A program made the position numbers and the translations under genes. From Amanita rubescens (taxonomy: Eukaryota > Basidiomycota > Agaricomycetes > Agaricales > Amanitaceae), in NCBI GenBank assembly GCA_015039365.1, contig WION01000214.1:28235-92234 (forward strand): a DNA stretch of 64,000 nucleotides, read 5' to 3'. This document shows positions 1 to 64,000 of this stretch, one piece after another. How positions within the stretch are numbered: the first letter of the stretch is position 1; each line of letters starts with the position of its first letter. Under the pieces are notes generated by a model that saw nothing but the letters and a program-made list of their open reading frames with translations, did not search any database and was not told the origin of the DNA.

Positions 1-362
1 CTTGCAAGTTGAAAGTTGCCAACGTACAGTATTCATGGGACGCCACAGACCGAGTCAGCCGGTGGTGAAAACCTGTCACCGCCTTCAAGGTGGGCGATCA
101 GGCGGATAAAAGAGAGTGCTGCCTTTTGACTTTGAGGATATGGTGTAGGACAAAGGATCGAGCCTCGAGGGAGACTCGATGGAGGACGATGACGATTAAG
201 GATTCCAAATCCCACGGAGCCTGGAGGGCGGTGATGGAGCGGAGTCAAGCCCGACTGGGCCTTTGTCGTCGATCACTAGGTGGTTGCGTGCTTTGTACAC
301 CACCAGACTGGCCTTGATGAAATAGGTTGTGTGCCATTCCATCGAACTGAAGACCATAGGCC
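1..362. other. Upstream region, no gene seen
   Basis: No recognisable coding exon, RNA gene or repeat was found here. Short open frames exist on both strands, but none resembles a domain used elsewhere in the window. The 3' end is the presumed promoter and 5' leader of the GTPase-kinase gene that follows. Confidence 0.5.
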
Positions 363-3300
363 ATGATTTTTATGAAGAGTTTGCTCGGGCGCTCAAACTC
401 CTTCCCGCAGCCAATCACGAATTCTCCTCAGACATCCATACCATCTACGGCTCCCATCGAGTCAATCCTTGTACCTACAACAGACGAGATTGAGGAGGAA
501 TGTCCGAGGTAATGTACTTGCAGTTACTGATTGATGGAACCAACTAAACATGGTACAGATTCCGGATCCTTATCGTTGGTCGCGTAAGGCTTGTTTACCG
601 TTCCACCTGCATGTTCAGTTCATGGATCCTCTGATAGTCCGGTGTGGGGAAATCGTCACTTATCAACGCTATATTCAAGGCTTCTCTAGCGGTATATCTT
701 CTGTCACTGTTAATCAACAACTTCGAACGAAATTTAGGATGTCCGACATTTCGAAGCAGGCACGGCCGATATCAACACAGGAATCACGTCGCCTCACAAC
801 AAGCACCTCGCCATCCATGACTCTGAAGGTTACGAGCCAGGAGATGAAGAAAAGTTCCGTGTTTTGGAGAAATTTATCACAGAGCGGAGTCAGAAAGAAA
901 CCATTCGCGAGAAGCTTCATGTAATCTGGTGTGCTCATAGATGATGCGAATCTGTGATTCTGATTCATGTTATTCGACAGGTTATGCATTACTGCACCTT
1001 ACGTTGGTGGCCCAATATTCCAAGCATGGGACGAGAAGATTTTCAGGTTGAATCAGAGCAAAGGTGATTACTTGCGATCCTTATCCCGATTTTGGCTGAT
1101 TGTGATAACAGTGCCGATAATCGTCGTTTATACAAAGTTTGACCTTTTCATGGCGAACAGCCAGCGCTGGGGCAAAAACGACATGGGGAAGGGTGACGGT
1201 AGTCTGGAGTCCGCAGAGAAGCACTTCTATGATAAGTATAGCCAGTTATTCGCGAAATCTACGAAGCACATCGAGGGTCGGATACCATACACTATTGTCT
1301 CAAGTGCGTTCGTGTCTCCAGTTGCTTAGTATTGACTCACATCTCCATGCAGAATTTCAGCCTGAAACCTTGCTACGACTCGTCGAAATAACAAGGGAAA
1401 ATATACGCGCCAAGTATACAACCGTATCGAGCGGACTCTCATCCGGTAGATGTGATTCCTCCGATGCAGCTCTTTCAATAATCAGTTGGCAGAATCAGTT
1501 GAAGACATTCTGGATGCAGCGCAGATTACTTTTGCAAGGGCGCAGCGTGTTGATACCTCGGGTAAGATTGACGCATCAATAAAGTAAGTATCTGTCTAGA
1601 ATAGACCTGGTGTCTTATTATTATCATAGAGTAGGGAAAAAGAGTAAATCGAACCCTCAGCTTTTTTCAATGTCCTCACTACGATTCACAGAATATTGGA
1701 GAGCAATAGCATCTGGGATACACTTCCTCAATTTTAGCATGAAAAAGTGCTTAGACGTGATACACAAAGACATTGTTGCCATTTGGAACATCCGGGATAT
1801 GGAAGGGGTGCGTGCCGGAGAATATCTCAAATGTGTCTTTGGATTCATCATATCTTGTAGTTCTTTCTCGGAGATGCGTTTTCTCGCCAGATGCTGACCT
1901 TTGTGGGTGAACTTGGTAACCAGGGTCAGGGGAATGACAACCCACTGTGAGTGGATATGACAGATTAATAACTTGTTAAGATAATCAACGTAATTAACGA
2001 AAAGGGCTATGATGGCGTCGGCGGGCCTAGCGAATTTGTGGGCCAGCGGTGTTTACAAAAGATGGTAAGCACGTGCGACTCTTTATCGCAACAAATGTTC
2101 AACTTCTGACAGGCCGGAGCACGTCCGTTGTCTGATGGGTTACGTAGTGGATCTCACGCTCATCCTACAAGCCGTTTTCCTAGTTTCCCTTTATGATCAT
2201 TCCGAGGGCAAAGTTTCACTAGACCGCGTAAAGGAAGTCATTTACGAGTTTTATTTCTCGGAAAAGAAAAAACGTATTCATAATGCAATCCGGCATTTTC
2301 GGCCCTCGTTCACAAAGGGTGATGTGGTTGATAAGATCGAGTCTTTGTTAAAGGAAAATGAGGTATGCAAATTACATTTTTACCAGAACCAATTACTGAT
2401 CGTGCGCTTTCGACGATCCGCTATAGATGACGAAGATTGACACACAATTTGGCCCAAATAGAGCAGTCCTTCCATCATTGCTCAGAATACTAAGGTTCGA
2501 AGTGGGTACTTTTGAACCATCACCGCTCCGTTGCTAATGACTACCAGCTAAGCGCTAATGACCTGACAGTAAACCAGACTATCCTCGGGCTTACGCGCAT
2601 GCTATTCGATTCACTGTCCGATCCTTCAGACTATGTCCGGGTTGTCTCCGAAATGAGGGATCAATTTGATGTCGAGATGTTAATTGATTTCAACCTCCTT
2701 GTACATATTACCTTTTTGCTCCCTTGTTCGACGTACTTATTCCCCTTAGTTGCTCCACACTGACAGCCTGTCAAAATTTGGCATTCAAGATGGAAACCGT
2801 AAAGCGAGGACGCTGATGTTCAAACTGGTAACTAAGACAAGTATTACACCAAGATCTCTCTTCATTACAGACATCAAGATCGATAACGACGGTGCCATCG
2901 ATATAAGAAGTTTGGGGCGTGTATTCAGAGGCGAATACAAAGGAAAGGTGGTTGCACTGAAATTGATGGACAAAGTCCTTAAAGACGTTAGCGTTATGCT
3001 TTTCTTTTTTACAATCCTGATTCATTTGTTAAGGGCAAGTTCAATCAAAGCCAAGATTTTGTTCTGGAGGTCCTAGCACGGCGATCACTCACACACCGTT
3101 TCGTTCTTCCTTTATTCGGAATATTTGTAGATAGAATGCGGCCATTTTTGGTGTCGCCATACACGGAAATATCATTAACTCAGTGGCGAAGGGCTCAAAC
3201 ACCAGACGTTCTTGAGATAAACAGGCTGGTAAGCCTCCAGCCCTCAGAACAATCAAAATGGGATCACTAACGTTGACCAGTTGCAGCAGGTGGCTGAGGG

Positions 3301-6300
3301 TGTTCGGTATATTCACTCAGAAGGAATTGTGCATGGCGATTTGCGCGGAGTGCGTATTTTAACATCATATCTTGGCCATTATTTAAATCCCGACCCGCTA
3401 GGAAAATGTCCTCCTCGACGCTAAGAACAACTGCCAAATTGCTGCTGATGTCGACTTAGACCAACATTCCAATGGCATTGTAACGCTATCCGCTGCGGCC
3501 TTTTCGTTCAATTACGCTGCGCCTGAACTGCTCATCATGCGGCTTGAGAACAATGACTACCTTGAAGACCACGAAGAGTGGGGAAGCAAGACAATGCAAA
3601 CGGATGTGTATGCTTTTGGTTGCCTTTACTACGCAGTACGTTTCATGTACTCCTTGTTATGCAGAACGCAGTTAGCAATGACTTGGGCAGATATTCTTTA
3701 ATTCCATTCCTTTTGCGGATAAAATTGAATATCAAAGCACGCGGCTTGTTGGAGAACGCCCAGAACGATTATCAGGCCCGAGAATGGGCGACGGCTTATG
3801 GAACCTTATATATCGATGCTGGAGCGCCAATCCTTTTGAACGTCCCACAATGACGAACATAACCGAGGAATTGCCCACTACGCTTGCACAAGATGGCCAA
3901 CAGATCGTCAAGGAAGCGGAAGCATTCGTGCCCCTCCAATCATTACTTGCAACAATGAAAAAGGTATACACTCCCGGGACATTATGTGCCGCTGCTAACC
4001 GCTGCTAGCTAGCACCACTTGGAGGCACAATGGTTAATGAAAACACGGCCCACCTCATCTGCCAAGTATTTGAGCTAGGCGAAGCCGATATCTCTAGACT
4101 GACCGCATCGGACGTCAAGTTGATGCTTGATTCACTCCTCCATGTCTGTACCAGTTTTTTAATAGTTCACTTATTAATTTTTATGTCTTCATTGTTCTAG
4201 CTGCTTCGCAATGGTAGCCTGTCGAACTCGAACATTCAGGATGCAAACCAGAAAGCTAGGAACCTGCTGTTTAAGCTAATATCTGCGACAGATGCTCTGC
4301 CCAGTTCTCTGTTTATTACTGGCGCCAGAACCAAGGTAGATCTTGCATTTAGTGCCAATGAACGGGTAGGTTCTGGACAAGTTTTCAAAGGTGAATACAG
4401 GGGGCAGCAGGTTGCACTGAAAGTGCTTCACAAAGGCCGAAAAGAAGTTAGTGCATTCTTTTCTCCCAACAATACTGATTTCGTTTTGTAAGGATTCACT
4501 CAGGAGATGCTTCTGTCAGGAGGCTCTAGCATGGGCATCACTAGTCCACCGTAACATTCTCCCACTACTGGGAGTATTTGAGGAACAGTCATGTCTACTT
4601 CTCGTTTTGCCGTACATGACATGCATGACAAAAGGAACGTTAAGCCAATGGAGAAAGGTTGAATCGCCATTAGTCTTAGTCGAGATACATCGGCTGGTAA
4701 GATTCTAGTAATTGTCAGAAAGGTTGGTGGAGTTACTAGTATTGTTTGTTAGATGCAGGAGGTGGCCGAGGGTGTTCGGTATATTCACTCGGAAGAAATC
4801 GTTCATGGGGATCTGCACGGAGTGTGTGTTCAATTACCTTGTTTGTCTACCAATTCATTCGTTGTCTTCTAGGACAATATCTACCTCGATCCCGATTTTC
4901 ACTGTCAGATTGCTGACTTCGGTTTGACATGGCGTTCCGACCCTACCGACACAAGGTCCAACATGCACAAACTGAATTTTGCTGCCCCAGAACTATTCAC
5001 TTTGTGTGACGAATGTGGCCAGTATGGCTGCAATGGACGTTGTGAGGACTATGACCGTGGCTTCCCACAAGGAAAGAAAACAATGCATGCGGACGTATAC
5101 GCCTTTGGCTGTCTTTTTTATTCAGTGAGTTTGTCATCAGATTCACCACGCCCGACGATGACTGGTACAGATATTCTTCGATACCGCACCTTTTCAAGGA
5201 AAAACTGAACATCAACTTGTCCAGTCCGTGATAAGTGGGACACGTCCGGTGCGACTTAACAGTCCGGTAATGGATGATAGCTTTTGGATTCTCGTAGAGC
5301 ATTGTTGGATGCCCAACCCCTTCGAACGTCCGACAATGCAGCAAGTCGCAATAAGATTTGAGAACTTTTCTCTCCCCTTGATGTCGTTACCTGAAGCCCT
5401 CTCATCGTTACTTGCAACCCTTGATAAGGTATACGTTTTCAGGCCATCAACGTACCGCTGTCACCACTAAAAACTACTAGTGTGCATCCATCGGCATCTC
5501 GATGGTACAGGAGGATGCCGTCTTCCATATGTCCAAGCTGCTGAACCTATATGACACCCATGCTATCGCCTCCAAACTAAGGAATAATTCAGATGTCGAA
5601 ATAATGCTTAATTTTGTTCTCGACGTATGTATAGTTTCGCTCAGTCAGTTTACCCGAATTCAATGCTTTACGTTCTTTAGCTACTCCTCGATGGCAGTCT
5701 GATGAATTTAGGAATTCAGGATGCAAATAGGAAAGCTAGGAGGCTAATGTTCCACTTGATATCCAAATCAAGTGCCATACCACAGTCACTATTCATTACT
5801 GACGTCACGATTGAGAAGCATCTTGGCTCGATCGGTAGGGGAGGATTTGGACAGGTTTTCAGAGGCAAATACAAAGGACAGCAGGTAGCAGTGAAAGTGG
5901 TAGAGAAAGGTCGTAATGATGTTCGTGCATTGCAAAATCTTTTCTTATATTACTAGTACTAATCGATTTGTAAGAATTCGCTCATCAAAGACTTCTGCCA
6001 GGAAGCCTTGGCATGGCGATCGCTCTCGCATCGCTTTGTTCTTCCTTTGCTAGGAATCTATGAAGAGAAATTGCAGCTATCTCTGGTATCACCATTCATG
6101 GAAAATGGTACGTTAAGTCGGTGGAGAAAAAAGCATACACCGGATGTAGCCAAGGTTCATAAGCTGGTAAGACTATGGTGATTGTCAGAGCAGTAAAACA
6201 GTTTACTCACCCCTCGTAGATGCTAGAGATAGCTGAGGGGGTCCAGTATCTTCACTCGGAAGGAGTTGTGCATGGCGATTTACACGGGGTGCGTACTTCA

Positions 6301-6854
6301 ATATCAAACATTCCCAAGGGACTCACGTCATTGTCTACCAGGGAAATGTTCTCCTCGATTTCGAATTGCACTGCAAGATTTCCGATTTTGGATTGGCGCG
6401 ACATACTGAAGCCACTTTTACACGATCCACCAGAACGTTTTTGCCCAATTTTGCTGCTCCTGAATTATTTGGTATGTGCACCAAGTGCGGTGAACCCGAG
6501 TGTGGCGGATGCTATGAGGGCCCCGATGAGCATCATATAGGGAAAACAATGGAGACGGATGTGTACGCATTCGGTTGCCTTTATTATGCGGTGCGTTTGA
6601 TGTATTCCTTTAAGGAATCAACACCTATTTAGCGGTGGTTTTCACAGGTGTTCTTTGGTGTTATTCCCTTCCACGGAAAAAATGACTATCAGATTATGGG
6701 ACTCGTCACAAAAGGAACGCGTTCAGCACGACTAAACAATCCAACAATCGACGACATTACGTGGAATCTCATCACAAGCTGTTGGGCTCGCAAACCTTCC
6801 AAACGCCCAACAATGGATGAAATCGTGAAGACAATGAAGTCGTCTTCGCACTAG
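363..6854 (+). CDS. GTPase domain fused to three tandem kinase-fold units
   Basis: A multi-intron gene. The P-loop (GRSGVGKSS) is split by an intron at 584-637; the G3-like motif HDSEGYEPG lies at 813-842 and the G4 motif TKFD near 1132. A helical/hydrophobic region with YVVDLTLILQAVF lies at 2115-2363. Three kinase units follow. Unit 1 (2760-3970) has a poor glycine loop, VALK, HGDLRG and DVD instead of DFG, so it is probably a pseudokinase. Unit 2 (4200-5430) has VALK, HGD and DFG. Unit 3 (5690-6854) has GRGGFGQVF, VAVK, HGD, DFG and AAPELFG and looks catalytically competent. A helical linker precedes each unit, and the inter-unit introns (GTATAC donor, CTAG acceptor) keep the frame, which supports one gene. 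The usual start codon of the paralogues is ACG here (417), so I chose the in-frame ATG at 363; ATG at 372 is an alternative. Two separate transcripts cannot be excluded. Confidence 0.72.
387..398 (+). promoter_or_regulatory. Shared GCGCTnAAC box, here inside the extended reading frame
   Basis: GGGCGCTCAAAC lies 18 bases before the ACG that sits where the paralogues have their ATG. The same box precedes the start of all six GTPase-kinase genes. In this copy the upstream ATG would make it coding. Its function is unknown: leader element, transcription start or protein site. Confidence 0.35.
1630..1643 (+). other. 14-base microexon
   Basis: AGTAGGGAAAAAGA sits between a splice acceptor (ATAG) and a donor (GTAAAT) and encodes a VGKK-like basic patch that joins the GTPase part to the YWRAIAS exon. 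Exons of exactly the same length occur in the paralogues at 15390, 28447, 34379, 43366 and 57829. Confidence 0.55.
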
Positions 6855-7734
6855 GGTGACCTTGACCTATCACCTATCGCCAAGGTACGCCATAGTCACT
6901 GCGCCATTCTACTATATTTTTACTGCACCACGCATTGCGGCAGATTCGAAATGTATATATAGTTAACTGTAGGCCTGGAATGTGAAGGGCTTTAGGATGC
7001 TACTTATGAGCTGTATTTGTATTACATGTAGTAACAATCAAGCGGAGCATCTTCGAAAGGTACCCGCTACGTCGACATTCTCATCCTGCGGAAGCCACTT
7101 GCTGATAGCGATTCGCTCTGACAACTGTCAATCAAGTTTCGGTCATCACGAAAATAGAACGCCAGAACTCGCAGCTTACTCGGCGACAACCTGATCATAA
7201 GACGATACTGAAGTTGCTAGGAGATGATATCGATGATAGTTGATAGATTTGTGGTGGAGGAAGCTGAACTTCATGGACTAGCAACTGCGTCTTCGTGCGT
7301 GGAATTGGCCCGGGCCCAGTGGTATCACTTCTAAAAAAAAGTTAAGTCACAAACCGCCACACGTCACCTTGCGTAGTAGATATCACCTGTAATCAACAGT
7401 GTTCCTGGAACATGCACATACCTTCGCACAGTGCAACGTTGCTCGCTACTTTGACTCAACATAACGGAAGACCGTATATGTCGTTAAAGCATCCAATAAC
7501 TCAGGGAAGAGGCGCTAGCTGCCCATACCCGATCCGTATGTAGTCCCCGGTAGGTTCACCTGTTGACGGTTCAATGCGGCTGCTTGTGAATGACAACGAC
7601 ACGACGGTTTTAGGTGACTGGGACTCGACCTCATAAAGGTGTACAGAAAAGAACTATCCAGCCTGACGGTCTATGCTTGTATGTGTTACCCGCGCTCCGT
7701 GGTTGCAACTTGATCATTGACGTTTTCTCGCAGG
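6855..7734. other. Intergenic, no gene seen
   Basis: The 3' flank of the tandem-kinase gene. No kinase, 4HB or other recognisable exon was found before the relic at 7735. It is AT-rich near 6930-6970 and otherwise featureless. Confidence 0.45.
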
Positions 7735-7983
7735 AGGCAATGGAGTTCAAGCAAGACGATGGAAACAGACGTGTATGCTTTTGGCCACCCCAACTGTGCA
7801 GTACGTTCCACCTGTTCCTCAAGCGTATTTAGCAACTGGGCAGATACTATTCCTTTTGTGGATAAAAATGAATATCATGCGGCTCGGGACCTCATTTACC
7901 GATACTGGAGCACCAAACATTTGAACGTCCAGCAAGTAACAGAGGAATTGCCAACTGCGCTTGCTCAAGATGGTCAATATTGA
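7735..7983 (+). pseudogene. Kinase C-lobe relic
   Basis: The frame contains KTMETDVYAFG, the alpha-F motif of the neighbouring kinases. After an intron-like gap come a damaged IPFVDKNEY segment and an IYRYWS/LNVQQVTEELP segment matching the C-terminal helices of unit 1 in the gene at 363-6854. N-lobe, catalytic loop and activation segment are missing, so this is a truncated copy left by recombination. Confidence 0.6.
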
Positions 7984-8594
7984 TCTCTATGTTGCGTCAT
8001 AAAAGTATAGACCTCAATGCTAGTGCATCGAAGAAGAATCATGTATCACCGTGAAAAATAGAACAGCTTGTCAAATTTAGTTCAAATTTGAAGTGGCGAC
8101 TACTTTCAGTGACGTCATATGTGTGCATTTGAGCTCAACAGCAGCTTTGACCTTGCATCACCACTATCACCGCCCGAGCAAATTTGAACGTGAGGCACGT
8201 CGTAGCTCGGCGTACGCCAACGATCTACAAAGATTATCAGCGTGTTCCATAACCAAGCACAAAGCCAAACCTCGTAGAATCGTTAGGCGCTATGGACCTA
8301 TGCCTCGCCGCATGTACATGACCCGCTACCATTATGGTGGAGCATTGAAGACAGTGCTGAAGCATTTTCACGGTAGCAGGGGGGATATCACAAGGTCACA
8401 AAGCCGTGACCATGACGCTGACCTGGGCCCAACTGTCAACCGGTTCGTACCAGTTCGTACCTGTGCAACTCTTGGCCAGCGCCTATCACAATCAGAATCG
8501 CGCAGCGTGAAAATGCAGAGCATTCTCAATATTTATAAACCTGCTGGCACGCGTTCCTCACGCTCTCACTCTGTCCTAGGATTCCACTCCTACA
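7984..8594. other. Intergenic, upstream of a 4HB-pseudokinase gene
   Basis: A long open frame crosses this stretch (8093-8797), but its protein is unlike any family and its 3' part is out of frame with the real first exon of the next gene, so I treat it as chance. A short TTGAAGTGGCGAC segment near 8091 resembles TTGGAGTGGCGAC at 10727 in front of the HNH relic; it may be a fragment of another copy. Confidence 0.4.
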
Positions 8595-10640
8595 ATGCGT
8601 CATTCCACTTTCCCTGCCGTTCTCTGTCCAGTGGTTCAGATCGCAACAGCCGCCTCGCTGGTTCCAGGCTTGAGTCCTGCCGTAGGAGATCTCCTCGGCA
8701 TCATCTTCAAGCTATGCGAAAGTGTCCCACAAAACAGGCACCTTCTACCTTTCTTCACGCAGTATTCCTTCTAACTCGTCTACAGGAACGCTGCTAAGCG
8801 ACTGGCTGAGAGATGCGTGCAACTGTGCCAACCGTTGAAGCAGTATGAACAGATGGATATCCCCCAGCGGATGGTTCGATACCGGGATAATGTGTCCCAG
8901 TCAGTTGTCAAATCTTCGGATGATGGACTCTGCTGATAATGTCTAGATGTCTTACACAGGTCAGGGATACAATGGAAAAATGGTCCCGGAAGAGCTGGTC
9001 CAATATGTTGGTGCATCAAGGCGAATTCGAGGCAGAATTCAACTATTGCGACGAATGCATATCCAATTGCTTAACGATGTTCTCTGTAAGCGTCGATGGC
9101 CTAAAGCGAACGTCTTTTAAACAATGTTTAGGTTGGTGCTCAAATGGAAGGGTTGGTATACCAGAACGAAGGCGACAAATGGAAGAGAAATTTCCAGGAC
9201 GAAGACGAAAAGTGGAAGAGAAATCTCAAAGAGAGTTGGGACGCTGACCACGTAGACGTCATGAAGCAGTTTTCGGCTGTAGACTTCAAGCAACGCGTCA
9301 TGGATAGTAAGGTTACGGAATGCCACGATGATATAAGGGCCCTCCAAATGATGATGCAAAGAGTATGTTGGTTCCATAAGCGGGGGCATGGACTACATGA
9401 CAATCGGGATTAGGGCTTAGCAGGACACAGAATCGTATCAGAAGAGGAGCAAAAGCGTTTGGCGACGAATTTATACGATTTGCTTCAGCTTTCGAATCAG
9501 CTTCCACCCGATTGCCAACTGGATGGAATGGTCGAGTTGTCGCGTGACGTGCCCATCTCAAACGGCCACGCCGATATGTGCAAGGGGAGATATCTCTACA
9601 GCAAAGATGTCCGAATCAAGGTCATTCGCTCTGCCAATCCGAAGGATCCTGATACCATCAAAGTGCGTCCCTTTGGTACCGGATACCTTCGCCGTAACTC
9701 ATGTGCTTTTAGAGGATCAAGCGCGAAGTTGAGATATGGGCAAATTTACAAGAAATAGATCAAGGAATGCATGTTATGCCGTTTTATGGATTCTATACCC
9801 CAGATGGCCTTCGTCTGTAAGTGATTTTGACAATATTGAGGCACTGTCATTGATGTTTTCATGCTAGTGCCCTAGTTAGCCCGTGGATGGAAAATGGTGA
9901 TGCGCTGGCGTATGTCAAGAAGAACAAGTATGTTGACCACAAACAGCTGGTGCGTCCCTTTGTCCCATCTTCACGTGCAAATCTTGACGACGCTATTACA
10001 GATCATTGGAATTGCTCAGGGGATAAAAGTCCTTCACTCTATGGAGCCGCCTATTATTCACGGAAACTTGAGAGCTGTTCGTGTCCTCTTTTCCTAACGA
10101 TCTTTCCGAGTACTAAACCGTTCATAAGGAAAATGTACTTATTGGAGAGGAAGGTCAACCGCTGATCACAGACTTTGCGCTTGCTAAGGCACGTTACGTC
10201 GATTCTACAGTCATATGTATCGCTAAATCTTCCTATGATAGCTCGAAGGGAACTTGATCACCCAAACCAGCGGCGTATCAGATAGCTGTCGATGGAGCGC
10301 ACCAGAGATGTTTGAAGATCAAGCTACTGTGTCATCCAAGGGCGACATTTACAGCTTTGGGATGACGATTTTGCAGGTTGGTCCCGACTTGGTTTTATGG
10401 GTAAAGCTTGGGTGCTGATTGTTGTTTACGTAGTTGTTTACGCAAGATAAACCGTATGCCAGTCGGAAAACATTTCAGGTGTTCAGTAAAAAGGTAGCAG
10501 GTGCGCTGCCTGATCGTCCGCGAGATCTGGGTGTCATCAGGCGTGGGTTGGATGAAACGATGTGGAACTTTCTTTGTGCGTGCTGGTCTAGGGAGCCGGA
10601 GGATAGGCCTTCGATTGAGCAGATTATAATGCAATTTTGA
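8595..10640 (+). CDS. MLKL-like four-helix-bundle pseudokinase, copy 1
   Basis: The first exon (8595-8737) has a hydrophobic VPGLSPAVGDLLGIIFKLCE helix ending in PQNR, the signature shared by all Family 2 copies. The next exons give NAAKRLAERC, a CLTQVRDTMEKW helix and a coiled-coil-like brace before GLAGHRIVSEEEQ. The kinase-fold half (about 9460-10640) keeps a VRIKVIRS lysine strand but has no glycine loop. It has IIHGNLRA (HRD Asp changed to Asn), TDFALAK (DFG changed to DFA), CRWSAPEMF, YSFGMTILQ and a C-terminal CWSREPEDRPSIEQ. It is therefore a predicted pseudokinase. In animals MLKL has the same order, and its 4HB attacks membranes once the pseudokinase is switched; that role here is inference. 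Introns at 8738 and 10189 start with GC. The start lacks the myristoylation motif seen in two paralogues. Confidence 0.75.
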
Positions 10641-10726
10641 AAGGTGTTTAGTATGCTCCTTATTTACGAGGAATCAGTTGAACTGGTACCTTTGATATTC
10701 ACATGTAAACACAAATTGTCCAGAAT

Positions 10727-12093
10727 TTGGAGTGGCGACCATGTGTGGATTCATCGGTCCTCGTCGCGGGCGCAAGGCTGAACACAGTTACGCTTGCGTG
10801 CCAGCACCACGCCACCTTGGTGAACATTTATCTGCCCACCGACCGCGGACAAGTTCTAGCACTCTCCATCCCCTTCAGTGACATCGAGAGGCTCTCCGTC
10901 CGCCCTGTCAAATGGCTTCGATTTGTTACATTCGCCATTTGTGGAGTTCGTGGACATCTCTCCGAGTCTTCGATGCCCAATGGCACCCCTGTCGACTATG
11001 ACAGTACTCCCTTGATAATATTGCCAAAGTTTACCATTATATTCATGAGAGTAATATCTGTCGCTTATCGCTAATATTTTGGTTTACGCCCCTATAGGGG
11101 ATTATCATCTCATCGACCACAAAGCAATGAACGATCAAATCACCTCCTCTGAGCAAACGACACGCTCTTCAAGTTTCCGCCGTGATGTCATGGCGCGCGA
11201 TGGCCCTGTGTGCGTCTTCGCAGGGTCCCATGCCGATGATTGCGATGCAGCACGCCTACTCGCCAAAAGCAAGGGCGATGAGGTATGTATTCGTCGTCAT
11301 TGTTCCGTGTCACCACCTTGCTAAACGCCCTTCTAGTACATTGCGGTTGTTCTCCAAGATCGTCTCAATTCATACGACTCCGCTCTACTCTGTTGAGAAC
11401 GGGATGTTTTTGGCCAAGAATCTGCATTCGTCGTTCGCGCACGGGCTTTCATAAAGGTACGTAAAGTAGACATAAGTTCCGAAAATTACTGAATCTGGTG
11501 ATCTCTAGACGCCCAACTTTGCTTTGGACCCCGCCGATATCCCTAGGGTTGAGGCAGGTCCAATGTCATCCAGTCGCATCACATTGCATACTTTGGCACC
11601 AGACACTAGCTTCTATCCGATTCTGCAAGATGACGCGCGCATCACCGGTACGGGCACATCACTGCCATCTACTGTCATCCTTGACTACATGTATGGTGTT
11701 GCTGCCTATCGACGCTGGGGCAGTGGACAGGATATCGAGAAAGTGATGGATCAACATTTTTCCAAGCACTATAAATCTATACCTATGCCACCAGCCTCTC
11801 CGTACTTAAGTGACAGCGATAGTTTTTCAGAACCTGATGATCCCAACGACGGCAATAGACGAAGGAGAAATCATAGCGCGAAAATGTCAGATGAAATGCT
11901 TCGTGCGATGGACAAGGTCCTTGCGCTCTCCATGTTGCTCAAGGGGACCACGCCTGAAATGATGGCCGCAGAAAGACAGAGGCGAGAGGAGGCGGAAGAG
12001 TTGCGTGCGAAGGAGGCTAGTCAAGTGAAAGTGCAGCAGTGGATGCAAAGCTCTCCGTGCGTTCTCTCTTACCTCCGGGCTATTTCCCACTAG
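10727..12093 (+). pseudogene. Decayed HNH-nuclease family gene (HNH_2-like)
   Basis: Segments match a common agaricomycete HNH family: an N-terminal IPFSDIERLS/VKWLRFV exon (10727-11050), FRRDVMARDGPVCVF then CDAARLLAKSKGDE (11180-11283), and TPNFALDPADIPRVEAGP, ILDYMYGVAAYRRW and MDQHFSKHYKSI (11512-11790), ending in a charged helical tail. Several faults argue against function. The usual CDAAH histidine is Arg. The middle exon (11337-11456) has an in-frame TGA, while its family-like residues (NGMFLAKNLH) lie in another frame, so two compensating indels are likely. No in-frame ATG opens the first exon. It lies between two kinase-family genes with no obvious functional tie. Confidence 0.62.
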
Positions 12094-12276
12094 AAGCTGA
12101 TCTTAGGTCAAACGGAGATAACGTACTCTAGTCAAAACGCAGTTAGTGGGCTATTTCCACCAGAAGCTGATCTTAGGTCAAACGTATTCAAGTCAAACGC
12201 AGCTAGTGGGCTATTTCTACCTGAAGCTGATCTTAGGTCAAACGGAAATAACGCTAGTACGCAAAAACGCAGCTAT
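12077..12276 (+). repeat. Tandem repeat, three units of 60-71 bases
   Basis: Units start at 12077, 12148 and 12208. Each opens with GGGCTATTTC and contains AAGCTGATCTTAGGTCAAAC, then an ACGCAGnTA end. The first unit carries the stop codon of the HNH relic, so the repeat grew out of its last codons and 3' flank. Confidence 0.85.
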
Positions 12277-12307
12277 TAAGCATCACGAAAGTCTGCCACC
12301 CGAGAAG

Positions 12308-12600
12308 TTACCTATATACGTCCTCGTCATCGCTCTCTTCTTTACGCTTCTTGACGTTACCGCCACGCATGGCTGCCATCTGACCGGCCAACGAAACTTC
12401 ATCTGGGTCCGAGATCTCATCTTCCATCTCGTCGACGGCAGATACAGGTGCTTCTTCTATTCCCACCCTATGAATGTCGTTAAATAAAAAGTCAAGACTT
12501 AAGTAAGGACTCGGGGGGCTTACGGTGATATCTCGCGTCACTTCCCCACCTACAAAGGCGTCGCTGATGATGTACACTTTCCATGTGATTGTTGCTCGAA
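12308..12600 (-). pseudogene. C-terminal fragment of an unrelated gene (possibly Sec63-tail RNA helicase)
   Basis: On the minus strand a WKVYIISDAFVGGEVTRDI segment is followed by a plausible intron (GTAAGC...ATAG) and an acidic exon with EMEDEISDPDEVSLAG and KKRKEESDDEDVYR before a stop at 12308. The beta-strand plus acidic tail resembles the C-terminus of Brr2-type Ski2-like helicases, but the match is short and from memory. Nothing upstream on this strand continues the gene; it is cut off where a kinase relic begins. Confidence 0.35.
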
Positions 12601-12639
12601 TCCATTAGAACGTTTGCGCCTAGTTGGCATGTGGTTTGT

Positions 12640-12870
12640 CGGAATACGACGAATGCGACGAGGGTCATATCAGTAAAACGATGGAAATGGACGTGTGCGC
12701 GTTGGTTGCTTTATTACGCAGTGCGTTTCCAGTGTCACTTCACTTGTTGGCTCATTCAGAGATGGCGTGTGCGGGGTCTAAGAATAGAAGGCAATACGTG
12801 GTTGAATCGCATCGAAAATTGTTGGAAATCTGATCCTTCTGAGCGTCCGAATAGTAGAGGTGTTAACATG
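12640..12870 (+). pseudogene. Kinase C-lobe relic
   Basis: ISKTMEMDV then a damaged alpha-F region, followed in another frame by NTWLNRIENCWKSDPSERP, the C-terminal helix and ERP motif of Family 1 kinases. Only the last third of a unit remains, with frame changes. It abuts the minus-strand helicase-like fragment. Confidence 0.6.
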
Positions 12871-14195
12871 AGCTGCATCGCTTCGCCAACCTGGCTCGCT
12901 ATGGGATTTGCTTGATTCTTCGCCCACTTCCAATTATATTCTACGCCAGCTTCCCTTGACACACTTGCACTGCGTGAGTACTGTTAGCCATGTACTTATA
13001 TACGATGCATATATCAATATCTTACCCGGATCAAGCGGGATATTCTTTCTTCATAAGGAAGTGGCAGGCAGCGATAGCACCCGGCATACGTCATGGTGCG
13101 GAGAAACACCGCTACTGCGCCGTAGTGGACGGCGTTCTCAGGCTCTCTTCCTTCTTCCTCCACACCTCGAAAACCTAGTTCGAATCCCTCAGGGCCCCAG
13201 TCGCCTACCTTTTCTTCTCACTCACCGCTTCAGCCTCTCCGCATGGTATCCAGATGAAGTATTTTTGAATGGATATGCGCAGATGGGCTGGATTCCTCTG
13301 ATGGCATTGCCACGTCACCTGGACCTGCTAGCCCACGACCCTCTTCCTGTACTTATTGCCTAGATTCCGGATGAGTTGCTAACCCCACAACTCCGCGTGA
13401 TGAGCCGAAGACCAGAGGATTGGACTCCTTGCCGACTCCGGAGCACAACACGAAGGTAAGTCTTGCATCTACCAGATGGCGCCTCTATCGGCTCCTTGAG
13501 GCTCAAGTCGGCTTAGCCCTCTGGACGTTACGCCGGGATTTTGACCTAGTCCCAAACGATCGGCCTGCTAAGCAACGGTGTGGTTAATCCACGCCTTGTC
13601 TTGATCACTAACCGGAAGGGCATCATTCTGAACCCGCTACTTACGTAGCGAGAATCACCTTATCTTATCCCAACTACACACACCGCAAATCATGATGATG
13701 GAACGTTATTGCTCTGCTTGTCAATGATTTCGGATGTGGGAAGCTGGACGTCCTTAGTGAGTGTTCACCGTATCTGACGTGTGACCCAGTCTCCCGCAGC
13801 TGGTTCAAATGAACAATTCCTTGTAGATAGCAGGCAGACTTGACTGAAGCACAGCTATGATTGGTATCATCGTCGTGTCTTTTCGCTTCGATCCAGGAAA
13901 GTCTTGAGCTGGTTTTGAAGTTCCTTTGTCAGTGCGACCCGAAGGTGAATAAGGGAGTGCTTACCGGATGGAACTAAATTTGGACGCTCAGCATACTGTG
14001 ACGGACTGAAGACCGGAATTCCGTCTGAGACTAAAAATAGCAGACCACGCGATGCAAACCTGCCTCAGTGCTAAATCAGGCAGTTGAACTGGCTGGCATA
14101 TATGTCGTGCTTCTCCTACAACTCAGGGCGCTTTGAACCATGATTCACCATCAATGCAACTTCTTGAGCGCTAAACATCTTTCTCACCAACCAAC
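12871..14195. other. Gene-poor region before the fusion gene
   Basis: A 151-codon open frame at 12908-13363 has no recognisable domain and no family-like splice pattern. No repeat or RNA gene was found. The last 30 bases contain the shared leader box of the next gene. Confidence 0.4.
14166..14176 (+). promoter_or_regulatory. Shared GCGCTAAAC box
   Basis: GAGCGCTAAAC lies 19 bases before the ATG at 14196, at almost the same distance as in the genes at 27220 and 56659. It is conserved although the surrounding leader differs. Confidence 0.4.
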
Positions 14196-17100
14196 ATGCG
14201 ATCTTCCTCAGGCAGGCCCGTCGAGTCGTACCACATGCCCGACGCAGAATTTGTGCGTACTCCGGATCTACATGCTAAGGAATACCCAAGGTGATACTGA
14301 GCGATCGATCTAATTCAGCTAAATATTCATGTACTGTAGGTTCCGGATCCTTATCGTTGGTCGGGTAAGGCTTGTTAGCGTTTCCACTACCTGTTCGGTT
14401 TACGAGACTTTCTTCAACAGACCGGCACAGGGAGATCGTCACTTATTCATGCCGCATTCAATACTCCTCTGGCGGTACGCGTTGTGTTATGGTTATTTTT
14501 CAACCATTCAACGACATCTAGAGCGCCGGTATCGCAAATGTCAACGAAGAGATCAAGTCAACAAACAACAAGGACCTAATCCTTCATGATTCTCAGGGTT
14601 ACGAGCCGGGGAACGTCGAGAAATTCCAAATCTTAGAGGAATTTATCACAGAAAGATGTCAGAAGAAGGATATTGCCGAGAAGCTTCATGCTATCTGGTA
14701 TGTTCATCGACCAAAGAGAAAGAACCAACTGATATTACCTCGCAGGTTGTGTATTGATGTGCCTTATGCTGGTGGTCGGATATTTGAAACGGGCGACGAA
14801 AGGATTTTCGAGCTGAATCGAAACGAAGGTAGCTACGCCCAAATTACCCTTATTCTAAGCTGATCGTGACATCAGTGCCGATCATCGTCGTGTTTACAAA
14901 GTTTGACCTATTTTTAACGGCATTGCACAAGCGGGGAGAGGCCAAGGATCCGATTAGTCTGGAGTTGGCCGAGAAAATTTTCAAGAAGAAACACGGGCCA
15001 GTATTCGACAAGTTAACCAAAAATATTGGAGGACAAATACCATACGCTCTTGTGTCAAGTACGCTTGTACCCGGTGGCTCCTATTTCTGTACTATTAACA
15101 TTAGCATGCAGTCCGGGTGCCTGAAACTTTAAAACGACTGGTCAAAATCACGATGAAAAGTATACGTGCCAAGACGCCGACTTTATTCAGTAGGATCGTG
15201 CGCATTAGAGGCGCTTTATTCAATAGGTCTATTAAACGAGTTCATCTGAGAGGAGAAAATCAATATCTAGCAGAATTTGCTTTTGCAAGGGCACAACGTG
15301 TTGATATGGATGCCAGGATTGCCGCATCGATCAAGTAAGCTCCTATATCCGGAAATGAATAGACTTAACATTTGGGTTTCTTATTACAGAGTAGCGAAAA
15401 AGGGTGAGTTGTGTCTATAATCTGTTGTCATCTATGTTCTGTGTTCTTACATCAATTCAGGACATTGGAGAACAATGGTAGCGGGCATACGCCTTCTCAA
15501 CGTTAGCCTTCAAGAATATCTATATACGATACATAAGGGCATCATCAGGTCCTGGACTTCTAATGAGGTGTGCACAAAAATGTATCCTAAATGTGCCGTT
15601 GAATTTATTCTATGACCATAGTTTCTTATTACGGATTCAGCCTGTCATCGGATGATGGTTCTCGTGGGCGATCTCAATCATCAGAATATCAGCGCGACGT
15701 GGGTGGATAGGAAATGCTGACGAATAGCCAAGCTAATGGTAGTCACCACAGGCAGAGTAAGACAACTATGGCGTTGGTGGGGGCGTCGCTGGCAAAGGTA
15801 TGGAGGAAAGGTGTTTACCAACAACGGTGAGTAGCGTCATTCATCACACCAGCAGAAATGATATGTTTCTCAACAGACCTGAGCATATGCGCTGTCTCAT
15901 GGGCTACGTAGTGGATCTTACACTTATCCAACAAGCCATATTTCTCGCTTCACTCCAGCACCCTCTCGAAGAAAAGGACCTGGAAGACCACGTAAATGAA
16001 ATCATATATGAATTTTGTTGCTCGGGAAAGAAGGATGATATACACAATGAAATTCGGGAATTCGTCGCTACTCAGGACTGGCACTCTAAAACCAACGTGG
16101 TAAACAAGATCGAGTCGTTGATAAAGGCAAATGAGGTATGGCATTTGTGTCTCGCTGTCATCTTATTGTTAAACGAGTGTCTCCCCCGCTACGCTGAAGA
16201 TTGACATCCGATTTGACCGAAAGAGGGATCAATTTACATCATTGCTTATAATCCTGAGATTCGAGGTGTGGGATTTCAAAGCAACGCGATATCATTGCTC
16301 ATGATTACCAGTTGATTGCGAACGGTCTGACAATAAATAAAACTATTCTTGGTCTTGTTCGCGAACTGTTGAATTTACCAGACTGCGACACTAGTATTGC
16401 TTCCAGCGTGAAGAATATTTCGGACGTCGAGCTGTTACTTGATTTCTTCCTCTATGTAAGTACACCTTCGTGCTTGACATCATTGCTTACTCTTTCTAGT
16501 TACTACGCAATGATAGCCTGTCGAACTCTGGCATTCAAAATGCCAACCGAAAAACAAGAAATCTAATGTTCAAGCTGTTGTGCAAGGCAGATGTTAGGCC
16601 CAGAACTTTGGTAATTACCGATATTAGTTATACGGGTCCCGGTAGTACTGGGACCGGAGACCCTAAACAAGTTTTCGAGGGTGAACATCAAGGACAGCAG
16701 ATCACGCTAACTGCACTGCGCAAAACTCGTCTTGAAGATGTAAGTGTATTTTCAGATTCGCTCCTCAAGACGTTGATTTGTTGGTCAGGCTATATTTAAA
16801 AAAAGATTTCATAAGCAGGCTCTAGAATGGAAATCGCTTGACCATACTTTTGTCCTCCCCCTGCTGGGAATATTTGAGCAGGATCCTTCACGCCTATTTT
16901 TTGTGTCACCGTCGATGATAAACGGAACATTTACTCAATGGAGGAAAGTGAAAAACCCTTGTGTAGCCGTGGTGCAGACGCGGGTAATGCACATCAACAC
17001 ATATATCAATGTAACATTGCTGACATCCGCTAGATACTGGAGGTAGCCAAAGGGGTTCAGTACATCCACGCGGAAGGGATTGTTCATGGTGACTTGTGCG

Positions 17101-20100
17101 GGGTAAGTATCAATAAAACATTTCATCACTTAACTCTTATCTTTATAAACCAGGAAAACATCCTGCTTGACTCTGACTTCCACTGTCGAATCGCCAACTT
17201 TGGATTAGCGCAAGCTTCCGACTTCAACTTTCCATCACAATTAACCACGACACTTGATTCAAGCGATCTGAGCCCCGGACAATCTGGCATAGTCGATGAA
17301 AGACCAAGAGATGTGGATGCGTTCGGTTGCCTTTACTATGAAGTAAGTGCCCTGAAATCTGCAGCGCGCTTGACAGTGACTGTTCTAGGTGTTTTTCGAT
17401 GTTATGCCCTCCCCAGTACAAAACGGATCCCAAAGTGGGCGATTTGGCACAGGCGAGGAACGTCTTAACCAATCGGACACTCGGACAACGGACGACAACA
17501 TTTTGGAACTTATCAATAATTGTCGGATGAGCAATCCTTCAGAGCGACCGACAATGGAGCACGTTATGACGATGCATATGAGATTCACTCCTCTCCCGGC
17601 TTTGCTTGCGACGCTCTGTGAAGTATGTGTATGGGAGTCACCAACTTGACATCACTAACAATTGCTAGTTAACGGTGCTCGGGCGCTCGATCGTCAATGA
17701 GATTACCCTCCGTCTTATTCACGAAATTTTGAATCTACCTGAACTATTTACCAAGGTTACCGAACTAAAAACTTTCGAGTCAGACGTAGGCTTGTTGCTT
17801 GACTTTGTTCTCCGCGTTTGTATAATCTCTGTCCAGTGCACTTGCTCTATTGATCATTTATTCCATCTAGCTAATCCGCAATGGCAACCTGACAAACTTG
17901 GGCATCCAGGATGCAAATCGGATAGCCAGAAAGCTGCTGTTCAAGCTAACATCTATGATAAATACCATACCGAAGTCCCTGTTTATTACGGACGTCAAGA
18001 TGCATCATGAAACTATTGGTGCCGGAGGCTTTGGTCGTGTTTTCAGAGGCGAATACGAAGGATTGCAGGCAGCACTGAAAGTGGTGGACAGAGGTCGTTA
18101 CGACGTGGGTGCATTGCTATTTCTCCCCGTACAATAGATCTTGATTCATTTTGATAAGGATTCGCTCAAAAAAGACTTCTGTCGGGAAGCCATAGCATGG
18201 CGATCGCTTACACACCGTTTTATACTCCCTCTTTGGGGAATATTCGAAGAGAAATCGCAGTTGTACCTCGTATCACCACTCATGACAAATGGGACTTTGA
18301 ATCATTGGCAACAAAAGCAGAAGAGAAATGTAACTGAGATACGCAGGCTGGTAATACTCCTGTCATTATCAAAGCGGTAGAACAAATTTGCTGATGTTGG
18401 TTAGATGCTAGAGGTAGCTGAGGGCGTTCGGCATCTCCATTCGGAAGGAATTGTCCATGGTGATCTGCATGGAGTAAGTACCTTGCTACTGTACACTCTC
18501 GTCGATTCATCCCATTATCTATCAGCGGAATATTCTCCTCGATCCACAATTCCACTGTAAAATCACTGATTTTGGATCAACCCAACATCACGAGGTCACC
18601 GTTACACGTTCCACTGCAGCTCTTTCTATAGATTTCTCAGCGCCTGAACTATTTGGTGCATGCACTTTGTGTGGCGTGTCTGATAACAAGGACTGTCATG
18701 GCGATCAAGATGAAAAGACGATACGCAAAACTAAGGAAACTGACGTTTACGCGTTTGGTTGCCTTTATTATGCCGTCAGTCTCTGATTAATTTTTTCTTA
18801 CCTTATTTAGCACATTGAACAATGATCTTCAGACATTCTTTGATGCTCATTTGTTTCCTGGGAAAAGTGAACTTCAAATTATGCGACTCGTTATAGAGGG
18901 AGGACGCCCTAAACGATTGGAAAAGCCAAAAATGGAAGACAACGCATGGGAACTCATCCAAAGTTGTTGGCGACCTATTCCTTCTAAACGTCCGACGATG
19001 GAAGAAATAGTGACGGCATTGACTTTGTTTGCCGAGTTCACCACGAAGCAAAGAGTGCGTCAACTACATACACCAAGAATTGATTTATAACTAGTATTAG
19101 ACCTCAGCGGGGCTCGTAATCGTGCCAGAAGAGAAACGCCAGCGTATGGCAAACGATCTATATGATTTGTTGCCCAGTTGTCTCCCGCCCAAATACAAGC
19201 TAGATGGGAAAGTCAAATGGCCGGGCGAAGTGCCTACAAGGGGCAAGAAGAGTGTCGACTCGAATATGTATAAGGGAGGACTCCAGGGCCAAGATGTGAA
19301 AATTAAGATCATCTCCTTGGTCAATCCGAATGATGAGAACGGTGTAATGGTACGTTCCTTGGCACTTCGGACCCGAAACTCTCCAGTAACACGCATAGAG
19401 GATTAAACGCGAAGTTGAGCTGTTAGTAAAGATAAATGAAATGGATCAGGGAAAGCATATTATACCATTTTGTGGTTATTACTCCCCCGACGGCCTTCGT
19501 CTGTGAGTGTGCTCAGCAACATCATCCATTGTGCTTCGTGCCGATGTCATATCAGTGCCCTGGTTCTGCCATGGATGGAAAATGGAGATGCGTTGGCGTA
19601 TGTCAAGAAGCACAAGTATATTGACTATAAGAGCCTGGTTCGTTTTCTTTTCTTTTTGTGCTTGTCAATCGATTGTGTGGTCGTAGATCGTTGGAATTGC
19701 GGAAGGAATAAAAGTCCTCCACTCTATGGACCCACCTATAATACATGGAAATTTCAGAGCAGTTCGTGTCTTATTGCTCAAGGACCCGATTGAAGGAGAG
19801 CGCTAATCCTATCTCAAGGAAAAGATATTTATCGGAGACGAGGGTCAACCACTAATCTCGGACTTTGCGCTTGCCAAGGTATGTCACAACGTCAAGCTAT
19901 GTTCGTTTATATCTAAACCTCATCGTCATAGTTGGATGGGAACTTGATTACCCAAATCGTTCACGTGTCAGACAACTGTCGATGGAGTGCGCCAGAGATG
20001 TTCGAAGAACAAGCTACTATGTCGCTCAAGTGCGATATCTATAGCTTTGGTATGACTATTCTGCAGGTTGGCTCGACTCCTTTGGACCCGAGACAAGGAT

Positions 20101-20323
20101 ACTGAATTTAGCCCAGTTGTTTACGCACGAGAAACCATACGCCAACAAGAAAACTGCTCAGGTCTTTTCCGAGAAGCAGACGGGTGAGCTTCCCGACCGT
20201 CCGCAAGACGAGCGTGTCGTCAGCCGCGGATTGGATGACAGAATATGGAAGCTTCTCTGCCAATGCTGGTCCAAGAATCCAACAGACAGACCTTCGATTG
20301 AGGAGCTTTTAGCAGAGTTTTGA
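14196..20323 (+). CDS. Fusion: GTPase-like domain, pseudokinase, kinase, MLKL-type pseudokinase
   Basis: Starts MRSSSGRPVESY, then FRILIVGR and, after an intron, TGTGRSSL: the P-loop lysine is Arg, so GTP binding is doubtful. HDSQGYEPG (14584-14616) and TKFD (near 14897) are kept. The YVVDLTLIQQAIF region lies at 15885-16135. Kinase unit 1 (16500-17630) lacks the VAIK lysine, has NFG for DFG and no APE. Unit 2 (17880-19050) has GAGGFGRVF, AALK, HGDLHG and ITDFG and looks active. It then runs in phase 0 through an intron (donor after KQR at 19052) into the brace and pseudokinase of Family 2 (19100-20323), which has HGNFRA and SDFALAK. The 4HB is absent. The junction intron resembles the matching Family 2 intron, so recombination probably occurred there. 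A read-through of two genes is the alternative; cDNA would decide. Confidence 0.65.
15390..15403 (+). other. 14-base microexon
   Basis: AGTAGCGAAAAAGG between ACAG and GTGAG, at the position equivalent to 1630-1643. It links the GTPase region to the HWRTMVAGIRLLNVS exon. Confidence 0.5.
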
Positions 20324-21934
20324 CATTTATTGACATGCTAGTCAGGATACCAGAGTTCTACTTGTACGATTGAGAATGTGTAATCAACGTGGACATGTGT
20401 TCTATAGTTCTGTTATGACAACCGAGTGCAGCCGGGGAGCTAATACCTTCTCGGTCGGAAAAGGGAGTGACGATTCCTATATGCGTCCGTTCTCGTCGAT
20501 CAGTTTCTATCGAAGACCCCATGAAGGAAGACCTCATCTCCGTAATCCTTCCCTCCTATTGAGCCCTCCCAAATAGACGGAGATTTGGGTCAAACAACCC
20601 AACTGACCCTACTTTGGCAAACCGGTTAAGCCTTTCGGAGAGTTACGGCGCTCGAGCGTCCAACAAGAACTGCAACGAGAGGTCGAGCGAGGCATGAATT
20701 GCTAGCAGTGGATGCGCCCGCCAGAAAATCGAGTTTTACCTGGACAGTAAAACAAGCCAGAGGACAGGAGCAGGTAACTTTGTTTGGGGACATGTAGGCG
20801 ACGAATGACACGGAGGAAGATCAGGAGAGCGGAGGCCAAAGAATGGAGGAGAGGGACTTGAAGAATTCAAAAGGGTGGAATTCTTAGCTGATGAGAGGCG
20901 AGGCGAGAGGACGAAAAACAGCGCTCGGCGAGCGCAGACACTCCTTTTCCCGCAAAACCGTCCAGTTGATCCCACACTCGTATGGTTAACGCACTGTTTG
21001 CGTTAAGTATGGCGGATATACAGAATCATAGAACAGAAGTTGAACGTTGTTTATTATCGGCACACCGAAGTAACGAAAATGACGAGGGGTCGACTTTCCA
21101 AAGGCAGACAGCATCTTGGTCAATGACGAGAAGTTCTAGGGTTCAATATGCTGTTACTACTTTAGTATTATAGTAATAGGGTTAAACTCAACACGATGAC
21201 ACAATCGTCCGAGTCGAATGATGCCCAACAGGCTTGCAGCGGCATCCAGGCAACGACAACTGATCTGAACATGTTCCGATGTTGAACCGTCCGCTCGGGA
21301 CCTCGAAAGCTTCTGCTGCTTAAAGATTTACACAGTTGTCCACATATCTCGATCAGGCTAAAAATCACCGCAATCCTGTAGACAAACAGACATGTGAGGA
21401 TAAATACAAGGAAATCCGCAGTGAGGAATGATACGGACTAGTTTCAATGATACTGTCACATAAGATGATGACCCAGGTGGCGGGACCCATCCAGGCCATG
21501 GGTCGTTCGTCGGCTGAGGCTTGAGTGGCAGAGAAAGCCGAAGCCTGACACGTGGCGGGTATACAATCATAGGACAGGATGCTTATTATTGGCACAGAAC
21601 AGGCAACGAAGATGCATATGCCGACTTTCAAAAGAGAGACTATGCGTCACACATCTGATCGACCTGGAATCCAACTACACAAGTTGGTACGATGGCAGCG
21701 TTAACTATGTGAGCACTGAGACTCAATCTTCACTAACATGCCAGGGGACCTACGATAGTAGAGACGAAATGGTAACCGAGCGCACTGCCGGATTAGGAAA
21801 TAATGAACATTCGCCATATGCATGCGCCGGCCGGTTCATGGAGGCCGGGCTGGCGCTTATCGAACACAACCAGCACCACACAACGCACACGTGCAGGCAT
21901 TCTCAGGACTCTGCCTTAGGATTCTTGGTGGGCT
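20324..21934. other. Intergenic, with a decayed internal duplication
   Basis: No domain was recognised. About 90 bases at 21015-21110 (CAGAATCATAGAACAG... CGACTTTCCAAAGGCAGAC) recur in diverged form at 21553-21645. The 228-codon open frame crossing 21589-22275 is a shadow: from 21935 the real 4HB exon uses another frame. Confidence 0.45.
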
Positions 21935-24152
21935 ATGGAGTCGTCCTCTGCCATTCTCAGATCGGGACCGCCGCGCAACGTCAAGTTTGTGGCACCAGTT
22001 TCGAATCCAAGCCTAAGACCAGCCGCAACTCTTCTGGATGCCATCGTAGACCTATCCAAGAAGCTACCCCAAAACAGGTTCGTACAATCTCGCACAGCGC
22101 AAATTTATTCGAGTCTCAAACTCTTTGCAGGAACGCTGCTTGCCGACTATCTGATAGGTGCCAGTACCTATACAATACCCTAAAGCAATATGAAAAGAAA
22201 CACATTTCCGATCATACGGGTCGATTTCAGGATACGGTATCAAAGTCAGTCATCGGTTCTTCGATGATGAATTAACTAACTTACAACTGTGTGTAGATGT
22301 CTTAACCAGGTTAAGGATGCGATGCAGAAATGGTCAGAGAAAAGCTGGGTTGAGATGTTGTTGCACCAAAACGATTTTGAGGCCGAATTCAATGATTGTG
22401 ATACTGCGATCGCCGATTGCCTTACGATCTTCTATGTCAGTGCGGGAATGCTGTTCGTAATGTAACGGGAATCTCTAACAATTTATCAGACTATTTCACA
22501 AATGGATGCATCGGCAAGCTGGAAGGAAAACGAGAAATGGACAAGGGATCTGAAAGAGAGCCTGAATGCTGACCACAAGGCTATCGTGGAACAGTTTGCC
22601 GCTATCGGTTTCACGCAACGAGTGACGGAGAGCGAGCTCTGGCAGCATCAAAATGACATAAGGGCGATCTTGATGATGATGCAAAAGGTGCGTGAACTGT
22701 ACACGTAGAAGGTTGGATCGCTTGACATACACGATCAGGGCCTAGCGGAGCACGATGTCGTGTCAGAAGAGGGACGCAACCATATGGCCAAGAATCTATA
22801 TAACTTACTCCGGTTGTCCAACCTGCTCCCACCGGAATGCCAACTACACTCCGGAATGGTTGAGTGGTCGGGAGAAGTTCCCATTGAAGGTGGCAGGAAC
22901 GTTGATGTGTACAAGGGTAGGTATCTCCAGAGCGAGGACGTGAGGATCAAGGTCATTCGGACTGTCTATATGAAGGACGAGAATACAGTTAAGGTATGTT
23001 GTCGTGGTGGGATCCTACCAAGCGGTGACTGAAGAAATCTTCAGAGGATACGGCGCGAGGTTGAGTTATGGGGGCAGATCTATGCGATTGATAGAGGGAA
23101 GCATATTATGCCATTCTATGGCTTCTACAGCCCTGATGGCCTTCGTCTGTGAGTACCCCCGACAACGCCAGTACCGCCCAGTACGCTAACGTTCATGCTA
23201 GCGCTTTGGTTAGCCCATGGGTTAATAAAGGGAATGCCCTAGCATATGTCAAGAAAAACGACAATGTTGTCAATTACAAGAAGCTGGTACACCATTTGCT
23301 GGGTCTAGTTTTCATGCCGGTAGTTTAATTGTGCCGTTCTAGATTATTGGCATTGCAGAGGGGATCGAAGTGCTGCACTCTATGGATCCTCCCATTATCC
23401 ATGGGAATTTGAGAGCAGTTCGTGTCGTTATTTATAGGAGTCAGACAGAGAACCATTGATTCTTTACAAGGAAAACGTGCTTATTGGAGATGAGGGTCAA
23501 CCACTGATCACGGACTTTGCGCTCGCCAAGGCATGTCGCGTTGATCTTCCAGCATTGAAAATTGCTTATCTCACTTTTTGAAGCTTGAAGGAAATATGAT
23601 AACCCTAACCGCTGGCGTGGGAGACAGTTGTAGATGGTTTGCACCAGAGATGTTTATGGAACACGTCACGATGTTGGTCAATGGTGATACATACAGCTTT
23701 GGCATGACCATTCTGGAGGTTCGCCCAGATGTTCTGTTTTCATGTTCAATAGAATGTCGATACTCCTTCAGCTGGTTACGCACGAGGTGCCCTATGCAAA
23801 CATTAAAACAATCAGGGTGTATCGTATAAAGGAAGATGGATTACTACCCCGTCGTCCGCAAGACAAGCGAGTCATCGAGCGCGGGTTGGACGATAAAATG
23901 TGGGAGCTTCTCTGCGAATGCTGGTCCAAAAACCCAATGGACAGACCCTCGATCGCTAAGTTGGTGGGGAAGCTTTCGGGAGCTATACATGAAACCATCG
24001 AGTCCTTATTTGTAGCAAAGGGCGAGATGGATGGAAGCCGGTCATTGAATAAGGTTGAAGTTCATAACTTAATGTCAAGTCAATTGCTGATCCCGCACTG
24101 CGTTAGACAGAGACGAACAATGATATCCAACTTAAGCAAAAAAAACTTCTGA
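21935..24152 (+). CDS. MLKL-like four-helix-bundle pseudokinase, copy 2
   Basis: Starts MESSSAILRSG; exon 1 ends with TLLDAIVDLSKKLPQNR, as in the other Family 2 copies. Later exons give NAACRLSDRC, CLNQVKDAMQKW, and a brace up to ILMMMQK. The kinase-fold half (22740-23990) has EWSGEVPIEGG, VRIKVIRT, RRIRREVELW, FYSPDGLRL, HGNLRA, ITDFALAK, CRWFAPEMF and CWSKNPMDRPSIAK. Asn replaces the catalytic Asp and DFA replaces DFG, so it is a predicted pseudokinase. The intron after DFALAK starts with GC (23531). A tail of about 50 residues past the kinase fold ends at 24152. The next kinase unit begins only 100 bases on with a splice acceptor rather than a start codon, so the two may be one gene with the tail partly intronic. 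Confidence 0.7.
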
Positions 24153-24154
24153 CG

Positions 24155-25616
24155 TTTACCTGCGTCCCATTGTTACTTGTAACTTTAAGCGAGGTATTTA
24201 TTGGCACATCTGAGGCGCTAACGCACCCCACTAATACGGATAATGACTAGTTAAAGGCGCTCGGTGAATCTCCAGTTAATGAGATCACCCTACGTCACGC
24301 GCGCGAACTATTGGATCTACCAGATTTTTCTGCTATCCAAATTCCATCCGATAGCTCAAATGTCAAGCTATTACTTGATTTCATCCTTTCTGTACGCTGT
24401 TCCCTTCGAACTTTTGTTCGTCTTGACCTTTCCCCCCATTTAGTTATTCCATGAAGATAGGCTAATACGCTCCGGCGTTCAAGATGCAACTCAAAGGGCC
24501 AGGAAGCTGATGCTCAGGCTGACATTGACGGACGTCATGCCTGAGTCTTTATTTATTACTGGCGTTAAGATGGATTTTAACCCGTTCGCTGTGGGAGGCT
24601 TTGGACGTGTTTTTAGAGGCGATTACAAGGGAGAGCCAGTAGCACTCAAGATGGTGGACAAAGGCCGCAAAGATGTTACCTCATTATCATTCTCTTTTTT
24701 TGCATAAATATTGATTTGTTTGTCCAGGGTTCGCTCAGACAAGACTTCTGTCGTGAAGCACTAGTGTGGAGATCACTCTCCCACCGTTCTATCCTCCCTC
24801 TACGAGGAATATTTGAAGATGGATCACAGCTATACCTCGTATCACCTTTCATGACAAACGAAACATTAAGACAATGGAGAAACAAGCATACTCCCGAAAT
24901 AGCTAACCTACATAAGATGGTAAGATTACCGTAACCCGCAACAGCGGTTATCAGAACTCTCAAACGATATCGCTAATGGTCCTTAGATGTTAGAGGTAGC
25001 TAAGGGTGTTCAGTACATTCATTCCGAAGGGATCGTGCACGGCGACTTACATGGAGTAAGTGTTTTGACATCTGATGCTCCCAATCAGTTCCATCTCATT
25101 CTCGACCAGGGAAATGTCCTTCTTGACTCCGATCTTAGCTGCAAAATTACTGATTTTGGATCAAGTCGACATTTCGAAACTGTCTTTTCGCGACCCACCA
25201 AAGCAGTGTGTATAAATTTTGCTGCACCTGAGCTATTTGGTTTGTGCATCAAGTGCGGCCAGTCCCAGTGCAGCGGATGCTATGAAGGTGACGAGAAGGA
25301 ACATAGGGGCAAAACAATGGAAACCGATGTTTATGCATTCGGCTGTCTCTATTATGAGGTGCTTTTCGGGTTCTCCCTCGCTTATCATATTTATCGACTG
25401 ATGACACAGATATTCTTTAATACCGTTCCCTTTCACGAGTCCAACGAGCTTCAAATCATGCGACTTATCATAAACGGAGAACGCGCGAGTCGGCTACAAA
25501 TTCCAAAAATGGGAGATAATACATGGCATCTCATTCAGAGCTGTTGGAAATCTGTTCCTTCTAAACGTCCGAAGATGAAAGAAATAGTAGAGGTGTTGCC
25601 AACTCTACCTGCCTAG
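24155..25616 (+). CDS. Kinase unit lacking its own start, possibly 3' half of the preceding gene
   Basis: The segment opens with a kinase-tail remnant (PLLLVTLSE, 24166-24192) that matches the end of a Family 1 unit, followed by a GTATTT donor and a GACTAG acceptor. Next come the helical linker (VNEITLRHARELLDL, LLLDFILS), QDATQRARKLMLRL and a kinase with GGFGRVFRG, VALKMVDK, FCREALVWRSLSH, IVHGDLHG, ITDFGSSRH, FAAPELFG, DVYAFGCLYYE and a RPKMKEIV end. The Cys4 insert after APE (LCIKCGQSQCSGC) is present. Catalytic residues are intact. No ATG or GTPase part precedes it. Either it is spliced to the 4HB-pseudokinase upstream, giving the reverse order of the fusion gene at 14196, or it is an orphan 3' end of a lost GTPase-kinase gene. 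Confidence 0.6.
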
Positions 25617-27219
25617 AGCCTGTCCATGGTAGAAGGAGATGAATTGTTCTAGTCCTCCATTACTATGGAATCAAAACGCAGACGCGACGAAGAGGGTGTT
25701 GTCCCGAGAAAAGTCATGGTGGCCAGATGAACTTCGTCGTTGACGGATATAGAAGCGACGATAACGTTATCACGATTTTAATTTCTATGTAAGACGTAAA
25801 ATGCTACAGTTCATAGTGGGTCAGACTATCGTACATAGGTACATGTGCACTACTTTACAATCGCAGCGATAACGACCTGCAATGCGTTCAACTGATGAAA
25901 AGATACTCTCCTGAACGTGCACAAGCACTGGCACAGTTCAAGACAATGCTGAAGCTCGTAGGAGTTTATTGATTTGTGAATCGCCATATCGTGTTTGTAA
26001 GAAGGTAATCCGATGAGCTAGTCCGGTAGTAAAGGTGGATCTTGCGTGGTGCATTCGGTTTTAGATAGGAAACAGAATCCACGCATATATCCATTTCTTG
26101 GTAGGAACTATTTACTTGATGTACAAGATCATGTGCACCGGTTGAGTTGCGATGGAGTCCCAAGAGCCGTTGAATAGACCAGTCGAAATCATAAGAAAGG
26201 AACGTTCAAAATTGAGAGCGTCGTGTTTTTTGATACTCGATAGTTCTGCAAGATGAGAGGTACGGAGGAGAATGTCTTGCAGTTGCGTTGAATAACTTCC
26301 TGGCGTCAGCGGGTCGATAAAAGGTTATTGAAGGAATAGTCAACACAAATGGCAACCTGGCTTTGGTAGGCCACTGGACTCTTCGTCCGCGCTTACCCGA
26401 AAGCAACTTCATAATCTACCCGAGTGCGCGCCCTGGACGATGCAGGCCGGTCATAGAAAGCTTGGTTGTGAGAGGCGAGCTACAACACGGTATCAGTATG
26501 TCTACCATCTGGTACCAACATTGAAGGAAAACTTACAACACATGAACGTAGCTTCACGGTGCTTCAAACGCTTTCCCGAGTCTCGACTCCCTCTTACCCT
26601 CTCCCCGCCTACCTGGTACATGTAAACCTATCCCTGGTCTTCAAGCACCGATGCATCTGCAGGACCCGGAAATTTCATGTTGAATTGCCGTACGAGGATA
26701 TCTGTAACTTAGAAATTGCTGGCATTCTCTCCGTGCGGTTGGCATCGACGCCGGCGTTGGAGGTCAGGCGGAGTGTGAATGGGTTCAATGCTGTAGCCGA
26801 GCTCGTGACTCGGACTCGGACGCGTAAATTTTTGAAATGGGACGCGCTACTTCACCATAAATAGCCACAGTCTGGAACTATTCGCCTCTTTCTTCACTTC
26901 TTGCCATCCAACGCGATCAGTTTCCTCCACTCGAGTCATTGCAGAAACGCAATGTACACATCAGGATTACTACTGCGTACTCAAACATTATCGAGTGCAC
27001 ATATTCTATGTCAGATGCTCACAGTGCATCATGGTTTCGCCTAACCTGAAGTAGGAAGGATTCAGTCTGCCTTGCCTGTGAATGCCTGGATATTATCTGA
27101 CATCCTTATTGATGCGCATCTTGACTTTGTCTTTTCATGGTCATGATCAGTTCGTTTGCCTGGCGTTTATTCAATTGCAGCATGACCTTGGGCGCTAAAC
27201 GTTCTTCTCACCGCCTGTC
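25617..27219. other. Intergenic, with decayed segments shared with other flanks
   Basis: 25935-26060 resembles 38400-38520 (CAAGACAATGC, TTGATTTGTGAAT, GTGTTTGTAA). 26470-26680 resembles 32755-32905, where a short minus-strand exon-like frame survives. No intact gene was found. The last 30 bases hold the leader box of the next gene. Confidence 0.4.
27190..27200 (+). promoter_or_regulatory. Shared GCGCTAAAC box
   Basis: GGGCGCTAAAC, 19 bases before the ATG at 27220. A pyrimidine-rich TTCTTCTCAC follows, as in the copy at 14196. Confidence 0.4.
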
Positions 27220-30200
27220 ATGGATGCCCCTCAGGCATCCATGTCCTCTCCCTCTGCCATCGAGAGAACCCTTATACCTACGACGGATGAGATTGCGGAG
27301 GAATGTCCAAGGTCACGTCAATCAAGCCACAGATGATATCCAGCTGAATATAAATACAGGTCTCGGATCCTTATCGTTGGACGTGTAAGTCTCGCTGCCG
27401 TTCCGCCTGCGTGTTTAGTCCATGGAGTTTTACCCTTTCGTAGTCAGGTGTCGGGAAGTCGTCGCTTATCAAAGCTATATTCAAGGTTGATCTGGCGGTA
27501 TACTGGCATCTGTCACGATTGCTCTTCAGCAGCTCAATGGCACTTACTAGGATGGCCGACATTTTGGGGCTGGCTCGGCCAATATTAGCGAAGGAATTAC
27601 GTCGCCTCACAACAAACACCTCATCATACACGACTCAGAATGTTATGAGCCAGGAGACGAACAAAAATTCCGTATTTTGGAGGAATTTATCGCGGAGCGA
27701 AGTCTGAAGGAATCTATTGCTGAGAGACTCCATGCCATTTGGTGGGCTCATGATAATGCGAATCGATCATTCAATTCATATTATTCGACAGGTTGTGCAT
27801 TGCTGCGCCTTGCGTTGGTGACCCAATATTCCAAACATGGGATGAGAGGATTTTTAGTTCAAATCAACGCAAAGGCAACTCTCCGAGATTCCTATATACA
27901 CTCGTTTTGGCTGATCATGATAACAGTACCGATAATCGTCGTGTACACAAAATTTGACATTTTCATACAGAACAACTTGCCCGAAGGAAAGGACAGCACA
28001 ACGGGGTCTAATTGTAGTTTGGAGTCTGCCGAGAGGCGTTTCAATGAGAAATATGACGAACTGTTCCGGGAATCCACGAGGAACATTGGGGGTGAGATAC
28101 CATACACTGTCGTGACAAGTAGGTTCGCAATTTAGGTTGCTTCGCCCGCTTTGATGTGTGCATGTAGGTTCAATGCAGCGAACCTTGCAGCGACTGGTCG
28201 AATTGACGATGAAAAACATTGCCGAGTCTCCGAGCATCTCAAGTGGTCTTGCGCTCGGTATGAAGGATTACTTTAATGGAAATCCTGATTAATCAGTTGA
28301 CAGGGCAAGTGGAAGATCCCTTGGATGCAACACAAATTACTTTTGCTACGGCGCAGCGTATTGATACGTCAGGTAAGATTGATGCATCAATAAAGTAAGT
28401 TTCTATCAGGAAGTGGGATAGGACTGGCGTCTTACTATTTTTATAGAGTCGGGAAAAAGAGTAAATTGAGCCCACAGTTTGTTTTCAATCCCCTCACTTC
28501 GATTTCCAGAGTATTGGAGAGCGATAGCATCTGGGATACACTTTCTCAATTTTAGCCTTAAAAAGTGCTTAGATGTGATACACAAAGACCTTGTTTCTAT
28601 ATGGAATATCCGGGACATGGACGAGGTGCGCGCAGAGTGTCTTGAATATGCTATTCATCACGACTTGATAGTTCCTTCTCGGTGATGCATTCTCTCGCCA
28701 GATGCTGGTCCTCGCGGGTGATCTCATTCATCAGGACCAGGGGAATGACAGCGCACTGTAAGTGGATATAGCACGTTGGTAGGCATTTACACAATTGACG
28801 ACTGTTGCAAGGCAAGGCAAGGCAACGATGGCAGCGGCAGCAGGGGGACCAACGAATCTGTGGGCCAGCGGTATTTTCAAGAGATGGTGAGCATGTACCG
28901 GCTCTTTATGACAACACATGTTAACATCTGAACAGGCCCGAACACGTCCGTTGTATGATGGGCTATGTAGTGGACCTCACGCTTATCCTACAAGCCGTAT
29001 TCCTAGTTTCTCTTCAAGATTATTCCAAAGGCAAAGTTACACCGGATCTCATAAACGAAGTCATCTACGAGTTTCATTTGTCGGACAAGAAAAAACGCAT
29101 TCATGACGCAATCCGGGATTTTCCGAAGCCCTCGCTTTCCAAGGGTGATGTAGTGGATAAAATCGAGTCATTAATAAAGGAAAACGAGGTGTGAAATTTC
29201 TATTTCCGCCTGAGCTCGTGACTAATCGTGTCTTCGACAATAAAACATTACAGATGACGAAGAATGACACAAAATTTGACCAAAATAGATCTACACTTCC
29301 ATCATTGCTTAGAATACTTAAGTTCGAGGTGGGGACTGCTGAAGTATCGCCGCGCCGTCACTGACAACTACTAGCAAAGCGCTAATGGCCTGATAGTAAA
29401 TCAGATGATCCTTGATCTTACGTGCAAACTGTTCAATTCACCGGACTACGACACGATTGTCGCTGAAATGAGGGATCCTTTTGATGGCGAGTTATTGATT
29501 GATTTCAACCTTCTTGTACGTATCACCTTTATCCCTTGTTTTACCTCCTTACCTATTCCATAGTTACTCCAAACCAACAGCCTATTAGATTCTGGCAATG
29601 AAGATGGCAACCGTAAAGCCAGGACGTTGATGCTCAATCTGCTAAAGAAGGCAAACGTTATACCCAAATCTCTTTTTATCGCAGACATCAAGATAGATAT
29701 AGAACAAGGCATGATCAATATCGGAGGTTTTGGGCGTGTATTCCTAGGCAAATACAAAGGAGAGTTAGTCGCGCTAAAGTTGCTGGGAAAAGGCCTTAAA
29801 GACGTTGGTATTGCGCTTTTCCCTCCTCACCATACTGATTCATTTGTAAGGGCAAGTTCAGTCAAGAGCTCGTTCTGGAAGTCCTAGCGCGGCGATCGCT
29901 CTCACACCCTTTTGTCCTCCCCTTACTTGGAATATTCATAGATAGGTCCCTGCCATATTTTGTGTCGCCGCACATGAAAATTTCATTAACTGAATGGCGA
30001 AAGACACATACACCAACCGTACCTGAGATAAATAGGCTGGTGAGACTTCAGCGATTGCCACGAGAGTTTAATGGTTCTATCATTGATCAGGTACAGGAGG
30101 TGGCCGCGGGCGTTCGGTACTTTCACGAAGAAGGAATTGTGCATGGAGATTTGCGCGGAGTGCGTATTTTAATATTGTATCTCGACCATAAATTCATGTA

Positions 30201-32137
30201 TTGGCCCACTAGGAAAATGTCCTCCTCGATGCTGAACACCACTGCCGAATTGCCGCTGATGTTGGTTTATCCCAACAAGATAACGCCATTGTTACGCTAT
30301 CCGCCGAAGCTGTTTTGTTCAATTTTGCAGCGCCAGAACTGTTTGTCAACCTCGAAAATCGTGAAGCTCGGGTTGGAAGTAAGACGACGCAGACGGACGT
30401 GTATGCTTTTGGTTGTCTTTACTATTCAGTGTGTTCCATGCGTTCCTCGACATATTAATCCACTTAAAATCGATTTGCGCAGATATTCTTTAATACCGTT
30501 CCTTTTGAGGGGGAAAATGAATATCAGATCATGCAGCTTGTTTCGGCTGGAAAACGGCCGGATCGATTACAAAACCCGAAGATCGCAGAAGGTCCATGGA
30601 ATCTCATCTTGAAATGCTGGAAAGCCCATCCTTCTGAACGTCCGTCAATGGAACGAATCGTAATGATACTGCTAAAATTTACTCCCCTTCTATCATTACT
30701 TGCGATCCTCAAAGAGGTATACATTCCTAGGGTGTTGATGTACCGTTACTGACAACTACTAGTCAACGCCATTCGGCGGCGCGATGGTTAACAAGGGTAC
30801 TCTTCGTCTCATGTGCGAATTATTCGAGCCATGCGAAGCTAAAATTACTGGGCCCGGACTGAAGAAATCTGAAGACGTTGAGCTGATACTTGACTCTCTT
30901 CTCTATGTATGTACAAGTTTGCACGGCTCGTTCCTTTATCCTCAGTATTTTCTTTCCCCTAGCTGCTTCGCAACCGTAGCCTGACGAACCTGGGCATCCG
31001 GGATGCTAACCGGAAAGCCAGGAGGCTGATGTTCAAAATAATATCCGAAACACATGTCGTACCGAAATCTCTATTTATCAATAACGTCAAAACTTTGACA
31101 CATCTTGGCACGATCGGTGCGGGTGGGTTTGGTCGTGTTTTCAGAGGCGAACATGAAGGACAGCAGGTAGCAGTGAAAGTGGTAGACAAGGGCCATAAGG
31201 ATGTTCGTGCATTGCCAATTGTTTTCTTTCAGAAATACTAATCAATCTGGTAAGAATACGCTCATTAAAGCCATCCGCCGGGAAGCCTTGACATGGCGAT
31301 CGCTCTCTCACCGCTTTATTCTTCCCCTGCTGGGAATATACGAGGAGAAATTACAGCTATCCCTGGTATCACCACTCATGGAAAATGGAACATTAGCCAA
31401 GTGGAGAAAACAGTGTACGCCAGACATAGCCAAGATCCATAGGGCGGTAAGATGACAGGAATTGTCACAGCAATAAAACAGATGCACTAATATCTCTCAG
31501 ATGCTGGAGGTAGCTGAAGGTGTTCAGCATCTTCACTCGGAAGGCGTTGTTCACGGTGATTTACACGGAGTGCGTACTTTAATATCGAACTTTCCTATTG
31601 AGTTCACGTTATTGCCTATAAGGGAAATGTCCTCCTCGATTCCGAATTTCACTGCAAAATCACTGATTTTGGATTAACACGACATGCTGAAGCCGCTTTT
31701 TCACGATCTACCAAAACGTTTTTGGCCAATTTTGCTGCGCCTGAATTATTTGGTTTGTGCATCAAGTGTAGTAATCCTGATTGCGGTGGTTACCATGAGG
31801 GCCACGGGGAGCATCATAGAGGAAAAACAACGGAGACGGATGTCTATGCGTTCGGTTGCCTCTATTATGCTGTGCGTTTGATGTGCTCCCGAATAGCTCG
31901 TTGGAGTTTACTGAGCAGCTACCTGCGCAGATATTCTTTAATACTGTACCGTTTCTTGACAAGAGTGACTTGCAGATTCTGGGCCTTGTCACGAAAGGAG
32001 CGCGTCCAGAGCGATTAAACAGTCCAAGAATCGACGACAAAACGTGGAATCTTATCACCAGTTGTTGGATAGGCAATCCTTCTGAACGCCTAACAATGGA
32101 TGTAATCGTAAAGAAAATGAAGTTGTTGTTCTCATAG
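27220..32137 (+). CDS. GTPase domain - pseudokinase - kinase
   Basis: Starts MDAPQASMSSPSAIERTL. The P-loop GRSGVGKSS is split by an intron near 27388-27440. The G3-like motif reads HDSECYEPG, with Gly changed to Cys. TKFD lies near 27950. The intron at 27875 starts with GC. The middle region has KYWRAIASGIHFLNFS, GDAFSRQMLVLAGDL and YVVDLTLILQAVF. Kinase unit 1 (29570-30720) keeps IGGFGRVF, VALK and HGDLRG but has DVG for DFG and lacks the Cys insert. Unit 2 (30960-32137) has GAGGFGRVF, VAVK, HGDLHG, ITDFG, AAPELFG and DVYAFG and looks active. The sequence is close to the gene at 363-6854 over the GTPase part, so it is a recent duplicate without the third kinase. Its last residues are VKKMKLLFS. 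Confidence 0.75.
28447..28460 (+). other. 14-base microexon
   Basis: AGTCGGGAAAAAGA between ATAG and GTAAAT. Same position and length as in the five paralogues. Confidence 0.5.
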
Positions 32138-32200
32138 GATACCCAGCGACTTGACATCTCCTATGGACTTGTAGGGAATGTAGCGGATCATGCATCATGT

Positions 32201-32215
32201 GTATATATATATATA
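32201..32215. repeat. TA microsatellite
   Basis: About seven TA units in the 3' flank of the GTPase-kinase gene ending at 32137. Confidence 0.8.
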
Positions 32216-33063
32216 TTCATTCTTCTAATTATGCAGATTGGTGCGGTCGTTCAACTGCTCCCAACCATCAATATCCAGGTTTATCGTTTATCTCAAGCGC
32301 TAACCTTATTCTCATCTCACAGCGCTGGTTTCCCTCAAGCCTCGAAGCCATCTATTGAGTCGTTCCTCGACACCGTAACATTTCATCGATTAAGGGTGGT
32401 CGACGCCTACTTGCTGCCAGTCGTAATTACTGTGATCGTCAAGTCCACGCCTTCGGGTAACGCAACTACTTTCCTTTCGTGAGCGCCAGCGTGGGACGTG
32501 GATGCCATTGAGCTCGTGTATGAGATACGGAAGCAGAATACACCTATATATGCATTTCATCTTCGAAACCATTCGCTCGGTGCATATGATCAGGTACACC
32601 TGTTGGATTTACAAGCCGAATTTGAGAAGGAAAAAGAGCAGAACCTGGATTCGGGTACTAAGATTCACTCGGCTTTCGCCTGTGCTCACTCAAAGCAACC
32701 AGAAGTTCTACGCGGGTGACGAGGCAGATAGGTTGTTAAGAGCATGGCTTTGAGAGGCAAGCTGTGTCGATGTCAGCATGTCTAGTATCATCTGATATCA
32801 AGAAGAAAAGCTTACCGACATTGATTTAGCGACTGCTTCCAACGCCTTTCCGACCCACACGTAAGCTGATCCTGCCCGGTCTTCAAGCAGATGCATCAAC
32901 TGACACAGATCCGCGTCGAGTGCAGTCCTGAGTCGGTCATCTTTTGTTTGTTGAGGTTGACGGCATGCCAAATGATCCACGGGAAACGATGTGTCTGTGT
33001 CCTGGGCCCTAGGCCCTGTGTTTGGAACGGCCGGGAGCTTGGTTAGAGTCCGCCTACTGACCG

Positions 33064-33074
33064 TAGCGCTGAAC
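33064..33074 (+). promoter_or_regulatory. Shared GCGCTnAAC box
   Basis: TAGCGCTGAAC, 25 bases before the ATG at 33100, with one mismatch to the consensus. Confidence 0.35.
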
Positions 33075-33099
33075 GATCTTCACTGTCTCTCACTTCATC

Positions 33100-36000
33100 A
33101 TGGCCCCCCCTATGTCACCTGTCGGTGCCTTTGAGCAATCCCTAGACCGCATTGCCGAAGAATCTCCAAGGTGGCGTTAGTTAGAGAGCTATCGATAACA
33201 TCCACCTGACTGTGTAATTCCAGGTTCCGAATCCTTATCGTTGGTCGGGTACGACCAGCTACTATTTCTATTACACGCTGTGTTCATGGTCGTCCTATAA
33301 CAGTCTGGAATGGGGAAATCGTCTCTGATCAATGCAATCTTCAAGACCTCTCTGGCGGTATAATCTCTTTATCGGGTATCTTTCCTCTGCTCACCGGAAT
33401 CTAGGATGTCCAACACGACCGAGCCGGTTATGCTAACATCGACGAAGGAATTGCCTCACCTCACAACAAACATCTAATCCTTCATGATTCTCAAGGTTAT
33501 GAGCCGGAGGACATAGGAAAGTTTGGTATCTTGGAGAGATTCATCACAGAACGAAGTCAGAAGGAGCCCATTGCTGAGAGGCTCCATGCAATTTGGTGCG
33601 TTCAATGATATTAATCAATTTTTTCAACTCAAGTTGTCAAATAGGTTGTGCATTACTGCGCCTTTCTCTAGAGGTCGAATATTTGAAACAGGAGAAGAAA
33701 ATATTTTCAAGCTGAATCGCAACGAAGGTAATAAATACCCTCAATCCCCGCCTAATGCCGTGCTTACCGTGACGACAGTACCTATAATTGTCGTTTTCAC
33801 AAAGTTTGACCTTTTCATGGCGAGCTTAAGCTGGCGGAGTAGGGGGAAGGAAAAGATCAGTATGGATTTAGCTGAAAAAAAGTTTAGAGATGAACACGGC
33901 GTGGCTTTCGAGAAGGCGACACAAAACATCTCTGGCAAGATCCCATACACAACTGTGGCGAGTACGTTTACGTCTGGGGGTGTTTCGTTCGTATTGATAT
34001 CCTCACATAGTTTCGATGCCTAATACTTTGCAGCGGCTTGTCGAAATTACGATGCAAAGCATTGCCGAGAGTCCCGGTCCATCGAGTATGTTCGCGTATG
34101 AGGTCATGCCATCTGCTCTGACAGTGTGTAGGATCGACGCGTAAAACCTTACAGCGTCTAGTGACGATGAACAGTAGAAACCCCAATTTCATCGCTCACG
34201 TGCATTAAGAGCTTATTCGGCAGGTCTACTCGGCCGACGAGAGCAGATGGCGATTCTTCCGCCCAAATTGCTCTCGCGCTGGCGCAACGTGTTGATATTG
34301 CGACCTGGATTGCTGCATCAATAAAGTAGGCACCCTTACCCGACCCAGAATAGACTTGACATTCTGTTGTTGCCGCAGATTCGGAGAAAAGAGCAAGTTA
34401 AACTGATATTATGCTGTCAACATTCTGCGCCCTTACCTCGAATCACAGGATATTGGGGTACAGTAGTATCTGGTATGCGCTATCTCAGCGTCAACATTCG
34501 AGAGTATCTATTTGCGATACATAAGGACATTGTCATGTTTTGGAATATGGATGAGGTATGTGCAAGAAAGCGTCTTGGATGTATTGTTGTACTTATCGTA
34601 CTCTGATAGTTATTTCTCAGTGATGCGTTCTGTCATAAAATGATGGTCATCGTGGATGATCTCATCCAGCAGAATTCCAGTGTTATGTGAGTTAATATGA
34701 AACGTTGAAAATCGGCACAGCTGATGTTCATTACAAGGCAAAGAAAGGGAGTGTTGACGACGGTAGCGGCGCGTTTATCTGTCTACCAACGACGGTAAGC
34801 AGCGTCCCTCGTCATGTATCCAAGTGTGCTGGACTTCTGAATAGGCTCGAGTATACCCGTTGTCTCATGGGTTACGTGGTTGATCTTACGCTTATCTTAC
34901 AAGCCGTAGCCCAGCTTTTTTCTCCGTCCCGAGTTTGGTTCACGGAAAAGGCTCAGGATCGCGTAAATGAGATCATCTACGTGTTTTGTTGCTCGGAAAA
35001 AAGGAACCGTATCCATAAAGAAATCGTGGACTTTGTCAGCTTTCAGCGCCCATTTGGAAAGCGTAGGGTGTTGGATAAAATCGCGTCCCTGATACGTGAA
35101 AACCAGGTGTGAAGTTTGATATCTCCTCGTCAACTCGCTGCTAAACGTATCATTCATATGCTGTGCTATAGATAACGAAGGATGATGTTCAACTTGACAA
35201 AGAGCGGTCACCTCTCCTAACATTACTTCAAGTCCTTAAATTTGAGGTATGGGATTCTGAAGTGTCACCACATTGTCGCTCATAAATGCTAGTTATCTGT
35301 GAAAGGCCTGACAGTGAACAAGACCATTCTTGACCTTGTCCGCAAACTGTTAGATTTGCAAGAATATGATACTATTATCTCTGAATTGGGAACTTCTGAC
35401 GACATCGAACTGGTACTTGACTATATGCTCTATGTACGTCTTCATTTTCATTCCGATCGTTAGCATTTATCCTTACATTCCGCAGTTACTACGCAATAAT
35501 GCCCTATCAGATTCTGGAATTAAATATCCCCGAGAAGCCAGAAAACTCATGTTCCGTCTGATATCTAAGGTAAATATTATGCCCAGATGTCTGGGTATGA
35601 CCGGCATAAGGACCGAGATGGATCTTATCGCCCTTGACGTGGGTGACTTTGGACGTGTTCTCGAGGGTGAGCACAATGGACAACAGGTCGCGCTGACAGC
35701 GCTGCACAAAGCCCGTCATGACGATGTAAGCGCATTTCCTATCTTTTTCCCTTCACGATGCTGATGCATTTGGTAAGGATCTGCTCAGAAAAGATTTTCA
35801 TCGGCAAGCCCTCACGTGGCGATCGGTCATACACAGTTTCATCCACCCTCTACTAGGAATATTTGAGCATAGTTCACAACTATTTCTTGTGTCACCGTTG
35901 ATGAGAAATGGGACGTTAACCCAATGGAGGAAGGACAAGACGCGAAGTATTGCCGAGATACAGACGCGGGTAATGTATTATTGCACTCATCGATATACAA

Positions 36001-38073
36001 TAACTGATGCCTATTAGATACTAGAGGTAGCTAAAGGTGTTCAATATATCCACTCTAATGGAATTGTTCATGGCAATTTGCACGGGGTAAGTGTTACAGA
36101 TACTGTACGCCATCCATTAATTCGTTTTTTAACCTCAGGACAATGTCTTCCTTGACTCTAACTTCCGTTGTCAAATCACTGACTTCAGTTTAACACGGTA
36201 TTTTGATGCCGCCCATGTATCGTCTACTATGCCATTTTCAGCAAATTTTGCTGCACCGGAGCTTTTTGGTCGGTGTAACAAATGTGATCGCCCCAAGTGT
36301 GATACGGTTTGTAACGCAAAGAGGAAAACGACGCAGACAGATGTGTACGCATTTGGCTGCCTTTACCATGCGGTGAGTTTCGCGGTTTATTCGCTAAGCT
36401 TAATGTTGACTGATTCAGATATTTTTCGATACCGTGCCTTTCCGAGGTGAAAACGAATCTCAAATTATTCAGCTTATCACGACTGGAGCACATCCGGATC
36501 GATTGGATGCTCCAGCCATGGAAGACTATATATGGGATCTTATCCGACTCTGTTGGATTAACAACCCTTCAAACCGTCCGACACTGGGGCAGGTCATAAT
36601 GGATCATATGGAATTTACTCCCCTTCCATCGTTAATTGCGATCCTCAGTGAGATACGCATTTGCGATACATCGAGACACTATTGCTTATAGCTCTTACTA
36701 GTCAGCACAATTCGGCGACGCGACGGTCAATAAAGACGCCCTTCACCTCATGTGCACATTATTGGATACATTTGAAGTTGAAGCGATTGTCTCCGAATTG
36801 AGCGTTACATCGGACGTTGAGTTGTTACTTGATTTTCTCCTTCATGTATGCAAAAGATTTGCATAGCTCGTTTCTTCATATTTAACATCCCCTCCCCAGC
36901 TGCTCCGTGACGGTAACCTGACGAACTTGAGTGTTCCGGGTGCAAATCGGAAGGCTAGAAGGCTGATGTTTAAACTGATATCCGTGACAAACATCGTACC
37001 AAGGTCTCTATTTATTACTGATGTCAAGATTGAGACACATATCACGATCGGCATGGGACGCTTTGGACGTGTTTTCAGAGGCGAACACGACGGGAAGCCG
37101 GTAGCGCTGAAGCTGGTGGAGAAGGGTCGCAAAGAGGTTCGTTCATCGCATTGCCTTCTTTTTATCAGGATAATGGTAATTGATTTGGTATTGAAGAATT
37201 CTCTCCTCAAAGACTTCTGCCAGGAAGCCCTGGCGTGGCGATCCCTTTCGCATCGCTGTATCCTTCCGCTGCTGGGGATATATGAAGAGAAATCGCAGCT
37301 ATATCTTGTGTCACCGTTCATGCCAAATGATACGTTGAATCGGTGGAGAAAAAAGCATACACCTCCCGTAGCTAAAGTTGATAGACTGGTGAGACTACGG
37401 TGATTGTTAGAGAAATAAACAAATTTACTGATATTGTTTAGATGCTAGAGATAGCTGAGGGTATGCACCATCTTCACTCGGAAGGAGTTGTTCACGGCGA
37501 TTTACACGCCGTGAGTGCGTTATCTTTGATTCAAATTTCTCATCGAGCTCACGTTTTTGTCTGTCAGGGAAACGTCCTCCTTGATTCGGAACTGCACTGC
37601 AAAATCGCCGATTTTGGATTGACACGCCATTCTGAGACTACTGTTGCAGCATCCACTAGGGCATTTTCACCGAATTTTGCTGCACCGGAACTATTTGGCC
37701 TGTGCACCACATGTGGTCAGTCGGGTTGTGATGGATGTGATGAAGGTCGCGGTGTGCAACATAGAAGCAAAACGACGAAAACGGACGTGTATGCTTTTGG
37801 TTGCCTTTATTATGCGGTGCGTTTCGTGCTTTTTAATTTGTTTGGGGTATTGAGCATTAAGCGCAGATATTCTTTGGGGTTGCTCCTTTTCACGAGAAAA
37901 ACGACTTCCAAATCTTGCGACTCGTGATGGTTGGCGAACGTCCATGTCGATTGGAAAATCCAAAAATGGCGGATGGGACATGGAACCTAATCACGAGTTG
38001 TTGGATATCCAAACCTTCTGAGCGCCCAACAATGGCTGAAATCGTTGAGATAATGAAGTTGTTGTCTCAATAG
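33100..38073 (+). CDS. GTPase domain - pseudokinase - kinase
   Basis: Starts MAPPMSPVGAFEQSLDRI. The P-loop GRSGMGKSS is intact and intron-split; HDSQGYEPED lies near 33483 and TKFD near 33800. Near 34020-34170 the exon after the G5 region looks duplicated (two LQRLV-like copies), so its exact splicing is unsure. YVVDLTLILQAV lies near 34867. Kinase unit 1 (35490-36655) has lost three catalytic features: VALT instead of VALK, HGN instead of HGD, and DFS instead of DFG. Yet it keeps APELFG and a Cys cluster (RCNKCDRPKCDTVC). Unit 2 (36900-38073) has GMGRFGRVF, VALK, HGDLHA, IADFG and a full Cys4 insert (LCTTCGQSGCDGC) and looks active. The microexon here (34379-34392) is followed by a GC donor. 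Confidence 0.73.
34379..34392 (+). other. 14-base microexon with GC donor
   Basis: ATTCGGAGAAAAGA between GCAG and GCAAG. Equivalent to the microexon of the five paralogues, but the following intron begins with GC. Confidence 0.45.
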
Positions 38074-39567
38074 GGTGAATTTCGGCCAGTCGAGGTCCTA
38101 CACCACCTAGCTATGACAGATTTGGTATATGAGATGTAGGAGGAGAGGGAAGACGTTCACACTCTCGGAGCCTCGTATAATTACAGCCTTTCTATCTATG
38201 ATCTTCCTATGCGGTTTTGCCGGTTGCACATTTACAATTGCGAAGTAGACATATACCAGTATGTACTATCGAGATTGCATTTTGTAAATTACAGAAAGGT
38301 CTTCATGTCATTGCCTTTGTCATTTTGTACCAACCAGCGGCGAGTAGAAGTATTACCACTTCCTTCCGCCCAAGTGCTGAAAGTACGACCACTATTGTGG
38401 TCAAGACAATGCAGAAGCTGGCAATTGTAGGAGGTACAGCTGGTTGATCGATTTGTGAATATTCTGTTTGTGAGGTTTATCTTTCGTAGGGATCGAAAGC
38501 GGGAGGTGGATCCCGTCAGACGAATCGTGAGTTAGTGTTTGCGCAGCCATAGGCCGAAGCTAGATCAGAAATCACCCAGAGCGGGTCGGACAACCATGAT
38601 GCCGAGGCCTCGCCGCCAGTGTTTGCCGATGTTTGCCGCCGCGGTGCTGCGATCAGGTGTGCGTCGCAGATCTAGATCGGTGTTACACCCACTTTTTGAC
38701 AAATACGGAGTGAAGATAGCGCTCCGAGTCAGCGTCGACGAGTCCATGCATTCAGTAGTGCGTTCATTGCTGATATGAATTAAATGATGTCGTCTAAGGG
38801 TAACGTTTGTACGGAGGTTTGATTCCGAGGCCTGAAAGGACTCGGTATCTTGCTGACGCGGCTTTAACCGACCAATTGGCCGGCGAGACCCGAGACACAC
38901 TAGTGCGCACGGCATTTTCCGGCACAAACGTCCCCGGACAGACGCGAGACATAACACAGGTCGTGCGGCGAGACGCAACACTACGCCTCTTGGATGAGAC
39001 CTAAGTGCTAGGTCACGCCTCTTTACCAACACCCTCTTAACTTCCCATTTAACAAAAGATCAAGACGATACCGAGTATGTAGAGTCTGTCTCGAACTTTC
39101 GTGATGTTGATGATGACGATTCCTATCAATACAGATATTTCCACTCTGACGAAGAAGACAAAGATGTCAACATTCCCGGTGATAAAGAAGACGCGACCGA
39201 TATGGATTATTCCGTCAGTTGCTGTGTCCTCTGCCTCCCCAAATCTGTTCGTCTTCTCTCATCGACATAACACCTACACAAGGTATGTGTTCCCAATCTA
39301 AACCGTTCAATTGTGCTGACCAGCTATGTTTCATGACTATCCTGATTCCTGCCTCAACTTTCGTACTCACCGCACGAAACCCCTCTTCCCTACCACCGAC
39401 TATCCGTCCTAGCCTTTACCCGCCCTAGCCGACGCCGCTATTACCCTTAATTCTATTGCTATCGCATTCGTATACGTGCCCTTGTATGCAATATCGCCTG
39501 TCCGCGTTACCAAGCCGCCGCTTCGGCCTCTTGCATCCTCTAGCATTTGATTAATCGCTTCTTTAAT
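38074..39567. other. Intergenic; contains an RRM-gene tail relic
   Basis: 38400-38520 is related to 25935-26060. At 39065-39200 a frame with EYVESVSNFRDVDDDD and an acidic stretch resembles the C-terminal EHAESVSDLGDVDNV of the RRM gene that follows, so it is probably the tail of a lost copy. Open frames on both strands at 38540-39030 show no domain. Confidence 0.45.
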
Positions 39568-41022
39568 ATGGCCAACAACCAGCTGTCTAATTCTACCACT
39601 GTATCGGGCTCCCGGCCTTGTTCTACAGCCTCGCACCCAAGCAAAGTTGTCGCTCCTCTATCTTTATCTTGTCATGCTTCTCAGACGGCTCTTGCGTTCC
39701 AATCAAACACAGCTTTCACTCGTGCTCTAGTTCGACCGACGCCTCCCACTGTGGTCCGCGAGAAGGACCCATCATCACTCACTACTCCTGCGCGTCTCCC
39801 AGAACTTTCTCCTCTATGTATACCGGCGGTTCCAACCGCTTTGTCTTTGCCTGCAGACACGCCTAGTACCACTGCAGTCGCGAGTCCAAAGAGCGACTCG
39901 TCTCACATTAGCAAGGAACCCTCTTCTGGATCTCAAGAGGACGGAGAGTTGGAGGACTCGAAGTCCTCCGACGTCGAGATCTTTTTGTCTTCGCTTGGTC
40001 TTGAAAACGCTGTGCCCAATGCACATACATCGACAGGTTTGTTTATATTCAACGCTATATCGACAATTCCTTGACCCTTATGAACAGCGCCCGACTCTGA
40101 ACATGTTCCTGAGGACGTTCATGTCTCCCCTACTGTTCACAACAGCAAAAGACGGCTTGACATCCTTTTGCCTCAATTGCCGCCAGCTCCCTTGCAGCAA
40201 ACCATCCCTCTCTTGGACATCACCTCTGACAGCGAAGCGCCAGGTCCCCCTACTAAGCCAACTCCTTCGCAGCCTGTCGTAGTCCCCAAGGAGATGACCC
40301 AACATTCTCATATAGCAGAGGAAAGCGTTGCCGAGCGGTTAGCGCCTTCCAACTCCCGAGATATTTATCTCAACGACTGTATCAATAACGATAGCTCCCA
40401 TAAGACACCTAACGTTTATATCAATGGCCCACCTCCTCATTTTCCTGAAGAGCAACTATATGCGCTCGCTGCGTCTTTTGGGGCCATTCGCAGTGTCCGG
40501 ACATTTACTCGATACGTCAAGGAGAGCGAGAGCGGCTACGGTTTTGTATTGTATGTGTCTTTACGTTTCGAGGTTCCGTTTTTAACTCCCGCTCAAGGTT
40601 CTTTGGTGAGACTGCAATGACGACATCAGACAAACTCTTCGGCGAGACCCGACCTATACTCCACGCACACATCAAGTCCTGCTCGAGTGCTAGGACACGC
40701 CTCTTACTTGGTATGTGTCGTTTCGTATCCTCCAAAACCTTACTCATATCATCCTATCTACAGATTCCATCTCTATGCATGAACCATCCTCTTCTAATCT
40801 CCAAAATATGGGTCGTCCTTCACAACGAATACCAACGCGCTCTTACCTTCTGCTTTATCAAAACATCAGGACGCTATCGAGCATGCAGAGTCTGTCTCGG
40901 ACCTTGGTGACGTTGATAATGTAGGGTTGATGGGGAATCTAATGTGCGATTCTATCGTGGATGTCGACGAGCTCAGATCACCGGGTGACTCAATTTTCGA
41001 CAAGGACGTACATCCGAGCTGA
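39568..41022 (+). CDS. RRM-domain RNA-binding protein, frameshifted near its end
   Basis: Starts MANNQLSNSTTVSG. A long Ser/Pro/Thr-rich, probably disordered N-terminus is cut by an intron at about 40037-40086. After ILLPQLPPAPLQQ comes an RRM start: NVYINGPPPHFPEE (RNP2-like) and SGYGFVL (RNP1-like, near 40540), interrupted by an intron at 40550-40598. The expected rest of the RRM is shortened. In the last exon the sequence up to SNLQNMG is in one frame, while the family-like acidic tail (SVSDLGDVDNV to DKDVHPS, stop at 41020-41022) is one base out. So the gene is probably broken or uses an unseen splice. Role by family: single-stranded RNA binding; target unknown. It is unrelated to the kinase array around it. 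Confidence 0.5.
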
Positions 41023-42177
41023 CCCTTTGTCTTTGGTGATAGCCGTGCGCAAGGATTCTTACCACCGGATCTCGCTTACTCCTCAACTCGTTGACTAGTT
41101 CATGCAATTTCGAGGGGGTATTGTACTATACCTACGTGAGCCCATCTTTCCCCTCGTTTTCACATACCCATCTAACCCCCGCCCCAGAGCTGATACTTCA
41201 CCTACTTCTCCTCTGCAACAAACTCTCCCAAGTCTATAACATCACCCACGTTCTCACCCCCGGCTATCGAATTTCCCCTCGTGTCTCGATCCCACAACGA
41301 GGACCAAATTGCTTCAAGAGTTGTTGTGAGCGACAACACGAAAGCCAGGTGACGGGAAAGGCCACAACGGGGCTGTATGGATTTTGTAAGCAACCAGACA
41401 TTTCTGCTCGACCCCCACTTACTCACTTGCGGGCAGTCATTTCCCCCCTCACTTCCCGTTTCTCGCTCACTTTTAGCTTAGCGCCAAAAACGACCACCCT
41501 GCACACTCTCCAGAGCTTTATCTGCTTGCCTTTAAAAGACGATGGTCGTAAGTCGCTTCCCCGTTCTCCCAGTCGCCTCCTTTGATGACGACTGACTGTC
41601 ACATGCGTTCGTAACAGCAGTTTCGCGCTTTGTCTCGTTCTCTCAAACAGCACACGATAACAACGTTTTCCACTTCTATGTGACACATATGGCGAGACAC
41701 GATATATGCCCGGCGCTGCGGGACGTGACTCTGACTCACCGGATCACCCAAACGGACTGTCTTCTCGCCGGAATGTCAGCGTTTCAGAGTCTGTGGTGTT
41801 GGAATATGATCTAGTCAATCTTCCATTTTCTTTTAGGAGTTAAGGGTACCCGAATAGTCCTGAGTGTTGTATGTTATTTTCTGGCTAGTGTGCAAGGGGC
41901 GTGGATATTGTTGATACGATCTCCATACAGTCGCTGAGCATACATATATTATTATATTTCTGAACATATATCATGGACACATCCTAATCCTAATGCAGTG
42001 TATACATGAATGTGGCCTCGGACCATGCCATGCGAAGCAGTGGCCCACATCTCAATTGAATACTAATGTTTAACTCTTAGTCCGGCTGTTTCCAGATGAC
42101 ATTCCCAACAAAGTAGCGCCAGTACTCACTGGGCGCTCAAGTGATCCAAATCGGCCGGTCATCTTTCACAGCCAACC
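41023..42177. other. Intergenic, no gene seen
   Basis: A 164-codon frame at 41091-41585 is Ser/Thr/Pro/Leu-rich and pyrimidine-driven, without a domain. No RNA gene or repeat was recognised. Confidence 0.4.
42131..42141 (+). promoter_or_regulatory. Shared GCGCTnAA box
   Basis: GGGCGCTCAAG, 36 bases before the ATG at 42178; the most distant and least exact of the six copies. Confidence 0.3.
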
Positions 42178-45100
42178 ATGGCTTCTCCCCCAGGCTCTCC
42201 AATAGCTAGCAGTCCTTCCATTGGTCCCATGGGCGAGACGAGACTTGTTGACGAATCGGAATGTCCCAAGTGACGTAGTTTGTGTCATCCATAGAATCCA
42301 ACTCAACATCCTACAGGTTTCGGATCCTTATCGTTGGTCGCGTAAGCTTCCTCATCGTCATCAGTACATGATCTGCTCATGAATGCCATTTGGAAGTCTG
42401 GCACGGGAAAGTCATCCCTTATCAATGCCATATTCGGGGCATCCCTCGTGGTAGAATCTATGTCACAGTCGTCTCTCAAACACTCAACGGCACTTAGGAT
42501 ATCAAGCATAATCAAGCTATATCAGCAGATGTTAATAAAGGAATTACCTCAGCTCATAACAAACATCTAGTCATCCATGATTCGGAAGGTTACGAGCCAG
42601 GAAACGGGGAGAAAGTTCGTGTTTTAGAGAAATTTATCAAAGGGAGGAGCCAAAAAGAGCGCTGTGATAAGCTTCATGCAATCTGGTGCGCTAATACATG
42701 GGATCGATTTTTCCAGCTCACATTATTTACTAACAGGTTATGTGTTACGATGCCACCCTTTGGTGGCCCCACCTTGGACAAATGGCACGAGAAGATTTTC
42801 GAGCTAAAACTACACAAAGGCAATCTTGATCTGCAATTTCATAAGGTCTGACTTCCGACTTACTACGACAACAGTGCCGATCATTGTCGTTTATACAAAA
42901 TTTGACCTTCGCGCCGAAAGATTGGATGAAGATGGTAAAGAATTCACCGAAATAAGTTTCAAGGAAAAATATGGTCAAAAGATCGAACAGCGAACGAGGC
43001 ACAGCGTCATGCGCCAGATACCATACACTGTTGTCACGAGTATATTTATTCTAATTACTCTCGCCTTGAAGCTTCGTTAACATCTTCTTTATAGCCTTGC
43101 AACCTGAAACTATGCAGCAGCTGGTCAAAATCACGATGGAAAGTATACGCCATGTAAATGTAGAAATTCCCAGTCCATATATTGGGATCGTCCTCCGCGA
43201 TAATGGATTAGGGAATGGTCGATCAGCAGCATCAGAAGAAGATCCATCGGATTTAGCACAAGATGCTTTTGCAATGGCACAACGCGTTGATACGACCTCC
43301 AAGATCTCCGCGTCGATAAAGTAGGTTACTATAAGGTATTAATTTATGATGTCTCACGACTGTAGACGAGGAAAAAAGAGTGAGCTGGACCTGCAGCTTG
43401 TTGTCAACAATCTGGGCCTTTGACCGCTATTTACAGAGTATTGGAGGGCAATAGCATCCGGGATCCACTTTCTCGGCCTTAGCCTGCGGAAGTGTTTATA
43501 CAAGATGCACAAAGATATTGTCGCTATCTGGAATATCCCGAATCTAGACGAGGTATGGCACCGGAGCGTATCTTAAGCGTATTTTTGGACTCGTAATGTC
43601 CCGATAGTATCTTCTCAGCGATGATTTCTGTCGGCATATGATGGCCGTCGTGGATGACCTCGTCCATCAAACCCAAATGAATACCAATATGAAGTGCGTG
43701 GACCGGATGTCTACAATCGTTTGGAGCTGATGATCGCTTGAAGGCAAGGCAAGATTCAGAAACAGGGGGTGGCATATCTAGCAATCGCATGGGCGAACAA
43801 TCTCTACAATAGAGTGTAAGCATGTCTTATTTTGATCCTGTGCAAGTGTTGAACTTTTCTTAGGCCTGAGCATATTCGTTGCCTTATAGGTTATGTAGTG
43901 GACCTCACGCTTATCCTCCAAGCAGTGTTCCAAGTTTCACTTCAGGATGGCCCGGAAAAAAAGATAACACCAGACCGCGTAAACGAAATTATCTACGAAT
44001 ATCATTCTTCAGAAAAGAAGAAGCGTATTCATGACGCAATCTGGGAGTTTACAAGGACTCATTCTCCGGCAACGAAGGACGACGTTGCGGATGTAATCGA
44101 GTCATTGATAAACGAAAACCAGGTGTGATATTCGAAGCCGCCGTGAACTTATGCTAACGGTACATTATCATACGGCACTGTAGATGAAGAAGAATGATAT
44201 TCAATTTGGCCAGGAGAAGCCAGCTGTTCTGTTATTACTTGCGATCATTAGACTCGAGGTATGCGGTCTAGTGGCGTAACATCACCGTCGCTAATAGCTG
44301 TTAGCTAACCGTAAAGGGAAAGATAGTAAATCGAACTACCCTTCACCTCATGCGCAAGCTATTAGATTTACCGGAATACAATAGTCTTGCGTCTGAACTG
44401 AAAGCTGACTCAGACACCGAGCTACTGCTCGATTTCATCCTCTACGTACGCGTATCTCCGCTCGTTTGTTTGGCTTGATCGTTTACTCCTCGTAGCTTTT
44501 CTCAAACAATGGCCTGTCGAATTCTGACATTCAAGATGCTAATAAAAAAGCTAGACAGTTGATATTCAATTTGACATCCACAAAAAATGTCATACCCAAG
44601 TCTATATTTATTACCGACGATGTTACAACCGAGGTGGATTCCCGTGACTTTGCCGTTGGAGGCCTCGGACGTATTTTCAGAGGAGAGCATAATAAAAAAA
44701 AGGTTACCCTGAAAATGTTCAGCAGAGATCATAAAGAAGTTGGGACATTACTTTCTTATTTGTCGCCATACTGATTCGCTTGGTAAGGGTTCAGTTATAG
44801 AAGTCCAAAGGGTCATAGCGTGGCGGTCGCTCGTGCACCGTTATATCCTTCCTCTACTAGGAATATTTGAAATGAAACCACAGCTATTCCTCGTGTCGCC
44901 GTACATGGCGAACGGAACACTAACCCAGTGGAGAGAAAATAATCGAGAACCGGGAATTGCAGATAAGATACACAGGATGGTAAGATTCTGGCGCCCGTCA
45001 ACACAATTTAATGTAATATACATATGTTTAGATACGGGAAGTGGCGGAGGGCATCAAGTATATTCACTCAGAGGGAATTGTACATTGCGACTTACGTAGA

Positions 45101-47182
45101 GTACGTGTTTTTTATATTGCGCCTCGTCGATCAATTCATATCTTCGTCCAATAGGAAAACATCTTCCTCGACTGTAATCTCCAGTGCAAGATCGCTGACA
45201 CTGGATTAACTCAATACACTAATGCGATCGTCACATTATCTGGTTCAGATTTCCAGTTCAATTATGCTGCGCCTGAATTGTTTGTCGCGCTTTGTGAGAG
45301 CGACGGACCCCACAAAGACCACGAGATACAGGGTTGGAGCAAGACGATGCAAGCGGACGTGTATGCTTTTGGTTGCCTTTATTATGCTGTATGTTTCCAG
45401 TGTTCTTTAATCTACATAACGCATTTAACAAGTGGCGGACATAGATATTCTTTGATACTGTCCCCTTTAAGGGAAACCATGAATATCAAATCATGCAACT
45501 CCTTATAAATGGAGGACGTCCAGATAGACTGAATTCCCCAAGAATGGAAAACAGCACGTGGAATCTCATCCAAGATTGCTGGAAAGGCGATCCTTCTCAA
45601 CGTCCGTCAATGCGACAAATAATCGAGAAGTTGATTTCTCCTGGGGCGAGTCAAGATGATCCGATGACATCTCTTCCCGGAAGCATTCAAGAGGTATACA
45701 TTCCTGGGGCATTGACTTCGTTCAGGGAGAGTCAAAGTGATGTGACGACGTCTGATCCCCGCCCACTTGCCAACGTCGAAGAGGTATACATTTCCGGGAC
45801 ATCGATTTGCTGCTATTGACAAGTACTAGTCAGCATCGTTCTGCAACCAGATGGCTAAGAACCATACCCTTCGCCTCATATACAAACTATCCAAGCCATG
45901 CGAAGCTGATATTACTGGACTGGCTGCAGCAGACGCCGAGTGCTTACTGGATTCTCTTTCTCGTGTATGTACAAGCGTGATATAGTTCATCTTCCGTATT
46001 GAGTGTTTATTTTCCTCTAGCTGCTCTGCAATAATAGGTCGAGAAACTTATGCATTCAGGATGCAAATCGGAAAGCTAGGAGGCTGATGTCTAAAATGAT
46101 ATCCGCCACAAATCTCATACCGAAGTTACCGAAGTCTCTATTTATTATTGACGTCAAGATCGATACGCATCTTGGCTCGATTGGTAGGGGAGGCTTTGGA
46201 CGTGTTTTCAGAGGCAAATACAAAGGGCGGCAGGTAGCAGTGAAGGTGGTGGACAAGGGCCGTAATGTCGTTCGTGCATTGCCAATTTTTTTCCCTCGAC
46301 AATACTAATTGATTTGATAAGAATTCACTCATCAAAGACTTCTGCCAGGAAGCCTTGACATGGCGATCGCTTTCGCATCGCTTTATTCTTCCTTTATTGG
46401 GAATATATGAAGATGAATCACAATTATGCCTCGTATCTCCGTTCATGGCAAATGGAACGTTAACCCAATGGAGAAAGGAACGTACTCCCGACGCAGTTGA
46501 AGTTCGTAGGCTGGTAAGACTACAGTGATTGTCAGGGAAATGAAGCAAATTCACTAAAATTGCTTAGATGTTAGAGGTAGCTGAGGGCATTCAACATCTT
46601 CACACGGAGGGAATTGTTCATGGCGATTTACACGGAGTACGTGATTCGATATCGAATTTTCCTTGTGAGTTCATGTCACCACCAGGGAAATGTCCTCCTT
46701 GATTCCGAATATCACTGCAAAATTACTGATTTTGGATTGACGCGTCATTGTGAGGCCACTATCGCGGCATCTACCAGAACATTTTGCCACAATTTCGCTG
46801 CGCCGGAACTGTTTGGCATGTGCCCCATATGTGGCGAGCCCGAATGCAATGACAATCATGACGTTCAGCATAGAAATAAAACAATGGAAACGGACGTCTA
46901 CGCTTTCGGTTGCCTTTATTATGCCGTGAGTTTTAAGTATCACTTAATTTAAGGTATTGAGCTTTGACTGCACAGACATTCTTTGGTATTGTGCCATTTC
47001 ATGACAAAACCGAGTTCCAAATCGTGCGACTGTCCATGGATGGAAAAAGCCCGGATCGATTGGAAAGTCCAGAAATGGCGGATGAAACATGGAATCTTAT
47101 TCAGATATGTTGGAAATCCAAACCCTCTGAACGCCCAACCATGGATGAAATCGTCGAGACAATGAAGTGTTTTCTTTCATAG
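42178..47182 (+). CDS. GTPase domain - pseudokinase - kinase
   Basis: Starts MASPPGSPIASSPS. The first donor is AA|GTGACG, one base earlier than in the paralogues. The P-loop GRSGTGKSS, HDSEGYEPGN and TKFD (near 42898) are intact. The intron at 42820 starts with GC. YVVDLTLILQAVF lies near 43894. Kinase unit 1 (44500-45780) keeps VTLK but has VHCDLRR (HRD changed to HCD), DTG for DFG and no Cys insert: a probable pseudokinase. Its C-tail carries a tandem duplication of about 85 bases that also copies the GAG|GTATAC donor. Unit 2 (46020-47182) has GRGGFGRVF, VAVK, HGDLHG, ITDFG, AAPELFG and a Cys3-His insert (MCPICGEPECNDNH) and looks active. The C-terminus is RPTMDEIVETMKCFLS. Confidence 0.75.
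43366..43379 (+). other. 14-base microexon
   Basis: ACGAGGAAAAAAGA between GTAG and GTGAGC; encodes an RGKK-like basic patch. Same place as in the five paralogues. Confidence 0.5.
45638..45803 (+). repeat. Diverged tandem duplication with duplicated splice donor
   Basis: The segment from a GAGTCAA motif to GAGGTATACATT occurs twice (about 45640-45705 and 45727-45795). It lies in the tail of kinase unit 1. Both copies end in a GAG|GTATAC donor that could join the acceptor at 45829, giving two possible linker lengths. Confidence 0.6.
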
Positions 47183-48700
47183 GGTGAGCTTCCGGGGTTG
47201 TTGAGATACTACTCGCCAGTTTGAAATGTTGCCGTGCGGCGTGCGCATTTATCTGCTACAGAATTGATGTGATCGTAGCGAACAATTACTGTACAGGTGG
47301 ACAGCTATACGCGTAGTGTGACGCTGATGGTTTTTTTATTGTGCCAAACATGTACAACGGTAATTCCGATGTTACCCGATGCCCTGATACAAGATTCTAC
47401 CCACCGCCATCTGACTGACAAAAACAATGCTCTCTGGCTTGCACACCGCTACCACCATCTGAGGAATACAAGATGAGCCGTAGTCTGTACAACTTTTCGA
47501 TGAAACGTATCGGTGGGTGCGTGACCATAATGTTTTTGGCGATCATGACGCTGATTCTGAATTTCTGATAGGAAGGGATCCGGTCCACATACTCTACTGA
47601 ACCAAGGAGTTAGGACTTGTTAGAACCGCCGCCAACGGTTCGCCGACGACGCCGACGAAGACATCATCCAGGCAAATGATGTCGAGTCGGTCCAAGACAT
47701 CCTCCGCTGATCTGCCGAAGTATCACATTTACGAGTGATGTGAAATTGTGAGTGAAGGATTGATTAATTATACGAGCTATCGCACTGATTATGCGAAGAG
47801 ACGAAGGCTAGGACGGAAGGAATGCAATAGTCGGTGGTGCAACCTCTACTCATTTGTTATCCAATTGCTCATCACCTTTGCTAGGTTAGCCAAGTTGGAC
47901 AAATGTCTCCGTAGAGGTAACAGAAGAGCACTCTGATCAGGCGAAATCACACCGGTCAATCCCCTGGTGCCTCTTTATTGACAGATCTACGGATTTCAAC
48001 ATCACCGATTTGGCGAAGAATAATCTCGGTACCTTGCCGAGCTGTTCTTTTTAAGCTTATTCACCCACGCTCAAACCCCACTTCAGGTTTCCTTGGATGC
48101 CTTCAGCAATGACATGTTGTCGAGAATCTACAGGTACACTATCCGGCCGGGAACGATGATAGCAATACGCGGCAAGCAAAGTTTGGAATCTGAGATGTGA
48201 TTGATCGACGATTATTCAATGGCGTAAATGGAGAACCTTGCAATAATAGATTGAGGGTGGTCGGCGCTCGCTCGCTATCTGTTGTGATCGTCAATGTGTG
48301 GAACGCCTACAATGAAAAGACGCTTGGCACAGCTTGGCACTGACAGGCACTTGATTACTTAAGGAGAAGATAAATACTCACCACCCGGTTTCCCTGAGTG
48401 GCATTGTCGATTTGGTGTACCACATAAAATTTCGAACGAAGATAAGGTTTTGCTGGATTGGCGCTCGAAATTCGAATACCTGTTCGCTAGGTAATAGTTC
48501 CGACCATCTGCACTGGACAGTGACTGGCACAGCCAGCGGTTATCGTCTAATCGCGTGAATTGTACGGCATGGCCAAATGTGCCGTAATTAGGTCCGTCAC
48601 ACAGACCTATTCCAGGCAGTGTAAACGTGCACATATTTTATAAAGCTGGTGACAGCACGCTGTTTACGGGCCTCCCCTGCCCAGGAGTTCCACCCCCGCC
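47183..48700. other. Intergenic, no supportable gene
   Basis: A 91-codon minus-strand frame (48359-48634, MCTFTLPGIGLC...) faces away from the next gene, but it has no known domain. The rest shows no exon of either family. Confidence 0.35.
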
Positions 48701-50928
48701 ATGGGTTGCTTTTCTTCCAAAGTCAACAACGTCCTTCAGGACGGGATACTGCTTGCTACTTCCATGGCTCCCGTTCCAGGCTTGGGACCTGCTGCCGCTC
48801 TTGTGATCGACATCATCAAGCTATGCCAGGCGGTTCCACATAACAGGTGTGGATAATCATTCCCACGGTGCAACGTTACTTTCTAACTCTTCGCAGAAAT
48901 GCTGCTCGCAGTCTGGCTGAAAGGTGTCAGAACCTATACAAAGCTCTAGAGCAGTACGAGAAGAAGCCTATTCCTGATAGCACAATTCAACCCCGTGATG
49001 CGGTGTTCAAGTCAGTCGCTGGTTCTTCAATGAAGGGTTTCCACTGACAACGTTTAGATGCCTCAATCGGGTCAAGGACACGATGCAGAAGTGGTCGGAG
49101 AAAAGCTCGTTTGACATGTTGTTGTTCCTGGGCGAATTCGAGGCCGAGTTCGATTATTGTGATAACGCAATAAACGATTGCCTTAGAACCTTTAGCGTTA
49201 GTTCCTTGTTTGCAAAAGGGTGCATTTCTAACAAATTTCCAGACTGTTTTCCAAATGGAAACTCTGGTACACCAAAAAGAAACGGAAAGATGGAGAATGG
49301 ACCTGAAAGAGCGCCAGGACGCCGACCATAAAGATATTATGGAACAGCTCGCTGCTGCCGATTTCACACAACGATTGACAGAGAGCAAGGTCTTGGAGGG
49401 CCAGAATGACATAAAGGGGATTTTGGTGATGATGCAAAAGGTACGTGAACTGTACACGTGGAGGCTTGGATTGCTTAACATACGCGATTAGGGCCTAGCG
49501 GAACACAAGGTCGTGTCGGATGAGGGACGCAAGCGTATGGCCAAGAATCTATACAGATTGCTTCGGTTGTCGAATCTGGTCCCACCCGAATGTCAGCTGG
49601 ACTCTGGAGAGATTGAGTGGTCGGGAGAAGTTCCCATTGACGGCGGCAACAAAAACGTTGACATGTACAAGGGTCTATATCTCCAAAGTGAGGACGTGAG
49701 GATCAAGGTCATCCGCTCCGTCAATATGAAAGACGAGAATACGGTCAAGGTATGTCTTCCTGATGCTGAATCCTACTTAGCTCGTGACTCAAAACACTCT
49801 CAGAGGATTAGGCGCGAGGTCGAACTGTGGTCAGAGATTTACGCAGTGGACAAAGGAAAACACGTTATACCATTCTATGGATTTTACAGCCCGGACGGCA
49901 TTCGTCTGTGAGCGCGCTCGAGAACGTTATACAACGCCCCTTATGCTAACGTTTCTGCCAGTGCTTTGGTTAGCCCATGGGTTGATAATGGAAATGCTTT
50001 AGCATATGTCATGAAAAACGACAACGTTCTCGATTATAAAAAGCTGGTACATTGCCTTGCCTAGTTTTCACGCCAAGAGTTTAATTGCATCAGTAGATTA
50101 TCGGCATTGCAGCAGGGATCAAAGTCCTGCATTCTATGAAACCTCCCATTATCCACGGGAATTTGAGAGCAGTCCGTACCGTTGTTCATCAGTCACATAA
50201 GAAATCATTGATATCTTGATCAGGAAAAGGTACTTATCAGCGATCAGGGCCAACCACTAATCGCGGACTTTGCGCTTGCAAAGGCATGTTTCCGCGATCT
50301 GTTTTCATACGTATTGCTAATCTTATTGTTGAAGATCGAAGGAAATCCGATCACCCAAACCACTGGGGAGTCCGATAGTTGTAGGTGGTGTGCACCAGAG
50401 ATGTTCGAAGATCAGGCCACCGTGTCAACCAAGGGTGATGTCTATAGCTTTGGCATGACGATTCTCCAGGTTAGGCTCAGTTCCTTCTACTTTTTGTCTG
50501 AGATGCTCAATTCTTTTCAGTTGTATACACATGAGATGCCATACGTTAATATCAACAAAACCTTCCACGTGTATTCTAAGAAGCGGGAGGGTGACGGACT
50601 ACCCGATCGCCCGCAGGATGAGCGTGTCGTCGAGCGTGGGTTGGATGACAGAATATGGGGGCTTCTTTGCCTCTGCTGGTCCAGGGATCCGGAGCGCAGA
50701 CCTTCAATTAATGACTTGGAAACGAAACTGTTGAAACCGGCTGAGCAGTTGCCTCAGGGGTCTTCTGCAGTTTTAACCGGGAATGAGCTGGTCGTGGAAC
50801 CGATCACAGTTTTGGCAGGGAACGCGCTGGGCGTCGAGGACGATTTCGGCGGTGAGGGTCACGGACACGATGCCGAGCATAAAGGTGTAGAGGAGGATGA
50901 TACGCGAGTGCAAGCTATTGCATGCTAA
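48701..50928 (+). CDS. MLKL-like four-helix-bundle pseudokinase with N-terminal acylation motif, copy 3
   Basis: Starts MGCFSSK: Gly2 with Ser6 fits an N-myristoylation site, and Cys3 could be palmitoylated, so membrane attachment is likely. Next come VPGLGPAAALVIDIIKLCQA and PHNR, NAARSLAERC, CLNRVKDTMQKW, and a brace ending ILVMMQK. The kinase fold (49500-50720) has EWSGEVPIDGG, VRIKVIRS, RRIRREVELW, FYSPDGIRL, HGNLRA, ADFALAK, CRWCAPEMF, YSFGMTILQ and CWSRDPERRPSIND. HGN and DFA make it a predicted pseudokinase. The intron after DFALAK begins with GC (50284). A tail of about 70 residues after the kinase fold is acidic and His-rich (GGEGHGHDAEH) and ends in Cys. By family this would be a membrane-acting effector held by its pseudokinase; that is inference. 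Confidence 0.78.
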
Positions 50929-51908
50929 TATTCAGATTTATTGATACATAATAGGGTATTATATATGTAGCGACGGTGTAATTATCTAAAGGTGGCTTTA
51001 CTCCATGTCCTGCCGGACTCTTTCTCAACTCCAAGTTACGTGTAAACTCCGAGTCATCCTTATTCTTCACGCCTACATGTTCCATGGTAACCAATGGCAG
51101 ATCCAATTGCTGTGCAAGAATAACAATTGTTCTGATTGCGGCTGTTCCACTCCGATGCGCGTTGTTCCACGTCGATAACAAACTTGGACCAAAATTGGCA
51201 TTCGTTGACAACATATATTCGGCTCATGCGTAGGCGGTAAGCATAGTGTCACCTGCAAGTCTAATGATGCAATAAGGATAATACACGTCAATAGACTTGG
51301 GATTGCAACGGGCGGAGCACAGATCGCTAGACAGTCCGCTAGGATTGATACTGGAATCAGTGCGTTTGTATCTTACGGATGAAGGAAGAACAACACACTT
51401 CGTCAGAAAGATAAAGACCATTAACGGCGTTCAGGTACCAAGTCCGAGTCTGTTTGGTGCCACAATTTCTGCGAAGTTTGAACTATGAGATCCAAGATGA
51501 CGCGACTTAGCATCCTGCGAGAGAAGGTGGTTGTCTGCCAAGGCGTCATGATTGCCGAGAGAAACGATCGATGATGGGCGGACCCCTCAGCTAGAGATAC
51601 ATGGAGTAGTAACAGAAATCCAGATTCTTGACCGCGACGTCTTGCTTGATCCCCTTTGAAGTCCTTGCGAGGCGGGTGAAGAGGAGCTAAGTATAAATGT
51701 GACACTAGCAATTGCGAGTCCGACGTTGTCATGGTGACAGCGCAGAAGTTTCGCTGTTCTTTTCGGAGATTGAAACAAATGAAGACGTCACTTGCCTTGC
51801 CACTAGTACCACAAATCAATGCAATGCAGCGTGGGCGTCAGACTTTGACACTTTGCTGATCTGACAGCTATGATAAACCTGGCATGATCAACGTGACCCT
51901 CCATCCCA
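50929..51908. other. Spacer between two 4HB-pseudokinase genes
   Basis: A minus-strand open frame (50915-51214) with QQLDLPLVTMEHVGVKNKDD looks protein-like, but I do not recognise it and found no splice partners. Nothing else was supportable. Confidence 0.35.
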
Positions 51909-53962
51909 ATGCCATCATCCCTTGCGAACTTCTTCTCTGCCTTTACCAGGACGGGAGTCCAGCTCACTGTATCCGTCGTGCCAATCCCTGGCCTGGGACC
52001 TGTCAGCGACCTCCTCTTGGGGATCATCGAACTTTGCGACAAGATCCCCCAAAACAGGCATGTACTGTCTGTCGCTCACGACCCGCGAGCGCAATTCATC
52101 CTTAATTTTTTTCTCACAGGAATGCCGCTCATCATCTGGCTGAACGATGTCACTATCTGTGCAAGGCTCTGGGGCAGTACGAGACGGCGCCTCTTCCCAA
52201 TCGGACGGTTCAATACCAGACAGCGGTTTTCGAGTTAGTCGTTGGTCCCTCCAGAGTCCACGTTCAAGGATTTCATTGATCGTATTTGTAGATGTCTCAA
52301 AGAAGTCGAGCATACGATGCGCGAGTGGTCCAAGAGAAAATGGCACTATCTGTTAGTACACCAAGGTGATCTTGAGGCAGATTTCCACGTTTGCGATACC
52401 AAAGTATCCGACTGTTTTCTTATCTTCATGGTGAGCAGCCTGAGGTTGTATCAAATGAGGTTTTTGTTATTAATCATCTTTCAGACCGCTGCCCAAATGG
52501 AAACACTTGCACGCCAGAGAGAGGACGATGAACGGTGGAAGAGCCTGAAAGAGAGTCTTGATGCTGATCGCAAAGTCATTATGGAACTGCTTGCCGCTCC
52601 CAATCTCGTGCAATGGGTGAAGGAGAGTAAACTTACGTCGTATGATCAAAAAGAGATTTCCGCGATGATCCAAAGCGTGCGTTGATTACACATATGGAAG
52701 CCCGTCCTACTAACATGACGTCCAGCTTTAGAACTTAGCGGAACGTAACGCCATATCGGAAGGGGAACGCCAGCGTATGGCAAAGAATTTATACGACCTG
52801 CTTCAGTTATCCAATCAGCTTCCGCCAAACTGCCAGCTGGACTCTAGAATGGTCGAATGGGCGGGTGAAGCACCTTTCGCAGGCGACAGGAACGCCGAAA
52901 TGTACAAAGGAAGATACCTCCGCAGCCAAGATGTGAGAATTAAAGTCATCCGCTCGGTCAATGCAGGGGATGAAAAGAGTATAAAGGCGCGTTGCTCCTA
53001 ACATAGAATCGTCTTTGATTGACATAACGTTCAGAGAATTAGGCGAGAGGTGGAGCTATGGTCGAAGATTCATAACACTGATCAGGGAAAACACATTATA
53101 CCGTTCTGTGGTTTCTACTCTCCGGATGGCGTGCGTCTGTGGGTGCCCTCTTTGGTGTTACGTGTGTCCCTCGCGCTAATACACCTTAGTGCTCTGGTTA
53201 GCCCGTGGATAAGCAATGGAGACGCGCTGGCATATGTCGAAAGGCACGACAATCTTCTCAACTACAGAAAACTGGTGCGTTGCTTTGACCGTTTCCTGCG
53301 CCGTGTTTTAATTCCATCATTGCAGATCCTCGGCGTTGCAGAAGGGATCAAAGTCCTCCATTCCATGAATCCTCCTGTTATCCACGGAAACCTGCGAGCA
53401 GTCCGTATCTGTTATGCTAGCCAACGTATACAGGAGCGCTGATATCTTCAAAGAGAAAAATACTTATCGGAGACGCCAGCCAGCCCCTGATCACGGACTT
53501 TGCGCTTGCCAAGGTATAAATGTCACCTTCGGCCATGCATATGACCTAAATCGTGGCTTTATAGCTGGAAGGAAACTTGATCACTCAAACAAGCGGCGAG
53601 TCGGATAGTTGCAGATGGTCCGCCCCAGAGATGTTTGAAGATGGAGCTACCGTATCGGCCAAAAGTGATATCTACAGTTTTGGAATGACGGTTTTGGAGG
53701 TTGGTTCAAGTTTTTATAAGTTTGATATTGGGTCCTGAATTTTGCCCAGTTATTCACGCACCGGGTACCATACGCCGATATCAAGAAAAATATACAAGTG
53801 ATCAAAAAAAAAGAGAAGCCAGACGGAATACCCAATTGGCCGCAAGATGGGCAAGCCATTGGGCGTGGACTGGACAATAGAATGTGGGGTCTTCTCTGCT
53901 TATGCTGGTCCAAGAATCCACAGGACAGACCTTCGATTGACGAACTGGTGATGCAACTCTGA
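51909..53962 (+). CDS. MLKL-like four-helix-bundle pseudokinase, copy 4
   Basis: Starts MPSSLANFFSAFTRTG, without a myristoylation glycine; then VVPIPGLGPVSDLLLGIIEL and PQNR. Exons give NAAHHLAERC, CLKEVEHTMREW and a brace with ETLARQREDDERW. The kinase fold (52740-53962) has EWAGEAPFAGD, MYKGRYLRSQDVRIKVIRS, RRIRREVELW, FYSPDGVRL, HGNLRA, TDFALAK, CRWSAPEMF, YSFGMTVLE and CWSKNPQDRPSIDE. It is a predicted pseudokinase by HGN and DFA. Two introns begin with GC: one after the first exon (52058) and one before IRREVE (52987). It lies 980 bases after copy 3 in the same direction, a likely tandem duplication, though the N-termini have diverged. Confidence 0.75.
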
Positions 53963-54082
53963 ACTTTGCTTTGTGATCCCTGGACAAGAAAGACATTATC
54001 AATACCATCAAACTGTATTTGTTACCACATGTATTGTATCCGGTTATGGAAATGGACCAAGGGCACTTCTGCCTGTTAACAC

Positions 54083-54450
54083 ATGTTTCGGCGGAGGTCC
54101 AGCATTTACCATCCTGTGGTTTTCCGATGGCCATCGTCTGTGAGCTCTTGGAACATCATCTCGGTCCTTTGTCGTAACAGTGTGCTAGTGCCCTGGCCGT
54201 TCCGTACGGACTTCGCGCCTCTTAATGCATACAATGCCATATGCATGGCGGGCACTCAAGATCGTCGATGGAGGTTAAGGATATGTAAAAGCACGACCGA
54301 TATGGAGGTCAGTTCAACTTTCCTTGTGTGATTTAACACTAGTTTCCCACTAGTTGTCGGCGCACGAGACACGGGACGTCAATATAAGGTCCAAGCATCT
54401 GCAGGATGGGTCTTCGATTGACGAACCGTTGCGCAAGTTCCAAAATTTCT
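54083..54450 (+). pseudogene. 4HB-family pseudokinase relic
   Basis: Traces in shifting frames follow the order of the gene just upstream: a CATCCTGTGGTTTTCCGATGG segment like the CGFYSPDG exon before a CGTCTGTGAGC donor, an acceptor followed by a GCCCTGG segment like ALVSPW, and near 54410 GGTCTTCGATTGACGAACC like RPSIDEL. The middle is lost. A decayed duplicate of copy 4. Confidence 0.45.
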
Positions 54451-56658
54451 CAATGATTACCTTTGCAATTTAAGACTAATGGTCACGAATACGAGGCTTA
54501 CCATAGCAATTTCTTAAACGAAGTGACGTACCGGAACCTGATGATCACTGCCAACCCACATACCTGATTAGAGAAACAAGTACTGGTCTATCTAACAGAT
54601 GACGAGAGAATCGATTGGATACTCACCGAAACTGCGGGAAAATTCGCTGGTGATCCGCTGAAGTAGCACCTGTGTATGTATCCTATTGGCTCAGCTGTTG
54701 ACGAATTGTCGACGTCGAGACTTTTTCAGATCGAGCAAGTTGTACATCAATCGTAAAGGCCCTTTTGCTATACTGTGACCTCGGGTGGCCGCAGTGCATT
54801 CACACGAGTACGTAGTCACACCTTACCATTTATCTCTCATCTTTGTCAATTCACTCCACTGATTATTTGTGGTTCTGGGCGTCTTCGGGATCAAAGCAGG
54901 ACAATTGCGGATGCAGCCACCATGTGATTTTGCTGCGTCCGCAATCCGTAAAGCCAAGACCCTCAAATCATGGGCAATGTCGGAGATGCCAATATCTTCA
55001 ACACGAACAAAGTGTCATCTCCGACTTCGTGGATCTGTCTAAAGATTGGTGTAAGGTGTGGATTGGACGAACTTACATAATCTTTGACTGTCTCTTTGCA
55101 TGTATGATGTGTGGCATACATATGGAACGGCGATGCTTAGGCTTGAAAATGCAGTACAGCAGTCTACCTTTGAGTTTCTTTGCCATTCGTTTCTTAAATT
55201 CATTCAAGTGCCGCCCGTCATTCTTCAGCTCACAATTCACGATTCCTTCCTGGAGAAAATAAAAACAGAAGGAACACTCACCTAAACCTAGGGAAAATCC
55301 TGCAACCCGTATATCCTTCCCAAGCAACCCCTCGCCCATGACGACGTGCTCCTCTGAAACCCTGCTAGCCGCGAGGTCCATCTGAAACAGGGCCCCAGAC
55401 GTCCTTGGAACTGGGCGATGTGATGATGATCCACTTCTTCAACAAGCAACGTAGATTTGCGCAGCGGCGTGGAACAATGTGGTGGTAGTGTGGTTGATGA
55501 TGATATGGCATATGCGGCCGCTGTGGGAGTGGACCTGGCTATAGCCGAAATGAGGCGAAATTTACGGGTGTATCCATGTCTTGGAATACACCAACCGCGT
55601 GATTATGTGCACGGGTTCAAAGTGGAGCCTGTGAGACGGAAAAGGAGCAAGCTGTGCATATTGCGAAGTCTGTTATAAAGAGACGGGTGAAGTCGGTGGA
55701 TGGAAACGTGGCATCGCATGAGTCAAGGGTTCTGAAAATTTGAGCCTCCTTTTAAGGCTTTCTTGCGTTTCAACTTTTGTGATGCTCGATCATCGACCAG
55801 AAGCTCTGGGAAGGAGTCGGGGAGAGATCCGCAGTCGCCCGTGAACACGCGCTTTACCGTAAGGAAGCGCCGAGACTCGTTGATCAGCTATCACTTGGCT
55901 CGAGTCTCATGCCAGCAGTGGCAGGCTGTCACGGTATCTAAGGCGTCCTAGTCAGTCTCACTAATGTCTCTTTACTCACAGCGTGGATCTGCGCCTCGTC
56001 GAATCGCGAAATAATCCATGAACAATGTGTAGGTCCTAGCAGCGAGATTTGGATATGTCAAATATCAAGATCCAATTTTCAGCTAAGTTGTAGGTGACAT
56101 GTATGTAGTAGTTAGGGCTGGCGTACTATCATGTCTTGGTTGCGAACTTCTAGGTAGCATCCGATTATTAGGTCACAATTTTTTTATATGCCCATTAGAC
56201 ATACACAAGGAACAGAATCTAAAACTAAGAGCGAACTTAGTATAATGCCACGCTGGCGTAGAAATAGGTAGAAATTGTTTACTCCACTCTTTGATGACTA
56301 GGCGACAGCGTCAAATATTGCCGCGATGCACGGTTGAACGTTTAGTCATCATGCTTCTCTCCTCTTTGTTCGGTTTCTTATGGGATTGATGCATTCACCC
56401 CCGTATGAATGAAAGAATATTCTTGGCTTCAAGCGCTGTTTGGCCAGACGACACGGTCCGAGTCCAATCCGAACCTGATGCTGTCGAATATGCCGGCTTC
56501 AATTGAGTTCAATGAAGGGGCTGCCGTAATGGTCCTTCACAACATTGACATTGAACATCCACGTTCGCTTGTTCTCCGTGCCCCTTCAATCGCCCAGTGA
56601 TTACTCATCACAGATGCAGGACAGCCTCGGCGCTAAACATTCTCTTCACTCCACGACC
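54451..56658. other. Intergenic, no supportable gene
   Basis: The longest frames (54843-55262 on +, 55073-55381 on -, 55457-55678 on +) show no known domain or splice pattern. The 3' end holds the leader box of the next gene. Confidence 0.35.
56629..56638 (+). promoter_or_regulatory. Shared GCGCTAAAC box
   Basis: GGCGCTAAAC, 20 bases before the ATG at 56659, an exact match to the copies at 14166 and 27190 although this gene is broken. Confidence 0.4.
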
Positions 56659-59600
56659 ATGAATTCGGGTTGGAGTTCACGGGTGTCTCTGACCTCTGTT
56701 AATCGCACCGAGACAAACGTTGTGCCTACTACAGACCGAATCGTAGAAGAATGCCCAAGGTGATATTAGGTTGAACCATCGAAAGAACTAGCTGAATTTG
56801 TTGTAGGTTCCGGATCCTTGTCGTCGGCCGAGTAAATCTTGTTGCCGTTCCTACATGTTTTTCCTGATATCATTTCACAGTCTGGGATGGCGAAAGCGTC
56901 TCTTATCAACGCTGTGTTTGGGGCTCCTTTCGAGGTGCATCCTCTTTTTGGCTGTGCTCCAACCGCTAACCACCATCTAGGAAATTCAGGGCCTACCAGG
57001 CACAATTCCCATCAATCGAGAATTCATCTCGCAACGGAACAAGCGTCTGGCTATCCATTATTTTAATGATTATGAACCAGGAAGTGTGGAAAAATTCGGT
57101 ATCTTGAAAAAATTTATCACAGATCGTAGTCGGAAGAAGTCTTTTGCTGAAAGGCTTCATGCTATTTGGTGCGCCTTTAAATCATGCAAAGCAACCTAGT
57201 TCATGTTATCTCTCAGGTTATGCGTTCCCGCACATTCCGCTGACTCGAAACTCGCATTGGATGAAAAGATTTTCAAGTTGAATCGAAATAAAGGCAACTA
57301 TATGCAATCTTTATCTGAATCTATACTCACGTTGATAGTAGTACCGATAATTGTCGTTTTGACTAAATCCGACACTTTTGTATCCAAGCAGGCCGAAGCG
57401 AGCAAGGGCAGTCAAGAATCTGCCGAAAGGGAATTCAAAGAAAGATATGATCGGGTCTTCGAGACGTTGATCAAGAACGCTGTTATACCGTACACGCTCG
57501 TATCTCGTATGTATGCTTCTTGTGTCGCTTCGACCATGTTGACATCTTCTTTCAGTCTTGCAGCCTGAAACACTCCAGCGGCTGGTTCAGACCACGATGC
57601 AAAGTGTAAGGGACGGAAATTCAAGGCCACTATCTTTTCTCGCTCGCTTCAAGAAACGTTTATCCAGGGAGAACTATCAACCAGCAAGATCAGATGAAGA
57701 ATTAGCGAGTCCAGCTCCAGCTGTTTTAGCTGCGGCACAACGTGTTGATATGACGGTTAAGATTGCAACATCAATAAAGTACGCTACCATGTCCCCAATA
57801 TGCTAGATCTGACGCCTTACTATCACAGAGTAGGAAAAAAGAGTAAGCGGTAAGCTTTCAACGTTCAACGTTCTTAACGTGGCTTGCAGCAATAGTGCCT
57901 GACGCGCACTTCTCCAACACTGTTCTACAAAAATGCCTAAACGCGATACATAAAGACATTGTCACGATCTGGAATATCGAGGATCCAGATGAGGTACGTG
58001 CCAGAATCTATATAAGCTGTTTTTTTCGGATTCATCGTACCTTAATAGTTACTTCTCAATGACACATTCCACCGCCGGATGATGGTCCTTGTGGATGATC
58101 TCGGGCAAGACGAACCAAACATTACCTCGACTATGTGGGTGGAACGACAACCTTCTTAACAATCAGCGCAGCTGATGGTCATTGTCAGACCAAGAAATAC
58201 GACAATAGCATCGACTGCGACTGCGCCGAGCTTAGCAAGCGTGCAAACGAACGGTGTTCACCACAAATTGTAAGTAGACACCTCTGTTATACCGCCCATT
58301 GTGCTGAACTTCACAGGCCCGAGCATATCCGCTGTCTCATGGGCTATGTAGTGGATCTCACACTTATCCTACAAACTGTGTTTCAAGCTTCGTTCCAAAA
58401 TCAATCGACAGAGAGGGTGACACCTGACTGCCTCAGCGAAATCCTCTATGAGTTCATTTGTTCGGGAAAGAAGGATACGATTCATGCTGCTATCGTTGAA
58501 TTTGTCGGACATCAACATCCACCCGCAAGTAATGACATAGTGGATAAGATCACGTTGTTGATCGAGCAAAATGCGGTATGACACTCATATCCCAGCGTAA
58601 ACGTACCTGCTAATGATACAACACAGATAAGAGAAAATGATCTACGGTTTGATCGAACAAGGCCTCTTCTGCCCACATTACTGGCCGTTCTCAGGGTCGA
58701 GGTGTGAGCTTTCAAAGTATTTTAACACTAGTACTAATCATCAATGCCTTTCAGCTACCTGCGCGTAATGCAGTCAATCGGATCACTCTCGATTTTATGA
58801 GGAACTGTTGAAGCCACATGATTATCACACCATCGCTGATGAACTGACCATGAATTCGGACATTGAGCTATTCCTTGATTTCATCGTCTTTGTGCGTCGT
58901 TGTGCTCGAGCCATTAACCTTGCTAATATCCTTTTCAACTAGCTACTCCACGACGGTAGCCTGGCTAATGACGACCTTCCAGATGCAACTCGAAGAGCGC
59001 GGAGACTAATGGGCAAGCTGTCCGAAAAGGATATCTTGCCCAAATCTCTATTTATTACCGATGTTAAGACGGATTCCACATTCAGAATCATTGGAATGGG
59101 AGGCTTCGGAAATGTTTCCACGGGCTCACGCGGAGGACAGCATGTTGCGCTAAAAGTAATATACAGAACTTCTCATCAAGAAGTCAGTGAATTACCATCG
59201 TCAACATTCTGGTGCTAATTCCTTTGTAAAGGATTCACGCCGAAGAGTTTTTCTGTAGAGAAGCGCTTGCATGGCGATCGCTCTCACATAAGTTCATCCT
59301 CCCACTTCTCGGAATATATGAAGAGGAAGGTGGCTATTCCTTGTATCACCGCTTATGGCGCATGGAAACATTGTCTGAATGGAGGAGGAATCAGAAATCG
59401 GACGTAACCGAGATACATAGGCTGGTAAGATTCCATGTTTATCAGCGCGACAGGGTACTGATATCCACTAGATTCAAGAGGTTGCTGAGGGGGTTCAGTA
59501 TATCCATTCGGAGGGGATTGTGCACGGCGACTTGCACCCAGTGAGTATCTTGATATCACACTGTTTGAGTGATCAATTTAAACCGTTGTGTACTAGGGGA

Positions 59601-60103
59601 ATATCCTCCTCAATGATAATTTCCACTGCCAAATCACTGATTTTGGATTAACACGACATTCCGAAGCTACCGTTGCGCGATCCACCACGACACATCTGTC
59701 ATATTTTGCTGCACCAGAACTGTTTGGTACATGCGCTCATTGTGGCCGAGCAGAGTGTGCGGGATGCTTTGTTGGTAGTGAGCAGCCCCATAGAAGCAAA
59801 ACAATGAAATCGGACATATATGCATTTGGTTGTCTTTATTATGCGGTGCGTTCGAGCGCTCCTCGACTTGATCAGCACATTGAGCATTGGTTCACCCAGA
59901 TATTCTTTGATACGGTTCCTTTTGAAGGAAGACAGACTATCAAATCACACGACTAGTTACAGCTGGAACGCGGCCAGATCGGTTAGCAAATCCAGGAATG
60001 GATGAAGATACGTGGAATCTCATCCAGAGCTGTTGGAAACATCTTCCTCTTGAAACGTCCGACAATGGAAGAGATCGTTCGGATGCTGCCTCGGCCTGCA
60101 TAA
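56659..60103 (+). pseudogene. Broken GTPase-kinase gene with dead G-domain
   Basis: Starts MNSGWSSRVSL. The P-loop reads GRSGMAKAS (GKS changed to AKA), and the G3 region reads HYFNDYEPG (DSxG lost), though TKSD is kept. The intron at 57294 begins with GC. YVVDLTLILQTVF lies near 58345. The linker exon has a one-base loss near 58800 leading to TGA at 58809. A single kinase unit (58940-60103) has GMGGFGNV, VALK, HGDLHP, ITDFG, AAPELFG and a Cys4 insert (TCAHCGRAECAGC). A further one-base loss near 59925 brings a TAG, and an extra A near 60054 shifts LERPTMEEIV. With three frameshifts it is very likely a pseudogene. It has one kinase unit, and that unit resembles the active-type unit of its relatives. 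Confidence 0.75.
57829..57842 (+). other. 14-base microexon
   Basis: AGTAGGAAAAAAGA between ACAG and GTAAGC, conserved even in this broken copy. Confidence 0.45.
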
Positions 60104-60220
60104 GATCAATGGTCTATTCCCTTATTCCGCAGCCGTACTCTTTGAGTTATATAGTATTGCAACTCCATTTATTATGACGATCGTATAGTGAGAGCTTTGT
60201 ATGTACTTGTGTAGTCGATG

Positions 60221-62218
60221 TTAATGAATAGAACCAAGCTGTTTCACTAAATCACCAATAGATGGTCTATCATTCGGACTCTTAGACCAGCATCGGCAGA
60301 GAAGCTCCCACATTTTGTCGTCCAACCCACGCTCGACGACACGGTCGTCTTTGGGGCGGTCAGGTAGTTCACCCTGCCCCTTCTTGAAAACCACCTGGCT
60401 ACTCTTTTTAACATCCCGGTAGGGCATTTCGTGTGTAAATAGCTAAACAAACTTGAGTATGCCAATATCAAACGTAAAAGAAGATCTGGTCCGACCTCTA
60501 GAATGGTCATGCCAAAGCTGTATATATCACCCTTGGCCGACACAGCAGCTTGTATTTCGAATATCTCCGGTGCACACCATCTACAACTGTCCGACTGGCT
60601 AGCAGTTTGGGTGATCAAATTACCCTCAAGCTATAAGGGTGCGATTGAGCCATAGATCAATGCAGAATAGATTGACGTTACATACCTTCGCAAGTGCAAA
60701 ATCCGTGATTAGCGGCTGACCTTCATCTCCAACAAGCACATTTTCCTTATAAGAAGTTAGCATACTCATACGCAAGTGTCATACAAGGACACAAACGGCT
60801 CTCAAATTTCCATGAACGATAAACATAGAGTGGAGGACCTTGATGCCTTCTGCTATTCCGATAATCTACAACAATCAATATTTCAGGAAAAGTGGATGAA
60901 GTAACGTACTAGCTTTTTGTAGTCAATATCCTTGAAGTCATTCCACTTCTGGACATAACTCAGCGCATTTCCATTATCCATCCATGGGCTAACCAGAGCC
61001 CTTGTGTGATGACGTTATAACAATGGACACTGCATGACATTGCCAGGACTCACAGACGAAGACCATCAGGGGAGTAGAAACCGTAGAATGGTATGATATG
61101 CCTTCCCTTGTCCTTTTCATATATTTTCGCCCACACTTCGACCTCACGCCTAATCCTCTGAAGGTATGTGGGTCACGAGGGAAGATCCAACGACAGTGAG
61201 ACGTACCTTTACGTTGTTCTCATCCTTCATATTGATGGAGCGGATGACCTTAATTCTGACATCTTGGCTGTTGAGATATCTCCTTTGTACATATCAATGT
61301 TATTGCCGTCCTCCATGCGTCTCCCTCCAGCCCATTCGACTACTTTAGAGTTTAGCTGGCACTCCGGTGGGACGCGACCAGAGGATCGCAACAATTCGTA
61401 TAGGTTTTCTGCCATATGTCTGCATTCCTCGTCCGATACGGTGTCTAAGCTCTATTTCCGAGTATTAAGGTAACTAGCCTAGGCTTGGATGTACACAATC
61501 GACGCACCGTTTGTATCATCGTCGAGACCACCCTTTGATCATCTTCCGTAATTCCGCTGTCCCTTACTTGTTGCACGAAATTGGGAGAGGCAAACTGGCC
61601 CATCATATCTTTACGGTCGACATTGTGCATCTCTTCCAGTATCCTTCTCCGTTCTTCCTCTTCCTGCTGGTGTGTCAGCCCTTCCAAATGCGCAGCCGTC
61701 TAAAAGGTCGTCAAAAGCATTCCCTCTAGATATAGAGCGCTTACACTGAAGATAAGTAGACAGTCAGATATTCCTCTATCGCAGGCATCCAAATCCGCCT
61801 TAAAATCGGCTTGGCGCATTAGCATATAAAACCAGTTTTTCTCAGCCCATCTCGTCATCGTATCCTTAACCTGGTTGAGACATCTACAGGTCATCAGCAA
61901 AATGGATTGTAGAGGGACAAACAACTGACCTGAACACATGATCTCGGTATTTGACTGTCCGCTTGGGGAAAGGCAGTTCTTCGTACTGCCCGAGAGAAGT
62001 GCACATGTCCTTACATCTCTGAGCGAGGTATCGCGCAGCGCTCCTATTAACAAGTCTATTTGATTATACTGCGAGAGGTACGATACATACCTATTTAGAG
62101 AGACCATTTCGCATAATTGGATGATGATGGTGAGAACGTCTCCACCAATTGACACACCGGGAAATGGTGCAGCACTGTGGAACGCAGACTTGGCAATGGA
62201 AGAGAAAGAACCACCCAT
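60221..62218 (-). CDS. MLKL-like four-helix-bundle pseudokinase, copy 5 (one-base frameshift)
   Basis: The only family member on the minus strand. It starts MGGSFSSIAK, a good N-myristoylation motif (Gly2, Ser6), then ISIGGDVLTIIIQLCEM-like helix and SLNR, SAARYLAQRC, CLNQVKDTMTRW and a brace with HLEGLTHQQEEEE. The kinase fold has EWAGGRRMEDG, then a one-base loss after MYKG (near 61282) that shifts the RYLNSQDVRIKVIRS strand out of frame. Beyond it the sequence recovers: IRREVE, FYSPDGLRL, HGNLRA, TDFALAK, CRWCAPEIF, YSFGMTILE and CWSKSPNDRPSIGD, stop at 60221. HGN and DFA are conserved. Unless the shift is a sequence error, the product would stop early but still contain the whole 4HB. It is convergent with the broken GTPase-kinase gene, whose end lies only 117 bases away. 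Confidence 0.68.
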
Positions 62219-64000
62219 GACGGGGATGGGATGGGAGGTTCGGACCAACACCAGCTTTATTATACACAAGCTGCACGTTTACGCGGCATGGCACGTAGAC
62301 GCCGGCCACTTGCTTTCATCAGGACATATCACGCGATCACAAGTGTAACACTGCCTAGTATGTCACCCTCACACATCCTTCGTTCCATATCACTCAGATG
62401 ATCCTCGGTCTATTAAGACATGTTAATTCTGACAAACTCCAACTGAATGTAGGCTCACTATCAGCAATTCAATTGTGCACGGTAATAAGCTCGATACAAT
62501 GCCGCAACATCGCTCCAGGGTTCTATCTTCGCTCGTGGACCAGATGAGATGCCATTGCACAGCTAAGCGTGTGCTAGTCATGACCTATGCATATCAGTCT
62601 TTGATGTCCATCGTTGAATATTTTATGTCTTTTCAGCGGTGGCAGAAATATCTTTCCCTATTGATCTTAAAGTCTGAGGGTGCCACGTGTAAACACAGAG
62701 ATTATCCTCACCTTGATCCCGTGCAGGAGGATCCGAACTTTGCTCGCGGTGATTTTACTAAATTTGTTCATGCACCTTTACGATAGCAACAGGACGTCAG
62801 CTCTTTCGCTAGTCCAGATCTACGATAGACATACTCTGGAAGCCGGGTGCCGCTCTTTGACGCAGTAGTGAAAATCAGGACTCCTGGTCTAAGTCTCCAA
62901 GGAACGAGAAAAGCGTTGGAAAACACGGTGCGGAGCAGCCTTTCTTCCACAAGCTGCGGGATTCGGCGTATCCGTATTTGGCGTCACAGAGACGCTGTGA
63001 TCAGGAAAAGAGATGGGTTGTTAATTCATGTGATATACGCCTCGAGATGGCTCTTCTGTGATTCTTCAAGACTGTTAAGCGCCGCTAAGGTTAGTCTGAC
63101 AGAGATGGTGAGGCCCAGAGAACGAGTATCGAGTATCGAATAGGTATCGTACCATCCGATGATTTTGCTTCTTCCAGTCCTTTCTCCCTTTGCGGTGGCG
63201 AAATCCAGATCTAGGCAAGCCAGCTTTTCGCGCTGTAGTAGTGTGCCACTCGCGGAGGTGCAGCAGCCTTGCAAGGCGTGACCCCCACGTGTGACCGTCA
63301 CAACACATCCACCACCGCGCCGGATTCCGACTGCGCTATTCTGCGGCTCTGATCCTTCGCTAGCGGCGTGCCTCACAGTAGCAATAGGCGGTAGCTCATT
63401 GACATGAAGCTGGCGGTGACAACGGTGTGGGTGACGTAGGTCAGCGGCTAGCTTGAGCTGGAATGACTAACTAAATGTTTGTTACAGTATGCCTTATAGT
63501 ATTTACGCGATGCCACTGGCAAATCACTGGGTTTTAACGGGACCGTGAGCTCGCCCCAGCAAAAGACCGAAGCATCCATTTCATTCAACCTCGGAATACA
63601 ACATATTGCCATTGTTTAGGAAAGTTTCTAAAACATCAGCTGCGGCTGCGCGGCAGAGGTGCCAATAAGATGAAGAGGCTCCGGGATAGGTGTTATCGAG
63701 GCAGTATCATGCGCCACTCCGAGTAGTTCTGCAACTATTGCATCGCCACTTGGGTTGGGTCAATGGCCTCGAGCGTCTAGCTCCGATTCAGAAAATGGAC
63801 CGAAGCTCTTCACAATGAAATAGGATCAACAATCCACTCTATGCTTTGGTCATCTGGGACGGCACCGTCTTTGACTGCGGCCTTGACCTGGTCTGCAGTC
63901 TGGAGAACTGCTAGGCCAACCTTGTGGCGAAGGTCTGTATGTATTATCAATAATGTCGGAAGGAAGGGGAAGTGTGGTCATAAGTGGGATAATTGCGCCT
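62219..64000. other. Distal flank, no gene seen
   Basis: Several short frames on both strands, the longest 116 codons at 63026-63376 on minus, lack recognisable domains. No member of either kinase family appears past 62218, so the array seems to end here or pause. Confidence 0.4.

Follow-up and report, generated by a model that had tools for sequence, protein, structure and literature searches.

The 64,000 nucleotides of Amanita rubescens DNA analysed here (the whole stretch is called the window) carry two interleaved gene families, and we give a probability of roughly 0.5 to the reading that one of them (family 2, F2) encodes MLKL-type executioners acting under the clustered GTPase-kinases of the other (family 1, F1), probably in non-self recognition. 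Phosphorylation of F2 by F1, membrane lysis, the trigger and the recognition role are the parts that we infer. F1 proteins are composed of a GTPase followed by one to three kinase units, and F2 proteins of a helical N-terminus followed by a pseudokinase; the F2 N-terminus is supported by sequence comparison as an MLKL-type four-helix (4HB) domain, and the fusion of both kinds in at least one gene suggests a kinase-triggered cell-death relay in mushrooms.

All gene coordinates are computed, intron-aware predictions (the longest ORF in the window when introns are ignored is 234 aa). Our models recover both families of the sequence-only reading, six F1 and five F2 genes bounded by the same positions, 363 and 62218, together with one F2 piece that has no N-terminal domain. 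The order is F1, F2, F1 (with the F2 piece), F2-chimera, F1, F1, F1, F2, F2, F1, F2; the families, which had been described as alternating, are thus interleaved but not strictly so, three F1 genes (g5, g6 and g7) and two F2 genes (g8 and g9) standing in succession. F1 and F2 genes are also intermixed on a second contig, C6. The features of the window are as follows.

g1, F1, 363..6854, + strand: GTPase, middle region, three linker-kinase units
g2, F2, 8595..10640, + strand: helical N-terminus, pseudokinase (HGN, DFA)
g3, F1, 14196..19054, + strand: GTPase, unit 1 dead (K to T, E to Q, NFG), unit 2 complete
g3b, F2 piece, 19101..20323, + strand: end of brace and pseudokinase, without 4HB; under purifying selection
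g4, F2 part, 21986..24053, + strand: 4HB, brace, pseudokinase (HGN, DFA); start provisional, probably further upstream
g4, F1 part, 24107..25616, + strand: helical linker ending near 24590, then a kinase retaining K, E, HGD, N and DFG
g5, F1, 27220..32137, + strand: GTPase, unit 1 reading DVG where DFG is expected (remaining catalytic residues present), unit 2 complete
g6, F1, 33100..38073, + strand: GTPase, unit 1 dead (K to T, E to Q, HGN, DFS), unit 2 complete
g7, F1, 42229..47182, + strand: GTPase, unit 1 altered (alpha-C Glu lost, HCD, DTG), unit 2 complete
g8, F2, 48701..50928, + strand: N-terminus MGCFSS, MLKL_N match above the Pfam cut-off, pseudokinase
g9, F2, 51909..53962, + strand: near-copy of annotated protein P0004; helix 2-3 segment abnormal
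g10, F1, 56614..60177, + strand: GTPase with degenerate P-loop, single complete kinase unit; 3′ end provisional
g11, F2, 60221..62218, − strand: N-terminus MGGSFS, pseudokinase that has lost the beta-3 Lys stretch

The assignment of the F2 N-terminus to the 4HB/MLKL type, made originally from the sequence alone, is upheld by profile searches. The Pfam MLKL_N profile (PF22215) matches 13 of 15 F2 N-termini at E≤1, and g8 scores 31.8 bits against a curated cut-off of 27; g11 has no match at E≤1, and P0004 has none either at full length (E≤0.01) or as an isolated N-terminus (E≤1). A search of the genome with PF22215 gave no match, and the control genomes gave none either. When a profile of the 15 F2 N-termini was compared with 177,635 distinct PDB sequences, seven of the eight matches at E≤10 were to MLKL, the best being 4btf (E 1.1e-5) and the other six lying between 0.018 and 0.48. 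The predicted structure of P0004, the one F2 protein that was folded, agrees with the expected likeness to MLKL in that full-length mouse MLKL (4btf) is second among the Foldseek matches listed (E 1.7e-13) and aligns from end to end over 492 columns, the remaining 49 listed matches aligning over 299 or fewer; the placement of the domains differs between the two whole chains (TM 0.37/0.44, rmsd 27) and residues 1-80 of the model are of low confidence. With VIA-align the best 50 matches listed for F2 are kinases only, MLKL being absent, and the kinase domain fills the list.

That this kinase-like domain is a pseudokinase, as had been proposed, is evident from the replacement of HRD and DFG by HGN and DFA in all six F2 units of the window; the beta-3 Lys is retained in five of them, g11 being the exception. 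The catalytic Asp is lost and the beta-3 Lys is kept in MLKL also. The closest PDB sequence matches of the F2 profile are the kinase domains of EGFR, TNNI3K, B-RAF, RIPK4 and RIPK2. Other Amanita F2 units read HGE, HGQ, HGG or HGD, and not every member of the family bears the complete pseudokinase signature, since A. phalloides P0003 has HGD and A. inopinata P0016 has DFG. Seven Marasmius and Tetrapyrgos relatives with a kinase domain have HGD, N and DFG all present, as read from their sequences, and the Marasmius/Tetrapyrgos relatives adjoin F2 in the tree (F2 support 98/95). The motif table and the tree were made without P0006 and P0018; the tree also leaves aside P0010, P0036 and P0042 (length filter), P0041 (no kinase anchor), and P0021-P0030, P0044-P0095 and P0099, which were not used.

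The F1 genes had been characterized as GTPase-(pseudo)kinase-kinase. A GTPase with two kinase units is found in four of the six (g3, g5, g6 and g7), whereas g1 has three units and g10 has one, and the first unit is clearly dead only in g3 and g6, being altered in g1, g5 and g7. In g1, unit 1 has DVD for DFG with the remaining catalytic residues present, unit 2 is complete except for the Gly loop and unit 3 is complete. We withhold the label pseudokinase from the first units of g1 and g5, because only the DFG motif is altered, its Asp being kept, and Lys, Glu, HGD and Asn are in place; judged by these residues, both may be active kinases. Each kinase unit is preceded by a helical linker, and K, E, D, N and DFG are present in the last unit of every F1 gene as well as in the g4 kinase (7/7 in the motif table). 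The GTPase half is predicted mostly at pLDDT below 50, and VIA-align with F1 gives kinases only among the matches listed. Some boundaries depend on the model chosen: g3 ends at 19090 if its last intron stays unspliced, and g7 starts at 42379 in one model. P0039 is a near-copy of g3.

Indirect support for a link between the families comes from the chimeric gene g4 (21986-25616), in which intron 24054-24106 joins an F2 4HB-pseudokinase to an F1 linker and active-type kinase. The F1 half lacks the GTPase and the first kinase unit, and for this reason is not merely a neighbour. The chimera is open across 18 exons both in the window and in a second copy on C6 that is 14% diverged; between these copies dN/dS is 0.23, 0.54, 0.31 (linker) and 0.24 (kinase) for the four parts, with an excess of synonymous change in each (p≤0.004). 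An F2-only ending, unspliced, is likewise open in both copies. The piece g3b continues the reading frame of g3, without a stop, beyond a 46-nt intron (19055-19100, donor GTGCGT), so that an F1-to-F2 join at 19054/19101, in the reverse order to that of g4, is possible. A second chimera of F2 with the linker is represented by P0017, whose annotation combines an F2 pseudokinase with the F1 linker (E 3.5e-28 for the linker), and by C6 56483-59393. We do not class as chimeras two further joined models on C6, 70236-76465 (F1+F2) and 98169-103098 (F2+F2), since the gene predictor may fuse neighbours.

We picture F2 as a membrane-attacking 4HB that would be held by the brace and by a pseudokinase unable to phosphorylate, and F1 as an upstream switch in which a GTPase is followed by a first kinase unit, dead or altered in the majority of copies, and by a complete kinase at the C-terminus. 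In response to a signal of non-self or damage the GTPase half would assemble or be released, the C-terminal kinase might then phosphorylate the F2 pseudokinase at its activation loop or brace, and the 4HB so freed could breach membranes; in g4 executioner and kinase would be contained within a single chain. A Thr of the activation loop, T391 in P0004, is invariant in our alignment and is the foremost candidate phosphosite. We put forward more tentatively, as possible rather than probable, a kinase-driven necroptosis relay in mushrooms in which F1 phosphorylates F2 and g4 is self-contained, the catalytic Asp of a Marasmius-like active-type 4HB-kinase having been lost in Amanita and phosphorylation ceded to F1; such a relay, serving non-self recognition, would parallel RIPK3-MLKL independently and outside the animals.

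A rather unlikely alternative, though the best of those considered, is that two unrelated families expanded in a duplication-prone region, F2 being triggered otherwise (by an NLR, by self-assembly or by another kinase), F1 having a job of its own, and the chimeras being retained by-products of tandem unequal exchange. The families are indeed found apart: among the matches listed, F2 occurs without F1 or linker on C75, C246, C270, C608, C385, C412, C760 and C473, and F1 without F2 on C13, C21, C42, C56, C119, C152, C234, C235, C332, C501, C704 and C769. The pairing is therefore not obligatory, and tandem duplication may by itself account for the clustering. The F1 linker-kinase module is moreover very common, with at least 157 matches in the genome, many of them on other contigs and in stop-free frames, and joining alone is weak evidence given that the gene finder merged two F2 genes on C6. 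An accidental join accords less well with the truncated F1 half of g4, with purifying selection on all four of its parts in the diverged copy, and with the second F2-linker chimera and the possible reverse-order join of g3 and g3b.

A predicted NLR of 1982 aa lies on C6 (84629-91042) between two F1 models, and has, besides a NACHT-like NTPase, 21 WD repeats of 36 residues each with a mean pairwise identity of 79%. It raises the idea that the cluster NLR is the sensor and F1 a scaffold or amplifier, in an NLR-to-F1-to-F2 relay for heterokaryon incompatibility that would resemble NWD2/HET-S, working through kinases and not amyloid. This we regard as improbable: it is the only NLR seen and is outside the window, its NACHT score (25.9 bits) is just under the cut-off of 26.7, with NPHP3_N well over its own, and chance linkage is plausible because Agaricomycetes have many NLRs. 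In its favour, amyloid-signalling NLR/executioner units are generally clustered in the genome, as are sensor and executioner in the two-gene NWD2/HET-S clusters (in the parts of PMC12881547 consulted), from which our preferred F1-F2 relay differs in being kinase-based.

The cluster had also been taken to show diversification and decay typical of conflict loci. As regards amino acids the first is not supported, since pairwise dN/dS gives no positive selection between copies (0.04-0.51 in 14 whole-gene comparisons) and the excess of amino acid change expected of a het locus is not seen, dN/dS being 0.04-0.54 in every pairwise comparison made; only presence/absence and copy number vary. Decay is limited, affecting the beta-3 Lys stretch of g11, the G4 part of g7 (its GTPase model lacks TKFD), the P-loop of g10 and the helix 2-3 exon of g9, for which no match is among those listed for the window copy and one is present in C74 and C334. 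The two segments that look like remnants, 24107-25616 and 19101-20323, were considered as dead and dropped as such, since the linker and kinase of the former have the low ratios given above and the latter a dN/dS of 0.26, with excess synonymous change throughout; the five parts analysed (four of g4, and g3b) span 0.23-0.54. Between contigs of this one assembly, rather than between isolates, there is presence/absence and copy-number polymorphism: on C1 only the first exon of g9 remains, with most of the gene gone, C6 lacks the 38.1-46.3 kb segment of the window, and one block occurs in at least four versions, all four of which differ in eight of 17 comparable 500-base windows. Three RPB2-type genes are present twice in the same assembly. 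Strong purifying selection on g8 (dN/dS 0.04, 0.06 and 0.07 in comparisons with three further copies), together with the proposal of a role in mushroom development for FslK, another Agaricomycete kinase expansion (PMC3937382, seen in part), might suit ordinary signalling, with F2 a regulatory pseudokinase whose helical adaptor breaches no membrane and F1 a developmental or nutrient-sensing GTPase-kinase, but we doubt this strongly, as the F2 N-terminal domain is specifically MLKL-like and the coming and going of copies and block versions would be odd for housekeeping genes.

Among known systems, animal MLKL (4btf, PF22215) shares with F2 the order 4HB-brace-pseudokinase, the N-terminal profile match, the whole-chain fold match and the pattern of catalytic residues, and differs in that F2 is fungal and forms a multi-copy cluster, that several members begin MGxxxS, and that g4 is fused to a kinase. 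RIPK3 offers an analogy, as a complete kinase of the sort here proposed to act on a 4HB-pseudokinase; F1 differs in its GTPase and in having from one to three kinase units. The known triggers of fungal 4HB killers are amyloid templating and fusion to NLRs. The HeLo, HELL and BaMLKL domains (HET-S, HELLP and NLR N-termini) belong to the same 4HB superfamily as F2, and those on record either depend on amyloid motifs or are fusions with an NLR NOD, whereas F2 combines the 4HB with a pseudokinase and, in g4, also with a kinase. The MLKL_NTD-like domains of basidiomycetes are common in NLRs, according to the portion of PMC9815663 available, and a figure legend of a 2025 review notes some HELL domains in kinase or pseudokinase proteins (PMC12881547); this legend is the nearest approach to a fungal kinase/4HB-pseudokinase pair in the literature searched, where we found no description of one. 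Plant MLKLs and wheat Pm13 are MLKL-type proteins of immunity, and the available text of PMC10951266 mentions neither a clustered GTPase-kinase partner nor a chimera. The plant tandem kinase proteins Pm57, Lr9 and WTK7-TM, immune proteins according to extracts of PMC11153570, PMC10260399 and PMC11006675, have a layout like that of F1, a resemblance only, the N-terminal GTPase and the helical linker before each unit being F1 features.

A 4HB-pseudokinase that is clustered with an active-type kinase, and once fused to it, would permit a direct test of whether the kinase-to-MLKL step exists outside animals, and the cluster could show how a killer kinase becomes a killer pseudokinase; it is also a candidate locus for telling self from non-self in a mushroom that forms ectomycorrhiza. 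In searches that each scored about 8,000 candidates, F2 matches were found in A. muscaria, A. polypyramis and A. inopinata, and no F1 matches in these three species, which counts against the main reading. In favour of a link between the families, AX14_000496 (F1) and AX14_000497 (F2) of A. brunnescens lie on contigs of equal size, 39608.

The source assembly comprises 75.7 Mb in 786 contigs, and the window covers C129:28235-92234. The longest intron-free ORF in the window is only 234 aa, and genes were modelled with an intron-aware Viterbi gene finder, the final set being taken from a by-region run with weak homology hints; all models are predictions. Eleven models were obtained with outermost coordinates of 363 and 62218, and these include six members of the GTPase-kinase family (F1; g1, g3, g5, g6, g7 and g10) and five of the 4HB-pseudokinase family (F2; g2, g4, g8, g9 and g11), together with one F2 piece that lacks an N-terminus (g3b, 19101-20323). 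The counts of six and five are those of the earlier sequence-only reading; the two families are interleaved rather than strictly alternating. A lone stretch resembling an F1 kinase exon (repeat family D9) lies between g1 and g2 at 7747-7819 and is likely to be a relic.

In the predicted F2 proteins a helical N-terminus is followed by a brace-like stretch and then by a single kinase-like domain. The Pfam MLKL_N model (PF22215) matches g8 with 31.8 bits (cut-off 27), 9 of 16 F2 proteins at E<=0.01, and 13 of 15 isolated F2 N-termini at E<=1, with no such match in g11 or in P0004, an annotated near-copy of g9. When 177,635 distinct PDB sequences were searched at E<=10 with a profile built from 15 F2 N-termini, eight matches were found, of which seven are MLKL (4btf at E 1.1e-5, the other six at E 0.018-0.48), as expected of the MLKL-type 4HB N-terminus proposed previously; the only other match is MIC60 (E 0.66). 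The AlphaFold2 model of P0004 has a mean pLDDT of 71.9 and is weak over its first 80 residues, and in a Foldseek search of the PDB full-length mouse MLKL (4btf) ranks second, with an E-value of 1.7e-13 over 492 columns; the other 49 rows listed cover 299 columns or fewer, about one kinase domain. The superposition on 4btf is nevertheless poor (TM 0.37/0.44, rmsd 27), and the domains of the two proteins are thus alike but differently placed. A second structural aligner returned only kinases among the F2 matches listed. The Pfam model, the N-terminal PDB profile and the fold comparison agree in indicating that F2 is a relative of MLKL. Among 17 listed starts of Amanita-type proteins, five (g8, g11, P0001, P0007 and P0017) read MGxxxS, which would suit lipid anchoring.

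In all six F2 units of the window HGN replaces HRD, DFA replaces DFG and the glycine loop is absent, while the beta-3 lysine is retained in five, g11 being without that stretch. HGN is found in the F2 proteins of both A. rubescens and A. brunnescens, and the remaining Amanita members, environmental proteins included, have HGE, HGQ or HGN, with the exceptions of A. phalloides P0003 (HGD) and the short A. polypyramis P0020 (HGG). When the N-terminal part of the relative from Marasmius fiardii was used as a query, eight proteins were recovered, the query protein and seven more from Marasmius or Tetrapyrgos. Of these eight, seven (P0019, P0096-P0098 and P0100-P0102) have HGD, the Asn and DFG; the sequence of the other, P0099, stops ahead of the catalytic loop. 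An unrooted tree built from 53 kinase units recovers F1 (100/100) and F2 (98/95) each as a group; adjoining F2 are the active-type 4HB kinases, with weak grouping of their own (64/87). The simplest reading would be that the pseudokinase arose within Amanita from an active-type 4HB kinase, with the catalytic Asp altered more than once.

In the predicted F1 proteins a GTPase and a middle region precede one to three units, each a helical linker of about 115 aa (defined by a linker profile) followed by a kinase domain. The GTPase model PF01926 matches g1 with 46.2 bits (cut-off 21.9) and, at E<=0.01, 9 of the 14 sequences in alignment A2. PF01926 is also the sole precomputed domain of P0044 (Hohenbuehelia) and P0045 (Hysterangium), which match an F1 query, and F1 may have arisen by the addition of kinases to an older GTPase family. 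The Lys, alpha-C Glu, HGD, Asn and DFG are all kept in the last unit of each of the six F1 genes and in the kinase half of g4 (7/7). The first units differ: two are clearly dead, with K to T, E to Q and NFG in g3 and K to T, E to Q, HGN and DFS in g6, and that of g7 lacks the alpha-C Glu and has DTG in place of DFG. The first units of g1 and g5 may be active, since Lys, Glu, HGD and Asn are all retained and DFG, which reads DVD and DVG respectively, keeps its Asp. The second of the three g1 units is complete except for the glycine loop, and the only unit of g10 is complete. There are at least 157 genome matches to the helical linker and kinase start, often in stop-free frames, which suggests that kinases have expanded greatly in A. 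rubescens.

We regard predicted chimeras as the main new evidence linking the two families. Since the predictor fused two F2 genes on contig C6, and neighbours can therefore be merged, joins were counted as chimeras only if the second part lacks a beginning of its own. The gene finder called 21579-25616 as a single gene, g4, in which the F2 half ends at 24053 and is followed by an intron (24054-24106) that is GT/AG in both the window and C6 copies; beyond it an F1 linker leads into a catalytically complete kinase, the F1 GTPase and first kinase unit being absent. The C6 copy is about 14% diverged, yet all 18 exons are open and the only length changes are -3, +12 and +9. Two donor sites of the first g4 model are GC in C6, one of them superseded by the GT at 24054. 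Between the two copies dN/dS is 0.23 for the 4HB-brace (synonymous excess p 1.8e-6), 0.54 for the pseudokinase (p 0.004), 0.31 for the linker (p 0.002) and 0.24 for the kinase (p 1.1e-8). If unspliced at the junction, F2 would stop at 24150-24152; neither copy interrupts this frame, so that F2 alone could be produced as well. The g4 linker is also matched on C74, C1 and C22, on the last two directly 3' of an F2 end and in the same orientation. A second type is represented by P0017, whose annotation places an F1 linker (profile E 3.5e-28) after an F2 pseudokinase, and C6:56483-59393 has a similar predicted layout extending into a kinase unit. A join in the reverse order, F1 to F2, is possible at g3/g3b, where a candidate donor (GTGCGT, 19055) and acceptor (19100) are identical in C6; g3b has a dN/dS of 0.26 (p 0.0025).

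This anatomy fits an MLKL-type executioner that would be restrained by its own pseudokinase, with phosphorylation as the switch. The nearest candidate activators would be the C-terminal kinases of F1, and from the clustering and the chimeras we infer that F1 activates F2. Among the papers listed in a literature search, none described a GTPase-kinase partner in a cluster with such an executioner, or a chimera of executioner and kinase.

F1 and F2 models are mixed together across the 110 kb of C6 examined, which also include the following:

C6:84629-91042 (L042-L043), predicted NACHT-like protein with WD repeats, 1982 aa, flanked by two F1 models

This protein matches NPHP3_N above the cut-off (E 8.5e-22) and NACHT just below it (25.9 bits, cut-off 26.7), and its 21 WD repeats have a mean pairwise identity of 79%. 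WD repeats of such high identity are characteristic of fungal NLRs that act in non-self recognition, and from its sequence the protein looks like one. On C1 the F1 matches listed span 275-522 kb and the F2 matches listed 281-377 kb; for each family there are also contigs on which the other has no listed match, and their pairing is therefore not obligatory. Elsewhere on C129, at 4611-7627 (L031), there is a predicted repeat protein with an AIG1-type GTPase domain (30.1 bits, cut-off 27).

Conflict-type diversification, as envisaged from the sequence alone, would lie in copy number and not at the amino acid level. In 14 comparisons with other copies, whole-gene dN/dS values are 0.04, 0.06 and 0.07 for g8, 0.10 and 0.40 for g9, 0.17 for g5, 0.25 for g3, 0.26 for g3b, 0.30 for g10, 0.33 for g6 and 0.51 for g11, with 0.19 for g7 (over its 235 comparable codons), 0.33 for the g4 kinase half and 0.44 for the F2 model at g4. 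No amino acid diversification was seen among these comparisons (range 0.04-0.51); the values show constraint, leaving copy number as the one argument for conflict.

C6 is collinear with C129 (identity about 95%, with segments at 86%); window positions 38.1-46.3 kb are absent from C6, and most of g9 is absent from C1. A 10-kb block (around 46.2-56.7 kb) occurs in C1, C6, C74 and C129, and in 8 of the 17 500-base windows present in all four contigs all six pairs differ; tracts of 100% identity occur in other windows, next to diverged ones. Three RPB2-type genes were found twice (C90/C301, C361/C364 and C35/C208), with two more single matches (C696 and C331). If the assembly represents two nuclear types, the four versions exceed that number, and gene conversion, duplication, more than two haplotypes or assembly effects are all possible explanations. 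The segment at 38823-42000 is a multi-copy repeat with 56 genome matches, probably a transposable element, and C1 matches only the sequence that precedes it.
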